In this document: in pieces, positions 1 through 57,977 of the stretch
Layout: the number at the start of each line of letters is the position of its first letter
Numbering within the stretch: the stretch's first letter is position 1
DNA from: Candidatus Peregrinibacteria bacterium
GTDB taxonomy: Bacteria > Patescibacteriota > Gracilibacteria > CAIRYL01
Direction of reading: 5' to 3'
DNA length: 57,977 nucleotides
Assembly (NCBI GenBank): GCA_016220175.1
Contig: JACRHZ010000006.1
Location: 1 to 57,977 of the forward strand
Notes under the pieces: generated by a model
Database searches by the model: none
What the model was told of the DNA's origin: nothing
Seen by the model: the letters and a program-made list of their open reading frames with translations, nothing else
Program-made: the position numbers and the translations under genes

Positions 1-54
1 ATGCTTTCCTTTTTGTAATATTTTCTGTATTTGTATTTTTTCCTTTTGAGAAAG

Positions 55-2136
55 ATGAACGATATATTTTTTCATGCGTATCAAGAAAAATATCGTCCCA
101 AGTATATCACACGAAATTATTTATTGGAAATAATACTAGCTATTGAGAATGGATCAATTGCATTAGTAAAAAAACCTGAAAATATTGACAAGGATATTAT
201 CACAACACCGACTTTTATTATCAATGATATTTTAAGAAACACGGTTTTACCAAAATGCACAGGGAAAACTGAAAAAGAAATACTGAAACTTAAATTTGCA
301 GATATTTCCTGCGGTTCAGGTGCATTTCTTTTAGAATTATTCCAATTGTTGAATGACATTTTGATTGATTACTATCTAAAAACAGACAGATCAAAACTCA
401 TTCGAACAAACATTAACACATATAAACTTTCCTTTAAGATAAAGCGAGAACTTTTATTGAGCTGCGTCTTTGGAATTGATAAGGATTATAACGCTGTTGA
501 AGCTACTAAATTTGGCTTATTGCTAAAATTATTAGAAGACGAGGATGTGAATTCAACCAATTCAAGCAAGCCTGTTCTACCTGATTTGGCGAGCAATATC
601 TTCTTCGGGAACAGTTTATTAAATCCAAAACAAGTAATAACAAAAAAAGCCCAAGTGATTATCAATCCTTTTGATTTTTCCAAACTTAAATTTAATGTTA
701 TTGTTGGCAATCCACCATATATGAAGTTGGAGGACATGAAAAACATTACGCCTTTTGAATTACCACTATATAAAATGAATTTTGTTTCTGCTTACAAACA
801 GTTTGATAAATACTTTTTGTTTATTGAACAAGGAGTAAATTTGCTTACCAATGAAGGAGTTTTGGGCTATATCGTTCCGAGCAAGTTGACAAAAGTTGGA
901 GCAGGTAAGAAATTAAGAGAGGAACTTTCAAGCAAAGGATATTTGCACTCCATTGTTTCGTTTGGGGCAAACCAAGTATTTACAGACAAAACAACCTATA
1001 CTTGCTTACTCATCTTAAATAAACAGCCACAAAAAACTTTTCAGTATGCAGAAGTAAAAAGTTTAAAAAGTTGGAAAGTACGAAAACTTGAAGCGATTAA
1101 ATATGCGTCAAAAAGCACAGCTGAATTAGATGGTCAAGCTTGGGTGTTGGTTCCTCCTGAATTGACAAATGCCTACAATAAAATTATTTCTCAAAGCGTC
1201 AAATTGGTTGATTTGGTTGGGGATGAAAATATTTTCAACGGTATTCAAACCAGTGCTAATGATATTTACATTTTCACTCCTACCAAGGAAGATGCAAAAT
1301 ATTATTATTTTTCCAAAAAGCACGTTGATTATAAAATTGAAAAGGGAATTACTAAGCCATATTTCCAAACTTCAACAGGTGAAGACAATTTGAACACCTA
1401 CCGAACATTCAAACCCAACGCTAGAGTAATTTTTCCGTATAAAAATACCGTGAAAGGAGTTGAATTAATTTCGCTTATCACCATCCAAGAGAAATTTCCA
1501 CTTACGTATAAATATCTGCAAAAGCATAAAGCAATTTTGAACAATCCAAAAAGAGACATTAAGCCGACACCCAAAACTAAAAATGAGTGGCACAGATACG
1601 GCAGACATCAAAGCTTGGAAAGTTGCGGGCTGCCCTTAAAAATTATTGTTGGTGTTCTTTCGGTCGGCGATAAATACGCTATTGATGTTTATAGAACATT
1701 AATTTCATCAGGTGGAACAGCCGGTTATTGTGTCGTTGCTGTTCCAACGAATTCGGATTATTCGGCTTATTACATTCAAGCCATTTTAAACTCAAAATAC
1801 TTAGAATGGTTCAGTGCTTTGTATGGTGAAGTTTTCAGAGGTGGTTATATTGCAAGAGGAACAAAGGTATTAAAGAATTTGCCGATTCGTAAAATTGATT
1901 TTACTAATACAAAAGAAAAAACATTACACGATAGTATCGTAAAAATACAAAAGGAGTTAATTAAAATTTATGACCAAATAGATGTAAACGTAGGAAATAA
2001 AAGGGCATTAATTCCATTGCAAGGACAATTTGCAAGAGAGAAAGCCAACCTAGAAAAGCTATTAGCCAAATTATACGATTTAGGTAGTGAAGATTCATTA
2101 ATCCCGTTAATCAAAGAATTGTATGAAGCTAATTAA
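55..2136 (+). CDS. Eco57I/TaqI-type adenine-N6 DNA methyltransferase (M subunit 1)
   Basis: This is predicted to methylate adenine N6 in a specific DNA site as part of a restriction-modification locus. The SAM-binding motif I reads ADISCGSGAFLLE near residue 80 and the catalytic motif IV reads VGNPPYM near residue 220. The last ~350 residues look like a TaqI-type target-recognition region (for example RVIFPYKN). I chose ATG 55; a TTG at 31 is also in frame, and an in-frame stop lies at 16-18. Related type IIG enzymes carry a nuclease domain before the methylase, and none is visible here, so the gene may be separated from its nuclease or 5'-truncated. The 3' end overlaps the next methylase by 14 bp. 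Leucine is often TTA and the DNA is AT-rich compared with the housekeeping genes, which suggests transfer. Confidence 0.85.
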   Translation: MNDIFFHAYQEKYRPKYITRNYLLEIILAIENGSIALVKKPENIDKDIITTPTFIINDILRNTVLPKCTGKTEKEILKLKFADISCGSGAFLLELFQLLNDILIDYYLKTDRSKLIRTNINTYKLSFKIKRELLLSCVFGIDKDYNAVEATKFGLLLKLLEDEDVNSTNSSKPVLPDLASNIFFGNSLLNPKQVITKKAQVIINPFDFSKLKFNVIVGNPPYMKLEDMKNITPFELPLYKMNFVSAYKQFDKYFLFIEQGVNLLTNEGVLGYIVPSKLTKVGAGKKLREELSSKGYLHSIVSFGANQVFTDKTTYTCLLILNKQPQKTFQYAEVKSLKSWKVRKLEAIKYASKSTAELDGQAWVLVPPELTNAYNKIISQSVKLVDLVGDENIFNGIQTSANDIYIFTPTKEDAKYYYFSKKHVDYKIEKGITKPYFQTSTGEDNLNTYRTFKPNARVIFPYKNTVKGVELISLITIQEKFPLTYKYLQKHKAILNNPKRDIKPTPKTKNEWHRYGRHQSLESCGLPLKIIVGVLSVGDKYAIDVYRTLISSGGTAGYCVVAVPTNSDYSAYYIQAILNSKYLEWFSALYGEVFRGGYIARGTKVLKNLPIRKIDFTNTKEKTLHDSIVKIQKELIKIYDQIDVNVGNKRALIPLQGQFAREKANLEKLLAKLYDLGSEDSLIPLIKELYEAN

Positions 2137-3841
2137 GAACGCAACAGCCGTGAAATTGAGAGGTGGATTTTATACACCTGAGCCAATTGCTGCATTCATT
2201 TTAAAATGGGGCATCAGTGGAAGTTCTGATTATGAAATTTTAGAGCCTAGTTGTGGAGATGGCGTTTTTATCGAACAACTAAAAGCAAATAACTATAAGT
2301 TCAAATCAGTTACCGCAATTGAATTTGACAAAATAGAAGCTATCAAAGCAGATAAAATCATGCTCAATAAAAAATCAGTAATTAATACTGACTTTCATTT
2401 GTATTGCAATGAAACCACGCAGAAGTTTGATTTAGTGGTTGGAAATCCACCTTACATTCGTTATCAATATTTTCAGGAAGAACAGCAAAATGAAGCCATC
2501 AAGGTTTTTAATCGGGCAAAACTAAAATATTCAAAACTTACCAATGCATGGGTTTCTTTTGTTGTAGGCTCAAGTTTGTTACTCAAAGACAAAGGGAAAA
2601 TTGGCTTTGTAATTCCAGCAGAGCTCTTACAAGTTTCTTATGCACAACAATTACGTGAATTTTTGGCTCACTTTTATAATAAAATCAATATTATTTCTTT
2701 TGAGAAATTAGTGTTTCCAGATATTCAGCAAGAAGTTGTTTTATTACTTTGCGAAAAGAATGGAAGTAATTCTCACTTGATTGAGCATTTAGAGCTAAGA
2801 GATGCTTCCGATCTTGAAAAATTGGATGTAAACAGGCTAAAAAGTCCTTCAAAACAAATTGATTTCAAATCAAACAAGTGGACATATTATTTCTTGGCAC
2901 AGGAAGAAATTAACTTTCTCGAAAAAATTTCAGTAAAAAGAAATATCCCTACTATTGGAAAATATGCAAATGTTGAAGTCGGAATTACTACGGGGTCTAA
3001 TGATTACTTCACGGTTCCTTTGCCTGTGGTAGAAACATATGACTTAAAAGAATATGCTAAGCCAATGGTTGGAAGAAGTGTTCAGGTGAACAGTGTAATT
3101 TTTACAAAAGAAGATTGGAAGCTAAACAGACAAACAAAAGCCAAAACTCATTTATTAGTATTCCCGCCAAAGAAAGAAATTAACGAGCACAGTGGAGCAA
3201 ACTCTTACATTAAATTAGGCGAATCAATGGAAATAAACAAAGGCTACAAAACCGGTATCCGTGATGATTGGTTTGTGATCCCCTCAATAAAGTTATCCGA
3301 TGCCTTATTTATCAGAAGAAACAACTTATATCCTCGATTGATTTTGAATGAAGCCAATGCCCATACAACGGATACAATGCACCGTGTATTTATGAAAAAA
3401 GATACTAATAAAGACGCCTTCATAGCTAGCTTTTACAATTCACTTTCTTTAGCATTTGCTGAGATTGTTGGTCGTAGTTATGGGGGAGGTGTTTTAGAAT
3501 TAATGCCAAGCGAAGCAGAAAAAATACTTCTCCCCTTTAGAATTGAAAACGCTGAGCTCCTTTCAACCATCGATAAAATGATGAGAAATAAAGTAAGCAT
3601 AGACCAAATTTTAAAAATCACAAATGAGCAAATTCTAAAAAAAGGATATGGTTTTAATGATGAAGAAATAAAATTTGCAGACAATATTTGGAAAAAGTTA
3701 TCTGCAAGGAGATTAAATAGAAGTAAGTTAAATAAAAAAAGAGTTTTTGACCCCATCGTTCAGCGATTTATCCCGTCTACTCTTCGCCAAAAAAAAATGC
3801 CAAATTTATCTTTATTTGAAGAAAAAAGCCTATCAAAGTGA
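2123..3841 (+). CDS. Second adenine-N6 DNA methyltransferase with specificity domain (M subunit 2)
   Basis: This 572-residue protein is a second class I DNA adenine methylase. It starts with a GGFYTPEPIAAFILKW segment typical of N6-methylases, followed by motif I (LEPSCGDGVFIEQL, about residues 38-51) and motif IV (VVGNPPYIRY, about residue 107). The remaining two thirds resemble a TaqI-type recognition domain. It begins inside the end of the first methylase (14-bp overlap), so the two are probably translated together. Paired methylases usually serve a site whose two strands differ in sequence. No endonuclease gene is visible in the window; it could lie upstream of position 1. Composition matches the first methylase and differs from ruvB downstream. 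Confidence 0.85.
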   Translation: MKLIKNATAVKLRGGFYTPEPIAAFILKWGISGSSDYEILEPSCGDGVFIEQLKANNYKFKSVTAIEFDKIEAIKADKIMLNKKSVINTDFHLYCNETTQKFDLVVGNPPYIRYQYFQEEQQNEAIKVFNRAKLKYSKLTNAWVSFVVGSSLLLKDKGKIGFVIPAELLQVSYAQQLREFLAHFYNKINIISFEKLVFPDIQQEVVLLLCEKNGSNSHLIEHLELRDASDLEKLDVNRLKSPSKQIDFKSNKWTYYFLAQEEINFLEKISVKRNIPTIGKYANVEVGITTGSNDYFTVPLPVVETYDLKEYAKPMVGRSVQVNSVIFTKEDWKLNRQTKAKTHLLVFPPKKEINEHSGANSYIKLGESMEINKGYKTGIRDDWFVIPSIKLSDALFIRRNNLYPRLILNEANAHTTDTMHRVFMKKDTNKDAFIASFYNSLSLAFAEIVGRSYGGGVLELMPSEAEKILLPFRIENAELLSTIDKMMRNKVSIDQILKITNEQILKKGYGFNDEEIKFADNIWKKLSARRLNRSKLNKKRVFDPIVQRFIPSTLRQKKMPNLSLFEEKSLSK

Positions 3842-4047
3842 ATTTAATTGAAAAATATTTTTGAATTCAGTCATTTCAGTCGCGTCCGCCTACTATTCAT
3901 AAAACATCGCATACACTGGAAAGGTATAATCTATACCTACGCTATACCTATTGATTATCGTTCTCTCATGTACTGGTGAAGACTCATCCTTGTATCTTTC
4001 CATTGCCTTCCCTACAATACAAATAGATGTATCATTCATAAAACTCA

Positions 4048-5076
4048 ATGAGTATTTCTCGTTCTCCATCGCCAATAAAACCAGAAATTCGCGTAAGTGA
4101 AGATCTTTTTGAAGTCGGCCTAAGACCGAAAACATTTGAAGAATATGTGGGACAAGCACAAATTAAAAAGAATCTCCACGTGTTTATTTCTGGAGCACGG
4201 AAAAGAAACGCGCCCCTCGAGCACATTCTTCTCTATGGTCCGCCCGGGCTCGGGAAAACGACGTTGGCACATATTATTGCCCATGAAATGGGGGGAAACT
4301 TGAAAATAACTTCTGGTCCAGCAATTGAAAAAGGTGGAGATTTGGCGGCACTTCTTACGAATTTGGAAAAAGGAGATGTGCTTTTTATTGATGAGATTCA
4401 TCGCCTCAAGACCTCTATTGAGGAAATTCTCTATTCTGCAATGGAAGACTATGCTCTGGATCTCATGGTCGGAAATGGACCCGGCGCAAAATCTATGAGA
4501 ATTTCCCTTGCTCCTTTTACCCTTATTGGTGCTACCACAAAAATGGGATCGCTCTCTTCACCACTCAGAGATCGGTTTGGCAGTATTCATAAACTCGAAT
4601 TTTACGCTCCGGAAGAAATTGAAAAAATTCTCGAGAGAAGCTCTAAAATTTTAGAGTGTGTGCTGGAAGATGACGCAAGAAAATTTCTTTCTGAGTCAGC
4701 ACGCTCTACTCCACGAATTGCAAATAGACTTCTCAAAAGAGTTCGAGATTTTGCCGACATGGAAAACACGGAAACTATTGGACAATCCCTTGCAGAAAAA
4801 GCTCTTCGCCATTTGGGCATTGATCATGTTGGGCTTGACTCTACTGATCGAAAACTCCTCACGACAATTATCGAAAAATTTTCAGGAGGTCCAGTTGGAC
4901 TTTCCACTTTGGCAGCAGCGCTTTCTGAGGAAAAAGAAACAATTGAGGAAATCTATGAACCATTTCTTATTCAACTCGGATTTTTAGAGAGGACTCCCAA
5001 AGGGCGCATCGCCACAGAACATGCCTTTGAACACTGTGGAAAGGTATATCCAAAGAACAGCATGCAACTTTTATGA
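4048..5076 (+). CDS. ruvB: Holliday junction branch-migration ATPase RuvB
   Basis: RuvB is the hexameric motor that drives Holliday-junction branch migration with RuvA and RuvC during recombinational repair. The 342-residue length is normal. The N-terminal LRPKTFEEYVGQ segment, Walker A GPPGLGKTT (about residue 64), Walker B DVLFIDEIHRL (about residue 110), sensor I GATTK (about residue 161) and arginine-finger region LSSPLRDRFG are all present. The C-terminal winged helix ends in the expected RTPKGRIAT-x-A-x-HxG pattern. It stands alone, without ruvA or ruvC beside it. The ~200 bp upstream separates it from the foreign-looking methylase pair. Confidence 0.97.
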   Translation: MSISRSPSPIKPEIRVSEDLFEVGLRPKTFEEYVGQAQIKKNLHVFISGARKRNAPLEHILLYGPPGLGKTTLAHIIAHEMGGNLKITSGPAIEKGGDLAALLTNLEKGDVLFIDEIHRLKTSIEEILYSAMEDYALDLMVGNGPGAKSMRISLAPFTLIGATTKMGSLSSPLRDRFGSIHKLEFYAPEEIEKILERSSKILECVLEDDARKFLSESARSTPRIANRLLKRVRDFADMENTETIGQSLAEKALRHLGIDHVGLDSTDRKLLTTIIEKFSGGPVGLSTLAAALSEEKETIEEIYEPFLIQLGFLERTPKGRIATEHAFEHCGKVYPKNSMQLL

Positions 5077-5079
5077 GAA

Positions 5080-5119
5080 TTCCTAATTCCTGCTTCCTGC
5101 TTCCTACTTCCTACTTCCA
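5080..5119. repeat. Degenerate TTCCTRCTTCC tandem repeat
   Basis: Right after ruvB the DNA repeats the unit ATTCCTGCTTCC / TTCCTACTTCC about four times. The same unit reappears, in both orientations, between ftsW and the C39-like gene (20140-20303). It is non-coding and probably a dispersed intergenic repeat of this genome. Confidence 0.6.
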
Positions 5120-5142
5120 TCGCCGAATTTCTCTTTTTCCCC

Positions 5143-5148
5143 TATAAT
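5143..5148 (+). promoter_or_regulatory. -10 box upstream of purB
   Basis: A perfect TATAAT lies 23 bp before the purB start codon. No good -35 box is found 16-18 bp upstream, because the TTCCTACTTCC repeat occupies that place. It is therefore only a likely promoter element. Confidence 0.45.
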
Positions 5149-5171
5149 AACAGCGCCTTTTTCTCCCAAGC

Positions 5172-6536
5172 ATGACTTCGCCACTCACGGCTCTTTCGCC
5201 TCTTGATGGAAGATATAGCCATAAAATTGAGCCACTGAAAGAATTTTTTTCAGAAAAAGCCCTCATGTATTATCGCGTGAGAGTTGAGATTTCTTGGATT
5301 CAATTTTTGAGCGACCGAAATGACATTGAAGAACTTCGAGCTTTCACCGAGAAGGAAAAAAGAATTTTAGAAAATATCACTGAGAATTTTTCTGAGGGAG
5401 ATGCGGAAAAAATTAAAAGTTTTGAAAAAACGACGAATCATGACGTAAAGGCAGTAGAATATTTTTTGAAAGAAAAATTCGCAGCGACATCATTAAAAGA
5501 TGTAGTGGAATGGATTCATTTTGCTTGTACATCTGAAGACGTAAATAATCTTGCCTACGCTATGATGCTGAGGGATGCGATACGAAAATGTCTTCTTCCT
5601 GCATTTACGGAAGTCGCTGACCTTATTGGGGAAAAAAGTAGAGAATGGAAAGGAATTCCGATGCTTGCCCGCACTCATGGACAGCCGGCTTCACCAACAA
5701 CTGTGGGCAAGGCGCTTTTTAATTTTTATGCTCGTCTCCGGCGAGAACTTGCAGGACTCGAAGGTGTTGATTTTTTGGGAAAGATAAACGGAGCGACGGG
5801 AAATTATAACGCTCATGTGGTGGCATTTCCAAAGGTGAATTGGCTTGAAATTTCCAAAACATTCGTGGAGATTCTCGGTCTTACATGGCAACCAATTTCT
5901 GATCAAATTGAACCTCATGATTTCATCGCAAAAATCTCTCATAATATTTTCAGATTAAATACAATTTGTACCGATTTTTCTCGTGACATCTGGGGATACA
6001 TTGCCATTGGATATTTCAAGCAAAAACTCAAGGAAGGAGAAGTGGGGAGTTCCACTATGCCGCATAAAGTAAATCCGATTGATTTTGAAAATTCCGAAGG
6101 AAATTTCGGAATTGCCAATGCCCTTTTTCACCTTTTTGCAGAGCGACTTCCTATTTCCAGATGGCAAAGAGATCTGACCGACTCGACTCTTCAGCGAAAT
6201 ATCGGAGTTGCATTCGGTCACACGCTTTTGTCACTTTCGAGCCTCTCAAAAGGAATTCAGAAATTAGAAGTGAACACGACCCAAATAGAAAAGGACCTCG
6301 AAGAAAATATTGAAGTACTTTCAGAAGCGGTACAAACAGTCATGAGAAAATATGGAGTGGAACATCCGTATGAAAAACTCAAAGAACTCACTCGTGGAAA
6401 AAGAATCACGAGAAAGGAATATGAAAAATTTGTGGGAGATCTCAAAATTCCGAAGGAAGCAAAGGATGCGCTTCAGAATCTTACTCCTCAGTCTTACACC
6501 GGAATTGCAGAGGAGATTGTGGAGAAGTTCGGGTAA
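5172..6536 (+). CDS. purB: Adenylosuccinate lyase
   Basis: PurB splits adenylosuccinate to AMP and fumarate, and also the SAICAR intermediate of purine synthesis. The 454-residue protein matches the long, E. coli-like form, beginning with LTALSPLDGRYSHKI. The catalytic histidine segment is ARTHGQPASPTTVGK (about residues 165-179), and the fumarase/lyase superfamily signature GSSTMPHKVNPIDFEN sits near residues 293-308. It is a single gene between ruvB and dcd, with its own -10 box. No other purine-synthesis gene is in the window, so it may serve salvage from IMP to AMP. Confidence 0.97.
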   Translation: MTSPLTALSPLDGRYSHKIEPLKEFFSEKALMYYRVRVEISWIQFLSDRNDIEELRAFTEKEKRILENITENFSEGDAEKIKSFEKTTNHDVKAVEYFLKEKFAATSLKDVVEWIHFACTSEDVNNLAYAMMLRDAIRKCLLPAFTEVADLIGEKSREWKGIPMLARTHGQPASPTTVGKALFNFYARLRRELAGLEGVDFLGKINGATGNYNAHVVAFPKVNWLEISKTFVEILGLTWQPISDQIEPHDFIAKISHNIFRLNTICTDFSRDIWGYIAIGYFKQKLKEGEVGSSTMPHKVNPIDFENSEGNFGIANALFHLFAERLPISRWQRDLTDSTLQRNIGVAFGHTLLSLSSLSKGIQKLEVNTTQIEKDLEENIEVLSEAVQTVMRKYGVEHPYEKLKELTRGKRITRKEYEKFVGDLKIPKEAKDALQNLTPQSYTGIAEEIVEKFG

Positions 6537-6589
6537 TGGAAAATGTTAGATCTTCGAGTGTTGTTTACAAAAAAAAGTGAAGCTGAGAT

Positions 6590-6705
6590 GAAAATTTTTA
6601 ATTTTGAAATTTTTAATTTCTAAATAAATTCTAATTTTTAATTTTTAAACATTTTTCATGAGAATTTAATTTAAAATTCAAAATTTAGAATTTAAAATTT
6701 CCCCC
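6590..6705. repeat. AT-rich imperfect inverted repeat between purB and dcd
   Basis: About 115 bp consist of variants of AATTTTTAATTTTTAAA on the left and AATTTAAAATTCAAAATTT on the right, which can fold into a long imperfect hairpin. A shorter stretch of the same kind occurs at 7310-7385. No gene is visible. It may act as a terminator or be a dispersed repeat. Confidence 0.45.
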
Positions 6706-6706
6706 C

Positions 6707-7309
6707 ATGGTTCTCTCCGATCGTGACATTAAGGCAAAGATTCAGGATGGTTCGATTCGAATTCTTTCTTCGAACGATGGTTATCTGGATCAAATTCATG
6801 CTTCTTCAATGGATCTTCGACTGGGGAAATATTTTAAGGTGTACAAGGCGGGGAAATATGTGCTTCTTGATCCAAAAAAACTCAGCGGTCAGGAGAATCT
6901 CACTCACATGATCGAGATTCATGGGGACGAACCGTTTCTTGTTCAGCCCGGAGAATTTGCGTTGGGAGTTACCCTTGAAAAAATTGCACTCCCAAATGAT
7001 ATCGTTGCACGAGTTGAAGGGAGAAGTTCGCTCGGCCGTCTTGGAATTGTTGTACATTCTACCGCCGGATTTATTGATGCCGGATTCGAAGGAACAATTA
7101 CTCTGGAAATTTCGAATGTAAACAAAATGCCAATCGCACTCTATCCGGGAATGCGAGTATGTCAGATCGCATTTGAACAAATGAGTTCTCCTGCAGAAAT
7201 TCCGTATGGGAAAAAATCGTCAGCAAAATATCAGGGACAAGAATTGCCGGCGGAAAGCCGTGTGGGAGATGATCCTGAATTCCACGAGGTGGAACAATAT
7301 AAAATGTAA
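6707..7309 (+). CDS. dcd: dCTP deaminase, possibly bifunctional dCTP deaminase/dUTPase
   Basis: This trimeric enzyme deaminates dCTP to make dUTP or dUMP for thymidylate synthesis. Seen are GRSSLGRLG (about residues 105-113), HSTAGFIDAGFEG, the TITLEISN strand with the catalytic glutamate, and a C-terminal KYQGQ segment. The HSTAGFID-x-GF wording resembles the bifunctional dCTP deaminase/dUTPase of Mycobacterium and Methanocaldococcus more than the E. coli enzyme (HVTAHRIDPGW). That similarity is recalled, and the dUMP-forming activity is inferred from it. Length 200 residues is usual. Upstream and downstream gaps are AT-rich repeats, so it may be transcribed alone. Confidence 0.93.
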   Translation: MVLSDRDIKAKIQDGSIRILSSNDGYLDQIHASSMDLRLGKYFKVYKAGKYVLLDPKKLSGQENLTHMIEIHGDEPFLVQPGEFALGVTLEKIALPNDIVARVEGRSSLGRLGIVVHSTAGFIDAGFEGTITLEISNVNKMPIALYPGMRVCQIAFEQMSSPAEIPYGKKSSAKYQGQELPAESRVGDDPEFHEVEQYKM

Positions 7310-7385
7310 AATTTTAAAACAAATTCTAATTTTTAAATTTTAAACATTAGGATTTGAGATTTTTTTGTACATTTTACATTTTATA
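7310..7385. repeat. AT-rich repeat between dcd and recX
   Basis: This is a second, shorter tract of TTTTAAATTTT-like repeats, followed by repeats of TACATTTTA. It resembles the tract in front of dcd. It is open in the recX frame but encodes only low-complexity residues, which is why recX is started further downstream. Confidence 0.4.
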
Positions 7386-7424
7386 TTTTACATTACAGCA
7401 AAAGCAGAATCTATTTTTAGAAGC

Positions 7425-7898
7425 ATGGAACACCAAAAAATTCTTCAAAACATTCGTGACGCGGCATTCAAATATCTCGGAATGCGCAATCATTCTGAAG
7501 ATGAACTTCGGAGAAAACTTCTGAAAAAATTTCGCGGTGCAGAAAATGAGATTGAGATAGTTTTTCGTGAGCTTTTTGATCAAAAACTCCTCAATGACAA
7601 AATTTTTGCGGAGGAATATTTGCGATATCGCACAGAAACTTCTCCTCGAGGAAAAAGTGCGCTCCGCTCTGAACTCAGAAAAAAAGGCGTCTCTTCTGAA
7701 ATAATTGATGCTGCTCTCTTAAATGTTTCCGATGAAGATGAGCATGATTTCGCCAAAAAATTGACTGAACAAAAACTCAAATTTATGTCTCCGAATCTTG
7801 AAAAAAAGAAGAAAAAAGAGAAACTTTTCCGATTTTTACATTCGAGAGGAATTGCCCCAAATATTATTTTTGATATTTTTTCTGAGAAAGATCTCTGA
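7425..7898 (+). CDS. recX: Regulatory protein RecX
   Basis: RecX modulates the RecA filament. The 157-residue protein has the three RecX helical repeats: AFKYLGMRNHSEDELRRKL (about residues 10-28), LLNDKIFAEEYLRYR, and a final SRGIAPNIIFDIF. I chose ATG 7425 because the in-frame extension back to 7365 (MYILHFIFYIT...) is translated from the AT-rich intergenic repeat. The protein is lysine-rich near EKKKKKEK before the last repeat. recA is not in the window, so recX is uncoupled from it here. Confidence 0.88.
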   Translation: MEHQKILQNIRDAAFKYLGMRNHSEDELRRKLLKKFRGAENEIEIVFRELFDQKLLNDKIFAEEYLRYRTETSPRGKSALRSELRKKGVSSEIIDAALLNVSDEDEHDFAKKLTEQKLKFMSPNLEKKKKKEKLFRFLHSRGIAPNIIFDIFSEKDL

Positions 7899-7931
7899 GA
7901 ATTTTTCTAAGGAAGCTTGTTCGGAAACATC

Positions 7932-7960
7932 TTGACTCTCTTTCTCGAAAAACCTAAAAT
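7932..7960 (+). promoter_or_regulatory. Sigma70-type promoter for tRNA-Leu / rplY
   Basis: TTGACT at 7932-7937 and TAAAAT at 7955-7960 are separated by exactly 17 bp. The expected transcript start is near 7967, about 40 bp before the tRNA. rplY, 75 bp beyond the tRNA, could be co-transcribed. Confidence 0.7.
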
Positions 7961-8008
7961 CCTTCAGCCTTGGGGAAAAAGCGGAGTCTTTACATTTTTT
8001 ATTCGCAG

Positions 8009-8095
8009 GCCGAGATGGCGAAATTGGTAGACGCGCGAGACTCAAAATCTCGTTCCTGCAAAGGAGTGTGGGTTCGAGTCCCACTCTCGGCACCA
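8009..8095 (+). tRNA. tRNA-Leu (anticodon CAA)
   Basis: The acceptor stem GCCGAGA pairs with TCTCGGC, followed by discriminator A and an encoded CCA. The D arm contains TGGCGAAATTGGTAGACGC. The anticodon stem CGAGA/TCTCG encloses the loop CTCAAAA, giving anticodon CAA for UUG codons. A long variable arm (a class II tRNA trait) precedes the T arm with GGTTCGAGTCC. The layout matches bacterial tRNA-Leu. Confidence 0.97.
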
Positions 8096-8169
8096 GATGC
8101 CTCTCTTGCGGTGTTCTTCTTTTCCCCCCACAACTTTTCGTTTCAAAAACATCTTCTTTTTTCATAATC

Positions 8170-8871
8170 ATGCAAACCTCACAAATTACAGTAGAAACAC
8201 GAGCTGACGTAGGCGAAGCCAAAAAGTTGAGAAGCATGGGACAAATACCAGCGGTTATCTACGGTCCGGGACTCAAGGGGACAACGCTTCATGTTTCTGT
8301 CGAATATCAGGCGTTTCGAAAAATATTTCGAGTTTCGGGAGAATCAACTGTAGTCGATGTCTCTCTTGGGGGGAAAATTATTCCTGCTCTTGTGCACCAG
8401 GTGGATTACGATCCGATTTCTTCCCAGTTTGAGCATATTGATTTTTATGCAATCGATATGATGAAAGAGGTAGAAACTGCTATTCCTCTCATATTTATTG
8501 GAACTGCTCCTGCTGTAAAGGAGAAGAGTGCTGTTCTTGTGACATCTAAATCTGAAGTTCACGTGAAGTGTCTTCCAAAACATCTGGTTCATGATATTTC
8601 GGTCGACATTTCTTCTCTCTCAGACTATCACGACCATATTTCTGTCAAAGATCTCTCTTTCCCTGAAGGAGTTGTCGCTGTAGATAATCCAGACGATGTT
8701 ATTATTTCTGCTGCAGCACCGAGAAAAGATCGTGCAGAAGAAGAAGAGGCTGCTGCCGCCGCCGCTGCCGCTGCTGCCGCCGCCATAACCGCCGCTGCCG
8801 GTCCAGCACCAGAAGGAGAAGCTCCAAAAGAGAGCGCTCCGGAAAAGGGCAGCGAAAAAAAGAAAGAATAA
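8170..8871 (+). CDS. rplY: Ribosomal protein bL25 (CTC form) with Ala/Glu-rich tail
   Basis: bL25 binds 5S rRNA in the large subunit. The protein has the N-terminal L25 barrel (about residues 1-90, with RSMGQIPAVIYGPG) and the TL5/CTC beta domain (about 95-180, with LPKHLVHDISVDISSL). The start is ATG 8170; an in-frame extension upstream only reads through the tRNA gene. The last ~45 residues are low complexity: a run of glutamates, a polyalanine stretch broken by one Ile-Thr pair, then Glu/Lys/Pro. Such tails are common in CTC-type L25. It lies between tRNA-Leu and a DUF3048 gene. Confidence 0.95.
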   Translation: MQTSQITVETRADVGEAKKLRSMGQIPAVIYGPGLKGTTLHVSVEYQAFRKIFRVSGESTVVDVSLGGKIIPALVHQVDYDPISSQFEHIDFYAIDMMKEVETAIPLIFIGTAPAVKEKSAVLVTSKSEVHVKCLPKHLVHDISVDISSLSDYHDHISVKDLSFPEGVVAVDNPDDVIISAAAPRKDRAEEEEAAAAAAAAAAAAITAAAGPAPEGEAPKESAPEKGSEKKKE

Positions 8872-8898
8872 CTCCTTTCCAGATTTTCGCAATAAACT

Positions 8899-10020
8899 AT
8901 GTATCGAATTTGGTTTGTGGGTATCACATTCATATTTTTTCTCTTGTTGGGATTCGGAGAATGGAAGTATGCCCCTCTCCAAAAATTTATTTTCTCTTCG
9001 GGGAAAACTTCTTCTCAAGAAAAGTTGAGGGAGCCGATTGCCCCGCTCTTCACTGAATCTGGAACATTGCCCTCGGAGTACACTTCTTTTTTTTCCAATT
9101 TTTTTATTAGTCCACCGAAAGAACAAACTTCTTTTTTCGATGGGATATCCATACAGAGGAGTGAAATTGGATTTGAGTACGTCGTTGGAATTATGATCGA
9201 TAACCTCCTCAGCGCCAGAAAAGGACAGGTGGGGATTGATGAATCACCACTTGTTGTTGAAGCCGTGGCAGAAGGTGGAATTACTCGTTTTCTCGCATTT
9301 TTTTCATCACGACAAAATACAGAAAAAGTTGGTCCAATTCGAAGCGCCCGCCCATATTTTCTTGATTTTTTAAAACCACTTCATGGCGCTTTTGTCCATG
9401 CGGGAGGAAGCGATGAGGTTCTTGCAGAACTCAGAACTCTGAGGAGTATTCTTGATATTGACGATGGGTATTTTTCCTTGGAGAATCCAACATTTTGGAG
9501 AGATTTGGAGTATCCAGCGCCGCATAACCTCTTTACGAGTCTTGCTGAAATCAGAAGATATATTACATCCTCTAAAGATACGAATAGTCTTTCCGTTCTC
9601 ATAGAGAATATTTGGAATTTTTCTCGTATTCCTCTCTCTGCAGAAAAAGTTTTAAAAATTCGCACAAATTTTTCTGCACCAGAATATATTGCAGATTGGG
9701 TATGGGATGAAGAAAGAGAATCTTTCGTACGCTCTCAAGAATCGTCTTCTCTCGATATCTCCGTACAAAACCTTGTCGTCATGGAAGCTCGCATGTGGCC
9801 AATTCCTGATGATCCGAAAGGAAGAATGAAAATGGAAAATATCGGGACGGGAAATATTCTATTTTTCCAGAATGGAAGTTTTATTCGCGGCACGTGGAAA
9901 AAATCCTCACGCGATGCCCAGATTCAATTTTTTGATCTCGATAAAAACCCGATTTCCTTTTTAGCGGGGAAAACATGGATTGCAATTCTCGATGATCTTC
10001 AAAAACTCTCTTTTCTCTGA
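8899..10020 (+). CDS. Membrane-anchored DUF3048 (YerB-like) protein
   Basis: The protein is 373 residues with one N-terminal hydrophobic segment (IWFVGITFIFFLLLGFG, about residues 4-20) and no lipobox cysteine, so it is probably anchored facing outward. The core shows DUF3048/YerB hallmarks: VGIMIDN, then EKVGPIRSARPYFLDF (about residue 142), FVHAGGSDEVLAEL and PHNLFTS. The biochemical role of this family is not known; it is widespread in Firmicutes and CPR genomes. The stop codon overlaps the queA start (TGATG), so the two are translationally coupled. Confidence 0.85.
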   Translation: MYRIWFVGITFIFFLLLGFGEWKYAPLQKFIFSSGKTSSQEKLREPIAPLFTESGTLPSEYTSFFSNFFISPPKEQTSFFDGISIQRSEIGFEYVVGIMIDNLLSARKGQVGIDESPLVVEAVAEGGITRFLAFFSSRQNTEKVGPIRSARPYFLDFLKPLHGAFVHAGGSDEVLAELRTLRSILDIDDGYFSLENPTFWRDLEYPAPHNLFTSLAEIRRYITSSKDTNSLSVLIENIWNFSRIPLSAEKVLKIRTNFSAPEYIADWVWDEERESFVRSQESSSLDISVQNLVVMEARMWPIPDDPKGRMKMENIGTGNILFFQNGSFIRGTWKKSSRDAQIQFFDLDKNPISFLAGKTWIAILDDLQKLSFL

Positions 10021-11045
10021 TGGAACTCTCACAATTTGATTTTTTTCTCCCCGAGGAACGCATTGCACAGCATCCCTTAGCACATCGGGATGAGTCTCAC
10101 CTTCTCTATTATGATCGTGGAAAAAAGAAAATCACTCATAAAAAATTCAAAGATGTACTTTCTCTTTTTGGGAAAAATGATGTTCTCGTGCTCAACAATA
10201 GTCGCGTTATTCCTGCGAGAATTCGAATACAGGAAAAAGAAATTCTCCTTCTCGAAAAACTTCTTCCTTCCTCAGAAAACATCTGGAAATGCATGGTTCG
10301 AAAAGGGAAATTTTTTCAGATCGGAATGACCTTCACTTTTGGAGATGGAACAGAAATAAAGGTAAAACATATCGAAGAAAATGGACTGAGACATATCCAA
10401 TTTCGAAGCTCACATTTTCAAAAATTTCTCGAACATTTTGGAGAGATGCCAACTCCTCCGTATATTCATGAAAAATTGGAAAATTCTGAGCGATACCAAA
10501 CCGTATATGCTAAAAATGATGGATCTGTTGCTGCTCCAACGGCAGGACTCCATTTTACACCTGAACTTTTGGAGAAACTTAGGGAAAATGGAGTCCAAAT
10601 AGAGTATGTCACTCTCCATGTTGGTGCAGGAACATTCCTTCCCGTAAAAACAGAAAATATTACGGATCATAAAATGCACTCGGAATGGTTTTCTCTTTCC
10701 GAAGAAACCGCAACGCGCCTTCAGGAAGCAAAAAATTCTGGGAAAAAAATTACCGCTGTTGGATCAACAGCGCTTCGAACACTAGAATCTTGTGCGGAAA
10801 ATGGAATACTTATGCCAAAAACAGGAAAAACTGAGCTCTTCCTCTCTCCTCCAGCAAAATTTCAGGTGGTTGACCATCTTCTCACAAATTTTCATCTTCC
10901 GAGAAGCACGCTCATTATGCTTGTTGCTGCGTTTTTGAGTCCTCAAAAAACTGATGGTATTCAAATTGTAAAAGATATATATGAAGAGGCGATTCGAGAA
11001 AAATATCGATTTTATTCTTTTGGAGATGCCACCCTTATTTGGTAA
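10020..11045 (+). CDS. queA: S-adenosylmethionine:tRNA ribosyltransferase-isomerase QueA
   Basis: QueA transfers the ribosyl part of SAM to preQ1-modified tRNA to make epoxyqueuosine. The 341-residue length is normal. Diagnostic segments are LVLNNSRVIPARI (about residues 56-68), VAAPTAGLHFTPELL, HVGAGTFLPVK and LLTNFHLPRSTLIMLV. The start overlaps the stop of the DUF3048 gene by one base. No tgt or queG gene is seen nearby. Its presence implies queuosine modification, or use of imported preQ1. Confidence 0.97.
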   Translation: MELSQFDFFLPEERIAQHPLAHRDESHLLYYDRGKKKITHKKFKDVLSLFGKNDVLVLNNSRVIPARIRIQEKEILLLEKLLPSSENIWKCMVRKGKFFQIGMTFTFGDGTEIKVKHIEENGLRHIQFRSSHFQKFLEHFGEMPTPPYIHEKLENSERYQTVYAKNDGSVAAPTAGLHFTPELLEKLRENGVQIEYVTLHVGAGTFLPVKTENITDHKMHSEWFSLSEETATRLQEAKNSGKKITAVGSTALRTLESCAENGILMPKTGKTELFLSPPAKFQVVDHLLTNFHLPRSTLIMLVAAFLSPQKTDGIQIVKDIYEEAIREKYRFYSFGDATLIW

Positions 11046-11088
11046 TTCCCATACAAAATATTCCTCTGAGTTCTAATTTAAAAAAATC

Positions 11089-11109
11089 TGTCGACGACTT
11101 CCGTCGACA
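11089..11109. repeat. REP-like palindrome (family A)
   Basis: TGTCGACG and CGTCGACA form a perfect 8-bp stem around the loop ACTTC. A second small hairpin (GAGAAG...CTTCTC) follows at 11119-11136, giving a two-hairpin unit. The same stem-loop plan, with the same loop, occurs at 29724, and variants occur at 32593, 33386, 33580 and 34924, around a RAYT transposase. Confidence 0.7.
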
Positions 11110-11136
11110 CAATCGTTATGAGAAGTACAAGCTTCT

Positions 11137-11331
11137 CAAGCCGCAAAAATAGAACCCATCAAAAAATGGAATTCGAAGAAAAACTTTTTCTCAAGGATCA
11201 TATCGGTATGATCTTTGACATATGTAAAGTCGGTATTTGTCTGCAGTCACTTCGGCTTCACGAGTAATGCTCTGTCAACCGAGTGAATGTGGACATTTGT
11301 GCCGGCTTTTCCTTCACTTTCTTCACTCCAA
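11137..11331. other. Intergenic stretch, no gene seen
   Basis: Between the two-hairpin repeat and the ribosome-binding site of the next gene I see no credible ORF and no clear promoter. It is more GC-rich than other gaps. Confidence 0.4.
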
Positions 11332-11332
11332 A

Positions 11333-11340
11333 AAGGAGGT
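11333..11340 (+). promoter_or_regulatory. Unusually strong Shine-Dalgarno sequence
   Basis: AAGGAGGT is a full match to the anti-SD of 16S rRNA, five bases before a GTG codon. Most genes in this window have weak or no SD, so this one stands out and fixes the start of the next gene. Confidence 0.8.
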
Positions 11341-11345
11341 TTTTC

Positions 11346-11930
11346 GTGACACGAAAACCACGATTCCGCGGCACTATTCTGACACTCACTCTCGGAATCC
11401 TCGCACTTTTCCTTCTCGGCGCGTACAAAGGCGCCTCCAAAAAGGATTCAGTGGATGATTCCATCGAGCTTCGCGAGGAACTCACTTCTCACCTGAAACC
11501 CATGGCACTCGACATTAAAATCTTCGACGGAATTGACGAAGATGAAAACGACGCCATCGTCGTCGATGGAACTTCTCTTACTTCTCACCGCTTCGACCTG
11601 GAAGCGTACACTGAGGACAAATCGTACGGCGGGAGAGGAGAAACTGCGCGTCTCTCTGCGGACACAATGAGGACGATCGCTCTGCCATATAAGGACCAGT
11701 CGGAATTCTGGATCATCTGGTCATCTCCCGAGCGCATCAAGAAATATGCGCTCCATGTGGAAATGACACTCATGGTTCCTCCGGCAAAGGTCGAAGCAGA
11801 GTTCGTTCTTTCCGAGCTCGGAGCACGCCTCGTTACGCGCCGGGGATTTCAATTCTTCACCTATGAGTTCTCGGTTTGGAATGGTGAAGAAGAGAGGTTC
11901 CCGCTTCCGGAAATGGATTGTGAAGACTAG
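11346..11930 (+). CDS. Single-pass membrane-anchored protein, unknown function
   Basis: The GTG start is set by the perfect SD five bases upstream. The 194-residue protein opens with basic residues (TRKPRFRG) and one hydrophobic helix (LTLTLGILALFLLGAY, about residues 11-27). A soluble, acidic region of ~165 residues follows (for example KIFDGIDEDENDAIVVDG). I do not recognise a family. Its DNA is richer in G+C and uses codons such as CTC, GTC and GAC more than its neighbours, and the strong SD is unusual here, so it may have come from elsewhere. Hairpins follow its stop codon. Confidence 0.7.
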   Translation: MTRKPRFRGTILTLTLGILALFLLGAYKGASKKDSVDDSIELREELTSHLKPMALDIKIFDGIDEDENDAIVVDGTSLTSHRFDLEAYTEDKSYGGRGETARLSADTMRTIALPYKDQSEFWIIWSSPERIKKYALHVEMTLMVPPAKVEAEFVLSELGARLVTRRGFQFFTYEFSVWNGEEERFPLPEMDCED

Positions 11931-11944
11931 CTGTCAACGAATGC

Positions 11945-11994
11945 GTGGCAATCGCCACTTTGGAGGGGACGCATATTCTGTGTTCCCTCCATTT
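11945..11994 (+). terminator. Tandem hairpins after the GTG-start gene
   Basis: GTGGC-AATC-GCCAC (11945-11958) is followed by TTT, and then GGAGGG...CCCTCC (11962-11990) is followed by ATTTTC. Together they could end transcription of the upstream gene. The U-runs are short, so efficiency is uncertain. Confidence 0.45.
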
Positions 11995-12070
11995 TCGAAA
12001 TGCATTCTGTCTTGAGAAAACGGTGATAAATAAGCAAAAAGAGAAAATTCTTTGGGGTTATGCACTGTGT

Positions 12071-12194
12071 AGGAAACTCTGAAAAATGATGAAATACGAG
12101 GAATCAAGGCAAAAAATCCGCAAACGTACTGAAAGTACGATGAGGAATTTTTTGCCGCAGATGACGAAGGAGTTCGCATTTTTCAGAGTTTCCT
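12071..12194. repeat. Long hairpin element (MITE-like or structured RNA)
   Basis: An 18-bp perfect terminal stem (12071-12088 with 12177-12194, AGGAAACTCTGAAAAATG and its complement) encloses a second stem (GGCAAAAAAT at 12108-12117 with ATTTTTTGCC at 12147-12156). This in turn encloses CGTAC-TGAAA-GTACG (12125-12139). The ~124-bp element abuts the promoter of the pilin-like operon. It resembles a miniature inverted-repeat element, but could also be a long terminator or regulatory hairpin. Confidence 0.7.
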
Positions 12195-12222
12195 TGAGAA
12201 AATACGTATTTTGAGATATAAT
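12194..12222 (+). promoter_or_regulatory. Promoter of the pilin-like operon with palindromic spacer
   Basis: TTGAGA (12194-12199) and TATAAT (12217-12222) are 17 bp apart. The spacer contains a 14-bp perfect palindrome (AAAATACGTATTTT, 12199-12212), a natural position for a repressor. The start codon of the first pilin-like gene lies 26 bp after the -10 box. Confidence 0.75.
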
Positions 12223-12248
12223 GAAAAGAAACAAAAATATTAAAAAAT

Positions 12249-12797
12249 ATGCATTTCTTGCGAACACACACATTTATCAGAATTTTTCTTGGAGTACTTC
12301 TTCTCAACACTTTTTTGGGAAATGTTGTTGGATTGAAAAACACGGTATTTGCAACTCCCGGAGCTACAGTAGTACCAGCGGATGGAGGAGGCAGTACAAC
12401 TTCAGAAAAAGGATCTGATTCTACATCTAAAGCCTTCGAAGGAGCAAAAGCTGGTGTAAGCGCAGATCCATTAGGACAAAAAAATAATATCTTAAAATAC
12501 AAATCAGAAGGAGTTGATCTTGGACCAAAGAATTTTAATATCAATCCAACACCATATGCAAACATGGGGGAGCTCAGCTTTTCATTCATTCGGCTCCTTA
12601 CGGGAACTGTGGTGCTCGCAACGATTGCCACATTTATGATCGGTGCTGGATTTTGGATTTTCTCAGCGGGAGACGAATCTCGCGTAGAGCGGGGAAAAGA
12701 TCTCATGACCTATTCTATCGTCGGAATTCTCGTTGTTCTTGGATCATATGCGCTGATAAAACTCTTTCAGGTCGCTTTGTACACACTTGGAACATAA
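12249..12797 (+). CDS. VirB2/TrbC-like pilin protein 1
   Basis: The 182-residue protein has an N-terminal signal-like helix (about residues 9-30), a Gly/Ser/Thr-rich linker, and two C-terminal membrane helices. These are LTGTVVLATIATFMIGAGFW (about residues 115-134) and SIVGILVVLGSYALIKLF. Between them is a short polar turn with SAGDESRVERGKD. This helix, G-[DE]-x-S/K turn, helix pattern is the VirB2/TrbC pilin fold common in CPR genomes. It is the first of five consecutive genes of this plan, behind a good promoter. The family name is inferred from topology and motif. Confidence 0.75.
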   Translation: MHFLRTHTFIRIFLGVLLLNTFLGNVVGLKNTVFATPGATVVPADGGGSTTSEKGSDSTSKAFEGAKAGVSADPLGQKNNILKYKSEGVDLGPKNFNINPTPYANMGELSFSFIRLLTGTVVLATIATFMIGAGFWIFSAGDESRVERGKDLMTYSIVGILVVLGSYALIKLFQVALYTLGT

Positions 12798-12798
12798 T

Positions 12799-13299
12799 AT
12801 GAAAAAAATAAAAATCATTGCATTTCTGGCGATATTTTCTCTTGGAATTTTCTCTGAAATTTCAGGAGAAATCCATTTTCTGGATTCTGAAAATATTGCT
12901 TCTGCAGGAGCAACAGTAGAAGAGGGCGGTAAAAAGATTGAAATTCCTGATGCGAAAAAAGGGTGTCCGCCAAATTCTTCAGATTGTATAGAACTCCTCG
13001 CTCCCTTTCCAGGACAAGATGAGACGGGAAGATTTGAAATAAAAAAAGATGCGACAGCTGTGGATATTATGGGAAAGTATGTTTCACAAGTTTTCCTTTT
13101 TGGAATGGGAGTTGTTTCGATTTTTTCGGTTCTCATACTCATTGTTGGAGGATTTGAATACATGAGTGCAGGAGGAGAAAGTTCGAAAACAGATGCCGCA
13201 AAACAACGAATTACTCAAGCCCTTCTTGGGCTTGTCCTTGTATTTCTCTCAGCGCTTCTCCTCAATTTTATCAATCCAAGTTTCTTTCGACTTACATGA
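12799..13299 (+). CDS. VirB2/TrbC-like pilin protein 2
   Basis: The 166-residue protein starts at ATG 12799, one base after the stop of the previous gene. It has a signal-like N-terminal helix (IKIIAFLAIFSLGIF), a polar stretch with two cysteines (GCPPNSSDC), then helix one ending in IVGGFEYMSAGGE, a lysine-containing turn, and helix two (LLGLVLVFLSALLLNF). The GGFEYMSAGGESSKTDAAKQRI segment is the clearest of the five for the CPR pilin-like family. Its stop overlaps the next start by 4 bp. Confidence 0.78.
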   Translation: MKKIKIIAFLAIFSLGIFSEISGEIHFLDSENIASAGATVEEGGKKIEIPDAKKGCPPNSSDCIELLAPFPGQDETGRFEIKKDATAVDIMGKYVSQVFLFGMGVVSIFSVLILIVGGFEYMSAGGESSKTDAAKQRITQALLGLVLVFLSALLLNFINPSFFRLT

Positions 13300-13802
13300 A
13301 ATTTTCACTATTTCGCCATCGATCAAAAAGAGGAAAAAATAGTTTTCATTTGATTGGAAAATTTATTTTTGCGGGAATATCACTCGTTATTGGATTTTTG
13401 GCGAGTATTTTTATCACTGGAATTAACATCTTTTCCGCACAGGTGGTCCCTCCAATTTTTCCTGAAGGATCGGAGAAATGTGATACCGGACTCCTTGGAA
13501 ATCCATGTAATGATTCGCAAATGAATACCAGTGGACCACAAGATCTCCTCACAAAAACTTGGATTCTGAGCGAAGCTCTCCCTTGGTGGATTTCTTACTT
13601 TTTGGGTCTTGCCGCTGGTGTTGCGGTCATCATGTTTATGGGAGGAGGCATCCTCATTCTTACTGCGGGAGAAAATTCGGAGCGAAGAGGGAAAGGAGTA
13701 AAGGCAATTACATGGGCACTTATTGGCCTCCTTATTGCTATGTTTGCATTTGTTATTGTGGCAATTATCGAAAATATTCCTTTCCCCGGAACAACTGAGT
13801 AA
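13296..13802 (+). CDS. VirB2/TrbC-like pilin protein 3
   Basis: The 168-residue protein begins with a basic stretch and a signal-like helix (FIFAGISLVIGFLASIFI, about residues 23-42). The two C-terminal helices are AAGVAVIMFMGGGILILTAG and ALIGLLIAMFAFVIVAII, separated by ENSERRGKGVKAI. It has two cysteines in the linker (CDTGLLGNPC), as in protein 2, so an extracytoplasmic disulfide is possible. It overlaps its upstream neighbour by 4 bp, which indicates one operon. Confidence 0.75.
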   Translation: MKFSLFRHRSKRGKNSFHLIGKFIFAGISLVIGFLASIFITGINIFSAQVVPPIFPEGSEKCDTGLLGNPCNDSQMNTSGPQDLLTKTWILSEALPWWISYFLGLAAGVAVIMFMGGGILILTAGENSERRGKGVKAITWALIGLLIAMFAFVIVAIIENIPFPGTTE

Positions 13803-13826
13803 TTGTTTATTTTGCCAGCAGAAATT

Positions 13827-14276
13827 ATGAATAAAATATCATCACACTCCATCCATCTTTTTGCCATCATTCCACTTTTATTTGGAGTGGCAATTCAAGT
13901 CTTTGCATTCACCGCAACGCCACTCCAAAATACAATTTCTCAGAAAGTTTCAACGAATAATTCCGTTTCTCCGAATGTTTTTGAAGCGCGAGTTATCCCT
14001 ACAAAGGAGCAACGTCCGAACGGAAATCCTCCTGAGGGAAACATCGAAACAGAATTCCTTCCTGCAATTATTAAAATAGTTCTTGCGCTCATGAGTACCG
14101 CTACTCTTGGAGTTCTTATTGTTTCTGGAGTTCTTTTTGTTGTCAATTATGGCGATGAGGAAAAGTTGAAACACGCAAAATCACTTCTTGTGTATGCAGT
14201 TGTCGGCATTGTTCTCGTGGTGATTGCTTATGCTGCCGTTGAAGCTATTACAAAACTTACTTTTACCCGCACATGA
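13827..14276 (+). CDS. VirB2/TrbC-like pilin protein 4
   Basis: The 149-residue protein starts at ATG 13827; an in-frame TTG at 13803 lies directly after the previous stop. It has a signal-like helix (LFAIIPLLFGVAIQVFAF), a linker rich in Asn, Thr and Pro, then helix pair MSTATLGVLIVSGVLFVV and SLLVYAVVGIVLVVIAYA around the turn NYGDEEKLKHAK. It has no cysteine, unlike proteins 2, 3 and 5. It overlaps the next gene by 4 bp. Confidence 0.73.
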   Translation: MNKISSHSIHLFAIIPLLFGVAIQVFAFTATPLQNTISQKVSTNNSVSPNVFEARVIPTKEQRPNGNPPEGNIETEFLPAIIKIVLALMSTATLGVLIVSGVLFVVNYGDEEKLKHAKSLLVYAVVGIVLVVIAYAAVEAITKLTFTRT

Positions 14277-14749
14277 CCCCACACAAATTTCATACCGTTC
14301 TGGGAATTCTTTTGATTACAATGTTTGCGAGCATGTTCCTTTTTCAAATATCGCCATCAGGACTTCTCGGAAATAGCCTGTGCGAAACTTTAAAAAATGC
14401 TTCGGGCGGAGCTATTTGTGATGATGTTCCGCCCGAAATGGTAACGCTTCCGGGAAATAGCGGAGAGGGAAAAATTGATCACACTTTTCTTCAGGTGATA
14501 AATGTCATCTTGTATCTTTGCGGAACAGCTTCTGGAGTAATGATTATCGTTGGCGGAATTCGATATATTATTTCTGTCGGAGAAGAAGACGGAATGACTG
14601 CTGCAAAAAAAACTATTATTTGGTCCGTGCTCGGACTCCTAATGACCATTCTTGCGTGGGCAATCATCATAAATATCGTGCGAATTAGTTCCGCAGGAAC
14701 GAGTCTTGATAATACTCCCAGTTCAGAGAATGTGCTGGAGGTGTTTTAG
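14273..14749 (+). CDS. VirB2/TrbC-like pilin protein 5
   Basis: This 158-residue protein is the last of the array. It has a signal-like helix (VLGILLITMFASMFLFQI), two cysteines in the linker (NSLCETL...GGAICDDV), and the helix pair VINVILYLCGTASGVMIIVGGI and IIWSVLGLLMTILAWAII around SVGEEDGMTAAKK. The array ends here; nadC follows on the same strand 60 bp later and could be read through. No VirB4-like ATPase or VirB6 gene is in the window. Confidence 0.75.
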   Translation: MTPHKFHTVLGILLITMFASMFLFQISPSGLLGNSLCETLKNASGGAICDDVPPEMVTLPGNSGEGKIDHTFLQVINVILYLCGTASGVMIIVGGIRYIISVGEEDGMTAAKKTIIWSVLGLLMTILAWAIIINIVRISSAGTSLDNTPSSENVLEVF

Positions 14750-14808
14750 GAACCCCTTTGTTTTTGAAAGAAAAAAGACCAAAATACAAACGTATTTTTC
14801 TTTTGATT

Positions 14809-15738
14809 ATGCCGCAAATTCCACAGGATCGTTCTTCAGTTCTCATGATGAACAACGCGAAGTACGTCGAGTATGTGCTTAATTTCTGTACTCGTGAAAT
14901 CGCGAATGATGGAAATGATATCACGACCGAATTCCTCCTTGGAGATCATGACGAAGAAAAAAGTGCCGGAATTACTGCTCGAATGAGCGGAATACTTGCC
15001 GGAAGGGAAGAGATTGATTTTTGGAATGCTTCCTCTGGAGAAAAGCTGAGTATCTCTTGGAAATACGCTGATGGTGATGCTTTCCATGAACATGAAAATA
15101 TTTGTGATCTCCGCGGAAGCGCAAAAACAATTCTTCAGTGGGAAAGAATGATGCTGAGTATTCTTTCTCGAATGAGCGGAATTGCAACGGAAACCAAAAA
15201 AATTGCAGATGTACTTCCTCCGGGAGTATTTGTCGCAGCTACGAGAAAAACTCTTTGGGGCATGCTCGATAAAAAAGCAGTAGCTGTAGGAGGAGGACTC
15301 TCTCATCGGCTCGGACTTTCTGATGCAATTCTCGTAAAGGAAAATCACCTCGCTCTTTTCCCCGAGGGAATAGAGAAGGTAGCGCACCTCATTGCGAACG
15401 CGAAGACATTTGAAAAGAACAATTTTGGAAGTTTTTGGGAGATTGAGGTGGAAACCGCATCCGACCTATTTTCCTTATTGAAAGTGCTTCAGAAACAATC
15501 ACCAGAGTGGCCGGGAGTTCTTCTCCTCGACAATTTTTCTGCAAAAGAAATTCGGAATATATTTTCGGAAATTTCAAAAGCAAAATATCATCAAAAAAAT
15601 ATTTTCTTCGAAGCATCTGGCGGCATCCATGCAGAAAATTTTATGGAATACGCCCATTCGGGAGTTGACGTAATTTCTTGCGGTTTCCTTACGCATTCTG
15701 CTGGTTCCATAGATCTTTCACTACGAATTCTTCCCTAA
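14809..15738 (+). CDS. nadC: Nicotinate-nucleotide pyrophosphorylase (quinolinate phosphoribosyltransferase)
   Basis: NadC makes nicotinate mononucleotide from quinolinate and PRPP in NAD synthesis. Diagnostic segments are NDITTEFLL near the N-terminus, ILSRMSGIAT, AATRKTLWGMLDKKAVAVGG and HRLGLSDAILVKENHL (catalytic and substrate-binding Arg, His and Lys), and the C-terminal EASGGIHAEN and GVDVISCGFLT. ATG 14809 is the likely start; ATG 14842 or a TTG at 14758 are alternatives. nadA is in the same window at 47.5 kb, but nadB is not seen, so the source of iminoaspartate is open. Confidence 0.95.
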   Translation: MPQIPQDRSSVLMMNNAKYVEYVLNFCTREIANDGNDITTEFLLGDHDEEKSAGITARMSGILAGREEIDFWNASSGEKLSISWKYADGDAFHEHENICDLRGSAKTILQWERMMLSILSRMSGIATETKKIADVLPPGVFVAATRKTLWGMLDKKAVAVGGGLSHRLGLSDAILVKENHLALFPEGIEKVAHLIANAKTFEKNNFGSFWEIEVETASDLFSLLKVLQKQSPEWPGVLLLDNFSAKEIRNIFSEISKAKYHQKNIFFEASGGIHAENFMEYAHSGVDVISCGFLTHSAGSIDLSLRILP

Positions 15739-15753
15739 TATTCAGTATAAAAA

Positions 15754-16578
15754 TTAATTTTCCAATTTCTTAATACTTGGATTTCCCGAAAGAGATTCCA
15801 TTTTGATAATCGCTATTTGATTAAGCTTCTTTAATCTGTCTCCTTGTGATAGACCTTGCCTGATAAATTCTGCATTTAAACTTTCTAAGCCGGACAGGCA
15901 AACCAATTGAGTCACATTGGCATAATCGCGAACATTCCCTTTCTTGCCAGAATTTTGGTCACGCCATTCTTTCGCGGTTATTCCAAAAAGAGCCATATTC
16001 AAAACATCAGCTTCATCCGCGTAAATAAAATCTCTCTGCTTTTGAGAAATTTGTGAAGGAACGATATATTCTTTTACCGCATCCGTATGAACCTTGTAAT
16101 TTGCTTTCACCAATAATCGTTTCGCGTCCCACCCAAGCGCCTTTCTTTCATTTTCTTCCAGTTTTAGTCGCTGAAATTCCTTTATTAAATAGAGCTTGAA
16201 TTCAGCGGAGATCCACGAAGCAAATTCAAATGCGATATCTTTGTGGGCAAATGTTCCGCCAGTATTACCTGATCTTGAGATAATCCCGATAGCATTTGTT
16301 TTTTCTATCCATTTTTGAGGAGATAGAACAAAACTATTGCTCCCTGCCGCATTTTTAAAGGAGTCGAATTCGACCCCTTTAAAACTAGGATTATTAACCA
16401 TCTCCCATAGCCCCAAAAACTCTATTGTGCTTCTGACCCTCATCCAGTTTTTTACAACATCTTTCGGTTCTTCAGGATTTTTATTTCTGGCTATATCCGT
16501 CAACGAAATATAATCGCTTTTCTTTTGCTAAAAAATGATTATTTCTGTGCCTTTCACAGTGATTTTTTGATTGTTCAT
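15754..16578 (-). pseudogene. KilA-N domain protein interrupted by an amber codon
   Basis: The body of the protein shows a KilA-N DNA-binding domain (VRSTIEFLGLWE, FVLSPQKWIEKTNAIGI, GGTFAHKDIAFEFASWIS) and a longer C-terminal part with YADEADVLNMALFG and EWRDQN, as in a family widespread in Bacteroidetes and CPR. An in-frame ATG at 16578 followed by NNQKITVKGTEIIIF looks like its true N-terminus, but codon 17 is TAG (16528-16530). After it the frame continues QKKSDYISLTDIARNK into the conserved domain. It is therefore a nonsense mutant, is started later (TTG 16503), or reads through. It is convergent with nadC. Confidence 0.8.
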
Positions 16579-16795
16579 GAGATTTTAATCTTATGGAATT
16601 GGATAAATATCCCTAATTGGCTTCAAATTTTAGTTTCATGGTACACGAAGGTAAAAACTCTATAATCTTTGTCGCTCATAGATTCTCTACAAATTTCTTT
16701 GTGGCTCACATTTTATGTTTTATGAGTAACAAATGGACTTAAGTGTCATGGATGAAAGACAAAAGACTTTATGTATCATTCGTGAAAATTGAACA

Positions 16796-17128
16796 CTAGG
16801 CAGCAAGGTGAAAATATCCCTTTATTCCCCTTTCCGTTCCGAAGTACACATCTCCACTTTTGCACTCAGAGCATACAAATTTTACTTTCTTCGTTTTCTT
16901 TTTTTGTGCCGCAATGATGTGCTTGCATTCCCAACAGTAAAAAACAATATTTGAATCCTGTGCTTCTTCTGGTTCCCCACGTACTTTCACACGCACATTC
17001 AAGAGTTCGTCATAATTGATATCAGAAGATTTTTCGTTTTCATCGTGTTCAACAAATTCAAAAACAGGAGTCGCTGCTTTTTTTTCGAGAGGTTCCGATG
17101 AAACAATTGTGTCAGTTTTTTTCGTCAT
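16796..17128 (-). CDS. Small zinc-ribbon protein
   Basis: The 110-residue protein has an acidic N-terminal half and a C-terminal zinc ribbon with two Cys-x2-Cys knuckles: FYCWECKHII (about residues 63-72) and FVCSECKSGDVYFGT (about residues 83-97). A lysine-rich linker (QKKKTKKVK) lies between them. The function is unknown; such ribbons often bind nucleic acid or a protein partner. Its start lies 17 bp inside the end of the upstream membrane-protein gene, so they are probably co-translated. I chose ATG 17128 over an upstream extension that only re-reads the neighbour. Confidence 0.7.
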   Translation of the reverse strand: MTKKTDTIVSSEPLEKKAATPVFEFVEHDENEKSSDINYDELLNVRVKVRGEPEEAQDSNIVFYCWECKHIIAAQKKKTKKVKFVCSECKSGDVYFGTERGIKGYFHLAA

Positions 17129-17699
17129 AATCTCCAAATGAAAGTTGTTCGTCCTGTACTTCTGGCTCAAGATGGATATGAGAGGTATCAACGGTGTGAT
17201 ATTTCGACAAAGATTCCTTTGTGTGGCGCTTTACCTCATCCTTCATTCCCATACATCCTCCGAGGAGCAGAAGCGTTTCTAAAAAAAGCGCGAGAAAGAC
17301 GCTGATTTGGACTTCAAAATTACTATCTTTATTTGTGAGATATGATGAACTCAAGATAAAAAGCGCAATAAAAATAGTGTACATGCCGAGAGCTCCTAAA
17401 ATAATCCATAATACAGAATTGGCGAGTCCTCGAAAAGTTCCATTTTTCGTGATCATTTCCCGAACAAGAAGAAGAAGTGACACGCACTGAATGAGAAGAA
17501 GAAGCCACCCGAATATGGAAAAAATGCCAAATGCATTAAAACTTTCCGCTTCAAATCCAAGAGTACTCGTGATTTTCCCGCTGTGAGTTCCCCATGGGAA
17601 GAAAAGAGAGAGAAGCACACCAAAAGCCCCAAAAAGGACGAGTTTCCGTGAAAATGGCAAGAACCGTAATTCTCTTTTAAGAATATCAATTTTTTTCAC
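17112..17699 (-). CDS. Four-helix integral membrane protein, unknown function
   Basis: The protein has four hydrophobic segments: LVLFGAFGVLLSLFFPWG, AFGIFSIFGWLLLLIQCVSLLLL, SVLWIILGALGMYTIFIALFIL and VFLALFLETLLLLGGCMGM. A polar C-terminal tail of ~40 residues, rich in His, Glu and Asp, probably faces the cytoplasm. GTG 17699 is taken as the start; a TTG at 17726 is also possible. I do not recognise the family. It overlaps the zinc-ribbon gene by 17 bp, suggesting a joint role, and lies just downstream of murG on the same strand. Confidence 0.65.
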   Translation of the reverse strand: MKKIDILKRELRFLPFSRKLVLFGAFGVLLSLFFPWGTHSGKITSTLGFEAESFNAFGIFSIFGWLLLLIQCVSLLLLVREMITKNGTFRGLANSVLWIILGALGMYTIFIALFILSSSYLTNKDSNFEVQISVFLALFLETLLLLGGCMGMKDEVKRHTKESLSKYHTVDTSHIHLEPEVQDEQLSFGDYDEKN

Positions 17700-17751
17700 T
17701 CTTAGTGGGAAAAAGGCGACCTCCAAATGCTACTCGAAAAGCTCAAAAAAA

Positions 17752-18828
17752 TCAAAGTGAAATTCTCTCCGCGACTTCTTTTGCCGTAAGAATAAGGAGT
17801 TCGGCAATCCTCTGAGATGCGCCATTTTGCGCGAGTGTGGCAATATTTTTTTCAAGATTCTTTCGAGTGGTTTCATCCTCCAAAAAAGCAGAAACTGTTT
17901 TTTGAAATTCACCAGAACTCAAATGATCTTCATATAAAATTTTTGCTGCTCCGCGAGAAGCAAAAAATTCAGCATTTTTTTTCTGATGATTATTTGCAGC
18001 AGAAAGGAGTGGGAGAAGAAGGATTGCTTTTTTTTGCGCAGCAAATTCGAAGAGCGAATTCGCTCCAGCTCTCGAGATGGCAAGGTCAGCTGCAGCGAGA
18101 ACATCGCCATATTCTGACCCGAGATAGGGAAAACTGCGGTACCTATTTGTGTCTTTTCTTGCGGACTTCCCTCGTCCAGAAATGTGCACAACGCATGCCT
18201 TTTTTAAGAGTTCATCGAGAGAGAAAAGAAGAAGTTGATTTATTATTTCCGCTCCCTGACTTCCTCCAATAACGAGCAGAATTTTTTCTTTTTCAGGAAA
18301 TCCCAAAAATTCTCTTCCTCGTTTGGCATCTCCATTCAGTATTTCTTCACGGATTGGCGTTCCAACCCATTCTCCTTCTCCCGTGGGAAACGAAGTGAGA
18401 ATTTTTTTGGAGATCTTTCGCAGCATACGATTCGCAAGACCAGAAGCGATATCACTCTCATGAATAATAACGGGAATTCTCAAAATTTTTGCCACCATTC
18501 CTATGGGAAATCCAACAAATCCACCTTTAGAAAACACCAAATCAGGTTTTTCTTTTCTCAGAATTTTCCATGCTTCTCGAAATACTCTTGGAGCGCGAAA
18601 AATATCAAGAATATTTTGAGGCGAAAAATATCTGCGAAATTTTGCCGGTGACAAAGTGTGCCTTCGATATTTTTGAGAATGTGCGGAAAAAATTTCATCA
18701 TCAAGTGCAGCATTTGAACTCACAAATACGATCTCTGTATGTTTCGATTTTTTTTGGATCACATCTGCAACGGCAAGAGCGGGAGTAATATGACCGCCTG
18801 AACCTCCAGCAGCAAACAAAATTTTCAT
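17752..18828 (-). CDS. murG: UDP-GlcNAc: lipid I GlcNAc transferase MurG
   Basis: MurG converts lipid I to lipid II on the inner face of the membrane. The 358-residue protein has the glycine-rich N-terminal loop FAAGGSGGHITPALA (about residues 5-19), KPDLVFSKGGFVGFP, the HESDIASGLANR segment, the second Rossmann domain loop VIGGSQGAEIINQ and SRAGANSLFEFAAQ near the UDP-binding site. It is followed on the minus strand by the four-helix membrane gene, and lies 21 bp after ftsW, as in classical cell-wall clusters. Confidence 0.96.
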   Translation of the reverse strand: MKILFAAGGSGGHITPALAVADVIQKKSKHTEIVFVSSNAALDDEIFSAHSQKYRRHTLSPAKFRRYFSPQNILDIFRAPRVFREAWKILRKEKPDLVFSKGGFVGFPIGMVAKILRIPVIIHESDIASGLANRMLRKISKKILTSFPTGEGEWVGTPIREEILNGDAKRGREFLGFPEKEKILLVIGGSQGAEIINQLLLFSLDELLKKACVVHISGRGKSARKDTNRYRSFPYLGSEYGDVLAAADLAISRAGANSLFEFAAQKKAILLLPLLSAANNHQKKNAEFFASRGAAKILYEDHLSSGEFQKTVSAFLEDETTRKNLEKNIATLAQNGASQRIAELLILTAKEVAERISL

Positions 18829-18849
18829 AGAAATAGGGTGAGAGAATTT

Positions 18850-20097
18850 TTATGCATACACTCCTTTTCCCTTCAGCTTTGTGGTTTCCCGAGAAACGAC
18901 TGGTGGAGAAAGAGAGGAAATATTGAGAAGGAGACCTATTCCAAACAAAAACATTACGAGTGAAGATCCTCCATAGGACAGGAAGGGAAAAGTAATTCCC
19001 GTGAGGGGAAAAAGTCCGAGCGTCACAAGAATATTGATAATTGCCTGAAATATAATCCACGAAGTCACTCCTACTGCTACGAGAAATGAAAATCGATCAG
19101 GAGCATTTTTTGCAATCTGAAACCCTTTGAGCGCAATGTAAATAAACACGAGGAGGAGAAGGAGAATCCGAAAAAAACCCATTTCTTCCGCTATTCCTGA
19201 AAAGATAAAATCCCCTTGAATTTCCGGAAGCCATCCTGACCTTTGGGTACTGTTTCCGAGTCCTACTCCAAAAAATCCCCCACTCCCAATTCCCATAAGA
19301 GATTGATCCAACTGATATTTATCATCTTGTAGCGCGAGATCACTCATGAAAAGAGCAAAAAATCTGGCTCTGATGTAGGCATGCGAAAAAACTATTGGCC
19401 AAGAGAGCATCGTCGCGACAATACTTCCCCCAATGATGTGCCAAATATTTCCTCCTGCGACAAAAAACATAGTGACTCCGATAATTCCGAGGACAAGTAC
19501 CGATCCAAAATCCGGCTGAAAAGCGACGGGAATGATCATGACAGAGACAAGAATAACAAAAGGAAGAAACCCTCCTTGGAATGTTTGGATGGTATTTTGT
19601 TTTTTTGACATCCAAATAGCGAAATAAAAAATCATAGCGAGTTTTGCTGCCTCCACGGGTTGAACCGATCGAAATAAGGGAATGTTCAGCCAACTTTTTG
19701 AGGTTCCATACCCCGTTCCGAGAGAAGTAAATACGAGGCAAAGGAGAAGAAATGCTGCGACAAAAAATACTGGCGCCAGAGTTCTCCATACTCCCATAGG
19801 AATAATGAATGCTAAAAACCCGAGGAGAAGACCAATAAACACATTGACTACCTGTCTTTCAAAATAGAGATTATTACAATTATTCTCCTGACAATAACCT
19901 TCTGCATATCGACGTCCTTCTTCTTGCTGACAGTTTGGAATTTCTTCATGAGCGTCACAATAGTCAACTACCTGCTGCGCAAAGACTTTCGAGTAAGAAT
20001 TGTACACACTGAGAGAGCTCAACATGAAAAGTCCAAATGCCACGAGGAAAAGGACCGAAAGAAGCAGGCCGATATCGGGCGAGTAGCGCTGAAACAT
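18850..20097 (-). CDS. ftsW: SEDS lipid II polymerase FtsW/RodA with a cysteine-rich loop
   Basis: This polytopic SEDS glycosyltransferase polymerises lipid II. Hallmarks are QPVEAAKLAMIFYFAIW, QPDFGSVLVLG, IQGDFIFSGIAEEMGF and FPFLSYGGSSL. It is called FtsW from its position next to murG; RodA is possible. I chose ATG 20097; a TTG at 20133 is in frame. Unusually, the loop after the first membrane helix is enlarged by ~40 residues and holds four cysteines (DYC, PNC, GYC, NNC), which faces outside and may form disulfides. Confidence 0.93.
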   Translation of the reverse strand: MFQRYSPDIGLLLSVLFLVAFGLFMLSSLSVYNSYSKVFAQQVVDYCDAHEEIPNCQQEEGRRYAEGYCQENNCNNLYFERQVVNVFIGLLLGFLAFIIPMGVWRTLAPVFFVAAFLLLCLVFTSLGTGYGTSKSWLNIPLFRSVQPVEAAKLAMIFYFAIWMSKKQNTIQTFQGGFLPFVILVSVMIIPVAFQPDFGSVLVLGIIGVTMFFVAGGNIWHIIGGSIVATMLSWPIVFSHAYIRARFFALFMSDLALQDDKYQLDQSLMGIGSGGFFGVGLGNSTQRSGWLPEIQGDFIFSGIAEEMGFFRILLLLLVFIYIALKGFQIAKNAPDRFSFLVAVGVTSWIIFQAIINILVTLGLFPLTGITFPFLSYGGSSLVMFLFGIGLLLNISSLSPPVVSRETTKLKGKGVYA

Positions 20098-20139
20098 CAA
20101 AAATATTGTGGCAGAAAAGAAGGAGAAATTCAATGAAGG

Positions 20140-20303
20140 AAGCAGGAATAAGGAATTAGGAATAAGGAATTAGGGAGGGACCAATACCAAAAACTACCAC
20201 TCGAAGAGTGTCACTTCTACAAAACCATATTCCTGCTCCCTGATTCCTACTTCCTGATTCCTACTTCCTGATTCCTACTTCCTACTTCCTTATTCCTTCT
20301 TCC
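20140..20303. repeat. Inverted cluster of TTCCTACTTCC-type repeats
   Basis: The left part (about 20140-20177) repeats GGAATTAGGAATAA. The right part (about 20226-20303) repeats the complementary TTCCTACTTCCTGA unit many times, so the region can fold into a long imperfect stem with a ~50-base loop. The right arm reaches the end of the downstream minus-strand gene. The unit is the same as at 5080-5119. Confidence 0.65.
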
Positions 20304-21153
20304 TGGCTGTTGATAAAATCACAAACGCATCATTCCCTACCGGAAGATTGGCGCTTAAAAATCTCTCCCATTCATAAGAGTATTTTTCACCCCGTTTTGT
20401 GCCGACATCATTCGTGATAACGCGATCTTCTGTGAATCCAATAACCGTGAGCATGTGATATCCGGGATACGGATAAAACGGATTCCGGAGAAGGTCTCCC
20501 TGAATGGGAACGATAAGTGGATATCCCAAAGTGATAATTTTCTGAATAAGAATTTTATTGAGATTTTTGACGTGAAATACCGATTCCTCCGGGAGATGAT
20601 AATATCCCACAATAAATTGCTTCATTTCTTCCCCGAGGAGATCTTTGTGTCTTCCAAAATTTTCTGGGCGCTTTTCCCATTCGATCATGTCCAAAATAAT
20701 TTCATGCGCTTTCTCTGGAGATGCAGACGAATTCGTCATAAAAAGATATGTCTGCAGCAGTGCTGCTTCCTCGCAACTTTCTTCATGAAACTTCCAATGA
20801 GCTTCATCACGAAATGGATTTTGGCATATAAAAGGAACTGTAAGAATTTTTTCTTTCGGAATATCTTTCTCTTCTAAGTGAGAGATTTTTTCAGAAAAAT
20901 TTTCCGAGAGTGATATTTTTTCGAAAGACTGAGCGATTTCCGGACTCTCTCTATATGGCGACGCAACATTCTTTATAGCAGCGATTCGCTCGCTATATTC
21001 TTGAAGATCCCTTTCTGCTCTCCAGATCTCTATCCGCGTTTCTACTTTCGGAAAAAGGTATATTCCCACGAAAAATCCCATACATAAGATGAGTTCGAAA
21101 AATATGTTTCGAAAAATCGATCGCCGCCGAATTTTTTTCCGAAAAAATTTCAT
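20290..21153 (-). CDS. Membrane-anchored C39-like cysteine peptidase
   Basis: The 287-residue protein has a basic N-terminus and one membrane helix (FELILCMGFFVGIYLF, about residues 19-34). A coiled region follows, then a papain-like C39_2 domain from about residue 105. A glutamine (FICQNP) forms the oxyanion hole, the catalytic Cys is in HEESCEEAALLQTYLF, the His in YPGYHMLTVIGF, and an Asp follows in VITNDVG. It probably acts outside the cell on peptides or wall proteins. Its start overlaps the end of murJ by 4 bp, so it belongs to the wall-synthesis operon. Confidence 0.8.
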   Translation of the reverse strand: MKFFRKKIRRRSIFRNIFFELILCMGFFVGIYLFPKVETRIEIWRAERDLQEYSERIAAIKNVASPYRESPEIAQSFEKISLSENFSEKISHLEEKDIPKEKILTVPFICQNPFRDEAHWKFHEESCEEAALLQTYLFMTNSSASPEKAHEIILDMIEWEKRPENFGRHKDLLGEEMKQFIVGYYHLPEESVFHVKNLNKILIQKIITLGYPLIVPIQGDLLRNPFYPYPGYHMLTVIGFTEDRVITNDVGTKRGEKYSYEWERFLSANLPVGNDAFVILSTARKKE

Positions 21154-22751
21154 ACGCTATCATCAATTTTTTGAATACTTGTCTGAGATTTTTTTCGAGA
21201 GAGTGGATACCATTTCCAAAATGGCACTTCGTACACTTCTGGTGATTTGAGGAGAAGTGCCGCAGCAAAATATGTCACTATTCCCACACATACTGCCACG
21301 GCAAAGCGCGGAAGATAATGCGTATTTCTAAGAAACTCGATCGTAAAAAATACTGAAATTCCCATAATGGCAGAGATGAAACATGTTTTTCGAATTTTTG
21401 GGAAAAAATCACTCCACGGAAATGATCCCGCAAGTCTTGGAAGAAGTAGGAACAAAAAAATGACTTGCACTACGAAACTCAAAAAGTATGCGATTCCGAA
21501 TGCCTCAACTCCAAAGTTAAATTCGAAAACAAGCAGAAGTGAAAAAGAAATGAGAGCAGTGAGAAAAAGAAGACTCGCGATCATGGGGATGAATGTATTT
21601 TTGAGCACATGAAATGCTCTTACGAGAAGGTGATTCATGCTTTCGAGTGGAATCGCGAGAGCAAGCGGAATAAGTGCCATCACGGTGAGAATGTTGTTTT
21701 CCTGAACTCCATACACAAGTCTGACAATTTCTGGCGCAATAAGAATCACTCCCACTGCCGATGGCAGGGCGAGAAAAAGAATTTGTCCAAGAGATTTTTC
21801 TAAACGAAAAAGAAAATGATCCATTTTTTTTTCTGCAACAAAATCGGCGAGAAATGGAAAAACCGCCGTCGCAAAAGAAATCCCAAAAAGAGAAACGGCA
21901 AAACTTTGGAGATTGCGGGCATATTGAAAAGAAGAATAATTCCCTTCTCCTAAAATTCCGTCTCCCATGCGGGCAAAAAAGTAAAAACCTATTTGGAGGG
22001 AAAGAAGAGAAATAACTTTCGGCCACATGCTTCGAAGAAGTTCTCGCAAGAGTGGATTATGAATATCAAACGAAATCACAAATCTTCCGGGAGATTTGAG
22101 GAAATCATAAAGGCGGAGGAGAAAATGCAGCATTGCGCCAAAGAGTCCACCATACGCTGCGGAATAAATTCCATATTCTGAGCTTCCCACGAGTATTCCC
22201 AAAATAATTCCGAGATTATACAAAAGTGGTGCAATGGAATACGCAAAAAATCGTTTGTGGGCGAGAAGAAAATGCCCTAGAAAATTCGAAAGGGCAAAGA
22301 AAAAATTCGAAAAAATTAACATTTTCGTAATTTGGAGGAGAACTGGCATTTGCTCGACCGATGTTTCGGGAAAAAATAGAGAAAGAATCGGACCCAAAAA
22401 AAGGAGACAGAGAAAAGCTGCGATAGCGTAAAAACTATTCAGAACAAAGAAAAAATCTCCAAATGTTTTGGCTCCTTCTTCTTCGGATATTTTTTGCGCA
22501 CGAACATAGAGCGGAATCAGAATTCCGAGAAGCGCTCCAGTAATAAAAATTGTGAGGAGAGAATCGGGAAGTATGAATGCTTTAAAGTATGAATCGGTGA
22601 ATGCAGTTATGCCAAATGTTCTTGCAAATATCGCATCTCGAAGCCATCCCAAGAGATAGCTCATGGTGGAAGCAACCGCAAGAATAAATGCCCCAGCCCC
22701 AGCACCGAGCGGACCAAAAAGTTTTTGTTTCATTCTGGAAAGAATATTCAT
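21150..22751 (-). CDS. murJ: Lipid II flippase MurJ (MviN)
   Basis: MurJ moves lipid II across the membrane for peptidoglycan assembly. The 533-residue protein has the ~14 hydrophobic helices of the MATE-like MOP superfamily. Its N-terminal part matches MviN/MurJ: STMSYLLGWLRDAIFARTFG, ITAFTDSYFKAFILPD, and later LGIILG. It precedes the C39-like gene with a 4-bp overlap and lies 87 bp after truB. ftsW, murG and murJ together show that the cell makes its own peptidoglycan. Confidence 0.95.
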   Translation of the reverse strand: MNILSRMKQKLFGPLGAGAGAFILAVASTMSYLLGWLRDAIFARTFGITAFTDSYFKAFILPDSLLTIFITGALLGILIPLYVRAQKISEEEGAKTFGDFFFVLNSFYAIAAFLCLLFLGPILSLFFPETSVEQMPVLLQITKMLIFSNFFFALSNFLGHFLLAHKRFFAYSIAPLLYNLGIILGILVGSSEYGIYSAAYGGLFGAMLHFLLRLYDFLKSPGRFVISFDIHNPLLRELLRSMWPKVISLLSLQIGFYFFARMGDGILGEGNYSSFQYARNLQSFAVSLFGISFATAVFPFLADFVAEKKMDHFLFRLEKSLGQILFLALPSAVGVILIAPEIVRLVYGVQENNILTVMALIPLALAIPLESMNHLLVRAFHVLKNTFIPMIASLLFLTALISFSLLLVFEFNFGVEAFGIAYFLSFVVQVIFLFLLLPRLAGSFPWSDFFPKIRKTCFISAIMGISVFFTIEFLRNTHYLPRFAVAVCVGIVTYFAAALLLKSPEVYEVPFWKWYPLSRKKSQTSIQKIDDSV

Positions 22752-22838
22752 TCGTATTTGAAGAAAACTCGTAAAAAAGAGTACGGTTTCCTATTTTGAA
22801 ACACAAGTTTTCTTGAGAAAATTCAAAAGGATGTTTCT

Positions 22839-23735
22839 CTATGGTGTCAAAAGTTTCCGTGGCTGAACCACATATTCTTCTCCGTGTTTTTGAATTTCTG
22901 CAAATCCGATCATTCTCTGTTTTCGAAAAAGTGAAATTTTTTGACTGTCGAAATTTTTGTTTTTATCTAAAAAAAAGGATTTTCCAAGTCGCACCATTTC
23001 TTCTTCTTTTTCTGAAATTTCAAGTGATGGAAATGGGAAAAATTCTGGTTTCAGCTCGAGAATATCGTTTTCTGAAATATCTTCCATGTTTTTCGCTTTT
23101 GCCACATCAAAATTCCCAATCTTTGTTCGGCGGAGTTCGTTCGCATACGCTCCCGTCCTAAGCTCAGATCCAATGTCACGTATCAAGCTTCGAATATATG
23201 TTCCTGAGCCGCAATGGACTCTGATTTTTGCCCGTGGATATTCAAAATCCAAAACTTCTATCTCGAGAATCTTCACTTTTCTTTTTTTCTTCTCTATTTG
23301 CTTTTCAATATTTTCTCCAGCTCTCATTCGATCACATGCTCTTTTTCCTGAGATTTTAAGCGCCGAATAGAGAGGAGGAATCTGATCAATTTCTCCTAAA
23401 AAATTGGGAAATACTCCGAGGAGATCTTTTTTTGAAAAATGAATATTTTCCGTCGTATGAGAAAGAACGCCTTCTCGATCATCTGTAGAAGACGTCGCAC
23501 CAAAAATTATATCGGCAGAGTATTCTTTCTCCGCAAGAATGAGCTCAGAAAGAACTTTTGTTCCTTCTCCCATCGCCAAAACGAGTAATCCGGAGGCAAA
23601 AGGATCCAAAGTGCCCGCATGTCCGATTTTCCTTATGTTTAAAGTCCTTCGGACGCTACGAATGACATCAAAACTGGAAATATGAGGCGGTTTATCGATG
23701 AGAAGAATTCCCTGCAAGGAACACGATATGTCCAT
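22839..23735 (-). CDS. truB: tRNA pseudouridine(55) synthase TruB
   Basis: TruB makes pseudouridine 55 in the T loop of tRNAs. Seen are LLIDKPPHISSFDV (about residues 11-24), the catalytic aspartate in GHAGTLDPFASGLLVLAMG (about residues 39-57), ATSSTDDREG, QIPPLYSALKISGKRA and the RIRVHCGSGTYIRSLIRDIG segment. The C-terminal ~60 residues probably form the PUA-like part. ATG 23735 is taken as the start; a TTT-rich extension upstream adds three residues. It leads the minus-strand wall-synthesis block. Confidence 0.96.
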   Translation of the reverse strand: MDISCSLQGILLIDKPPHISSFDVIRSVRRTLNIRKIGHAGTLDPFASGLLVLAMGEGTKVLSELILAEKEYSADIIFGATSSTDDREGVLSHTTENIHFSKKDLLGVFPNFLGEIDQIPPLYSALKISGKRACDRMRAGENIEKQIEKKKRKVKILEIEVLDFEYPRAKIRVHCGSGTYIRSLIRDIGSELRTGAYANELRRTKIGNFDVAKAKNMEDISENDILELKPEFFPFPSLEISEKEEEMVRLGKSFFLDKNKNFDSQKISLFRKQRMIGFAEIQKHGEEYVVQPRKLLTP

Positions 23736-23838
23736 AAAAAACAAAATTTAATCTCTTCAAAAATGGCTTTATTCCATTATCTTTTGGTATTTAAATATTA
23801 TTTTGAAATATTCCACTACATCAAGAAAGCTCTATTTT

Positions 23839-23867
23839 TTGACAATACTCATTCTTTTCGATAAGAT
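23839..23867 (+). promoter_or_regulatory. Consensus sigma70 promoter for a putative non-coding RNA
   Basis: A perfect TTGACA (23839-23844), 17-bp spacer and TAAGAT (23862-23867) make this one of the best promoters in the window. It points right, into a ~550-bp region without a credible gene. The expected transcript start is near 23874. Confidence 0.75.
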
Positions 23868-23873
23868 GACCTG

Positions 23874-24421
23874 AAACCTTGAGACAGAAGTGGAGGACAA
23901 AAATTCAAAATTAACGTCTCTCTTCATCTTCGCCTCTCTTTCGTTTCCTCTCAAAAACATACACTACAAACACACAGAAAAACAGATCAACACACATACC
24001 AATACTCCCTGTTCTTTACAATTGCTTGCTTTGTTCTCTTCTCCCTTTCCTAAAGAAAGTGGGGAGAGCCGAGCCTTTCTTCTCCCTGGCCAATCATAAT
24101 ACATATTTAAGAGAGTGCAGGAACAGAGAAGAGGCTCCGCTTTCTTCGCTTTCCGACGTGGATTTCTTCCAAAGACCGGGAAAAAATTCCACCCCCACTA
24201 TGTCCTGTCTCTTCCATATCTCCTAGAGAAATGCGCATGCGACGCCAAAGGGCAGGTCACGGATAGACCAAAACACATCCAAAGGACAGCAAGAAATTCT
24301 CACTCGGTCAGTGAGCTCTTCGAATCCCGGCTCTGGAATCATTAAAAAGATTCCTAAAAGACGCTGGAATATCGAAAAATACCAATACAAAAAAAGTACA
24401 AATAATATTTGTGCTTTTTTT
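23874..24421 (+). ncRNA. Putative structured non-coding RNA, family not recognised
   Basis: The unit runs from a consensus promoter to a U-rich terminator hairpin and has no credible ORF. From about 24030 on it is more GC-rich and rich in complementary segments. CTCTTCTCCCTTTC pairs with GAAAGTGGGGAGAG around 24030-24065. GAGCC-TTTC-TTCTC pairs with GAGAAGAGGCTC (24071-24137). GTGGATTTC faces GAAAAAATTCCAC (24160-24195). GGTC-ACGGATA-GACC (24255-24269) and CTCACT-CGGTC-AGTGAG (24299-24315) are local stems. I tested RNase P RNA, tmRNA, SRP RNA and 6S by eye and could not confirm any. The strand is set by the promoter and terminator. Confidence 0.55.
24389..24421 (+). terminator. Intrinsic terminator of the putative RNA
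   Basis: AAAAAAAGTACAAA and TTTGTGCTTTTTTT pair with one G-U wobble around a five-base loop, ending in a run of seven T on the plus strand. The A-run also makes it work in the other direction. Confidence 0.75.
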
Positions 24422-24466
24422 GCGCATAAAAATAGATGTATCAAAATATTTTTATCGACACCTTGA

Positions 24467-24500
24467 AAAAGGAAGACATGATTTCTCACATCTTCCTTTT
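24467..24500 (-). terminator. Intrinsic terminator of the SLH surface-protein gene
   Basis: AAAAGGAAGA and TCTTCCTTTT form a 10-bp stem with a 14-base loop, 30 bp after the stop codon of the minus-strand gene. Read on the minus strand the stem ends in a T-run. Confidence 0.75.
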
Positions 24501-24529
24501 CGTATATTCCTCATCTCGGAGGAAAAAAG

Positions 24530-27500
24530 TTATCTTGCAGCGCTTGTCTCGAGTCCAAGTCCTTCAGTAAGACGCTGATTTATCGTCGCGAATTCAGAGC
24601 GAACAAGAGGATCATTTGGATGAAATTTCCCCTGAGATCCCTGGAAAACATCGACATCACTCAAGGCATCAATTGCTTGTAACGCCGATGTATTTGCTGC
24701 AAATTCAGTATAGTCGAGATACTCTTTTGCAGAATCGATCGTTGAATTTTGATCAATATATTTTTTTCCGAGTGTTGCAAAAAGTTCTGCAGTTTCCCAT
24801 CTCGTAATTGGCTGATCCATTGGTCTTGATGGATTTGGAGTATATCCAACAGCAAGTGCGCCATTAAATGCCGCATATCCCCAATCCGGAACTCCAGGGA
24901 AATCCACATCAAGCTTTTCAGAATTCCCAAGAGGAAGTCCGAAAATTCGCATTGCCATAACCAGCGCTTCAATTCTGAGGGTAGGATTTATCGCTCCGAA
25001 TTGTCCTGTGCGATCGCCACCGTATCCGCGTACATATCCATGAGAAGTATTGTACTCAGCCGGAGCAAAATACCATTCGTGCATGGGAACATCCAAGAAA
25101 CTGGCTGCTCCAATTGTATAGCATTCTTGATTATTTTCTTCTGCAAGCACTGTTACATCCGATGCCAAAGTTTCTATTTCTTGAGGAGTAAATTCATTTG
25201 CCTCGAGTGCAAGTCCTGCGCTATTTACTTTTGCTTTCACATCTTCTGATATCCCTCCACACCAGTTTCTCGTCGCTACTACTTGCATTACTTCCTTGAG
25301 ACGTTCTTTAGTGAAACTCCCAAGATCGGCTTTTTCGAGGGATTTTTCCAAATTATCCACGCGCTCAAGAATTATGTTTTTATCAGCAATGATTCGATCT
25401 CGGTGTTTTTCTCCTACTGCAGTAATATTAGAAACGCTTTGAGATACAGCATTCGTAAAACTCTCTGAGAATCTCTCCGTGAGATCAGCAAGTTTTACTG
25501 CTGCCTTTTGAAGCGCCTCATCTAAAACAATTTCAAGTTTATTGGTAAAGTTCTGGAAAATCTTATCTACTTTTTCGGCAACTTTTTCTTCGAGATGTGC
25601 GAAAAGATCATCGAGTGACGCTGTCTCTTCTTCCTGAGATACATACCCATGGAGACGGTTTTTGAGTTTATCTCTCAGCGAAATCGCTTTATCTATAAGT
25701 CGAAGAATTTCACCATTTTCTGTCATGTTCACAGAATTTTTTTGAATGTCATTTACGAGGGATTCAAACTTGGAGAAAATTTCCTGTGTTTTTACGTCTG
25801 AAATTTTACGTTCCTCGATAAAATCGTGAATTGCATCGCGGGATTTTATGAGATCCTGAACAGTTCCTTCTATGAATGAATCTGCTTCAAAAGAGCGTTT
25901 TTCCTGAATGAGTTTTTCTACACGAGATTTTGTATCGTGAAGGGCTTCCAGAAGCTTTTCCAGACCTTGTCCTCGTTGATTTTTGGCAGATTCGAGGAGT
26001 GCTTCGAGATTTTTTACTCCAGCATCGAGCTTTGCATAATACTCTGAATCTTTCTCAATTTTAGCGAGTTCTGCCTTATAAGAAGAGAGACTCTCCAGAA
26101 GTTCTTTCTCGAGAAAGAGGAAGTCTAAGTACGGACGTACTGCTGCCATTTTACTTTCGATTTCAGGAAAAGTTTGTTGATGAAGTATTTTGAGTTTGTC
26201 TTCAACGTCTGCTGTATTCTTTCTATAAGATTGCATTTCTTCCTGTGCTTCTTTGAGAATTTCAAATGCTTTTTTTACGAGATCAGTAATAACGCGCTTT
26301 TCGACAATGTGTTCTGGGAGTTTTCTCATCTGTCTTTCCAAATCAAGAAGATGTTGTTCATCTTTTTGGAGAATTCCGAAAACAGTTTCTTTGTCGGAAA
26401 TATTTTCAAGAGTAAGAACTATCCCATTTTCACACACCATATTTGCTTCAAGTGTCTTCCATCCTTCAGGAACATTGCATGAAGATGAGAAATTCTTACA
26501 GCGACTGGAATCATTGGGGTCAAGTGCAGAAGTGATCACCTGAAGACACGTTTTCTCTGTCTCAGTTGTAGTGACTTCACTTGTTGTTATGTCGTCACGT
26601 GAAACACAAGTCATTGTCCCATCGTTCTTCCATTTCGTCATTCCACTCGCACACCAAGAACCGGAAGGACCACTTTGTCCCAGCTCCAGACAGTATTGAT
26701 CTTTTGCACGGCATCTTCCGGTATTTTGCGGACACTGAATTGATTCCCAGGCTTTTGAATCACGAGAATTAATGGCTACACACGTCATTCCGCTTCCATC
26801 TTTTTTATAACACGAAACGGCATTTCCCCCACACCATCCATCATTTGAACCTTCCTTCCCTGGTTCAACACACATGGTGTCTCCTTGACGACATACTCCG
26901 GATCCTGATGGACATGTTTCGTCCATCCCAGCACAATAGAGCGAACCATCTCCTAAATAGCATTGCTTACTTCCCCCTCCACCACACCATGCTGTTCCGG
27001 GTCCCGTTTCGCCACGTTCGAGACAATTCGTATCCGTTGGATTACAGAATCCCGTATCTAATGGACATTGAGGCTGAGAAGAGGCTCCATTTGGACTTCC
27101 TTGAGGCCACTCAGCACAATAAATCCCAGTTCCATCTTTTTTATAACACTGTTGAGAATTTTTGCACCATGCATTTAATGGACCATATTTTCCCGGTTCG
27201 GTACAATTTGAATCATTTGGACTACATATCTTATACCCGACAGGACATGTTGTCGGTATCATATTTGCTGGATTATTTGTGTTTGGTTGACAATATTTTT
27301 TTGTTCCATCAGCGGTGAAACACTCCATGCTATCAACACACCATCCATTTACTGGTCCTGTTGCACTCGGTTCAATGCAATTCGAATCATTCTGAGCACA
27401 TCTTTTTGTTCCAAATGGACAGGATTTTTGCCAATCAACACAGGTAAGACCACCATCTCCATAATTACATTGTTTCCCCTGATAACACCAAGAACCGCTC

Positions 27501-29596
27501 GGACACACTTCTCCAAGGGAACATTGACGAGGGGTTGATGACGCTACAGTAGTGTTTGTGTTCGTGGTATTTGTTGTAGTGGAAGTTGTCGTGTTTGTTG
27601 TATTTGGAAGAATGGAAGTCGAAAGGTTGGAATTTGTACCGAAAGCATCACAGGTTTGAGTACTTGCATTACACACTTGCGTGCTGGAGCAATCTTTTAC
27701 TTTTCCAAGTGACGTCTGATTCACGATACAACTATCTGATGTTATGTCATACGTGCTCGGTCCATAGAGAGAATTATTGTTACAGACATACGTATTTCCA
27801 CAACGCTCTATGCTGTAGGTCGTATATTCTGTCTGTGTTCGACATTTTCCTTCAAAACATCCGTACTGACACGTTTTTGTAACTGAAGCGATATCTTTAT
27901 TCGCGTTACAATAGTATTCAAACACGTCCGTTCTGCTTGAACAGGAATCACTATACTGAAGAGTATTTCGTGTGGTTACTCCCTTTTGAGAAGAAACGAG
28001 TGGAGATGTCGTGCTATTCATGGTCGTAGCATTTTCTCCATCGGGATCTTCACAAGTTGCCGGCGGTTCTGCGATGATCGTAAAAGTGGGGGAAGCAACA
28101 ACGCAATTTGTCTTTTGATCTCTTGTGGTGTCAGCGGTTGAAACTGTTCTTCCATCATTGAACGCAGAATTTTCCACACAAAAATAATAAGGTCCTCCTA
28201 CGGGAATTGTTCCTGAACCAGTAGTAGAAGAAACACTCGCATAACTTGTTCCGAAAGTTTGTCCGATACTATTTATGAAATTATAAATAGTATTCTGCCA
28301 AATTGGGCTTGAAAAATTCGTGGCGCTTGTACTAACCTTTACGGTCATAGCAACCCAAAGTGTTGACGGGAGCGTTCCGCTTGCCTGAAACTGAGAAGAA
28401 AAAGGGATACTCTGTGTCGACACAAAAGTCGTGTTTCCTGGATTTGCGATACTACTCAGCATGAGATTTGTTGGATCAAGAAGTGTCCAAGTGATAGGAG
28501 CTGTGGTTTTTTCTGGATTCACGAGCCTCGAACCATCTTCACTCACACATTTATAGTATGACTGACCATTTGTGTTACTGGTGTTTCCAGTAAATGGTCC
28601 TGCCATGGTATAGCGACATTTTACATAGTCGGTGGATGGCCATATTGTGTTTCCACTTTGGTCAACAAGATTTCCATCACTTTTTACATATTTATAGTAT
28701 TGAATTCCGTTTACAGTCGTTGCTACTATAAGTTTCGCTACATTTGAAAATGGATATGTCGTTTCGAGTCTCACCCAATCCGATGCATCCCAAACTCCTA
28801 AAAGAGGATTTTCAGCGACTCCACTTCGGGCGCACCACCTGTGACCATCTCCATCATAAAACCCTTGAGCGTTATTCTGCTGGGTAAGATGGGCTCTTGA
28901 AATGGGAGCTCCATACGTCGTATGATCCACCATAGGATCGCCCACGGGGCAATGAACAATTGATCCCGGAAAAAATCCCCCCTTACTCGTGGGGAAAGAT
29001 CCACCCTGACCATTCGCGAAATCTGAACTTGCGCCGACGTTAAAGGCATAATTATTAGAGGAAGCTATATATCCTCCTACTGTATATGAACCGCTGAGAC
29101 CATCGCCATAAAACACGATAATTCCTTCGTGTTTTTTTGCGGCGGTAACATGATCGAGCCATCTTGTCAGGAGCGCGTTATTCAAATCTTCATTTCCGTT
29201 TGCATCGGTGATGACATAGACATCTGTTGTCCCCGCCTTCAGAGGAGGATTGGTAGTATTGGAACTGTACGCACTGCACCAGTTTCCGGGAACTCCAGAA
29301 TTACTATATGCCACAGCATAGCTGTGATAATAAGTATTGTAAGAACCAGCAAATTTTCCGGAAGTTTGGAGTGGTCCAGGATTACACAAAAAGTTCGTCG
29401 CTTCGTAGTTGATAATGTCGTCGTTATACGCGTACGAACCGAGTGTTCCGACGGAAAGGGTCCTATTATACGTCCCTCCTCCTGGAAGACTCAGAACATC
29501 CGCCTTGAGGAAACGGCTGATGTCTCCAAAAAAACTGAGCGATATTGCGACGAGTGCAAGTACTGCACTTCCGAGAAGAAGATTTTTCTTTTTCAT
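24530..29596 (-). CDS. Giant secreted S-layer-homology protein with cysteine-rich repeats
   Basis: The 1688-residue protein starts with a signal peptide (KKKNLLLGSAVLALVAISLSFF). Residues ~35-650 are a Ser/Thr/Asn/Gly-rich surface-type region without a family I can name. A Thr/Asn-rich linker (~660-690) leads into five to six cysteine-rich repeats of ~55 residues (~690-1000), each with a D-x-N/M-C-x-E-x-G and WC pattern and YKKDG-like segments. A long coiled-coil region follows (~1065-1440). Three SLH-like modules end the protein (~1498-1688; for example INPTLRIEALVMAMRIFG, WETAELFATLGK and DPLVRSEFATINQRL). The SLH end would hold it to the wall, with the repeats projecting outward. It has its own promoter and terminator. 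Confidence 0.88.
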   Translation of the reverse strand: MKKKNLLLGSAVLALVAISLSFFGDISRFLKADVLSLPGGGTYNRTLSVGTLGSYAYNDDIINYEATNFLCNPGPLQTSGKFAGSYNTYYHSYAVAYSNSGVPGNWCSAYSSNTTNPPLKAGTTDVYVITDANGNEDLNNALLTRWLDHVTAAKKHEGIIVFYGDGLSGSYTVGGYIASSNNYAFNVGASSDFANGQGGSFPTSKGGFFPGSIVHCPVGDPMVDHTTYGAPISRAHLTQQNNAQGFYDGDGHRWCARSGVAENPLLGVWDASDWVRLETTYPFSNVAKLIVATTVNGIQYYKYVKSDGNLVDQSGNTIWPSTDYVKCRYTMAGPFTGNTSNTNGQSYYKCVSEDGSRLVNPEKTTAPITWTLLDPTNLMLSSIANPGNTTFVSTQSIPFSSQFQASGTLPSTLWVAMTVKVSTSATNFSSPIWQNTIYNFINSIGQTFGTSYASVSSTTGSGTIPVGGPYYFCVENSAFNDGRTVSTADTTRDQKTNCVVASPTFTIIAEPPATCEDPDGENATTMNSTTSPLVSSQKGVTTRNTLQYSDSCSSRTDVFEYYCNANKDIASVTKTCQYGCFEGKCRTQTEYTTYSIERCGNTYVCNNNSLYGPSTYDITSDSCIVNQTSLGKVKDCSSTQVCNASTQTCDAFGTNSNLSTSILPNTTNTTTSTTTNTTNTNTTVASSTPRQCSLGEVCPSGSWCYQGKQCNYGDGGLTCVDWQKSCPFGTKRCAQNDSNCIEPSATGPVNGWCVDSMECFTADGTKKYCQPNTNNPANMIPTTCPVGYKICSPNDSNCTEPGKYGPLNAWCKNSQQCYKKDGTGIYCAEWPQGSPNGASSQPQCPLDTGFCNPTDTNCLERGETGPGTAWCGGGGSKQCYLGDGSLYCAGMDETCPSGSGVCRQGDTMCVEPGKEGSNDGWCGGNAVSCYKKDGSGMTCVAINSRDSKAWESIQCPQNTGRCRAKDQYCLELGQSGPSGSWCASGMTKWKNDGTMTCVSRDDITTSEVTTTETEKTCLQVITSALDPNDSSRCKNFSSSCNVPEGWKTLEANMVCENGIVLTLENISDKETVFGILQKDEQHLLDLERQMRKLPEHIVEKRVITDLVKKAFEILKEAQEEMQSYRKNTADVEDKLKILHQQTFPEIESKMAAVRPYLDFLFLEKELLESLSSYKAELAKIEKDSEYYAKLDAGVKNLEALLESAKNQRGQGLEKLLEALHDTKSRVEKLIQEKRSFEADSFIEGTVQDLIKSRDAIHDFIEERKISDVKTQEIFSKFESLVNDIQKNSVNMTENGEILRLIDKAISLRDKLKNRLHGYVSQEEETASLDDLFAHLEEKVAEKVDKIFQNFTNKLEIVLDEALQKAAVKLADLTERFSESFTNAVSQSVSNITAVGEKHRDRIIADKNIILERVDNLEKSLEKADLGSFTKERLKEVMQVVATRNWCGGISEDVKAKVNSAGLALEANEFTPQEIETLASDVTVLAEENNQECYTIGAASFLDVPMHEWYFAPAEYNTSHGYVRGYGGDRTGQFGAINPTLRIEALVMAMRIFGLPLGNSEKLDVDFPGVPDWGYAAFNGALAVGYTPNPSRPMDQPITRWETAELFATLGKKYIDQNSTIDSAKEYLDYTEFAANTSALQAIDALSDVDVFQGSQGKFHPNDPLVRSEFATINQRLTEGLGLETSAAR

Positions 29597-29640
29597 TTTG
29601 TTTTTGTATAAAAATGTAAAAAAAGGTGAAGTTGTCTCTA

Positions 29641-29669
29641 ATTATAGCAATTTTGTGCTGATTTTTCAA
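29641..29669 (-). promoter_or_regulatory. Promoter of the SLH surface-protein gene
   Basis: On the minus strand TTGAAA (29664-29669) is followed by 17 bp and TATAAT (29641-29646), with an extended -10 (TGC before TATAAT). The leader to the start codon is about 37 bases. It is a strong match, fitting an abundant surface protein. Confidence 0.8.
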
Positions 29670-29723
29670 TCCTAAAAATATTGTTTTTAATATATTTTTA
29701 AGAAATGACATCAATATATTTTC

Positions 29724-29744
29724 TGTCGTCGACTTCCGACGACA
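29724..29744. repeat. REP-like palindrome (family A)
   Basis: TGTCGTCG and CGACGACA form a perfect 8-bp stem around ACTTC, the same loop as the copy at 11089. A second imperfect hairpin (GAAAG...CTTTC, 29768-29794) follows, so both copies share a two-hairpin layout. Confidence 0.72.
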
Positions 29745-29881
29745 CATTCGCAATTTCTTTTCGCCTCGAAAGTCGAGCTACGGAGCGAGCTTTCTGATTC
29801 CATCAAAATATTAAGGCAAATAGTGATTTTCCATAGGAAAAAATTTCTTCAAAATAGAAGAAATCTTATTTTGCTCAAAAA

Positions 29882-31402
29882 ATGCATACAAAAGTCCACT
29901 CCATGTCTCTTCGGGGACTCGACTCTATCCCGATTGAAGTAGAAGCCGATATTTTGAGAGGGCAAACAAAATTTTTTGTAGTTGGACTCGGAGATATTGC
30001 CGTGCAGGAGGCGCGGGAGCGCGTGAGATCTGCGGTAAAAAACTCTGGTTTCAAATTCCCTTTCACGCGAGTTATTGTCAATTTGGCGCCGGCAGATGTC
30101 CGAAAAATTGGCCCAAGTTTTGATCTTCCGATCGCGCTTGGAATTCTTCTCGCATTTGATCAGATTGAAATTGATCCTGATATTCTTCAGAAAAGTGTGA
30201 TTATTGGAGAACTTTCCCTTGATGGCGGTCTTCGGAGTGTGAATGGAATTCTCCCCATCACTACCGAAGCAAAAAAATTAGGATTTGAATCTGTGTTCCT
30301 TCCAAAAGTGAATGCCAAAGAAGCTGCACTCGTGGAAGGAATCCAAATTTATGGTATAGAAACGCTCCAAGAACTCATTCTTCATTTTTCCGGTGTAAAT
30401 CCGCTTTCTGCGTTTCCGCCAACTGATGCGGAAAAACTCTATCTTCCCGAAGAAATTTTGGAGGATTTTTCATATATTCGCGGACAAGAACATGCCAAAA
30501 GGGCGCTCGAAATCGCCGCTGCTGGAGGGCACAATATTCTTATGAATGGAACTCCAGGATCAGGAAAAACGCTTATGGCGAGAGCGCTTCGTTCTATTCT
30601 CCCCAAAATGACAAAGGAAGAAGCGCTCGAAGTTACCAAAATCCATTCGATTGCAAACCTCTTAAAGCCTGATGTTCCCTTGATTACCACTCGCCCATTC
30701 CGTACGGTTCATCACACTGCGTCGAGTATTTCCCTTGTTGGCGGAGGGAAAAATCCCAGACCAGGAGAAATTTCTCTTGCGCATCGCGGAGTGCTTTTTA
30801 TGGACGAACTTGCGGAATTTCCCGGACAGGTTCTCGAGGTTTTGAGGCAACCCCTAGAAGATCGGCGGATTACCATTTCCCGGGCAAGCGGAACCGCCTC
30901 GTTCCCAGCACATTTTCTTCTCGTCGCTGCCATGAACCCGACGCCATCTGGATATGATCCCAATTCTGATGGAAAATCTTTTAATATTGATCAGAAATAT
31001 CGAAAAAAACTTTCGGGACCGTTTCTCGACCGGATTGATTTGTATGCTGATGTTGCCCCCGTACAATTTGAAAAACTCAGAGAAAAGCATGACGCTGAGC
31101 CTTCTCGCATTATTGCTGAAAGGGTACAGAAAGCAAGAGACTCACAATCAAAACGATTCCAAGGAGCTGGAATTTTTTGCAATGCGGAAATGAAAATAAA
31201 AGAGATAAAGGCATTTTGCGAAATTTCTGAAGCATCGGAAGACCTTCTCAAAATGGCGATGAAGCAATTTGGACTTTCTGCACGCGGTTTTCATCGTATT
31301 CTCAAAGTGGCGAGAACGATTGCTGATCTTTCTCATGAAACCGATATTTCGGAAAATCATGTGGCGGAAGCACTTCAGTATAGACCGAAGTTTCAGGAGT
31401 GA
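29882..31402 (+). CDS. comM: ComM/YifB-family AAA+ ATPase
   Basis: This Mg-chelatase-like AAA+ protein is related to ComM, a helicase that aids integration of incoming DNA during transformation. The N-terminal lon-like fold shows VVGLGDIAVQEARERVRSA (about residues 33-51) and VNLAPADVRKIGPSFDLPIA. Walker A is GTPGSGKTLMARAL (about residues 222-235), and the sensor/Mg-chelatase motifs are HHTASSISLVGGG, GVLFMDELAEFPGQVLEVLRQPLE and AAMNPTP. The 506-residue length is normal. It lies between the SLH gene (divergent) and a toxin-antitoxin pair. Confidence 0.94.
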   Translation: MHTKVHSMSLRGLDSIPIEVEADILRGQTKFFVVGLGDIAVQEARERVRSAVKNSGFKFPFTRVIVNLAPADVRKIGPSFDLPIALGILLAFDQIEIDPDILQKSVIIGELSLDGGLRSVNGILPITTEAKKLGFESVFLPKVNAKEAALVEGIQIYGIETLQELILHFSGVNPLSAFPPTDAEKLYLPEEILEDFSYIRGQEHAKRALEIAAAGGHNILMNGTPGSGKTLMARALRSILPKMTKEEALEVTKIHSIANLLKPDVPLITTRPFRTVHHTASSISLVGGGKNPRPGEISLAHRGVLFMDELAEFPGQVLEVLRQPLEDRRITISRASGTASFPAHFLLVAAMNPTPSGYDPNSDGKSFNIDQKYRKKLSGPFLDRIDLYADVAPVQFEKLREKHDAEPSRIIAERVQKARDSQSKRFQGAGIFCNAEMKIKEIKAFCEISEASEDLLKMAMKQFGLSARGFHRILKVARTIADLSHETDISENHVAEALQYRPKFQE

Positions 31403-31420
31403 GGGTTTTTTCTCACCATC

Positions 31421-31449
31421 TTGACCATTACTCAGTAATACTTTAATAT
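31421..31449 (+). promoter_or_regulatory. Promoter with operator-like palindrome for the RHH-RelE module
   Basis: TTGACC (31421-31426) and TAATAT (31444-31449) are 17 bp apart. The spacer holds ATTACT-C-AGTAAT (31427-31439), a perfect palindrome. Ribbon-helix-helix antitoxins usually repress their own promoter, so this is a likely operator. Confidence 0.7.
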
Positions 31450-31476
31450 TATAACACTTCTCTCATGATATCTTTT

Positions 31477-31737
31477 ATGGAAACCACAGTAAAAACGAGC
31501 ATCTCTCTTCCGAAGGAAACTTGGAAAAAACTCAAGAAATATAGAAACAGAAGTAGCGTTATATACATTGCTCTCGAGCTGTATTTTGACAAAGAGCAAG
31601 ATTTAGAAAAAGCTGAGGAGGTGTATTGGGAAAAGGTAAAAAAATCACTCAGAGGAAAAACAGGAGAATATATTTCCGCAAATCCAAATGGCGAAGAAAT
31701 TACTGATGAACTTCTTGAGGAAAAGTTATGGAAATAA
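31477..31737 (+). CDS. Ribbon-helix-helix antitoxin
   Basis: The 86-residue protein opens with an RHH-type strand and helix (VKTSISLPKETWKKLKKY, about residues 4-21), followed by RSSVIYIALELYFDKEQ. An acidic C-terminal tail (GEEITDELLEEKLW) would wrap the toxin. ATG 31477 fits the RHH fold; ATG 31465 adds four residues. The end overlaps the toxin start by 10 bp, as is usual for type II modules. It is predicted to neutralise the RelE-like protein and repress the promoter at 31421. Confidence 0.75.
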   Translation: METTVKTSISLPKETWKKLKKYRNRSSVIYIALELYFDKEQDLEKAEEVYWEKVKKSLRGKTGEYISANPNGEEITDELLEEKLWK

Positions 31738-31997
31738 TTTTTTCGAGAAATTTTAAAAAACAGGCAAAAAAAATCTCAGAAAATTCAAGTTCACGAAAAG
31801 AAAAGATCAACACAGTTATCAAGGATTTTTCGATGCAAGGAAGAGGATCAGAGTTCTATCGGAAAAAACTGAAAGGAAATTGGTATGGATATGAAGAACT
31901 TCAGCTTGGGGGTGATATCCGAATTATATTTCGCGAGAAAGGGAATGTTGCAGTTTTTGAAGCGATAGGCACGCATTCGCAATTGGAACTGTCATAA
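31728..31997 (+). CDS. RelE/YafQ-like toxin
   Basis: The 89-residue basic protein has the RelE/ParE superfamily layout. An N-terminal strand and helix (EIIFSRNFKKQAKKI) lead to a middle YRKKLKGNWYGYEELQLGGDIRIIFRE (central strands with Arg) and a final HSQLE tail with histidine. Such toxins cut mRNA at the ribosome or, in the ParE branch, poison gyrase; mRNA cleavage is more likely by likeness to YafQ. A damaged copy of its last 45 codons lies at 34275. Confidence 0.8.
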   Translation: MEIIFSRNFKKQAKKISENSSSRKEKINTVIKDFSMQGRGSEFYRKKLKGNWYGYEELQLGGDIRIIFREKGNVAVFEAIGTHSQLELS

Positions 31998-32005
31998 TGC
32001 CACTC

Positions 32006-32062
32006 CTAAAGATCGTAGACGTCCTTTCGGTGTTTTATGCGAAGAATGAAAAGAAGAATTTT
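32006..32062 (-). pseudogene. C-terminal remnant of a RelE-type toxin
   Basis: Read on the minus strand this gives KILLFILRIKHRKDVYDL and a stop. It matches the C-terminus of the intact toxin at 32704 (LFILRVKHRKDVYDL). The rest of the toxin is missing and the coiled-coil gene abuts it, so it is a relic of an older toxin-antitoxin module. Confidence 0.75.
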
Positions 32063-32564
32063 AGGCTGCGAGAGCATGCTTATACTTTTCTTCATGGGTT
32101 TGTATTTTTCTATCTGCATAAAGCTTTGTCCTATCAGAAAAAGCATCTAGGCGAGTGATCACTTCATTTTCTACCATGAATGACAGTCCGTCATAACTTA
32201 TTTCAAGTCTCTTATTTGTTTCTTCTTGTTTTTTATTAAACTTTTTCTGTTCCTCAACAAACTTTTTCAGTTCTTGTAGTGCTGTAAATACTTCGTTATT
32301 AAATCCTTTTTGTTCTTCATTAAATCCTTTTTGTTCTTCATTGAATCCTTTTTGTTCTTCATTAAACTTTTTCAGTTCCTCAACAAAATGCTTCAATTCT
32401 TGGAGCCTCACTAAGACCTCTGTTTCATATGTCATTTCAATCTTCCCAACAGATTTTTTGAGTTCTTGTAATGCTGTGAGTACTTCCTTTTGAAATGCGT
32501 ACTGAGTCACGAGAAAAGTAAAAAAGGCAAAGCGCATTGTAAATATTTCTTTAGTAGCATGCAA
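32061..32564 (-). CDS. Coiled-coil protein with FNEEQKG repeats, copy 1
   Basis: The 167-residue protein starts with a partly hydrophobic stretch (MRFAFFTFLVTQYAF). It continues as a long coiled coil containing two copies of a TALQELKKSVGK/FVEE-like unit and three exact FNEEQKG heptads. The heptads correspond to a 21-bp unit repeated three times (32298-32360). The C-terminus reads KLYADRKIQTHEEKYKHALAA. A paralog sits at 34476. The function is unknown; similar coil proteins lie beside mobile elements in CPR genomes. Confidence 0.6.
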   Translation of the reverse strand: MHATKEIFTMRFAFFTFLVTQYAFQKEVLTALQELKKSVGKIEMTYETEVLVRLQELKHFVEELKKFNEEQKGFNEEQKGFNEEQKGFNNEVFTALQELKKFVEEQKKFNKKQEETNKRLEISYDGLSFMVENEVITRLDAFSDRTKLYADRKIQTHEEKYKHALAA

Positions 32565-32592
32565 GAACTTTTCTCTTCAGAAAGCCAAAAAG

Positions 32593-32610
32593 TGTCGACG
32601 CGGTTCGACA
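32593..32610. repeat. REP-like palindrome (family A variant)
   Basis: TGTCGA-CGCGGT-TCGACA is a 6-bp stem followed by ACACAATCG, as after the 11089 copy. It marks the right end of duplication copy 1; the identical 18-mer ends copy 2 at 34924. Confidence 0.65.
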
Positions 32611-32663
32611 ACACAATCGCACTTCTTTGCGAATCGCGAAAGATGATGACAACAAAACGTTTT

Positions 32664-32689
32664 GGAGCAACTCTTGGAAGAATTGCTCC
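32664..32689. repeat. REP-like palindrome (family B)
   Basis: GGAGCAACTC...AATTGCTCC is a stem-loop with one mismatch, followed by GACGA. Better copies are at 33508 and 34244. It lies just downstream of the RelE toxin stop codon and may act as a terminator. Confidence 0.65.
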
Positions 32690-32703
32690 GACGAGGGTAC
32701 TGC

Positions 32704-32976
32704 TCAAAGATCATAAACATCTTTCCTGTGTTTTACTCGCAGAATGAAAAGTATGCTAATTTGTCCATCTTTCTCAATTCTGAAAATAGCTCTATATTGA
32801 CCAATTCTAAATCTATATCTTCCATGAAAATCACCCTGTAAAGATTTGGCGAAAGACAAAGGATTCTCTTGTTCTGAATAGAAAAATAATTTTTGGATAA
32901 CTCTTTTTGCCGCATCTTCCTGGAGATATTTCAGATCTCTTCTTGCCGTATCTGTAAGAAAAATTTTATATTGCAT
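32704..32976 (-). CDS. RelE/ParE-family toxin
   Basis: The 90-residue protein has the RelE/ParE pattern: YKIFLTDTARRDLKYLQ at the start, LQGDFHGRYRFRIGQYRAIFRIE in the middle with the conserved Gly-x-Arg-x-Arg-x-Gly strand, and the VKHRKDVYDL end. This is the RelE type with C-terminal HRKDVY. The stop of the antitoxin and the start of the toxin share one base (32976). It is likely a translation-dependent mRNase held by the YefM-like antitoxin. Confidence 0.86.
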   Translation of the reverse strand: MQYKIFLTDTARRDLKYLQEDAAKRVIQKLFFYSEQENPLSFAKSLQGDFHGRYRFRIGQYRAIFRIEKDGQISILFILRVKHRKDVYDL

Positions 32977-33227
32977 TAGAGCATTCCAAATTCTTTCATC
33001 ACTTCTTCGAGGCTATAGACTTCTCCTCTCTTAACTTCTTCTTCAGCTGCAAGAATTTCTTGGTAGAGTTTCTCCATCGCGAATTCTTTTTCATCAATTG
33101 GTTTTACTTCCAGAACAGGAACATTCTTTTTCAGAATGATGTAGCGAATTCCTCCTTTTCGAGAAGCCTTTACATAGCTGGCCATGTTTTGGCGAAAATC
33201 TTTCATTCCAATAAGTTTTGTAACCAT
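32976..33227 (-). CDS. Phd/YefM-family antitoxin
   Basis: The 83-residue protein starts with the Phd/YefM fold (IGMKDFRQNMASYVKASRKG, then YIILKKNVPVLEVKPID). It ends in an acidic helical tail (EEEVKRGEVYSLEEVMKEF) that would bind the toxin. It is the first gene of the minus-strand pair. The promoter region at 33228-33279 carries two YefM-type palindromes directly in front of its start codon. Confidence 0.86.
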   Translation of the reverse strand: MVTKLIGMKDFRQNMASYVKASRKGGIRYIILKKNVPVLEVKPIDEKEFAMEKLYQEILAAEEEVKRGEVYSLEEVMKEFGML

Positions 33228-33279
33228 AGTGTATACTTAAGAGCACCTGAAGTGTACACTATAAAATTAGAAATATCAA
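33228..33279 (-). promoter_or_regulatory. Promoter and paired YefM-type operators
   Basis: AGTGTACACT (33251-33260) is a perfect palindrome with a TGTACA core, and AGTGTATACT (33228-33237) is a near copy 23 bp away. On the minus strand TTGATA (33274-33279), 17 bp, TACACT (33251-33256) forms a promoter whose -10 lies in the first palindrome. Two TGTACA-core palindromes are the known operator design of yefM-yoeB. Confidence 0.78.
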
Positions 33280-33385
33280 TCTTTCTCAACTGTATTTTCT
33301 GATATGGCGAGAGAAATAGAAAATCTGAGCAGAGAGAAGAATCTGCTCTGCATCTTTGCAATGAGGGAAAAACGATGCACGAATG

Positions 33386-33406
33386 TGTCGTCGGACATCG
33401 TCGACA
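33386..33406. repeat. REP-like palindrome (family A variant)
   Basis: TGTCGTCG and CGTCGACA pair at seven of eight positions around GACAT. It lies in a 480-bp gap that also holds palindromes at 33508 and 33580 and in which I see no credible gene. Confidence 0.6.
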
Positions 33407-33507
33407 GATTCGTACTGAAGAAAGAGGAAGAATTAAAAAATTATCTGCATAAGTTCAGATACATATTGCACTCCATAAATGAGGGGACTTAACCCTCCTC
33501 TTCCGTC

Positions 33508-33533
33508 GGAGCAACTCTTTTGAGAGTTGCTCC
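33508..33533. repeat. REP-like palindrome (family B)
   Basis: GGAGCAACTC and GAGTTGCTCC form a perfect 10-bp stem around TTTTGA. It is preceded by CCGTC, so the unit reads GTCGGAGC. Confidence 0.72.
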
Positions 33534-33579
33534 CCACGTTTCTATGGCATCTCCCTCAAAGATTCACAAAACATTTTTC

Positions 33580-33600
33580 TGTCGTCGAACACTGACGACA
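33580..33600. repeat. REP-like palindrome (family A)
   Basis: TGTCGTC and GACGACA form a 7-bp stem around GAACACT. It is the nearest palindrome upstream of the RAYT gene, 110 bp away. Confidence 0.65.
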
Positions 33601-33709
33601 CTTTGAGCATAAAAAAACCGCATACCATTGAGCCATTCAAGCGATTCTGTTTTCTGAAGTTTGTTTTTGATACGAAAATTCTATGATGTTCTTATGTTTT
33701 CCCTTCTCT

Positions 33710-34213
33710 ATGCCATCTCCAAGAATTGCTCGTGAATATAAAGATCAGACCGTATTTATCTCTTGCACGATACAAAAGTGGTACTATCTCTTCGACAGGC
33801 ATAATCGTTGGGAAATTCTTGCGAAGAGTCTTGAATACTGCCAAAGGCACAAAGATCTAAAAATCTTTGCGTATATATTTATGCTGAACCATATACATCT
33901 TCTCGCTCAAGCGCCAGATATGTCTCGCGTCCTTTGCGACTTTAAAAAGTATACTTCCCGAGAACTTATGAAAAATATTCTCTTAGCAGAACCACATGTA
34001 GCAGAACTTTTTCCTCAAAAAAATGGGAAATTCAAAATATGGCAGGAAACGAATTGTCCAATAATTATTGAGTCAGAAAAATTCTTTTTACAAAAACAGC
34101 AATACATTCATGAAAATCCAGTACGAAAACAATATGTGGAAAATCCAGAATATTGGTATTGGTCATCTGCGAATCCAACTCAACCTCTCAAGATCACAAA
34201 TGGTTTTGAGTAA
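33710..34213 (+). CDS. REP-associated tyrosine transposase (RAYT, Y1 HUH superfamily)
   Basis: The 167-residue protein belongs to the IS200-like Y1 transposases domesticated with REP palindromes. It shows YKDQTVFISCTI at the start, FAYIFMLNHIHLLAQ with the HUH histidine pair (about residues 53-67), the helix carrying the catalytic tyrosine (FKKYTSRELMKN, near residue 83), and the RAYT-type ending QQYIHENPVRKQYV plus YWYWSSANP. ATG 33710 (MPSPRIAREY) is the natural start; ATG 33683 is in frame. It is flanked by palindromes on both sides (33508, 33580 and 34244) and has a truncated relative at 35045. It probably nicks and joins single-stranded DNA at these palindromes. Confidence 0.88.
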   Translation: MPSPRIAREYKDQTVFISCTIQKWYYLFDRHNRWEILAKSLEYCQRHKDLKIFAYIFMLNHIHLLAQAPDMSRVLCDFKKYTSRELMKNILLAEPHVAELFPQKNGKFKIWQETNCPIIIESEKFFLQKQQYIHENPVRKQYVENPEYWYWSSANPTQPLKITNGFE

Positions 34214-34243
34214 TTTGAAAGAAAGGTGTCACAGAAACGTTAG

Positions 34244-34269
34244 GGAGCAACTCTAGGAAGAGTTGCTCC
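34244..34269. repeat. REP-like palindrome (family B)
   Basis: GGAGCAACTC and GAGTTGCTCC form a perfect 10-bp stem around TAGGAA, then GACGA. It sits 30 bp after the RAYT stop codon and directly at the left end of duplication copy 2. Confidence 0.75.
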
Positions 34270-34274
34270 GACGA

Positions 34275-34412
34275 AGGAAAAAACTGAAAGGCGATTGGTA
34301 TGGATATGAAGAACTTCAGGTTGGAGGCGATATCCGAATTATATTTCGCGAGAAAGAGAATATCGCGGTTTTGGAAGCGATAGGCACGCATTCGCAATTG
34401 GAACTGTCATAA
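34275..34412 (+). pseudogene. 3' fragment of the RHH-RelE toxin gene
   Basis: It encodes RKKLKGDWYGYEELQVGGD and the rest of the toxin C-terminus to the stop codon, nearly identical to the end of the gene at 31728. The first half of the toxin and the antitoxin are absent. The cut coincides with the palindrome at 34244. Confidence 0.85.
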
Positions 34413-34420
34413 TGCCATTC

Positions 34421-34477
34421 CTAAAGATCGTAGACATCCTTTCGGTGTTTTATGCGAAGAATGAAAAGAAGAATTTT
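34421..34477 (-). pseudogene. Second copy of the RelE C-terminal remnant
   Basis: It encodes the same KILLFILRIKHRKDVYDL tail as at 32006. It was therefore already a remnant when the block was duplicated. Confidence 0.75.
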
Positions 34478-34895
34478 AGGCTGCGAGAGCATGCTTATAC
34501 TTTTCTTCATGGGTTAGTATTTTCTTGTCAGTATACAGCTTTATCTCGTCAGCAATGCCATCGAGACGGGTGATGACCTCATTTTGAACCAGGAATGTCA
34601 ATCCATCATATGTCATCTCGAGTCTTTTATTCGTTTCTTTTTGTTCTTTCACAAATCCCTCGATCTCGTCATTGAAGTTCTTTTGTTCTTCATTAAATTT
34701 CTTTTGTTCCTCAACAAAATTCTTCAATTCTTGGAGTCTTACTAAGACCTCTGTTTTATATGTCATTTCAATCTTCCCAACAGATTTTTTCAGTTCTTGT
34801 AATGCCGTGAGTACTTCCTTTTGAAATGCGTACTGAGTCACGAGAAAAGTAAAAAAGACAAAGTGTATTGTAAATATTTCTTTAGTAGCGTGCAA
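34476..34895 (-). CDS. Coiled-coil protein, copy 2
   Basis: The 139-residue paralog of the 32061 gene has the same N-terminus (MHATKEIFT...FLVTQYAF) and the same C-terminus (HEEKYKHALAA). It lacks 28 residues in the FNEEQKG repeat region, where it reads KKFNEEQKNFNDEIEGF. The open frame is kept while the number of heptads changes, so expansion and contraction of the 21-bp unit has occurred. The function is unknown. Confidence 0.58.
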   Translation of the reverse strand: MHATKEIFTIHFVFFTFLVTQYAFQKEVLTALQELKKSVGKIEMTYKTEVLVRLQELKNFVEEQKKFNEEQKNFNDEIEGFVKEQKETNKRLEMTYDGLTFLVQNEVITRLDGIADEIKLYTDKKILTHEEKYKHALAA

Positions 34896-34923
34896 GAATT
34901 TTTCTCTTCAAAAAGCCAAAAAG

Positions 34924-34941
34924 TGTCGACGCGGTTCGACA
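34924..34941. repeat. REP-like palindrome (family A variant)
   Basis: It is identical to the 18-mer at 32593 and ends duplication copy 2. It is followed by more TGACA/TGTCGTCGG pieces up to 34990, probably broken palindromes. Confidence 0.65.
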
Positions 34942-35044
34942 AGCTCAGTGTGACAGTTTGACAACACAATTGCATTTTTTTTGTCGTCGGAGAATATACC
35001 AGCAACTTTAAAGTTTGGGACCCGCCTGAAAGGCAGCTCCCGCT

Positions 35045-35167
35045 TTAGAACAAAAATATATTCACGAGAACCCTGTGCGAAAGCAGTATGTGGAATGTCC
35101 TGAACATTGGTATTGGTCATCGGCGAATCCAAGTCAGCCTCTCAAAATTACAAATGCTTTTGAATGA
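35045..35167 (+). pseudogene. C-terminal remnant of a second RAYT transposase
   Basis: It reads LEQKYIHENPVRKQYVECP and continues EHWYWSSANPSQPLKITNAFE to a stop. It aligns with the last 40 residues of the RAYT at 33710 with a few changes. The HUH and tyrosine parts are gone. Confidence 0.85.
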
Positions 35168-35194
35168 GGTGAAAAAGAAGATGTTGTGGAAACG

Positions 35195-37633
35195 TTAAGA
35201 TGATGGTGTTGGTGGTGGCGTTGCTACTGATGTTGGTGCTGCTGGTGCTGCAGCTGTTGCTACTGCACAATATTTACCCAATTCTTGCATTAGTTCTTTT
35301 GCATTATAAGCTGCGTTAAACCTTGCCTTATCTGTGTACCCTCCGTTCCCATCAATGCTTGCGCTTTCATTTTCACTCAAATTATCACGGTCCCAAATGT
35401 AAATATCGGTTCCAAAAGTGTCATTGTCTATTTCTAACAAAAAACTTTTCCCTTTATATTCAAACTTGATTCGTGCAAAGTCATCGTTGTCTTTCCACTC
35501 ATCAGGAGTATAAGTATTCCATTCCCCTTCGTATAATTTAACATTCTGAATTGTATTATTACTTAATTCTCTCATAATCTTCAACATGTTGTTTAGGTTC
35601 TTGTGAAGAGTTGTAGTGCCCTCACTCTCTTTCGGAAGCTCTTTCGTTTTGTATGTTTCAATAATATCTCTCACCGCTCTGATATGTCCCAAAGGAAACT
35701 CTTTTCCATTTGGGTTAATTCTGATCTCCCCATTTTTTGAAATTACTTTAAGACCTTCTTGATACGTTTTTCTTTTTATATCACAAATAGAACTATCACT
35801 GATTTTTGTTACTTCAACAAAATTTCTGTCATTCCGATATGGATTCTGCCTATATAATTTTGCAAACCATTCCTCCGCGCCTTTTTCATTAGTTTGAAAT
35901 TGATATAAATCATATCCTACCTGAAAAATAGGAGATTGAAAATTTGGTGTTTTTTCAATAGCTGTAAAAGGATTTTCAGGAGTCGTGGCTGGTTGTGCTG
36001 GTGCTGCTTCCCTTCCTGTTTCTGCATCCACTGCTGATAAAGTTTGATCTGATGATGATGGTTTTTCTGTTGCCTGCACCGGTGCTTCTTTTGATAAATA
36101 AAACAACGGCATCAGCCCAGTTTCTTTTCCAATCTTCACCTCTACCCACTTATGTTTCTGTTGGCAAGCATCGGAAGTAATTTCTGTATTTACGACCGTT
36201 ACAGGAGTCCCGTTTGGGAATCTCTTCACTTCGCCTGCATCGGTTTTTGACCTCAGAATAAGTTCTCCTCCATTCGTAGTAACCCATAGTGGTTGTTTAT
36301 CAGTTACTTTCACACCCTCACCATCTCCAATAGAATTTGTAGGTTTTGTGCCAAATTTCGCATGATCTTTAAGTTTTTGAGATATATTTTCTGGTTTTGC
36401 TGGTTTTTTTTCTGCTGCAGCTTCAGCAACTACCTTTCCTTCTAAGGGGGCTAGTAATTTTTTAGCTTGAAGGCTGTTTTTCATCTCATCAAAGCTTCTT
36501 ATTTCATTCAGCGAAATTCTGATTTCTTGAGAATTGTTGTAGATGACGAGCTCATTCGTTTTCCCATCTCCATTGGATTCAAGCGATGAACCATGAACGC
36601 TATCAACGAGTCGTAATTTTCCTTTATCGCCAAAATTAAGTATTACTTTATCTGCAATTTTTTCTATTCGCATTGATCCATCTTGAAATTTTATCTCAGC
36701 TCCAGTTTTTGGATCAGAATTAATTCCAGTTGTAACAATTTCTTCTACATTTTGATCGTTTTTATCTTTATACAAAATTTCTACCGGCTTGTTCCTTTTA
36801 GCGCTTTTAATTTTTTCTTTTTGACTTATAATTTGCTCAAAAAAATTCGATATATCTTCAGCATCAAAATTTGAATAATCGGTAATATTCTTTATGTCTC
36901 TGTTTCCCTTCTCTCTACTCACGAGATTTGTAATTGAAAATTTCCCGTCTTGCATATGAAATTCTCCGGTAAATCGATCGCCATCAGGTGCTTTAAATTC
37001 GAATTTTACAAATCCTTTTTTGGGTTTTGATTCTAAATGAACATCTATTGCATCCTTCGGAAATAAAGGTGCGTAAAGTCCGTATTCAAGAGGATTCTCA
37101 ATGGAAGAAACCTCAAATTTTTCTTTTTTGAAAAGTGCTTCAAGTATTGATACCTCTTTCTTAATTTCATCACTTTCATCTTTTTCATATCTTGCAAGAT
37201 CTATTCGTATAGGCGTCATAATTCCTTCAAAATCATATTTCATTTCTGATGTTCCTCTTTTTGCCCACTTATCTAAATCATCCAATTTTTTCCCCCATTC
37301 CTTCATAATTTCATCCATTTCTCGTTGAACTTCTTGTTTCATCGATGTTTTTGCTCCTGCAAGTTCTTCTGCTTTAAGTTGGGCATCTATTGTTCCCGAA
37401 AGAGAGTTAAACACTTCTTTCGCTTTCGCGGTTACTTTTTGCTCATCAGGAATTTTTTCTTCACCTCCTTTTTTTAATCTTTTGTCTTCCACTTTATTAT
37501 CAACTGTTTCTGCCTCGGCAGCATTAAACGCTTCACCTCCTGCTCCTGCATCAAACACCCTCCTCTCCTCCCAAAAAAGCTGCTTTGAAAGAAAATCTTT
37601 TTGCCACACGATATGTTTTTGTATCATTTCCAT
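35195..37633 (-). CDS. Large (812-residue) protein with SH3-like domain, unknown function
   Basis: No signal peptide or membrane helix is evident. The N-terminal ~60 residues are charged and partly disordered (RRVFDAGAGGEAFNAAEAE). The region 60-430 is mixed helix and strand with many Lys and Glu. A bacterial SH3-like domain lies around residues 436-516 (PLWVTTNGGELILRS...NGTPVTVVN...KWVEVKIG). After a Thr/Pro/Ala linker a second folded part follows, and the protein ends in an Ala/Pro/Thr tail. I do not recognise the family. A small helical protein gene lies 15 bp upstream, the same arrangement as at 41.6 and 53.5 kb. Confidence 0.7.
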   Translation of the reverse strand: MEMIQKHIVWQKDFLSKQLFWEERRVFDAGAGGEAFNAAEAETVDNKVEDKRLKKGGEEKIPDEQKVTAKAKEVFNSLSGTIDAQLKAEELAGAKTSMKQEVQREMDEIMKEWGKKLDDLDKWAKRGTSEMKYDFEGIMTPIRIDLARYEKDESDEIKKEVSILEALFKKEKFEVSSIENPLEYGLYAPLFPKDAIDVHLESKPKKGFVKFEFKAPDGDRFTGEFHMQDGKFSITNLVSREKGNRDIKNITDYSNFDAEDISNFFEQIISQKEKIKSAKRNKPVEILYKDKNDQNVEEIVTTGINSDPKTGAEIKFQDGSMRIEKIADKVILNFGDKGKLRLVDSVHGSSLESNGDGKTNELVIYNNSQEIRISLNEIRSFDEMKNSLQAKKLLAPLEGKVVAEAAAEKKPAKPENISQKLKDHAKFGTKPTNSIGDGEGVKVTDKQPLWVTTNGGELILRSKTDAGEVKRFPNGTPVTVVNTEITSDACQQKHKWVEVKIGKETGLMPLFYLSKEAPVQATEKPSSSDQTLSAVDAETGREAAPAQPATTPENPFTAIEKTPNFQSPIFQVGYDLYQFQTNEKGAEEWFAKLYRQNPYRNDRNFVEVTKISDSSICDIKRKTYQEGLKVISKNGEIRINPNGKEFPLGHIRAVRDIIETYKTKELPKESEGTTTLHKNLNNMLKIMRELSNNTIQNVKLYEGEWNTYTPDEWKDNDDFARIKFEYKGKSFLLEIDNDTFGTDIYIWDRDNLSENESASIDGNGGYTDKARFNAAYNAKELMQELGKYCAVATAAAPAAPTSVATPPPTPSS

Positions 37634-37648
37634 TTTGGGGAAATAAAA

Positions 37649-38014
37649 TTATGCGTCACTGAGTTTTTTGAGAAGCGCCTCTTCTCTCTGATCATCTTTT
37701 TTCCTATCTTCACTCTCCGCAACACTTCGAATTTTCTTGAGTTTCTCTTTTTGGAATTTCGTGAGCTTCTTCAAAAAATCCGCATTAATTCTTCCTCGCT
37801 CTTCCCCGGCTTTTTCTTCGATCTCATCGAGCTTTGCATTCGCATCGAGAATTGCTTTCGCGAGTTTGCGCTTTTGATCCGCATTCATCCGCTCCAAATT
37901 CCCGAGCCAAAACGCTTGATCTTTTTTGGAAAGGAGTCGCGTTGCGTCTTCTATAAGTTCTGAAAGATCCACTTCCGCCACTTGAATTTTTTGATTTTTT
38001 TGAGTTTGTGCCAT
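37649..38014 (-). CDS. Small charged all-helical protein, partner gene of the 812-residue protein
   Basis: The 121-residue protein starts at ATG 38014, 20 bases after a TAAAAT box. It is helical and highly charged; LGNLERMNADQKRKLAKAIL (about residues 41-60) resembles LLDILPKLSQEQIQEIGRIL in the gene at 45650 and LRILDELDDEFLEKLMTAVI in the one at 41568. The end is Lys/Glu coiled coil. It lies 15 bp before the large gene, so the two are probably one transcript. The same frame is open upstream into hicA; I treat this as a separate gene because a good promoter lies in between. Confidence 0.65.
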   Translation of the reverse strand: MAQTQKNQKIQVAEVDLSELIEDATRLLSKKDQAFWLGNLERMNADQKRKLAKAILDANAKLDEIEEKAGEERGRINADFLKKLTKFQKEKLKKIRSVAESEDRKKDDQREEALLKKLSDA

Positions 38015-38311
38015 GAACTTTTGATATATATTTCTCCTTATTTTAGCAAAAATCGGGGAAAAATGCAAACTGGATACCCTCATTTGCGAATTCCCTTCTC
38101 GCAATTTATGAAGAGGGATTTCTGCCTGTCTCAAAATACTCATAAGAGTTCCTTTCTTTAGAGATGCATTGTGCATGGGAACGACAACTTGAATATTTTT
38201 TTGTTCATTCACCAAAATAATATGGCTTCCCTTCTGTCGAAGCTTCATAAAACCTTGTTTCCCAAGAAGCTTAACGACTTCTTTTGGAGTAAGAGCGGGA
38301 AGTTTTGACAT
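37649..38311 (-). CDS. hicA: HicA-like toxin whose frame reads on into the downstream gene
   Basis: The first ~72 residues are a clear HicA mRNA interferase: MSKLPALTPKEVVKLLGKQG, then FMKLRQKGSHIILVN with the catalytic histidine, and PMHNASLKKGTLMSILRQA. HicA proteins normally stop about here. Here no stop occurs; the frame crosses ~25 codons of apparent non-coding DNA (including the promoter at 38040) and joins the small helical gene. The product would be 220 residues. Either hicA lost its stop and makes a fusion, or translation ends inefficiently. The start (ATG 38311) lies inside hicB. Confidence 0.75.
   Translation of the reverse strand: MSKLPALTPKEVVKLLGKQGFMKLRQKGSHIILVNEQKNIQVVVPMHNASLKKGTLMSILRQAEIPLHKLREGNSQMRVSSLHFSPIFAKIRRNIYQKFMAQTQKNQKIQVAEVDLSELIEDATRLLSKKDQAFWLGNLERMNADQKRKLAKAILDANAKLDEIEEKAGEERGRINADFLKKLTKFQKEKLKKIRSVAESEDRKKDDQREEALLKKLSDA
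38040..38068 (-). promoter_or_regulatory. Promoter embedded in the hicA reading frame
   Basis: On the minus strand TTGCAT (38063-38068), 17 bp and TAAAAT (38040-38045) give a good sigma70 match. The expected start is near 38033, leaving a leader of ~20 bases before ATG 38014. It would drive the small helical gene and the 812-residue gene. Confidence 0.72.
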
Positions 38312-38564
38312 ATGTTTTTCGTGAGAGTGGATATTCGATATATACTTCCATTTTAATATCTTCTGGAGATCGCATTGGCAAGGGGAGATCGCGTTCAAGA
38401 AGAGTTTCTATGTACAATTCTATTGCTTCTTCGATATTTTTCTTTGCATCTTCAAGAGTTTCTCCTTCTGAAACACATCCGGGGAGTTCAGGAATTTCCA
38501 CAGTATACCCACCCTCCTCTTGAGGAATAAAGATTGCCTGAAATGAATATGGTATTTTCATCAT
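38271..38564 (-). CDS. hicB: HicB-family antitoxin
   Basis: The 97-residue protein has the partial RNase H fold of HicB: YSFQAIFIPQEEGGYTVEIP, ELPGCVSEGETLEDAKKNIE and EAIELYIETLLERDLPLP. The C-terminal ~20 residues (RKTYVKTSRSYSKRSR) are basic and lie in the 41-bp overlap with hicA, in place of the usual DNA-binding helix domain. The antitoxin gene comes first, as in many hicBA modules. It should bind and block HicA. Confidence 0.87.
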   Translation of the reverse strand: MMKIPYSFQAIFIPQEEGGYTVEIPELPGCVSEGETLEDAKKNIEEAIELYIETLLERDLPLPMRSPEDIKMEVYIEYPLSRKTYVKTSRSYSKRSR

Positions 38565-38643
38565 TTTCTGACTGAAGGTATTTCCAGCTTCTCATATTTT
38601 CCCAGAAAAATAAATATTTTCGTAACAAGCCCTGTTTAATCTG

Positions 38644-39480
38644 TTATGTTTCAAATCGCTTGGCTGCCTGAAGAAAAACTGCCGGATAATTTTGAATCCA
38701 TTTTTCTTCCAAAGGATCCTCCAAAAATCGCCCAATATCTTTCATAATTTCCTCGGTTTTTACACTCTCAATCTTTTTTTGAAGGGCGTGAAGAAGTTCA
38801 CGTTTGTTTTGAAACGATACATCTCCTCCTTGTTGTTTTAAAGCCTTGTTCAAATACTCAAAATTGATACCCATTTTTTTGTTGAGATACCAAATGAGGT
38901 CATAAAAGTCCCTTCCTTTTGTATAGGCGCTGTTAAAAACTGCGCAAATTTTCCCGGCGAACATGGTCTCATCCGTGTGTTTTATAATCGGAAAAATTTC
39001 ATCAAATTTTGTGACAAAAAATGTTTCCACTTCATTTTTACTTACTTTTACCGGATTCGTATCTACTTCAATCTTTACATGAATTTTTTGAGCTTTGAGT
39101 GGACTCAGGCGAAAAGCATGAAGTACTTTGCTCACGCGGATGAATGATTTTTGTACTATTTTTTCTTCATCAATACTGAGATCAACTTCAAAATCTGTGT
39201 TTTTCAGAAATGAAACAATGGTTTTATTGAGTTCTTCAAAAGAGTATTTTGGAATTTTCCAGTCGAGAGCAAAATCGAGATCCTCAGAATATCTTTTGAG
39301 ATCATGGCAAATGCGAAGGCACGTTCCGCGCATAAAACTCAGACCCTTTCCATATTTTGACTGATAGATTGCTTTGAGAATCAGAACCTGCAGATACTCG
39401 CGAATAATATTAAAAATCTGCTGTTCGCCGGAAATTCCTTTTTTTCTCGCCTCAGCGATAAGACGTGTAAGATGTTGCAT
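38644..39480 (-). CDS. abiEii: AbiEii-type nucleotidyltransferase toxin
   Basis: The 278-residue protein belongs to the AbiEii/AbiGii family, the toxic half of the type IV AbiE system that protects against phage by modifying tRNA or other RNA. The nucleotidyltransferase signature is MRGTCLRICHDLKRYSEDLDFAL (split: G-T-x-L-R then S-E-D-L-D-F, about residues 50-72). The family segments IHVKIEVDTNP and FNSAYTKGRDFYDLIWYL follow. ATG 39480 is taken as the start. It overlaps the antitoxin gene by 29 bp. Confidence 0.86.
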   Translation of the reverse strand: MQHLTRLIAEARKKGISGEQQIFNIIREYLQVLILKAIYQSKYGKGLSFMRGTCLRICHDLKRYSEDLDFALDWKIPKYSFEELNKTIVSFLKNTDFEVDLSIDEEKIVQKSFIRVSKVLHAFRLSPLKAQKIHVKIEVDTNPVKVSKNEVETFFVTKFDEIFPIIKHTDETMFAGKICAVFNSAYTKGRDFYDLIWYLNKKMGINFEYLNKALKQQGGDVSFQNKRELLHALQKKIESVKTEEIMKDIGRFLEDPLEEKWIQNYPAVFLQAAKRFET

Positions 39481-40063
39481 AGGAATGAAAATTATGAAGC
39501 AGAAAAAGAAGTTTTTTTGAACGAAAAAGTTTTGCATATTGAAAAACTTTTTTAAAATTTATTTCTGTCACCACCGCTTCGAGCCGTGACGATTCCCAAA
39601 ATTCTTTGTTCGAATGAAGTTCCGCGCTGTGGAGATAGAAATAATCCACAAGAGCCTTTTCTTTTTCTGCCATAAGCGAGACAGAATCAAATCCTACAAA
39701 TGCTTCTTTCTTAATTTTCTGATAGGAAAATGTTCCGAGTGACGTTTCAAAATGACGCGGAAGTTTGGGCGTGACCAGTGTATATGTAAACACTGCTTCT
39801 GGAAGAATCCCAGCGCTGCCCAGAACATACTCAAGACCGAAATAACACGGAGAATACAGATTTTTTGCAATTTCAGCCTTCTCGGGAGCAGCGTCAGCAA
39901 ACAGAAATAGTCCTCGTTTTAGAGAAAGAATGTCCCCATTTTTTTTCCATTGGTGGAGCTGAAGATTTATGAGCGCTGGATTTTCAGGAAATGCAACCAG
40001 ATGAGCTTCTTGAGAGCTAAAAATGCCTTTTTTCATTTTTTTTCGAAATTCTTTTAATTTCAT
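39452..40063 (-). CDS. abiEi: AbiEi-type antitoxin / transcriptional regulator
   Basis: The 203-residue protein has an N-terminal winged-helix part (IFSSQEAHLVAFPENPALINLQLHQWKKNGDILSLKRGLF, in two halves around residue 30). The AbiEi family core follows (YSPCYFGLEYVLGSAGILPEAVFTYTLVTP, around residues 70-100; then FSYQKIKKEAFVGF). AbiEi represses its operon and blocks AbiEii without direct binding in known cases. A TATAAT on the minus strand at 40067-40072 lies only 4 bp before the start codon, so the message may be leaderless or start further upstream. Confidence 0.82.
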   Translation of the reverse strand: MKLKEFRKKMKKGIFSSQEAHLVAFPENPALINLQLHQWKKNGDILSLKRGLFLFADAAPEKAEIAKNLYSPCYFGLEYVLGSAGILPEAVFTYTLVTPKLPRHFETSLGTFSYQKIKKEAFVGFDSVSLMAEKEKALVDYFYLHSAELHSNKEFWESSRLEAVVTEINFKKVFQYAKLFRSKKLLFLLHNFHSYATSYTSYR

Positions 40064-40211
40064 TTGATTATAGTTTTTTATAATTTAATAAAATGATACA
40101 TGATAAAAAGACAAGAGTCAAATTTCTCCAGAAATACCTGCAAAAAAGAAGCCTCTTCATTTCTCATAATGAACAAAAATGTATATGTACAGAAACATAA
40201 TACAATTTTGT

Positions 40212-40232
40212 AAATACGGCGACTCCGTATTT
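40212..40232. terminator. Perfect hairpin before the DUF4143 ATPase gene
   Basis: AAATACGG and CCGTATTT pair perfectly around CGACT and are followed by TT. It lies 40 bp before the next start codon in the gap between two divergent genes. It could be a terminator or attenuator, or a protein-binding palindrome. Confidence 0.5.
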
Positions 40233-40271
40233 TTCCTTGATTTTTGATGATGGAATCATTAGAATTCAAGT

Positions 40272-41507
40272 ATGTATAAAAAAAGAGCAGGAACCGCTCG
40301 GCTCCAAAAACTTGCGAAAACATTTCCAATAGTGGTTGTTATTGGAGCAAGACAGGTAGGGAAAAGCACATTACTCCGGCATATATTTGGAAAAAAAGCA
40401 GAATATGTCGTATTTGATCCACTCATCGATATTGAAAACGCCAGAAAAGATCCTGAACTTTTTTTGGACAATCATCGTACTCCAATAATTCTTGATGAAG
40501 TTCAGTATGTTCCAGGGTTGGTTTCTGCCATCAAAAGAAAAGTAGATGAAAATCGCGCTCCCGGACAATATCTTATGACCGGATCTCAGCAGTGGGGTAT
40601 TCTGAAATCTATGGCGGAAAGCCTTGCGGGAAGAGCGGTTTTTATACACCTCGAAAATTTTTCTCTCATGGAAATAGCAGAAGAAACGAAAAAAAAAATT
40701 TGGTTGTCGCGCTATTTAGAAAACCCTGAAAAATTTGTATCTTCAAAATTAGAAAGACTCAAACTTTCTTCTGGGATTTATGAACAACTCTGGCGAGGAT
40801 TTTTTCCAGAAGGGCAAAATATTCCGCTCGAAACTGTGCCCGATTTTTATGGTTCCTATATACAAACCTATATCGAACGAGATGTTCGGTTTTTTGCCGA
40901 CGTGTCGGATATTCAGACTTTTCGCCGTTTTGTCCAACTTGTCGCTGCACTCTCAGCTCAAGAAGTAAATTATAGCGAACTCGGTCGTGAACTGGGGATA
41001 ACTCCCCAAACTTCAAAAAGGTGGCTGGAAATTCTGAAAGCTACTTTTCAATGGTTTGAAATTCCCGCATTTTCAAGAAATGCCATTAAAAGACTCAGCA
41101 ATAAGCCGAAGGGATATTTTGTTGATACCGGGCTTATCTGTAATCTCCATGCCATTTCTTCTCCTCAGGCGATTGGAGGTCATCCACTTTGGGGACCACT
41201 TTTTGAAACTGCCGTCGCAGCAGAAATTCGAAAACATTCTTCTTTCTTGGCGCTTCCTCCAAACATCTACCATTGGCGATCTCATGGAGGAGCGGAAGTC
41301 GACATTCTCCTCGAAAAAGACGGCAGATATTTTCCGATCGAAGTAAAAGCCTCAACGAGACCAACTCGTGGAGATACTCTCGGAATTGAATTTTTTCGAA
41401 AAACATATCCCCATCTTAATATTGCACCGGGACTCATAATTTCTCCTGCAGAGAAAAAAATCCCTCTTTCTGAAAAGAATTATGCGCTTCCATGGGACAG
41501 TGTATAA
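40272..41507 (+). CDS. AAA_14/DUF4143 family ATPase, copy 1
   Basis: The 411-residue protein has Walker A GARQVGKSTLLRHIF (about residues 24-38), Walker B TPIILDEVQYVP (about residues 73-84) and the family motif LMTGSQQWGILKSMAESLAGR. A winged-helix middle part (SELGRELGITPQTSKRWLEIL) and the C-terminal DUF4143 part follow, with EVDILLEKDGRYFPIEVKAS, a PD-(D/E)XK-like arrangement. The family is common in archaea, CPR and anaerobes and has no settled role; links to defence or mobile DNA are suspected. A second, diverged member is at 46275. Confidence 0.88.
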   Translation: MYKKRAGTARLQKLAKTFPIVVVIGARQVGKSTLLRHIFGKKAEYVVFDPLIDIENARKDPELFLDNHRTPIILDEVQYVPGLVSAIKRKVDENRAPGQYLMTGSQQWGILKSMAESLAGRAVFIHLENFSLMEIAEETKKKIWLSRYLENPEKFVSSKLERLKLSSGIYEQLWRGFFPEGQNIPLETVPDFYGSYIQTYIERDVRFFADVSDIQTFRRFVQLVAALSAQEVNYSELGRELGITPQTSKRWLEILKATFQWFEIPAFSRNAIKRLSNKPKGYFVDTGLICNLHAISSPQAIGGHPLWGPLFETAVAAEIRKHSSFLALPPNIYHWRSHGGAEVDILLEKDGRYFPIEVKASTRPTRGDTLGIEFFRKTYPHLNIAPGLIISPAEKKIPLSEKNYALPWDSV

Positions 41508-41537
41508 AGCTTTTTCCTTTCATTCCTGCTGAAATTT

Positions 41538-41546
41538 TGCTATAAT
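41538..41546 (+). promoter_or_regulatory. Extended -10 promoter of the 1246-residue protein cassette
   Basis: TGCTATAAT is a full extended -10 box, 21 bp before ATG 41568. The -35 position (TTTCAT at 41518-41523) is weak. It would drive the small helical gene and the very large gene after it. Confidence 0.7.
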
Positions 41547-41567
41547 GAGGAGAAATTTTTGCGCATC

Positions 41568-41885
41568 ATGGCGGACCTTATACAAACAAAACTCAACGAC
41601 CAAAAACTCGATATGCTGAAATCAAACACGATTTCTGGCGTGTACGAAGAACAGCGAAAACAAAAAATTCAGCAACTTTCTCTCCTCATCGAAAATGCGC
41701 TTTTTCTCGAGAAAGATGAGGAAAGAAAACGAAAGTGGCTTCGAATTCTCGATGAACTCGATGATGAATTTTTGGAAAAACTCATGACGGCAGTGATTCG
41801 AGAAAATTTGAGGTACAAGAAAAAAGAGAGAGACATTGTCATTGAACTCAATAAAAAAATCCCGACACCTTCATTTCAAAAATAA
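41568..41885 (+). CDS. Small charged all-helical protein, partner gene of the 1246-residue protein
   Basis: The 105-residue protein is helical and charged. The core ALFLEKDEERKRKWLRILD leads into ELDDEFLEKLMTAVIREN (about residues 43-80), followed by KKKERD. This repeats the L-x2-L-x3-D-x-[DE]-x4-L pattern of the other small proteins at 37649, 45650 and 53529. ATG 41568 follows the extended -10 box. The stop codon is 2 bp before the start of the 1246-residue gene, so the pair is one transcript. Confidence 0.68.
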   Translation: MADLIQTKLNDQKLDMLKSNTISGVYEEQRKQKIQQLSLLIENALFLEKDEERKRKWLRILDELDDEFLEKLMTAVIRENLRYKKKERDIVIELNKKIPTPSFQK

Positions 41886-41887
41886 TT

Positions 41888-44800
41888 ATGGCACATCAGC
41901 AAGATTCATCAACGAAACCAGCGGCAAATACTGAAGTGCTCAAAGAGCAGTCGTCACCTGCTGTAGTAGATCAAGAAGTTCTTGAAAATACTGACAAGGT
42001 AGCGCAACAGATAGAAACTTCTGAAACACTTCCTCCTGAACAATATGCGGCGGAAGTGAGAGAACAGATAGAAAAAACGCCGGAAAAACCCAGCACATAT
42101 CAACGAGTTGAAAAATTTGTAACCACACAGGTTGATACGATGATGAGTGATTTTGAAAAAGGCGATTATGCAAAGGGAAGTATTAAACTCGCAGTTATGT
42201 TCGGTGCGGGAATACTCGTTGCGAAAGGATTGAAAGCGATTTATATAGAAGCGAAGGGAGTTGTCGGATGGTTTACAGAAAGTGTTTTGGGAATTAAAGA
42301 AGGAAGTGAAGGAGGAATATTGGGGTCTATAGTAAAAGGTTTACTCGTTACCACAGGACTCGGTGCACTGGGAATAACCGGCGGAGCTCTTATCGAAGCG
42401 ATGCGAGGAAAGGTGACACTCTCAGAAGTTTTAGCAGCAGCGGCAAAAGGACCGATTGCATTTTTAAAACTCATATATGACAAAGGGATAGCACTGCCGC
42501 CAGAAGTATGGAATTATGTCGCAGCAAAAGTGGCCGGTGCGGCTGGCATTGGTGAAAAAGCAGAGCAAGCAATAGAAGATCTCTTGAAAGACCCGAGTTT
42601 TACAAAAGCTCTTACCGCAGCAAAAGCTCAACTGGAAGGAATTCTCGGACCTTTTGGAATAGAATTCGATTTTCTCAAAAATATCACAGAAAAAGATATC
42701 GTTGACTCGGTTACAGAACTGGAAGGAACTCTTGGAATAGACAAACTCAAAGCGGCGCTTCAGGGGAATTCTGTGGTCATAGCGGGAAAAACAATAAGCA
42801 GTGAGATGATGAAACTTGGTGGAGCCGTTGGTGTTGGTTTCATCCTGTTCCTTATAGGACGCACTCTTTTAAGTCCAACAAAATTAGCAAAACTGGGAAT
42901 AAGTGTAGCAAAACATCTTCCTCTCGCACTTGGAGTATACTTTGGACTAAAAGCTCTCGGCATAGAAATACCTATTGCTGATGATATTGTTCCGAAAGAA
43001 ATTCAGGACGCTGTTAAAATTATAGATGCACCAGAAATACTGAAAGATGTTTTGGAGTTCTTAAAAAGTGGAGAAATTCAAGTCACCATAGGGAAATTCC
43101 TCCAATATCTCAAAGAACATATTGAAATGCTCAGGGAAGATGCGAAAGAAATACCTTTTTTGGGAAATTTTCTACCACTTGATGCAGAAAGTCTGAATAA
43201 TTTAAACCCAATTTCCCTTATAACTCTCATGTGTAAGGGCGGATTGAAGAGTAATGAGTTTCAGGAAGCATTGGTCGGTTTTGGTGAGGGAATTCTTTCT
43301 GTAGGCACCGTAATATTTTTATTAAAGAAAATTGGACTTAGAAAAGCTGTTTGGAAAGGAATGGGAGCATTTCTTCTCTACTGTCTGTACAAAGATTATC
43401 AGAGGATACAGAAGAAAATCTCTGACCAAGATAATGCTGAATTGCAGGAGGCTTTTGGCGATGATGAAAACTATACTCTCCTCTATAAATTTGGCGTTAC
43501 CATTGTGGGAAAGAGCGTGGAACAACTCCATGCATGGCAAGTCAATTTATGCGCTGATATTCTTTCAAAGCTCAAAGCAAACCCAAAAACTTCGCATTTG
43601 GTTGAGAAAATTGATGCTCTCGAGAAAGAAAAAGGATTTCAGCCGTTTTCAGTTAAGTGGATTCAGGGATTTTACGAAATTATTGCAGAAGAAAACAAAA
43701 AAGGTCTTGAGCTGAGAGTCGTTCTTTCAGAGACAGGCATGGCAATTATTGGAAATGGATTTGGAGTAATGTGCAATACTACCAGCGATGTTGTTGGCCT
43801 TTTGTACCATGTGGCCATTGCTCAGGATATAGGTGCTGAAGAGGCTGTTTGTCAATATGGTGGAATCGCCGCTCCATTTATGGTTCTTGGTGGTGTTTTT
43901 CATGGTGGTCACGCCATGGGATTTGGTGTTGCTATGGGATTTGCTGTTCCCGCATATATCACCGTCAAAGCTGGAAAATTTGCACTAAATGTCGGAAAGG
44001 GAGTTGTGCATGCAAGCGAACTTATTGCCCAGAGAGGAGAAGTTGTTGATCAAGTGGGAAAAGAGCTTCGGGATATCCCTGAAAAATTTCTTCGAAAACT
44101 TCCTCTTGGGAAAAAAATACTTGCAAATGAAGGGATTATTGATCTCATGGAGCTGTATGCAAAGCGAGCGAGTATCAAAAAATCCATTGGAATAAATACG
44201 GCAAAGCTCGATACAGTTTATGAAAAACTCGTAAATGAGGCGAAAAGAAGAGGGATTGAGGGAATGCCGTCGACCATGGGGAAAGCTATCGAAGAAATTC
44301 GAGAAGGTGAATATCCTTTTGGAGCATCGAAGATTCATTATTCAAAACCTCTTGATATTGCAGAAATATTTGAAGGAAAAAATCCTCAGCAACTTAGTGA
44401 ATCACTTGAAACAGCAAGAAGAGTTGCTAGCAAGGATGTGGCAGAAAAGTTTAGTGCTATTGGGGAGGCTCGTGCAATAGAAACATTTCAAGCAGGAGGA
44501 CTCACCTCAAGATTTTCTCCTATAGATTTTGAAACCATAAAAAAATTAGACCCGAAAAAAGAAACTAAGGAACTCATAGAAGGTTTTCGAAGAGCTACTG
44601 CACAAGTGGAAGGTGAATTCGCCGGAATGAATCAGATTTTTAAAAAGAATTCAGCGAGTATACAGGGTCTAGCAAATGAAGCTGAAAAAACGAAATATCT
44701 TGAGGAATTAAAACAAGATATTTCTACTTTTCTTGGAAGGAGAGAGAGACAACTTACGGAACTTGAAGCCATATGGAAAAAAATCCCAAGAGGCTTGCGG

Positions 44801-45628
44801 AGAGGAGGATTACGAAATCAGTACAAATTTGCCGTAGAAGGAGCTCGCGGAGGAATTGCCCTGGAGGCGAAAGAAATAGTCAGAGGAAAACTTCGTTTTT
44901 CGATAGGATTAGCTGGAGTTATGATGGCAGTAAGAGCCTTTAGTGAGTACAAAAACAACCCTGAAGAAGAATTACTAAGTATCTTTCAGCGATTGGGGCC
45001 GGAAGCATTGCAACTTGTTGTTGATGTCGCTCCGATTACAGGAACACTTTCCATGGGCTATAATGTTATTTATGGAAAAGAACGTTTCACGGGACGAGAC
45101 GTAGGTCGCTTATCGAGTTTAGGATGGGGGATTGTCAATCTTTTGAGTGATGCGGGAACAATTGCTGCACTTGTTGGAAGTGCAGGCACAGCAAGTGCCG
45201 CTGTTCCACTTGAAATGGGAGGGAAGATAGCTCTTCTCGCCACGAAAGGAGGAAGGGCAGCAGAAACTGCAGCTAAAATCATGAAAGAATGGGGGCCCAT
45301 AAAAAAGATCATTGAAACGAAAGGAGTAGGAAAATTTTTAGAAGAAGCGGGAAAGTTTTTGAAAGCTGGAAAAGGAACAATGGCAGAGGGACTAGAAAAG
45401 AGAGCATTTCGAACTGGACTTGCCGTCACAGCAGCTTCCATAGCGCTCCCTTACGGATATTCATATTTGTTTGACACAGATGCGCCTGTTCCAGAAGAAA
45501 TCGCAAAAGAAATTCTCGAGGAGAAATCATCAGGGCAGGAGGATGTTTCTCTTGAAGCAGAAAGTTCTGAAGCATTGGTCCCTGAAACTCCGAGCTCAGC
45601 ACCTTTTGGAAGAATTCTTCCCAACTAA
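41888..45628 (+). CDS. Very large (1246-residue) protein with many hydrophobic segments, unknown function
   Basis: The protein has a Glu/Gln/Thr-rich N-terminal ~75 residues and no signal peptide. It then contains about nine hydrophobic, Gly/Ala-rich stretches spread over its length, for example LAVMFGAGILVAKGLKAIYI, VGFILFLIGRTLL, MVLGGVFHGGHAMGFGVAMG and LAVTAASIALPYGYSYLF. Charged helical segments lie between them. The C-terminus is acidic and Ser/Pro-rich. Such amphipathic helices could insert in a membrane, like large pore-forming or contact-dependent effectors, but this is inference. I recognise no family. It is flanked by two small helical genes. Confidence 0.7.
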   Translation: MAHQQDSSTKPAANTEVLKEQSSPAVVDQEVLENTDKVAQQIETSETLPPEQYAAEVREQIEKTPEKPSTYQRVEKFVTTQVDTMMSDFEKGDYAKGSIKLAVMFGAGILVAKGLKAIYIEAKGVVGWFTESVLGIKEGSEGGILGSIVKGLLVTTGLGALGITGGALIEAMRGKVTLSEVLAAAAKGPIAFLKLIYDKGIALPPEVWNYVAAKVAGAAGIGEKAEQAIEDLLKDPSFTKALTAAKAQLEGILGPFGIEFDFLKNITEKDIVDSVTELEGTLGIDKLKAALQGNSVVIAGKTISSEMMKLGGAVGVGFILFLIGRTLLSPTKLAKLGISVAKHLPLALGVYFGLKALGIEIPIADDIVPKEIQDAVKIIDAPEILKDVLEFLKSGEIQVTIGKFLQYLKEHIEMLREDAKEIPFLGNFLPLDAESLNNLNPISLITLMCKGGLKSNEFQEALVGFGEGILSVGTVIFLLKKIGLRKAVWKGMGAFLLYCLYKDYQRIQKKISDQDNAELQEAFGDDENYTLLYKFGVTIVGKSVEQLHAWQVNLCADILSKLKANPKTSHLVEKIDALEKEKGFQPFSVKWIQGFYEIIAEENKKGLELRVVLSETGMAIIGNGFGVMCNTTSDVVGLLYHVAIAQDIGAEEAVCQYGGIAAPFMVLGGVFHGGHAMGFGVAMGFAVPAYITVKAGKFALNVGKGVVHASELIAQRGEVVDQVGKELRDIPEKFLRKLPLGKKILANEGIIDLMELYAKRASIKKSIGINTAKLDTVYEKLVNEAKRRGIEGMPSTMGKAIEEIREGEYPFGASKIHYSKPLDIAEIFEGKNPQQLSESLETARRVASKDVAEKFSAIGEARAIETFQAGGLTSRFSPIDFETIKKLDPKKETKELIEGFRRATAQVEGEFAGMNQIFKKNSASIQGLANEAEKTKYLEELKQDISTFLGRRERQLTELEAIWKKIPRGLRRGGLRNQYKFAVEGARGGIALEAKEIVRGKLRFSIGLAGVMMAVRAFSEYKNNPEEELLSIFQRLGPEALQLVVDVAPITGTLSMGYNVIYGKERFTGRDVGRLSSLGWGIVNLLSDAGTIAALVGSAGTASAAVPLEMGGKIALLATKGGRAAETAAKIMKEWGPIKKIIETKGVGKFLEEAGKFLKAGKGTMAEGLEKRAFRTGLAVTAASIALPYGYSYLFDTDAPVPEEIAKEILEEKSSGQEDVSLEAESSEALVPETPSSAPFGRILPN

Positions 45629-45649
45629 ATTTTATATTTCTCTTTTCTC

Positions 45650-45880
45650 ATGATCACTCCTCAAGAGTTCGCCGGCTACCTTCAAAACTGCAGTCTCGAT
45701 CCAAAAACAAAAGTTTTATTGCTCGATATCCTTCCAAAGCTCTCTCAAGAGCAAATCCAAGAAATAGGACGTATTTTAGAAAAAGATCAAAACCAGCTTC
45801 TGCAGTATTTAAAAGAGGCGGAGCTCAAAGCAGATGTACTTACGGAGCAAGTAACAAAGGAAATAGAGGATTCAAAATGA
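45650..45880 (+). CDS. Small helical protein after the 1246-residue gene
   Basis: The 76-residue protein has the segment LLLDILPKLSQEQIQEIGRIL (21 residues ending near 43; key residues L, L, P, L, S, EQ, I, I), followed by EKDQNQLLQYLKEAELKAD. It is the shortest and cleanest version of the helical motif found in the partner genes. It lies 21 bp after the 1246-residue gene on the same strand. Confidence 0.62.
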   Translation: MITPQEFAGYLQNCSLDPKTKVLLLDILPKLSQEQIQEIGRILEKDQNQLLQYLKEAELKADVLTEQVTKEIEDSK

Positions 45881-45957
45881 AAAAACTCAAAGATCAAAGT
45901 GCAAAACAATACAGCTGTTTTGAGCTTTGTGCAGAAATAGAAGCGGGATAAATCACC

Positions 45958-46007
45958 GTAGAGACGTAGTATGAGCCGAAGGCTCCACTTCGTGGCTACG
46001 TCTCTAC
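45958..46007. repeat. Two-level hairpin with GTAGAGACGTAG arms
   Basis: GTAGAGACGTAG and CTACGTCTCTAC form a perfect 12-bp outer stem, and GAGCC-GAA-GGCTC is an inner stem. Elements with GTAGAGACG arms occur in other phyla (notably cyanobacteria) as dispersed repeats. The right arm runs into the nadA remnant. Confidence 0.65.
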
Positions 46008-46069
46008 AATTCCATCATCCTCTGAAGACTCCTCTTCGCCGCATCAAATATCTTCGGATCAATGATGAT
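46004..46069 (-). pseudogene. C-terminal remnant of nadA
   Basis: On the minus strand it reads QIIIDPKIFDAAKRSLQRMM, then EL and a stop, nearly the same as the end of intact NadA at 47534 (TIDPKIFEKAKRSLTRMMEL). Nothing else of nadA is found here; AT-rich DNA follows (46070-46274) without a gene. It shows that part of the nadA region was duplicated, or that nadA moved. Confidence 0.78.
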
Positions 46070-46274
46070 TTGGAGATTTTTTATTTAAGAAATACAAAAT
46101 CCTGAGAATTTTTTATTTCTAAAGTAAAAATTTCAAGGATTGTATGTTTTTAATTGATTTTTTTACAGACCATTATGAAAAAATCGATGTATTCTGTATT
46201 ATTTAGAATTTTTTTACTTTACAAATAAAAAAATTCAGGATATATTGATTTTGTAAGTAAATATTTCTTAAAAT

Positions 46275-47474
46275 ATGTATTTCCCTCGAGATATTGAGGT
46301 GTCCCTACGGCAAAATCTGGAAAGCAATCTTATTCTTCTCATTCTTGGAGCTCGGCAGGTGGGAAAGACGAGTGTGCTTCGAAAACTTTATGATAATGCC
46401 ATCAGAGAAGAAAAAAAGTGTTTTTTCTTTAATTTGGAAGATTTTAGTATTCGGAAAAAACTCGACGAACATCCGTTTCAGATTTTCCAAATGACACAAT
46501 TAAGTCCAGAAGAGAAACAAATACTCTTTTTAGATGAAATTCAGTATCTTCAAAATCCATCGAATTTCCTCAAACTTATTTTTGATACGTATAAAGACAG
46601 TGTCAAACTTATCGTCTCAGGATCGTCTTCATTTTATATTGATCAAAAATTTACTGATAGTCTTGCAGGGAGAAAACGTATTTTTTATTTATATCCCCTG
46701 AACTTTCGCGAATTTCTTGTCTTCAAGGGACAGCAAGATATTCTTTCTCATTTGGGAAACATATCTTCTCCGCTGTATGTCCACGAAGCGGAACGTCTTT
46801 TTGATGAATATTGTCTTTTCGGTGGATATCCAGAAATTGTGCTTCTCAAAGATCCCGAGGAAAAAAAATTACGATTAGCAGATTTGGGCTATGACTATGT
46901 AAAAAAAGATGTCCTCGAAGCAAATGTTGATAATCCTGAAAAATATTTCTACTTACTTAAAATTTTTGCAAATCACTCCGGAGAACTCGTAAATATCCAC
47001 GAACTTTCGAATACCCTTGGGCTCTCTACAACTGCTGCTCAGAGGTATCTCTATATTATGCAGAAATCTTTTCACGTGGCTCTTATAAGACCATTTTGGA
47101 AAAATATTCGGAAAGAACTTACCAAAATGCAAAAAGTATTTTTCTATGATTTGGGTCTTCGAAATCATTTTCTCAAAAACTTTACTTCTCTTTCTGAGAG
47201 AAATGATAAAGGAAACTATCTCGAAAATATTGTTTTTCGTGAACTTCTTTTTCGAACAGCGCTGGAGGACATTCAATTTTGGCGTGATACAAAGAAGCAT
47301 GAAGTAGATTTTGTTGTAGAAGGAAAAAATGCTCTGGAAGTGAAGTTTCAAGGAGCAAAAGATACTTCTTTGTCTTCTCAAGTATTTCGAAAAATATATC
47401 CAAATATTCCAATAAAATTTTTGAAGCATGAAGACGTCCTTCAATATTTTTATGGAGAAGCAGAAAGTAGCTAA
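46275..47474 (+). CDS. AAA_14/DUF4143 family ATPase, copy 2
   Basis: The 399-residue protein has Walker A GARQVGKTSVLRKL (about residues 25-38), Walker B QILFLDEIQYLQNP, the VSGSSSFYIDQKFTDSLAGR motif, LYPLNFREFL, a winged-helix part (LSNTLGLSTTAAQRYLYIM) and the DUF4143 C-terminus with FWRDTKKHEVDFVVEGKNALEVKF. It belongs to the same family as the gene at 40272 but is clearly diverged, so the two are not a recent duplication. The inverted repeat at 47468 overlaps its last codons. Confidence 0.87.
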   Translation: MYFPRDIEVSLRQNLESNLILLILGARQVGKTSVLRKLYDNAIREEKKCFFFNLEDFSIRKKLDEHPFQIFQMTQLSPEEKQILFLDEIQYLQNPSNFLKLIFDTYKDSVKLIVSGSSSFYIDQKFTDSLAGRKRIFYLYPLNFREFLVFKGQQDILSHLGNISSPLYVHEAERLFDEYCLFGGYPEIVLLKDPEEKKLRLADLGYDYVKKDVLEANVDNPEKYFYLLKIFANHSGELVNIHELSNTLGLSTTAAQRYLYIMQKSFHVALIRPFWKNIRKELTKMQKVFFYDLGLRNHFLKNFTSLSERNDKGNYLENIVFRELLFRTALEDIQFWRDTKKHEVDFVVEGKNALEVKFQGAKDTSLSSQVFRKIYPNIPIKFLKHEDVLQYFYGEAESS

Positions 47475-47536
47475 TAGCTAAGAACGAATAGCTAAAAGCG
47501 AAAAACTCTTCGCTCTTAGTTATTAGCTCTTAGCTA
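47468..47536. repeat. Inverted repeat on the left of nadA
   Basis: Units of AGCTAATAGCTAAGA on the left pair with TCTTAGTTATTAGCT on the right in a long imperfect stem. A relative of the same unit lies on the other side of nadA at 48511-48580. Confidence 0.7.
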
Positions 47537-48454
47537 CAGTTCCATCATCCTCGTCAAACTCCTCTTCGCCTTCTCAAAAATCTTCGGATCAATGGTGATG
47601 TCATATTTTTCTTGAATTAAACTCTCGCGAATATTCTCGAGCGTGATCTGTTTCATGTTAATACAGCTTCCCATGAGCGGATAAAATTCCTTTTCAGGAA
47701 CTTCTTTGCGAAGCCGCCACACCATTCCTTCTTCTGTTCCTACAAGATATTCTTTCGCATCATCTTTTTTGGAGAAAGTGATCATTCCGCCAGTTCCGCA
47801 GATATGATCTGCGTATTTCAAAAATTCGCCTGGTGTTTCTGGATGCATCATAATTTTCGCGTGTGGATATTTTTCTTTCGCTCGCACGATTTTTTCATGA
47901 GAAAAATTTGTATGAACGTGACAAAATCCTGACCACGGAATGATTCGCTTTTTGGTTTTTGTGGCAACGTATTCAGCAAGATGTTTATCAGGAGCGAAAA
48001 TGATTTCATCGTGCGGAAGGCGCTCCACCATTTCCACTGCGTTTGCAGATGTACAGCAAATATCGGCCTCTGCTTTGACACTTGCCGCTGAATTTACATA
48101 AAGGCAGACTCCCGCATTTGGATGTTTTTGCTTCATAATTTTGAGCCGATCAGCGGTGATCATGTCTGCCATAAAACATCCGGCTCGAAGAGATGGGAGC
48201 AATACTTTTTTCTCTGGATTCAGGAGTTTTGCCGTTTCCGCCATAAAATGTACTCCGGCAAATACAATAATTTCCGCATCTGTTTCCATCGCCTTTTTGG
48301 AAAGTTCAAAAGAATCGCCACATACATCTGCCGCTTCAAAAATTTCTGGACGCATGTAATTATGCGCGAGAAGAATCGCATTTTTTTCTTTTTTGAGTTG
48401 TGCGATTTCCTTGATAATTTTTTGCTGCTGCTGTGAAATTTGGAATTTTGACAT
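47534..48454 (-). CDS. nadA: Quinolinate synthase NadA
   Basis: NadA condenses iminoaspartate with dihydroxyacetone phosphate to quinolinate, using a [4Fe-4S] cluster. The 306-residue protein shows ILLAHNYMRPEI, ADVCGDSFELSKKA, FAGVHFMAETAKLL, and three conserved cysteines as cluster ligands in LRAGCFMADM, HICGTGGM and MGSCINMKQ. Substrate-binding segments are VYVNSAA-like (CLYVNSAASVKAEAD) and IMMHPETPGEF. nadC is 33 kb away in the window and nadB is not seen. The gene is bracketed by related inverted repeats and may be a movable unit. Confidence 0.96.
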   Translation of the reverse strand: MSKFQISQQQQKIIKEIAQLKKEKNAILLAHNYMRPEIFEAADVCGDSFELSKKAMETDAEIIVFAGVHFMAETAKLLNPEKKVLLPSLRAGCFMADMITADRLKIMKQKHPNAGVCLYVNSAASVKAEADICCTSANAVEMVERLPHDEIIFAPDKHLAEYVATKTKKRIIPWSGFCHVHTNFSHEKIVRAKEKYPHAKIMMHPETPGEFLKYADHICGTGGMITFSKKDDAKEYLVGTEEGMVWRLRKEVPEKEFYPLMGSCINMKQITLENIRESLIQEKYDITIDPKIFEKAKRSLTRMMEL

Positions 48455-48510
48455 AGTGTTTTTTCAGTTCCATTATCGCAAAAAGTATTGCGGATGACGA
48501 GAAAACAAGA

Positions 48511-48580
48511 GTTAATAGCTAAAAGCGAAGAGCTAAGAACGAAAAATATTGCGTTCCCGCTCTTAGCTATTCGCTATTCA
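48511..48580. repeat. Inverted repeat on the right of nadA
   Basis: TTAATAGCTAAAAGCGAAG and AGCTAAGAACG units face CGCTCTTAGCTATTCGCTAT. It is the same repeat type as at 47468-47536. Confidence 0.68.
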
Positions 48581-48599
48581 CTTTCAAGTTCGTAATTGA

Positions 48600-49145
48600 C
48601 TACGCAAGCGACTCCCTTTTCATTACTTTTTCATAGAGTTTTTTTAGAAACTCGATGGCATAAGTAGCAACACTTCGAAGAATTTCTTTGAGATTTCGGA
48701 GTTTTTGCACTACATCAGCCAATCTTTGAGCTGACTTTAGAACAATTTTTTTGAGGTGCTTGATTTCTTTTTCGAGAATTTGCATTTCCTCGAGGACTGC
48801 CGTCTTCACTTTTCGGACCATCACCTTTCTCTCCGGTATTTTTATCTGTGCCTGAAGCTGTACTCGAATGGTAGCTTCATCCGAAGTTCCAGATGACTGT
48901 GATCCTTGAGTCGAACTCCCCTTTTTTTCAGACCTTCCAGAAACTGCTTCTCTGATCTCATTTCCTTCCATTCCCATCAAAATATCCTGAGCTCCAGAAG
49001 ATGTTTCTACCTGCAGGGCAGCAGCTCGCACTTCTGCGGCGGAAGGAATTTCATGTGATGAAGAATTTTCTGAGAGTTTTTTCTCTACTTTCTTCACTTT
49101 TGCCTGCTCATTTTCGAAAATGGAGTTCATTTGAGAGATGTTCAA
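48600..49145 (-). CDS. Helical protein of unknown function, 181 residues
   Basis: The N-terminal half is polar and low in structure (Ser, Gly, Glu, Gln-rich, for example GSSTQGSQSSGTSDEA). The C-terminal half is a long basic helix (EEMQILEKEIKHLKKIVLKS, then LADVVQKLRNLKEIL and a last amphipathic FLKKLYEKVMKR). No signal peptide or family is recognised. It has a consensus promoter of its own, so it is likely a real and well-expressed gene. It stands alone between nadA and the divergent MgtC-like gene. Confidence 0.65.
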   Translation of the reverse strand: MNISQMNSIFENEQAKVKKVEKKLSENSSSHEIPSAAEVRAAALQVETSSGAQDILMGMEGNEIREAVSGRSEKKGSSTQGSQSSGTSDEATIRVQLQAQIKIPERKVMVRKVKTAVLEEMQILEKEIKHLKKIVLKSAQRLADVVQKLRNLKEILRSVATYAIEFLKKLYEKVMKRESLA

Positions 49146-49171
49146 GAAAAATGAGGGAGCGTTAAGGTCTA

Positions 49172-49200
49172 ATTGTAGGGTGTATTCTGCTTTTTGTCAA
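49172..49200 (-). promoter_or_regulatory. Consensus promoter of the 181-residue protein gene
   Basis: On the minus strand a perfect TTGACA (49195-49200), 17 bp and TACAAT (49172-49177) lie 27 bp before the start codon. Confidence 0.8.
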
Positions 49201-49394
49201 GCGATTTTCCGTATAAATCCCTTCTTTGACAACGAATTTTAAAAGTACAGATGAACACTCTATCTTTTAAAACCGCTTCAGAAAGAGAAAATCTTGAGAA
49301 TCCAATATATCCCTGTTCATTTTCGCCCTATATCGACATTTTTTTCAAGAGCTTTTTTTTGTACAATGTTCATAAGTGATTTTTTAAGAGACGA

Positions 49395-50675
49395 ATGGAA
49401 AGCCCCATATCCTTCCTATTGCAGATCATTATGGCGACGGCGCTCGCCGGACTCATAGGTCTTGAGCGAGAAATGCACATTCAGGATGCCCCCGCGGAGT
49501 TCGAACCGGCCGGTCTTCGGTCTTTTGCGATGATTGGAATTCTTGGGTTTTTGGGAATGTATCTTTTTCAAACATTTGAAAATATTTGGTTTCTCATCAT
49601 TCTTTTTCTCGCAGTGTTCGGTTTTTCTCTTGTTTCTCACACATTTCAAGTTTTCCAACAAAAAGAAAACGGCATTACCTCAGAGCTTTCGAGTCTTGCA
49701 AGCTTTCTTATTGGAGTTCTTGTCGCCATGAATCAAATATTTTTTGCTATTACGGTGAGTATTTTGTTCACCAGCCTTCTCGCACTGAAAAAAATTCTTC
49801 ATGGAGTGGCACGAAATATCAACCACAAAGAGCTTCTTGCGATTCTTCAATTTCTCCTCATTTCGTTTGTAACCCTTCAAGTAATGCCTTCGAGTTGGGT
49901 CGATCCCTGGGGATTTTTTGATTGGAGACCTCGGCTCGTGTGGCTTATGGTGACGTTTGTTGCCGCGATTCGATTCATAGGATATTTCCTCTCAAAAATT
50001 GTGGGAGTACAAAAACGTATTCTTCTTTCCGGAATAATTGGAGGATTTCTTTCTTCTACTGCAGTGACCACGGCTCTTTCACTCGAATCTCGGAATCAGA
50101 AGCAAGGTACTCCTTATGCTATTGCTATTCTGATTGCATCGGGAATTATGTTTTTTCGGGTAATTTTTGAGATCTCTTTTCTTTCTCCTGATCTCCTGAG
50201 TTTTCTCGTTTGGCCACTTTTTGTAATGGGAATTGTTACTCTTGCTCTTGTTGGTGGTATTGTTTTTTTTCAGAGTCGAAAGAACAATAATTTGGAGGAG
50301 CCGATTCAAGTTACTCATCCTTTCGAGCTTCGGCCAGCGCTCATTTTCGGAGCATTTTTTCTCGGAATTGTGCTTCTTTCTGAAAAAATTCAAAGTCTTG
50401 ATGTCGTCGCAAACGCAGGGCTTCTCGTAACAGGAGGACTCGCGGGACTTACTGATGTTGATGCGATTACTCTTGCCATGGCAAATTTGTCAGGATCGGA
50501 AAAGATCGCATTTTTTCTTGGAGCTCAGGTCATTTTTCTTGCTGTTGTCGTGAATACGATTATGAAAATGGGAATTGTGTACTTTTTTGGATCCCGCTCT
50601 CTATTTTGGGGTGTTGTACTGGCACAATTGATAGTTTTAGGAGCCGGAGGAATAACTCTTTATTTCATTTTATAA
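49395..50675 (+). CDS. MgtC/SapB-DUF4010 family membrane protein
   Basis: The 426-residue polytopic protein has the MgtC/SapB N-terminal motif ALAGLIGLEREMHIQD (about residues 16-31) with PAGLRSFAMIGILGFLGM. It continues as a DUF4010 membrane domain with ~8-10 further helices, for example ILLSGIIGGFLSSTAVTTALS and LLVTGGLAGLTDVDAITLAM. The family is thought to act in ion homeostasis or transport, but the substrate is not established. The stop codon is directly followed by the dxr start, so the two are likely co-transcribed. Confidence 0.85.
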   Translation: MESPISFLLQIIMATALAGLIGLEREMHIQDAPAEFEPAGLRSFAMIGILGFLGMYLFQTFENIWFLIILFLAVFGFSLVSHTFQVFQQKENGITSELSSLASFLIGVLVAMNQIFFAITVSILFTSLLALKKILHGVARNINHKELLAILQFLLISFVTLQVMPSSWVDPWGFFDWRPRLVWLMVTFVAAIRFIGYFLSKIVGVQKRILLSGIIGGFLSSTAVTTALSLESRNQKQGTPYAIAILIASGIMFFRVIFEISFLSPDLLSFLVWPLFVMGIVTLALVGGIVFFQSRKNNNLEEPIQVTHPFELRPALIFGAFFLGIVLLSEKIQSLDVVANAGLLVTGGLAGLTDVDAITLAMANLSGSEKIAFFLGAQVIFLAVVVNTIMKMGIVYFFGSRSLFWGVVLAQLIVLGAGGITLYFIL

Positions 50676-51740
50676 ATGAGCGGCTATCCGAAAAAGCTTC
50701 TTCTTCTCGGAGCAACCGGCTCAATTGGGACTCAAACACTTGAAGTTTTGCGGTCCCTAAAAAAATTCTTTTGCCTTGAGGGGATTTCTGTTTTTGGAAG
50801 GAAAAAGCCGAAAATTACAGAAATTCTTCAGGAATTTTCACCAAGATATCTCCATATTCATGATGCAAAAGTAGCGCAAAAATTCCAGAAAAAATTTCCG
50901 AAAACACATGTTTTCTCGGGAGACGAAGGACTTTTCGAGATGATGTCAATTTCCAAGTATGAACATTGCCTGAATGCTCTTCCGGGAAGTCGTGGACTTC
51001 TGCCAAGCATGAAGGTGGTAAAAGAGGGGAAAACTCTTTTATTGTCGAATAAAGAATCTCTCGTTATTTCTGGAAAACTCCTGGTAAAAACCGCAAAAAA
51101 AACAGGTGCTCGAATTCTTCCTGTAGATTCTGAAATCACGGCTCTGTGGTTTCTCCTCAAACATCGAAAAATATCGCATGTAGAAAAAGTGTTTCTTCCG
51201 TGTTCTGGAGGTCCATTTTTCGATGCCAAAAAATGGCCGATTTCAAAACTTCGAAATGTGACTCCAGATCAAGCGCTCCGGCATCCTCGGTGGAAAATGG
51301 GGGAAAAAATTACCATCGATTCTGCCACGCTCATGAACAAGGCATTTGAAATGATTGAAATTGTCCGACTCTTTGGAATTCCTCACGAAAAAATTGAAGT
51401 GGTAATTCATCCAGAAGCTATTCTTCATGCTGCAGTACAATTTTCAGATGGACAAATTGTGGCGCATTTAGGAAATCCAGATATGAAGGAAACCATAGCG
51501 ATGATACTTTCCGAAGCGCTTGGTGTTCACAAAGATTCTCCAGAAAAACTCTATTTAAACGGCATGAAACTCACATTCTTCCCACCTGATGAGAAGAGAT
51601 TCCCCTCTCTAGAGCTCGCGCGAAATGCGCTAAAAAAAGGAGAGAAAGCATGTGCGGAACTGTGCAAAAGAAATGATGAAGCCGTAGAAAAGTTTCTTTC
51701 AAAGGAAATAGGCTTCCTCGAGATATTCGAGAGGCTCTGA
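50676..51740 (+). CDS. dxr: 1-deoxy-D-xylulose 5-phosphate reductoisomerase
   Basis: Dxr makes 2-C-methyl-D-erythritol 4-phosphate, the second step of the MEP isoprenoid pathway. The NADPH loop is LGATGSIGTQTLEVL (about residues 12-26). The metal site is LPVDSEITALWFLL, and the substrate segments are CSGGPFF, GEKITIDSATLMNKAFEMIE and VVIHPEAILHAAVQFSDGQI. The usual DSEH has an isoleucine in place of the histidine here. At 354 residues the protein is shorter than the usual ~390 at the C-terminus. It supplies isoprenoids, for example for the lipid carrier used by MurG and MurJ. Confidence 0.94.
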   Translation: MSGYPKKLLLLGATGSIGTQTLEVLRSLKKFFCLEGISVFGRKKPKITEILQEFSPRYLHIHDAKVAQKFQKKFPKTHVFSGDEGLFEMMSISKYEHCLNALPGSRGLLPSMKVVKEGKTLLLSNKESLVISGKLLVKTAKKTGARILPVDSEITALWFLLKHRKISHVEKVFLPCSGGPFFDAKKWPISKLRNVTPDQALRHPRWKMGEKITIDSATLMNKAFEMIEIVRLFGIPHEKIEVVIHPEAILHAAVQFSDGQIVAHLGNPDMKETIAMILSEALGVHKDSPEKLYLNGMKLTFFPPDEKRFPSLELARNALKKGEKACAELCKRNDEAVEKFLSKEIGFLEIFERL

Positions 51741-51761
51741 GGTGCAAAAAATTTTCCTTAC

Positions 51762-52883
51762 TTAATTTAGATAAATCCCGGGATCTCTCTTAACTCCATT
51801 TATGATCACCTCAAAATGGCAATGCGTTCCTGTGACGCCATATACTCGTCCTGTATTCCCCATAGCAGAAATTACCTGCCCTTGAGACACGGTCTGTCCT
51901 ACAGAAACATAGAGTTCTCGATTATGACCATAAAGAGTCTTCATCCCGTTCCCATGATCAATAATTACCTCGTTTCCATATCCACCATTCCATCCATACG
52001 CAGCTTTTTCTACAACACCATCAGCCGCGGCATAAATATTTCCTCCCGATCTATTCGCAATATCATAGCCATAGTGACCACTATGAAACTTTTGAGTGAT
52101 CGTTCCTGCTGTAGGCCAGATGAGTTTTCCATTAGCAGCAACTTCTGAACTCGGATCTCCAGGAATACCAGTTGGATATTTTGGCTGCGTCACGACAATA
52201 CGTGGAGGAGGTTCTGGCATTTTTGCGCCGGGAACAATAAGATCCGCTCCCTCCGAAAGCTCTTCTGAGGCTTCGAGTTTATTTTGAGCAATTATATCCT
52301 CTTCTTTTACACTATATTTTGCTGCAATTTTTTTCACCGATTCGCCTTTTTTTACCGTGTGTACGAGCCCGTTTACTGCAATAACTTTGAGGATTTGCCC
52401 TGTTTTGAGATAATTTGAATTCCCCATTTCATTGCTCTCGGAAATGGTTCTTCTCGTGACACCAAATTTTTGAGCAATGCTAGAAATAGTATCTCCTTTT
52501 TCAACCTCGTAATAGACAATATCCGTTAAACCTGTTCTATTCCCTTCAGCATTGACAATCTCTGGTTTCATAATAAATCCATCATTTCCAAGGCTCGCTA
52601 CTTTCTCAAGTGTCGACGATACTTCGGGAGCATCGGGCACGAGCCAAAACTCCTCTTCTGTACTCACCACCTGGGGGAGAATTGCAAGGGAGAAAAATCC
52701 AACTGTGCTAAAGGAAATTACTCTCCAGAAAAAGCTCCTCTCAATCTTCTTTTCTCGAAGAGGTAATGCACCCTCAATACGATTCCACGTCGAAAAAAAT
52801 GGGGAAAAGACTTTAATGCGTGCATGTCTTTTCCTTTGAGCGGCTCTATTCACGCTAGAGATATCTGAGTTTAAAAAACTCAT
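51762..52883 (-). CDS. LysM-M23 peptidoglycan endopeptidase, membrane anchored
   Basis: The 373-residue protein has a basic ~48-residue cytoplasmic part, one membrane helix (FFWRVISFSTVGFFSLAILP, about residues 50-69), two LysM domains (about 123-167 and 172-217; VEKGDTISSIAQKFGV and VKKGESVKKIAAKYSV), a proline linker and an M23 peptidase domain (about 253-370). Zinc ligands are in SGHYGYDIA (H-x3-D) and GTHCHFEV (H-x-H). It should cut peptide cross-links in the wall. It converges with dxr; its promoter lies ~100 bp upstream. Confidence 0.93.
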   Translation of the reverse strand: MSFLNSDISSVNRAAQRKRHARIKVFSPFFSTWNRIEGALPLREKKIERSFFWRVISFSTVGFFSLAILPQVVSTEEEFWLVPDAPEVSSTLEKVASLGNDGFIMKPEIVNAEGNRTGLTDIVYYEVEKGDTISSIAQKFGVTRRTISESNEMGNSNYLKTGQILKVIAVNGLVHTVKKGESVKKIAAKYSVKEEDIIAQNKLEASEELSEGADLIVPGAKMPEPPPRIVVTQPKYPTGIPGDPSSEVAANGKLIWPTAGTITQKFHSGHYGYDIANRSGGNIYAAADGVVEKAAYGWNGGYGNEVIIDHGNGMKTLYGHNRELYVSVGQTVSQGQVISAMGNTGRVYGVTGTHCHFEVIINGVKRDPGIYLN

Positions 52884-52986
52884 TGAGTTGGGTTAGACGC
52901 CCTCTCCCTTCCCTTTCCCATACCCTTTTTAACTTCTCGACGGGAGATTTTATCCACTTTTTACAAGAAAGGCAAGAGAATATTCT

Positions 52987-53015
52987 CATTAAGATATCTT
53001 CTGTGAATTTGTCAA
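52987..53015 (-). promoter_or_regulatory. Possible promoter of the LysM-M23 gene
   Basis: On the minus strand a perfect TTGACA (53010-53015) is followed by 17 bp and a weak TTAATG (52987-52992). The leader would be ~100 bases. Confidence 0.45.
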
Positions 53016-53020
53016 CCCCT

Positions 53021-53078
53021 CAGAATTCTCAGAAAAAATTCTCAAAACTCAGAATTCATCATTTCAGAATTCTGGAAA
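53021..53078. repeat. AGAATTCT short repeats
   Basis: CAGAATTCT occurs at 53021 and 53064, with TCAGAATTCA between them and AAAATTCTCA variants. The repeats lie in the 355-bp gap between the M23 gene and the next cassette. No gene is seen in the gap. Confidence 0.4.
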
Positions 53079-53185
53079 ACTCGGCTTTAAAAGCTACGAT
53101 TTCCTCTTTCTTATTTTTATAAGTTCTGAAAAGTTTTTGAAAAATATCGGCTTCAAAATGTCAAATTGCTCCTCTTTCTTTTCCT

Positions 53186-53214
53186 TTGAAAAAATCTCAT
53201 TTTTGTGCTAGAAT
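53186..53214 (+). promoter_or_regulatory. Promoter of the 53-57 kb cassette
   Basis: TTGAAA (53186-53191), 17 bp and TAGAAT (53209-53214), with an extended TGC before the -10. The -10 box ends only 3 bp before ATG 53218, so translation more likely starts at ATG 53239. Confidence 0.75.
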
Positions 53215-53238
53215 ACTATGAATACTTCACTGAAATTT

Positions 53239-53532
53239 ATGGAATCAGAGCCAATGTGGAGGGGAAATATACGGATGACAGCGCAGCAAAGGCGAAATAT
53301 GCGGGCAAAAATAATACGGGGCGGGAAAATAGCAGATGAAATCCGAGAGATATCTAAAAAACATCATAGTGAGCTTGAAGTCCCGATGGCCGAAACAAAA
53401 ATGGATACCATTTTCCAAAAAGAATCCGCTTTAATAGGAACAAAAACAGCTCCCTTTAAAAATCCACCAAAACAACAACTGACATTTCTGCAAAAAATTC
53501 TCAACTTTTTAAAACATATTTTTCTTCCATGA
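53239..53532 (+). CDS. Small basic protein leading the 53-57 kb cassette
   Basis: The 97-residue protein is rich in Arg and Lys in its first half (NIRMTAQQRRNMRAKIIRGG). It ends in an amphipathic segment (LTFLQKILNFLKHIFLP). No family is recognised. I prefer ATG 53239 because the promoter's transcript start would fall at or after ATG 53218. Its stop overlaps the start of the next small gene (ATGA), so the cassette is translationally coupled. Confidence 0.6.
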   Translation: MESEPMWRGNIRMTAQQRRNMRAKIIRGGKIADEIREISKKHHSELEVPMAETKMDTIFQKESALIGTKTAPFKNPPKQQLTFLQKILNFLKHIFLP

Positions 53533-53831
53533 CTACAGACGAACTCGTCGCGCTCATCGAAAACGCTCCTTTCCCTCAGGCAGAAAAGGACAGGCTGATA
53601 ACGCTTGCATGCGTGGCAGACGAAGAACACAAAGGTCATATTTCTACTCTCGTGATCACGTTTACGAAGCGCATTAATGACGAAAGATCAGCAATGATTC
53701 CCAAAGAAGAGGCGGACAAAATACGCGCAAAGGGAAGAGAAATGCAGAAACTGATTCGGAAGAAGGGTGAGGAGATTTATCGGCAGGCGGAAACAGGACA
53801 ATTAAGCAATTTTGAAGCACAACTTTCTTAA
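53529..53831 (+). CDS. Small helical protein, partner gene of the 636-residue protein
   Basis: The 100-residue protein begins TTDELVALIENAPFPQAEKD, then RLITLACVADEEHKGHISTL and a charged coil (KADKIRAK-like ADKIRAKGREMQKLIRKKGE). It has the same plan as the small genes at 37649, 41568 and 45650: an N-terminal helix, a L-x2-L-x3-D-E-[EQ]-x4-I helix and a charged tail. It lies 5 bp before the 636-residue gene and overlaps its upstream neighbour by 4 bp. Confidence 0.65.
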   Translation: MTTDELVALIENAPFPQAEKDRLITLACVADEEHKGHISTLVITFTKRINDERSAMIPKEEADKIRAKGREMQKLIRKKGEEIYRQAETGQLSNFEAQLS

Positions 53832-53836
53832 AACAT

Positions 53837-55747
53837 ATGGCACAAGAAGAGCAAAAACCAAAGGCAGAGGAAGAAAAAAATAAAGTGAATGCCAATCTAG
53901 ATCTGACAGAAGCTGCCGTTGCAGCATTGGAAAAAACCAAAAAAACAGAAGTGTCTGAAGACGCACTCATAAGTGTTTCTGGAGTTTTACAAAATGATAT
54001 AAATCAAATTAACGATTTGATTTCCACGCTTAAAGATAGTCCTGAAAAAATCGAAGCACAGCAACAGTGGCAGAGTTTTTTGGAAAAGAAAGGATTAATT
54101 TCGGATAACGACAGCAGTGATGTACTTCAGTGTTTACAGAAGGAAGGAAATATTACAAATATTGGTCAACTCCGAATCGCGATCCAAACGCTCGAGACAG
54201 AGATGAATGAGAGTATTGACGCCGCGAAAAAAAATGAAAAGGCGAAACTTTCGACACAAGAGAAAGGAATAAGAGCAATAGAAGGTTTTGTGACGAAGTT
54301 TACAGATAAACTCCCTTTTGGAGAATCGATCGCGAGCGGAATTTTTTTGAAGCTTATCGAGTGGATAAAGGAAGGTTTTGGATGGGCAATTGGGACAGAG
54401 CTCGACAGTTTTTATAATAAATTGTGGATAAAAGCCAATCTCAACGCAACCATAAAACTTATGGAAAGCAAAAAATATGTTGTGCAGGCACAAGACTGGC
54501 AAAAAGGTATCATCGCTTTGAGGGATAATGTTCTTGGCGTACCTGCAAATAAAGATAAAGATTTCATGAAGGAAATGAATGCCCGCTTAGATGATGCGAA
54601 TTTTAAAAAGTTTGCTGAATTAATGAGAACGAAAGGATATTCGATTAAGCCTGATGATTTAACATTGAGTTCAATCGAAACATTTGGAACAGGAGATTTT
54701 ATTAAAACTTTAGATGGGAAGATAAAAGGGGGAGCAACGGAAGAAGCTGTACGAAAATTTATTGATGAGGAAAAGGGGAAAATTAAAATTGTAAATGAGG
54801 AGAATAAAAAAGTTTTTGCAGAAAAGATAAAAGACGAAAAGTCGGTAGGAAAATTATTAGTAATTTATCAATTTGCACAAAAAGGAATTAAGGGAACAGA
54901 AGAAGAATTCGATCTGGAGATCAAATCTGGAACACCTGAAAAGGTAAAAAAAATAGCCGCAAGCGAGAGTCTCATTCCAGTGCTTACTGAAAAAATTGCA
55001 GAGGAACTGCATGTGGGAAAGGTAGCAGTTGATGATGATGGCGCCACAATAAAAAATTTGCAGATGGTGGGAAATAAACAACTGCCAATAGATAAAATTG
55101 CTCTGCTAGAAGGAGATAAATTTAAAATTACACTTTCGGCACCATTAGAAAATGGTGGTAATACTCTAGATTTGGATCCCATACAAGAAACTTCACTCGT
55201 TCCTGTGGTCGATGGCATTAAAAAACTTTGGCAGGGCGATGTTACTCACGGAATAACAGAAGCAGGTAAAGCGAAAACCGAGCTTGATAAAGCAAAAGGA
55301 CAAATCGATAAAATGTATAATTCCTTAAAGGGAAAATCCTTAGAAGATGTTATTGCTGCTATTACTGGTGCTGAGTATGCCAAGGAACAAATTATTAATA
55401 TTGCTCAAGAAAAATATGCGGCGACATTTGGAGTTCCAGAAGCGAATATAAAAGTAGAAATCGACGATAAAAATGAAGTCACAATAAAATTAAATCAAAT
55501 TGGAACAACTCCTCCTCTGAAAGATGTCGTCATCACAACCAAAGATGCAAAAACGTCGTGGACCGTAAAAGTGGGAGTTGAAAGTTTCGAGATAACAACC
55601 GAATCAGATCTTCTCGCTAAAATTACTGAATTAAAAGGCGGAGTGGCAACAACAACTCCAGCTCAATCTCCAGTAAGACCCGCAGTTCAACCTGCACCAG
55701 CACCAGCTCCAGCAGCTGCTCCTGGCGCTCCAGCACAAGCACAGTAA
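53837..55747 (+). CDS. Large (636-residue) protein, unknown function
   Basis: The protein is Lys/Glu-rich and lacks a signal peptide. The first ~150 residues are helical (NLDLTEAAVAALEKTKKTEV). A short Gly/Ile-rich amphipathic stretch follows (FGESIASGIFLKLIEWIKEG, about residue 155), then mixed regions and a C-terminal alternating strand region around residues 520-600. The end is a Pro/Ala tail (PAPAPAPAAAPGAPAQAQ), as in the 812-residue protein. I recognise no family. It is the third large protein with a small helical gene directly upstream. Confidence 0.68.
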   Translation: MAQEEQKPKAEEEKNKVNANLDLTEAAVAALEKTKKTEVSEDALISVSGVLQNDINQINDLISTLKDSPEKIEAQQQWQSFLEKKGLISDNDSSDVLQCLQKEGNITNIGQLRIAIQTLETEMNESIDAAKKNEKAKLSTQEKGIRAIEGFVTKFTDKLPFGESIASGIFLKLIEWIKEGFGWAIGTELDSFYNKLWIKANLNATIKLMESKKYVVQAQDWQKGIIALRDNVLGVPANKDKDFMKEMNARLDDANFKKFAELMRTKGYSIKPDDLTLSSIETFGTGDFIKTLDGKIKGGATEEAVRKFIDEEKGKIKIVNEENKKVFAEKIKDEKSVGKLLVIYQFAQKGIKGTEEEFDLEIKSGTPEKVKKIAASESLIPVLTEKIAEELHVGKVAVDDDGATIKNLQMVGNKQLPIDKIALLEGDKFKITLSAPLENGGNTLDLDPIQETSLVPVVDGIKKLWQGDVTHGITEAGKAKTELDKAKGQIDKMYNSLKGKSLEDVIAAITGAEYAKEQIINIAQEKYAATFGVPEANIKVEIDDKNEVTIKLNQIGTTPPLKDVVITTKDAKTSWTVKVGVESFEITTESDLLAKITELKGGVATTTPAQSPVRPAVQPAPAPAPAAAPGAPAQAQ

Positions 55748-55768
55748 TCTCCTCCTCAATAATTCCCT

Positions 55769-55936
55769 ATGCCCGCAAAAACACAAACATCATCACAAAT
55801 TCAAAAACTCCAAACTCTTGAGAAAGATAATGAAAAGCTGAGAATGGATATAAAACTCACGCAAATGCACATTGATCTCACTGCGAAAAACATTCAAATT
55901 TTTGAAGAATTTTTACATTCATTAAAAAATGGTTGA
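55769..55936 (+). CDS. Small coiled-coil protein, 55 residues
   Basis: The protein is a single predicted coiled coil (KLQTLEKDNEKLRMDIKLTQ, then MHIDLTAKNIQIFEEFLHSL). It starts at ATG 55769, 21 bp after the 636-residue gene, and overlaps the start of the 517-residue gene by 8 bp, so it is probably translated with it. No family is recognised. Confidence 0.6.
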   Translation: MPAKTQTSSQIQKLQTLEKDNEKLRMDIKLTQMHIDLTAKNIQIFEEFLHSLKNG

Positions 55937-57482
55937 TTCTCCTACAAATGTCGGCGAAATACAAAATCCAGAACTTGAAGGGCTGCAAAAGCAACTTGAT
56001 GGACTTCAGGTCGACAAAGAACAGCTTTCAAAACTTTCGATAGAAAAGAAGAATGAACTGCATGAAAAGAGCAGGGAAATGTTCGGAGTTGTGGGGAGAA
56101 ATATGGAAGAAATCATGAAGCAAGCGAAAAATGCTCCTGAAGGAAAATTTAAGCCACTTAAAGATTTTTTGGATCTCAGAGAGAAATATAAACTTTCAGA
56201 AGACAGTAAATATTTGTTTCAAACAAAAGGATTTTCAGAAATAGTGAGAAAAAGCGATCCAGAGAGTCTTTTGGCAAGCGTTGCTACACTTACAACGCAG
56301 ACGGTCGAAGGAAAGGGAATTCTTGTCTACGAAGCGGAATTTCCAGCAGGTACTGATGCTCTTCAGAATGTCGGTCTTGGCGATATTTTGCCGATAAAAT
56401 ATAAATTTGTACGCGTTTGGAAAGAGGGCTCAGATGTTCCGATTTGGGGAAGGCGAGGAAGCGGAGAATTTCGCGGTCAAAATAGAAACGGATATGTTGA
56501 TGAAAGTGGGAAATATATTCCTATCGTAAATGGAGATAGATTTGAGCCGTTTGAACGCCTTCCATCGTCACCAAGCGTTGCAAAAGTCGGTGAAACTCCA
56601 CAAAATTCTTTAGGAATTCCTGCACCATTCGCCACTCTCAAGGAGACAGATTTCCCTGATGCAGCAAAAGAGCAGGAGCTTCGAGAAAAATATGCAAACA
56701 GTCTTGAGGAAGATGAGCTCCTGCAGGATTATTTTTCTGAGGACAATAGAAATATAGATGTCTTTACTACGCAATATACAAAAGATCATCCTGGATATGA
56801 ATTCCCAAAAAATGTGATGACGAGAATTAGACTCGTTGAAGATTTTGTAAAACCTGGAGAAAGGCTTGAAGATAAAATACCGACATTGAGCTCTGTGGAT
56901 ATTTTACAAATGAGAAAGGATTGGGGCGGATGGGAAGTGATGGAATCGGTTTTTAAATCGACGAAAATTTTACATATAGAAAAATCAGCGGAAGTGAAAA
57001 GTAAAATTGCAACCGCAGTAGATTCTCTCCCAAATGAGAACAATCTTGTCCATCTTTTTGGAAAAGAAGACCTAAAAGCGGTGATGATCGCAATAGCAAA
57101 TAATGAATCTGGATTCCAGCCATTTGAAATATCTACTACTGGATGTATGGGAATTTTCCAGTTTAATAGAGGAAATACTGAAGATTTGCATCTCAATCCA
57201 TTTAATATCGATTCCTCAATTGAAGGATTTTTAAAACTGTGGGAGGCAAATTACAATTATCATGAGAACGAACTCTCCAAGACATTTACACTCACCGAAA
57301 ACCTTCAAGATGCCCTTATTGTGTCGCATTATGCTGGCGTTGGAAGAACTCTCAAAAGTCAGTGGCATGAGGGACCATCTTTAGGAAAAATTGATCCTAA
57401 CAATCCACAATCATTGAATGATTATCGTGATAAAATCCGCGGAATTATGACTAATACCGCGAGAGAAAAGACAAAAAACTAA
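55929..57482 (+). CDS. Large (517-residue) protein with C-terminal lytic-transglycosylase-like domain
   Basis: The N-terminal ~90 residues are coiled and charged. A middle region follows (about 115-205, GTDALQNVGLGDILPIKYKF, VRVWKEGSDVPIWGRRGSGE) whose strand pattern I cannot assign. From about residue 372 an SLT/lysozyme-like domain appears: AVMIAIANNESGFQPFEIS with the likely catalytic glutamate, GCMGIFQFNRGN, and DALIVSHYAGVGRTLKS. It should cut peptidoglycan glycan strands if exported, yet no signal peptide is visible. It ends the 53-57 kb cassette. Confidence 0.75.
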   Translation: MVDSPTNVGEIQNPELEGLQKQLDGLQVDKEQLSKLSIEKKNELHEKSREMFGVVGRNMEEIMKQAKNAPEGKFKPLKDFLDLREKYKLSEDSKYLFQTKGFSEIVRKSDPESLLASVATLTTQTVEGKGILVYEAEFPAGTDALQNVGLGDILPIKYKFVRVWKEGSDVPIWGRRGSGEFRGQNRNGYVDESGKYIPIVNGDRFEPFERLPSSPSVAKVGETPQNSLGIPAPFATLKETDFPDAAKEQELREKYANSLEEDELLQDYFSEDNRNIDVFTTQYTKDHPGYEFPKNVMTRIRLVEDFVKPGERLEDKIPTLSSVDILQMRKDWGGWEVMESVFKSTKILHIEKSAEVKSKIATAVDSLPNENNLVHLFGKEDLKAVMIAIANNESGFQPFEISTTGCMGIFQFNRGNTEDLHLNPFNIDSSIEGFLKLWEANYNYHENELSKTFTLTENLQDALIVSHYAGVGRTLKSQWHEGPSLGKIDPNNPQSLNDYRDKIRGIMTNTAREKTKN

Positions 57483-57569
57483 AAGAACCTCACCGTAGAA
57501 TCATCGCATCGCGATTCATTCCCAATTTCTTCGTGCAAATGATATAATTCCTGCGAAATTGTTTTGTTT

Positions 57570-57854
57570 CTATTTGTATTTCAAATATAATTTTTCCTGC
57601 TCCTTATCAAAAGTAACAAGGGAAGCATTGTATTTGTACGCAAGAAATACAAGAGTAATGTCTGCAAAAGAAATTTTTGTACTTATGTCTCTCCAAAAAG
57701 AGAGCTCTTCAAGAGTAATGCTCTCAATAAGGATAAATCTGATATCAGTTAAAATATAATCCAAAACAAAATTCGCAAGTTTTTTGGAATGCTTGTAAGA
57801 AAGTACGGTCAAGATTTCAGAAAGAAGAACATACGGCACTAGTATAATTTCCAA
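57570..57854 (-). pseudogene. PIN-domain (VapC-like) toxin, N-terminally truncated
   Basis: The remaining frame has the middle and end of a PIN ribonuclease: LVPYVLLSEILTVLSY and ISFADITLVFLAYKYNASLV, then TFDKEQEKL, with the conserved Glu and Asp residues. The first strand with its catalytic aspartate is missing, and a stop codon precedes the fragment in frame. An IS630-type transposase end lies 10 bp upstream, so insertion of the element probably cut the gene. Confidence 0.72.
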
Positions 57855-57863
57855 TAAATAATT

Positions 57864-57977
57864 TCATGTATAGTGTCTCTGTAGTTTTTGGTCAGCATCT
57901 TGCTTTGTGAATTTCCATTGAATTGTTGATAGACTTTGATTGCGTTGTTTTTGCCAGGCAGATAACTCCTTTTTGAG
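57864..57977 (-). mobile_element. C-terminal end of an IS630-family transposase (partial, runs off the window)
   Basis: The minus-strand frame reads LKKELSAWQKQRNQSLSTIQ, then WKFTKQDADQKLQRHYT and a stop. This W-x-F-T-x-x-D-A-x-x-K-L-x-R-x-Y ending is typical of IS630 transposases. The rest of the element lies beyond position 57977. It borders the truncated PIN gene. Confidence 0.75.

Follow-up and report, generated by a model that had tools for sequence, protein, structure and literature searches.

The ornate, large, extremophilic (OLE) RNA is a large structured bacterial non-coding RNA of about 600 nt, it has a mysterious biochemical function and forms part of a ribonucleoprotein (PMC9723947). 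OLE has been described from Gram-positive extremophilic or anaerobic bacteria and binds dedicated Oap proteins. Structures are also available for ROOL and GOLLD (PMC12286853), which are large free-standing bacterial non-coding RNAs of unknown role. Better understood RNAs have some of the same properties. The 6S RNA has its own promoter, is present in a single copy, is dominated by a long hairpin and acts in trans, and tmRNA is a stable RNA of about 500 nt that contains pseudoknots.

Here we describe a unit of about 550 nt in a member of the Gracilibacteria, found in a window of 57,977 nt (the whole stretch of DNA that was analysed). The unit is similar to OLE in length and in being a large structured bacterial RNA, but it has no Rfam OLE match, and neither sequence nor neighbouring genes were seen to be in common with OLE. 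It has no Rfam match to ROOL or GOLLD and is simpler than these, a chain in which small hairpins and a pseudoknot accompany one long hairpin. Compared with 6S RNA it is about three times longer, lacks the central bubble, contains a pseudoknot and has no Rfam match, and unlike tmRNA it is without a tRNA-like domain. The RNA family is new, its kind (the large structured bacterial non-coding RNAs such as OLE, ROOL and GOLLD) has precedents. A literature search found no survey of structured RNAs in these bacteria.

The transcription unit and its surroundings

The unit (Table 1) is flanked by truB (22839–23744, minus strand) and by a gene of 1688 codons (24530–29596, minus strand), which we take to be an SLH gene following the label given in an earlier sequence-only reading of this DNA. 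Its orientation diverges from that of truB and converges with that of the SLH-type gene. The sequence-only reading had claimed a consensus promoter, a U-tailed hairpin at 24389 and the absence of a credible ORF, and each of these is borne out. The promoter is present as described and an equivalent promoter stands at the same place in orthologous units; transcription would start near 23874. There are 17 promoter-like sites in the window that match at least 10 of the 12 consensus positions. About half of them lie just upstream of gene starts, at distances of 25–80 nt (for example those of a tRNA-Leu gene and the genes starting at 12249 and 46275, and on the minus strand at 29596, 49145 and 40063), the consensus is therefore informative in this window.

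The hairpin at the end of the unit is an inverted repeat followed by seven T residues, it was missed by a consensus terminator scanner because it is A+T-rich. A second hairpin (AAAAGGAAGACATGA/TCACATCTTCCTTTT, 24467–24500) lies directly past the stop codon of the SLH-type gene and is probably that gene's own terminator. The hairpin at 24388–24422 is thus not needed by the SLH-type gene, and it fits the end of a unit on the plus strand.

The ORFs within the unit are 31–88 codons long and have codon-usage scores of -0.17 to 0.15, compared with 0.09–0.44 for real genes. They have no match in Pfam, and no ORF is common to the unit and a homologue from another genus. On these grounds a protein-coding reading of the ORFs of 69 and 76 codons was rejected. 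There is no second copy of the unit in its own genome; a reading of the ATACCAATAC/TATTCCA repeats as the terminal inverted repeats of a mobile element was rejected for this reason.

Table 1. Positions of the unit and of its predicted parts in the window.
Feature	Position	Strand	Description
Non-coding RNA unit	23839–24426	+	About 550 nt, promoter to U-tailed terminator
Sigma-70-type promoter TTGACA-N17-TAAGAT	23839–23867	+	-35 TTGACA 23839–23844, 17 nt, -10 TAAGAT 23862–23867
Leader, unstructured	23874–24054	+	G-poor, A/C/U-rich; 17 G and 51 C in 181 nt
Long hairpin P1	24055–24153	+	Folding z-score, covariance model matches in four other genomes, covariation
P1 arms	24055–24069/24139–24153; 24071–24075 and 24078–24084 with 24126–24137; 24085–24088/24118–24121	+	Large apical loop
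Probable hairpin P2, GUGGAUUU...AAAUUCCAC	24158–24192	+	Position equivalent to homologue hairpins of different sequence
H-type pseudoknot	24255–24280	+	A-rich loop AAAACAC
Pseudoknot stem S1	GGUC 24255–24258/GACC 24266–24269	+	Rebuilt with other pairs in homologues
Pseudoknot stem S2	GGAU 24261–24264/AUCC 24277–24280	+	Formed by the loop GGAU across AAAACAC
Small hairpin P5, CUCAC/GUGAG	24299–24315	+	Homologous hairpins in other members
Intrinsic terminator hairpin and T7	24388–24426	+	Inverted repeat 24388–24404/24406–24422, 94% complementary

Other stretches of the window are also of note. At 32061–34895 two paralogous coiled-coil ORFs (32061–32564 and 34476–34895, both on the minus strand), which begin almost identically and have EEQKGFN-type repeats, lie on either side of a small ORF (33683–34213, plus strand) which looks like a Y1-type transposase; the gap of 1118 nt before this ORF includes well-folding stretches. 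A gap of 953 nt at 52884–53836 has no ORF and no unusual folding. A promoter-like site, TTGAAA-17-TAGAAT, lies in it at 53186, and the next gene follows after about 650 nt. The window reads with the standard bacterial code.

Homologues in related genomes

We refer to the genome of the window as G000 and to those of its relatives as G001, G002 and so on. A blastn search of the unit against 60 relatives found no homologue, and when plasmids and phages were included the only hits were fortuitous, A-rich matches at the terminator. When tmRNA and RNase P RNA of this genome served as queries, blastn gave weak yet recognisable matches. A covariance model of hairpin P1 with the window as its only sequence (R1) was run with lenient filters on 39 relative genomes, and besides itself it matched a single place (G004:C115:201-309, 35 bits, E 1.4e-6). 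G004 belongs to the same GTDB family as the window genome and to a different genus; the matching locus is non-coding and lies upstream of dnaJ. The primary sequences of the hairpin regions of the window and G004 align with a score of 56, the best of 500 shuffles scores 40.

A second model built from these two hairpins (R2) matches G005:C72 (81 bits), G003:C20 (72 bits) and G002:C29 (71.5 bits) with E-values of 1e-16 to 1e-19. All three genomes belong to the genus of G004. Their units run from a TTGACA-18-TANGNT promoter (TTGACA-18-TAAGAT, TTGACA-18-TAAGGT and TTGACA-18-TATGAT) through a G-poor leader, the hairpin and a 3' domain to a U-tailed terminator. The contig of G004 begins at or inside the promoter region, with the -35 box off the contig.

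R2 also has a weak match (E 0.015) in G008, which is from another family of the same order; the hairpin by itself is at chance level there (23 bits). In the G008 unit the 3' arm (CUUUCUUCGCUUUCC) is the same, the promoter reads TTGAAA-17-TATTAT and the terminator is strong. The 3' domain of this unit aligns to that of the window with a score of 46 where the best of 300 shuffles reaches 35. On the basis of the 3' domain, promoter and terminator we count G008 as a sixth member, so the family consists of six members, three of which are closely related. The sequence-only reading had named a lack of conservation in relatives as evidence against such an RNA; homologues are found in five more genomes.

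All six copies are single in their genomes and end in a terminator, and a promoter is present wherever the 5' end is on the contig. The neighbouring genes, named from their translations, differ: truB and the SLH gene, glyA and secF, ferredoxin and helicase genes, dnaJ, and an RND transporter gene and lgt. This argues against cis-regulation of one particular gene and for an RNA that acts in trans. The position next to truB is not conserved, as other genes stand upstream of truB in relatives; a TruB scan of the genome's contigs found one remote TruB only. In three relatives from the class (G021, G028 and G017, loci L064, L069 and L070) truB contains in-frame TGA codons, consistent with a recoded TGA in parts of the class.

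Searches of G007, a relative from the same order (model search of the whole genome and local scan of 72% of it), of G001 (model search of the whole genome and local scan of 30% of it) and of G006, a genome that is 76% complete, yielded no convincing copy. Given the results for G007 and G001, the RNA appears either not to be universal in the order or to have diverged. Candidate extra members from G007, G001 and viral contigs were rejected: L128 is a terminator between genes, L214 is a nadC-like coding sequence and L224 is probably coding viral DNA. Within the genomes searched, the family seems to be restricted to one order of the Gracilibacteria lineage.

Conserved structure

The whole unit folds better than its shuffled versions (z = -4.6), mainly due to the hairpin at 24055–24153 and the terminator. 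The hairpin has a z-score of -5.7 on the plus strand and -2.0 on the minus strand. The core of the unit (24020–24350) is only modestly above shuffles (z = -1.9), and the pseudoknot and the small hairpin downstream of P1 are at chance level by energy (z = -1.1 and +0.7). Folding energy alone would leave the finding undecided. The core of the run of complementary segments that the sequence-only reading had placed at 24030–24315 is one long hairpin at 24055–24153; for the pseudoknot and small hairpin extending to 24315 the support comes from the homologues.

The alignment of five sequences was fitted to a model of the same structure, so counts from it lean towards that structure. In it helix 1 of P1 has 27 pairs, 94.7% of whose cells are paired; eight pairs changed on both sides with pairing kept and five have one-sided changes. 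Over the whole hairpin nine pairs changed on both sides, compared with 2.9 ± 1.3 in shuffles (none of 500 shuffles reaching this number) and 1–3 in controls with slid partners. These are compensatory changes. The 3' arm of P1 (CUUUCUUCGCUUU) is almost invariant. The neighbouring hairpin P2 is probable and has weaker support than P1, with one MFE fold per homologue. The sequence of the leader is not conserved; its poverty in G is common to the four same-family homologues and absent in G008.

The stems of the pseudoknot are rebuilt with other pairs in the homologues. In G002, G003 and G005 stem S1 is CGUU/AACG and stem S2 is GGUA/UACC across AAAAA-rich loops. S1 is CGUUG/CAACG in G004 and GGUCG/CGACC in G008, with an S2 of three base pairs in both. 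These pairs were tabulated by hand, as MAFFT alignments shift the pseudoknot region by one column. Four of the six units (G000, G002, G003 and G005) have the exact pattern of two 4-bp Watson-Crick stems at the homologous place; in 724 kb of G007, with both strands included, it occurs only four times. Hairpin P5 is found in all six members, as CUCAC/GUGAG in the window, UGAGA/UCUCA in genus g3 (GAGA/UCUC in its member G004) and GAGC/GCUC in G008.

Guide-type RNAs have a pseudoknot, several hairpins and a single-stranded 5' part, and they are normally linked to the gene for their protein. The predicted architecture of the unit recalls such RNAs by analogy, and it could be a tracr-like, omega-like or retron-like guide for a nuclease encoded elsewhere. 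None of the six copies has a gene for a nuclease or reverse transcriptase as its direct neighbour, however, and we regard a guide function as very improbable.

The modest folding of the core, the presence of other gaps of 650–1100 nt in the window and the failure of blastn to find any relative would suit an intergenic spacer or untranslated leader with coincidental features, or a decayed element or gene. Against this are the homologues found by structure-aware searches, the compensatory changes and the different neighbours in other genomes, as well as the retained promoter and terminator, the single genomic copy and the absence of a coding signal; such a reading is scarcely credible. The existence and structure of the predicted RNA are well supported by sequence comparison. 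We infer that the RNA is made and stable and acts in trans, and the unit is very probably a free-standing gene of about 550 nt that defines a new family of trans-acting structured non-coding RNA.

Identity and possible function

The sequence-only reading had left a choice between a very divergent housekeeping RNA and a new family, and had suggested an Rfam scan. In Rfam 15 (4227 families) the unit has no match above the gathering threshold, nor do the five homologous loci. Members give weak matches to eukaryotic microRNA models, which is what any long hairpin gives. Together with the five further genomes, the covariation and the retained promoter and terminator, this upholds the new family. 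The housekeeping branch falls for tmRNA and RNase P RNA. A genome has one gene for tmRNA, with its tRNA-like domain and tag reading frame, and one for RNase P RNA, with its conserved catalytic core. The locus has no ARAGORN or Rfam match to tmRNA (RF00023) and no tRNA-like domain, and the genuine tmRNA gene is at G000:C48:9020-9510 (101 bits). Similarly it has no match to RNase P RNA (RF00010), with rnpB at G000:C56:31880-32362 (150 bits).

The signal recognition particle RNA was made unlikely as an identity for the unit. SRP RNA models (RF00169, RF01854) have no match at the locus, in the rest of its genome or in 20 relatives, and RF00169 has none in 78 genomes across the phylum with stricter filters; a 17-bit match in G009 was rejected as it is inside a coding sequence. 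The protein partner Ffh (TIGR00959, E 1e-20), which recognises the domain IV hairpin of SRP RNA, was also not detected in the genome or in 10 relatives, making 11 genomes of the class, while 14 of 14 controls were positive. A hidden SRP RNA is therefore not expected. The SRP pathway may be absent from this lineage or very divergent in it.

The most plausible remaining candidate among known housekeeping or regulatory RNAs is a 6S-type RNA that has drifted beyond the Rfam models. RNAs of this type capture RNA polymerase, binding the sigma-70 holoenzyme and serving as template for a product RNA. Such an RNA would be expected to have its own promoter and terminator, a single copy, a long hairpin and no linkage to a gene, as the unit does, and the window has no match to 6S RNA. 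The length of the unit also has parallels in the genome's housekeeping RNAs, with tmRNA at 491 nt and RNase P RNA at 483 nt, both of them long; the RNase P RNA of same-family relatives has about 360 nt, which makes large insertions likely. On the other hand no 6S, SRP, tmRNA or RNase P RNA match is found on the region at E-values up to 10 or on the homologues, where 6S was searched up to E 3–5. P1 forms an almost unbroken helix capped by a large apical loop and lacks the stem, open central bubble and stem layout of 6S RNA. A drifted RNA of known type is thus improbable. It is unlikely, if somewhat less so, that the unit represents a new functional class, a housekeeping ribonucleoprotein RNA specific to this order of Gracilibacteria-like Patescibacteria, in which neither SRP RNA nor Ffh was detected. 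Such an RNA would perhaps carry out a task for which other bacteria use a different RNA or protein.

For the new family of trans-acting RNA we tentatively suggest a role as a ribonucleoprotein scaffold, a mechanism that is possible but not the expected outcome. Conserved paired elements and a pseudoknot with an A-rich crossing loop are characteristic of RNAs with a fixed three-dimensional body. P1 and the pseudoknot would fold into such a protein-bound body and protect the ends of the RNA. The G-poor single-stranded leader could then serve as a surface that holds a partner, which may be a sequestered RNA-binding protein or the G/U-rich stretches of mRNAs. In the five same-family members the leader keeps its composition (few G) and not its sequence, which suggests that the lack of structure is the important property.

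Large structured bacterial RNAs such as OLE, ROOL and GOLLD are few and tend towards unexpected roles. The unit provides a concrete locus, alignment and structure for searches of metatranscriptomes, including those of co-cultured relatives. A covariance model built from a single sequence succeeded where blastn failed, and this suggests that sequence drift conceals further RNAs in the small genomes of Patescibacteria.

What the first reader, a model, noticed from the sequence alone, without database searches (positions are those of the whole stretch)
35195..57482. Repeated cassettes of a small helical protein gene placed directly before a very large unknown protein gene
Three times in 22 kb a 100-121-residue, charged, all-helical protein gene sits 2-15 bp before a 636-1246-residue protein of unknown family: 37649/35195 on the minus strand, 41568/41888 with a third small gene at 45650, and 53529/53837 followed by 55769/55929. 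The small proteins share a helix pattern L-x2-L-x3-[DS]-x-[DE]-[QF] (ERMNADQKRKL, DELDDEFLEKL, PKLSQEQIQEI), while the large partners differ strongly. Each cassette has its own promoter. A conserved small partner with variable large partners resembles a chaperone-effector or adaptor-cargo system. One large protein carries a peptidoglycan-cleaving domain without a signal peptide, and one has many amphipathic hydrophobic stretches. Export through a non-Sec route is possible and is inference.
Basis: partly seen in the sequence, partly recalled or inferred. Interest (0 to 1): 0.8.

Follow-up and report, generated by a model that had tools for sequence, protein, structure and literature searches.

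The report
Small helical partners of tagged giant proteins
Gracilibacteria, a group of tiny and mostly uncultured bacteria, carry a previously undescribed family of small helical proteins whose genes are often placed directly before genes for very large proteins; some of the large proteins cut cell walls and many share a short N-terminal tag instead of an ordinary secretion signal, which hints at an unknown way of moving big proteins to the cell surface.

Summary
S1 (37649-38014), S2 and S2b belong to one helical family (65, 19 and 36 bits; 0 of 500 shuffles reach these scores). S3 is marginal (11.9 bits) and S4 (55 aa) is not a member. Relatives occur in 234 of 242 Gracilibacteria/Peregrinibacteria genomes searched. 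One near-universal core copy usually stands apart from a following large gene. The variant copies precede a gene of at least 600 aa in 13 of 33 cases, against 15 of 680 for other small genes (p = 8e-12). No Pfam, NCBIfam, PHROG, PDB-fold or viral relative was found.

A new point emerged. P0009 and about 40 large proteins elsewhere share an N-terminal motif, [E/P]-x-R-[LMI]-[VI]-[FW], at residues 8-29, with no hydrophobic signal peptide. Several motif carriers have peptidoglycan-cleaving (SLT, M23, glucosaminidase, phage-type lysozyme) or Ig/cadherin domains. Searching with the motif alone recovered further small-large pairs.

Best reading: the small proteins are adaptors for large, Sec-independent surface or wall-acting proteins. 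Pairing is shown; adaptor function and export are inferred, and the export machine is unknown. The closest working analogue is Lap targeting factors with LXG effectors, but this is not a member of that system.

The parts
37649..38014 (-). S1 (P0001), 121-aa small helical family member, first gene of cassette 1
   Evidence: 65.5 bits to a family profile built without window sequences, 0/500 shuffles; AlphaFold model all helical, pLDDT 75
38036..38051 (-). extended -10 promoter TTTTGCTAAAATAAGG of cassette 1
   Evidence: exact match only here and before S2 in the whole genome
35195..37633 (-). P0009, 812-aa large partner; no signal peptide, no Pfam family
37553..37570 (-). N-terminal motif E-E-R-R-V-F, residues 22-27 of P0009
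   Evidence: same class of motif in about 40 large proteins of the class
41535..41550 (+). promoter TTTTGCTATAATGAGG of cassette 2
41568..41885 (+). S2 (P0002), 105-aa small family member
   Evidence: 18.8 bits, 0/500 shuffles; likely orthologs L144, L160, L161 in other genomes of the same family
41888..45628 (+). P0008, 1246-aa large partner with four hydrophobic stretches (102-120, 151-169, 306-324, 461-480)
   Evidence: no Pfam, PHROG or PDB relative
45650..45880 (+). S2b (P0003), 76-aa small family member 21 bp after P0008
   Evidence: 36.3 bits, 0/500 shuffles
53186..53214 (+). promoter-like TTGAAA-17-TAGAAT with TG extension before cassette 3
   Evidence: ATG of S3a lies within a few bases of the -10, so probably leaderless
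53218..53532 (+). S3a (P0011), 104-aa charged small protein; family membership not supported
   Evidence: 3.3 bits to the family profile, 42/500 shuffles as good; weak pairwise similarity to S1, E 1e-4
53529..53831 (+). S3 (P0004), 100-aa small protein, marginal family member
   Evidence: 11.9 bits, best of 500 shuffles 11.7
53837..55747 (+). P0007, 636-aa large partner, no recognised family
55769..55936 (+). S4 (P0005), 55-aa small protein overlapping P0006 by 8 bp; not a family member
   Evidence: 1.9 bits, 347/500 shuffles as good
55929..57482 (+). P0006, 517-aa large partner without signal peptide
   Evidence: distant homologs in G008 and G127 carry the N-terminal motif
57075..57194 (+). 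SLT (lytic transglycosylase) domain of P0006
   Evidence: Pfam PF01464, E 2.2e-5, 24.5 bits against a cut-off of 21.3

Best explanation
Shown: Gracilibacteria/Peregrinibacteria have a class-wide family of small helical proteins, with one conserved core copy and several divergent variants per genome. The variants are often encoded directly before single large, mutually unrelated proteins. Many of these large proteins, and large proteins encoded upstream of the core gene, start with a short motif, [E/P]-x-R-[LMIR]-[VI]-[FW], 8-29 residues from the N-terminus and have no Sec signal, yet some carry wall-cleaving or extracellular-type domains. Inferred: each small protein binds its large partner during or after synthesis, probably near its N-terminus, keeps it soluble and inactive, and hands it to a Sec-independent export route at the cell surface, where the cargo remodels the cell's own wall or acts on a neighbouring cell. 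The three cassettes of the window would be three such adaptor-cargo pairs. The motif is present in P0009 only; P0006-P0008 would be recognised in another way.
For: Family. Pairing above chance: (p 8e-12). Motif enriched in partners: 13/35 against 19/592 (p 8e-10), with much of the remaining background being upstream neighbours of the core gene. The E at -2, not part of the first selection, is found in 26 of 40. A motif-only profile search recovered new small-large pairs (L200, L203, L217; own-genome C63 weakly). Motif carriers have SLT (L122 just below the Pfam cut-off, L210, L213), M23+SLT (L064), glucosaminidase (L118), phage-type lysozyme (L149) and cadherin/Ig (L202) domains; calpain-type protease domains occur in partners without the motif. 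None of 42 has an N-terminal hydrophobic segment. All-helical fold. Analogy: small helical Lap proteins encoded upstream of LXG toxins are export-targeting factors (PMC9600955).
Against: No interaction or export was tested. Many motif proteins have no detectable small gene next to them. P0006-P0008 lack the motif, and so do most signal-less wall hydrolases of the class. The universal core copy is usually not followed by a large gene. No secretion machine is reliably linked: T2SSE/PilB/PilT genes lie within about 1.5 kb of a family member in four lineages against roughly two expected (my estimate from the places). Most large partners have no recognised domain.
Confidence: 0.45

Rival explanations
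1. Dedicated chaperones or inhibitors without an export role: the small proteins keep large, aggregation-prone or dangerous proteins (autolysins, proteases, membrane-active proteins) soluble and inactive in the cytoplasm; release is by lysis or by an unrelated route.
For: Same pairing and helical fold; P0008 has four hydrophobic stretches; wall hydrolases without signal peptides.
Against: Does not explain the shared N-terminal motif across unrelated large proteins or the Ig/cadherin domains in a signal-less protein.
Confidence: 0.25
2. Structural or regulatory housekeeping family: the universal core copy has a general cell-biological role and variants beside large genes arose by duplication into expanding operons, with no specific partner binding.
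For: Core in nearly all genomes in a conserved housekeeping neighbourhood (ligA, mnmA-like, GTPase and relA-like genes, read by eye); many core copies have no large gene downstream.
Against: Variants track large genes at 29 times the odds of other small genes; large genes also flank the core on the upstream side.
Confidence: 0.15
3. Toxin with cognate immunity or antitoxin: the small gene neutralises the large toxin.
For: Hydrolase, protease and lipase domains in or beside the large genes; small-before-large order resembles antitoxin-toxin operons; HicAB lies next to S1.
Against: Core copy is universal and apart from a downstream large gene; one family pairs with unrelated enzymatic domains, whereas immunity proteins usually diversify with the toxin domain (inference).
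Confidence: 0.08
4. Phage-derived tail-assembly chaperone plus tape-measure protein pairs.
For: Small helical gene before a huge protein with hydrophobic segments and lytic transglycosylase domains resembles that arrangement (own knowledge); P0006 has weak PHROG matches to endolysin and lytic tail protein.
Against: No relative in 2.9 million viral contigs; no PHROG family for S1, S2b, S3, P0008 or P0009; no other tail genes seen in the loci; class-wide distribution.
Confidence: 0.05

Closest known systems
Lap1/Lap2 (DUF3130/DUF3958) targeting factors with LXG effectors of the type VIIb secretion system
   Same: One or two small all-helical proteins encoded directly upstream of a large protein with a conserved N-terminal targeting region and variable remainder; no Sec signal (PMC9600955).
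   Different: No WxG in 43 small members; no Pfam or NCBIfam match; the N-terminal tag is a short ExR[L][VI][F/W] motif, not an LXG domain; cargo includes wall hydrolases; the family is essentially restricted to Gracilibacteria; the T7SS ATPase was not examined.
VirB1-type wall hydrolases of the Patescibacteria type IV secretion system
   Same: SLT and M23 domain proteins of CPR bacteria linked to a secretion machine (PMC12102498).
   Different: Here the hydrolases are paired with small helical genes and a motif; that paper reports VirB6 absent or scarce and VirB3/VirB4-type genes mostly not clustered in Gracilibacteria; no T4SS cluster was seen at the cassettes.
Type III secretion chaperone-effector pairs
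   Same: Small cytoplasmic partner gene beside a large substrate gene (own knowledge).
   Different: No sequence or fold match; all-helical with a long C-terminal helix; types III, IV, VI and VII systems were not detected in freshwater CPR genomes in PMC9166423.
Giant surface proteins of predatory Gracilibacteria relatives (Vampirococcus)
   Same: Genomes rich in very large proteins of unknown family (PMC8080830).
   Different: The passages read describe no small partner family and no N-terminal motif.

Membership tests
Gracilibacteria small helical family (defined here) | Profile match with the LPxMTxEQ turn, better than shuffled controls | tested here: met
   S1, S2b, S2 met; S3 marginal; S3a and S4 not met
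Lap/LXG type VIIb targeting complex | WXG100-like small proteins with a WxG turn | tested here: not met
   0 of 43 family members hold WxG; no fold match
Lap/LXG type VIIb targeting complex | LXG domain at the N-terminus of the large partner | tested here: not met
   No Pfam LXG match in the partners scanned
Lap/LXG type VIIb targeting complex | EssC/EccC-type ATPase in the genome | not tested
Phage tail chaperone and tape-measure pair | Relatives in phages or neighbouring tail genes | tested here: not met
   locus tables
Lytic transglycosylase (SLT) family | Pfam SLT match over the curated cut-off | tested here: met
   P0006 24.5 bits against 21.3
Sec-secreted wall hydrolase | N-terminal signal peptide or membrane anchor | tested here: not met
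   P0006 and the 42 motif proteins have no hydrophobic N-terminal stretch
Type IV pilus or type II secretion substrate system | Genetic linkage of small family members to PilB/PilT/GspE ATPase genes | tested here: inconclusive
   four lineages within about 1.5 kb against roughly two expected
Adaptor-cargo system | Physical binding of small to large partner and an effect on export | not testable with these tools
   needs co-folding or experiment

The most novel reading that the evidence does not exclude
A previously unknown protein export pathway of Gracilibacteria: an N-terminal [E/P]-x-R-[LM]-[VI]-[FW] tag and dedicated small helical adaptors deliver giant, Sec-independent proteins (wall hydrolases, proteases, Ig-repeat proteins) to the surface or into neighbouring cells.
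Probability: 0.35. Interest if true: 0.92.

Novelty: new variant of a known kind. Interest (0 to 1): 0.76.

Why it matters
How host-dependent CPR bacteria deliver proteins to their partners or prey is an open question, and their genomes are full of giant proteins of unknown function. A class-wide small partner family plus a short N-terminal tag gives a sequence handle: it predicts which large proteins form one functional class, including wall-cutting enzymes that lack signal peptides, and makes an export hypothesis directly testable.

Tried and rejected
Known-family searches for the small proteins (Pfam, NCBIfam, PHROGs, PDB sequence and fold, viral folds and contigs) gave only chance-level or scattered weak hits. 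The pairwise similarity of S3a to S1 (E 1e-4) did not survive the profile test. S4 as a family member was rejected. A special link to type IV pilus or type II ATPases looked attractive (L122, L142, L159, PilT beside the core in the TGA-recoded lineage) but is not clearly above expectation once lineages are counted. The idea that all signal-less wall hydrolases carry the motif was rejected: 3 of the roughly 17 signal-less hits in a family-wide scan have it. The shared promoter is probably the ordinary extended -10 type of this lineage, since C7 and S3a have similar ones. Literature searches found no description of this family or motif.
Full report
1. Where it is. The window is contig C6 of a 1.49 Mb draft genome. 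Named relatives of the small family are Candidatus Gracilibacteria, Peregrinibacteria and Peribacteria metagenome-assembled genomes, so the class is the Gracilibacteria group of the CPR/Patescibacteria.

2. The observation. Gene order and spacings are as reported, with corrections. S1 is 121 aa (37649-38014); the longer ORF is HicA read through in frame. Cassette 3 is a five-gene operon (S3a, S3, P0007, S4, P0006). A profile built from sequences outside the window accepts S1 (65.5 bits), S2b (36.3) and S2 (18.8), finds S3 marginal (11.9 against a best shuffle of 11.7), and rejects S3a and S4.

3. The family. S1 alone found relatives in 34 of 60 related genomes. An alignment of these found members in 234 of 242 genomes of the class. 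In a phylum-wide sample, all 26 class genomes scored, while only 15 of 261 others gave weak hits, mostly to a short part of the profile. Three forms occur: a core copy (about 130-200 aa, 100-150 bits, one per genome; C51 in this genome), a form with a proline/glycine-rich N-terminus (C7 here), and divergent variants such as S1, S2, S2b and C44 here. AlphaFold gives short helices followed by a long C-terminal helix: pLDDT 88 for the conserved 70 residues, 75 for S1. Foldseek finds no solved or viral structure below E 1. Pfam and NCBIfam have no family for it.

4. Pairing with large genes. Among members with enough flanking sequence, 21 of 33 variants are followed on the same strand, almost without gap, by a gene of at least 250 aa and 13 by one of at least 600 aa. 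Other small genes in the same loci score 94 and 15 of 680 (p 3e-10 and 8e-12). Partners range from about 300 to 1894 aa. They are mostly unrelated to each other; in one genus two orthologs keep both ends (62-63% identity) around a diverged middle. The core copy is followed by a gene of at least 250 aa in 11 of 71 cases, but in the cluster beside ligA it often closes a run of one to four large genes. The loci were chosen because they hold family members; the background genes come from the same loci.

5. The N-terminal motif. P0009 begins MEMIQKHIVWQKDFLSKQLFWEERRVFDAG and the C44 partner MKHIQKLHCWQKWSFENFSYEKRRIFDGE. The same kind of ending, [E/P]-x-R-[LMIR]-[VI]-[FW], lies 8-29 residues from the start of large proteins across the class. 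By a first regular expression it is present in 13 of 35 partners against 19 of 592 other genes (p 8e-10), and many of those 19 are large genes just upstream of core copies. In 40 aligned cases E stands at -2 in 26, although E was not part of the first selection, and F or L at -4 in 22; the later profile search did include E, so this is only partly independent. A profile of the motif alone recovered new large proteins, three with a family member immediately upstream (L200, L203, L217) and, weakly, a further own-genome case (C63, L214). None of 42 listed proteins has a hydrophobic N-terminal stretch.

6. What the large proteins are. Most have no known domain. Among motif carriers: SLT (L122 just under the Pfam cut-off; L213, L210), M23+SLT (L064), glucosaminidase (gene upstream of the core in L118, E 2e-26), phage-type lysozyme (gene upstream of the core in L149, E 1.5e-30), and cadherin/Ig repeats (L202). 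Among partners without the motif: SLT (P0006) and calpain-type protease (L138, and weakly L135); a GDSL lipase gene lies upstream of one cassette. Distant homologs of P0006 in G008 and G127 carry the motif. These domains normally work outside the cytoplasm (established knowledge), yet the proteins lack Sec signals. The class also has SLT proteins with ordinary membrane anchors.

7. Mechanism. Shown: a related small family, non-random pairing, a shared tag, wall-acting or extracellular domains in some large proteins, and no signal peptide. Inferred: the small protein is an adaptor or chaperone for its large partner, and the tag or partner complex is read by a Sec-independent exporter. Candidate machines are the type IV pilus/type II-like ATPases and the VirB4-type system of CPR. 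Linkage to the former is suggestive in a few loci but not significant; the latter was not tested. P0006, P0007 and P0008 lack the motif, so the motif cannot be the only recognition element.

8. Comparison. The layout works like LXG effectors with Lap targeting factors (PMC9600955), but the defining WxG and LXG features are absent, so it is not filed as a member. Phage tail chaperone and tape-measure pairs were considered and disfavoured. Earlier papers note giant proteins and many signal-less predicted secreted proteins in Gracilibacteria and relatives (PMC8080830, PMC6851277) but the passages read describe no such family or tag.

9. Verdict. It is a new protein family with a new associated tag. 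The adaptor-export function is plausible (about 0.45) and unproven.

Noticed in passing
window 37649-38398 (-): HicA (next to HicB, 38271-38564) has no stop codon of its own and runs in frame into S1; the S1 promoter lies inside the read-through stretch. Either the toxin frame has lost its end or a HicA-S1 fusion can be made.
   Followed up: partly
L053, L054, L055, L064, L045 (upstream of the core gene, beside ligA): A second conserved small gene of about 116-165 aa (LNxPxxxxxxxxxxxFLxxVxxKIExxxINLxxPSSLxNxxVYDxL) opens the core cluster; it may be a second partner.
   Followed up: no
L125 and L129: Orthologous cassettes in one genus: the large proteins (1893 and 1806 aa) are about 63% identical at both ends but diverged in the middle, a hypervariable centre between conserved ends.
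   Followed up: no
G018, G019, G021, G030, G039, G047, G054 and the f11 genomes (for example L223, L230, L241): Conserved genes contain many in-frame TGA codons, so several lineages of this class read TGA as sense; ORF calls with table 11 break there.
   Followed up: partly
window 24530-29596 (-): 1688-aa protein with an apparent Sec signal and S-layer-homology-like repeats at its C-terminus: a conventional surface protein in the same genome as the signal-less ones (read by eye, not searched).
   Followed up: no
L040 6577-9368 (contig C44 of the same genome): Further own-genome cassette: 121-aa small gene, 596-aa and 182-aa large genes, both large ones with the N-terminal motif; a T2SSE ATPase gene lies about 8 kb away on the same contig.
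   Followed up: partly
L126, L148, L149, L150 and L041 (C51): ECF-type sigma factor with FecR-like gene pairs recur near core or variant small genes (read by eye); possible co-regulation, not tested.
   Followed up: no
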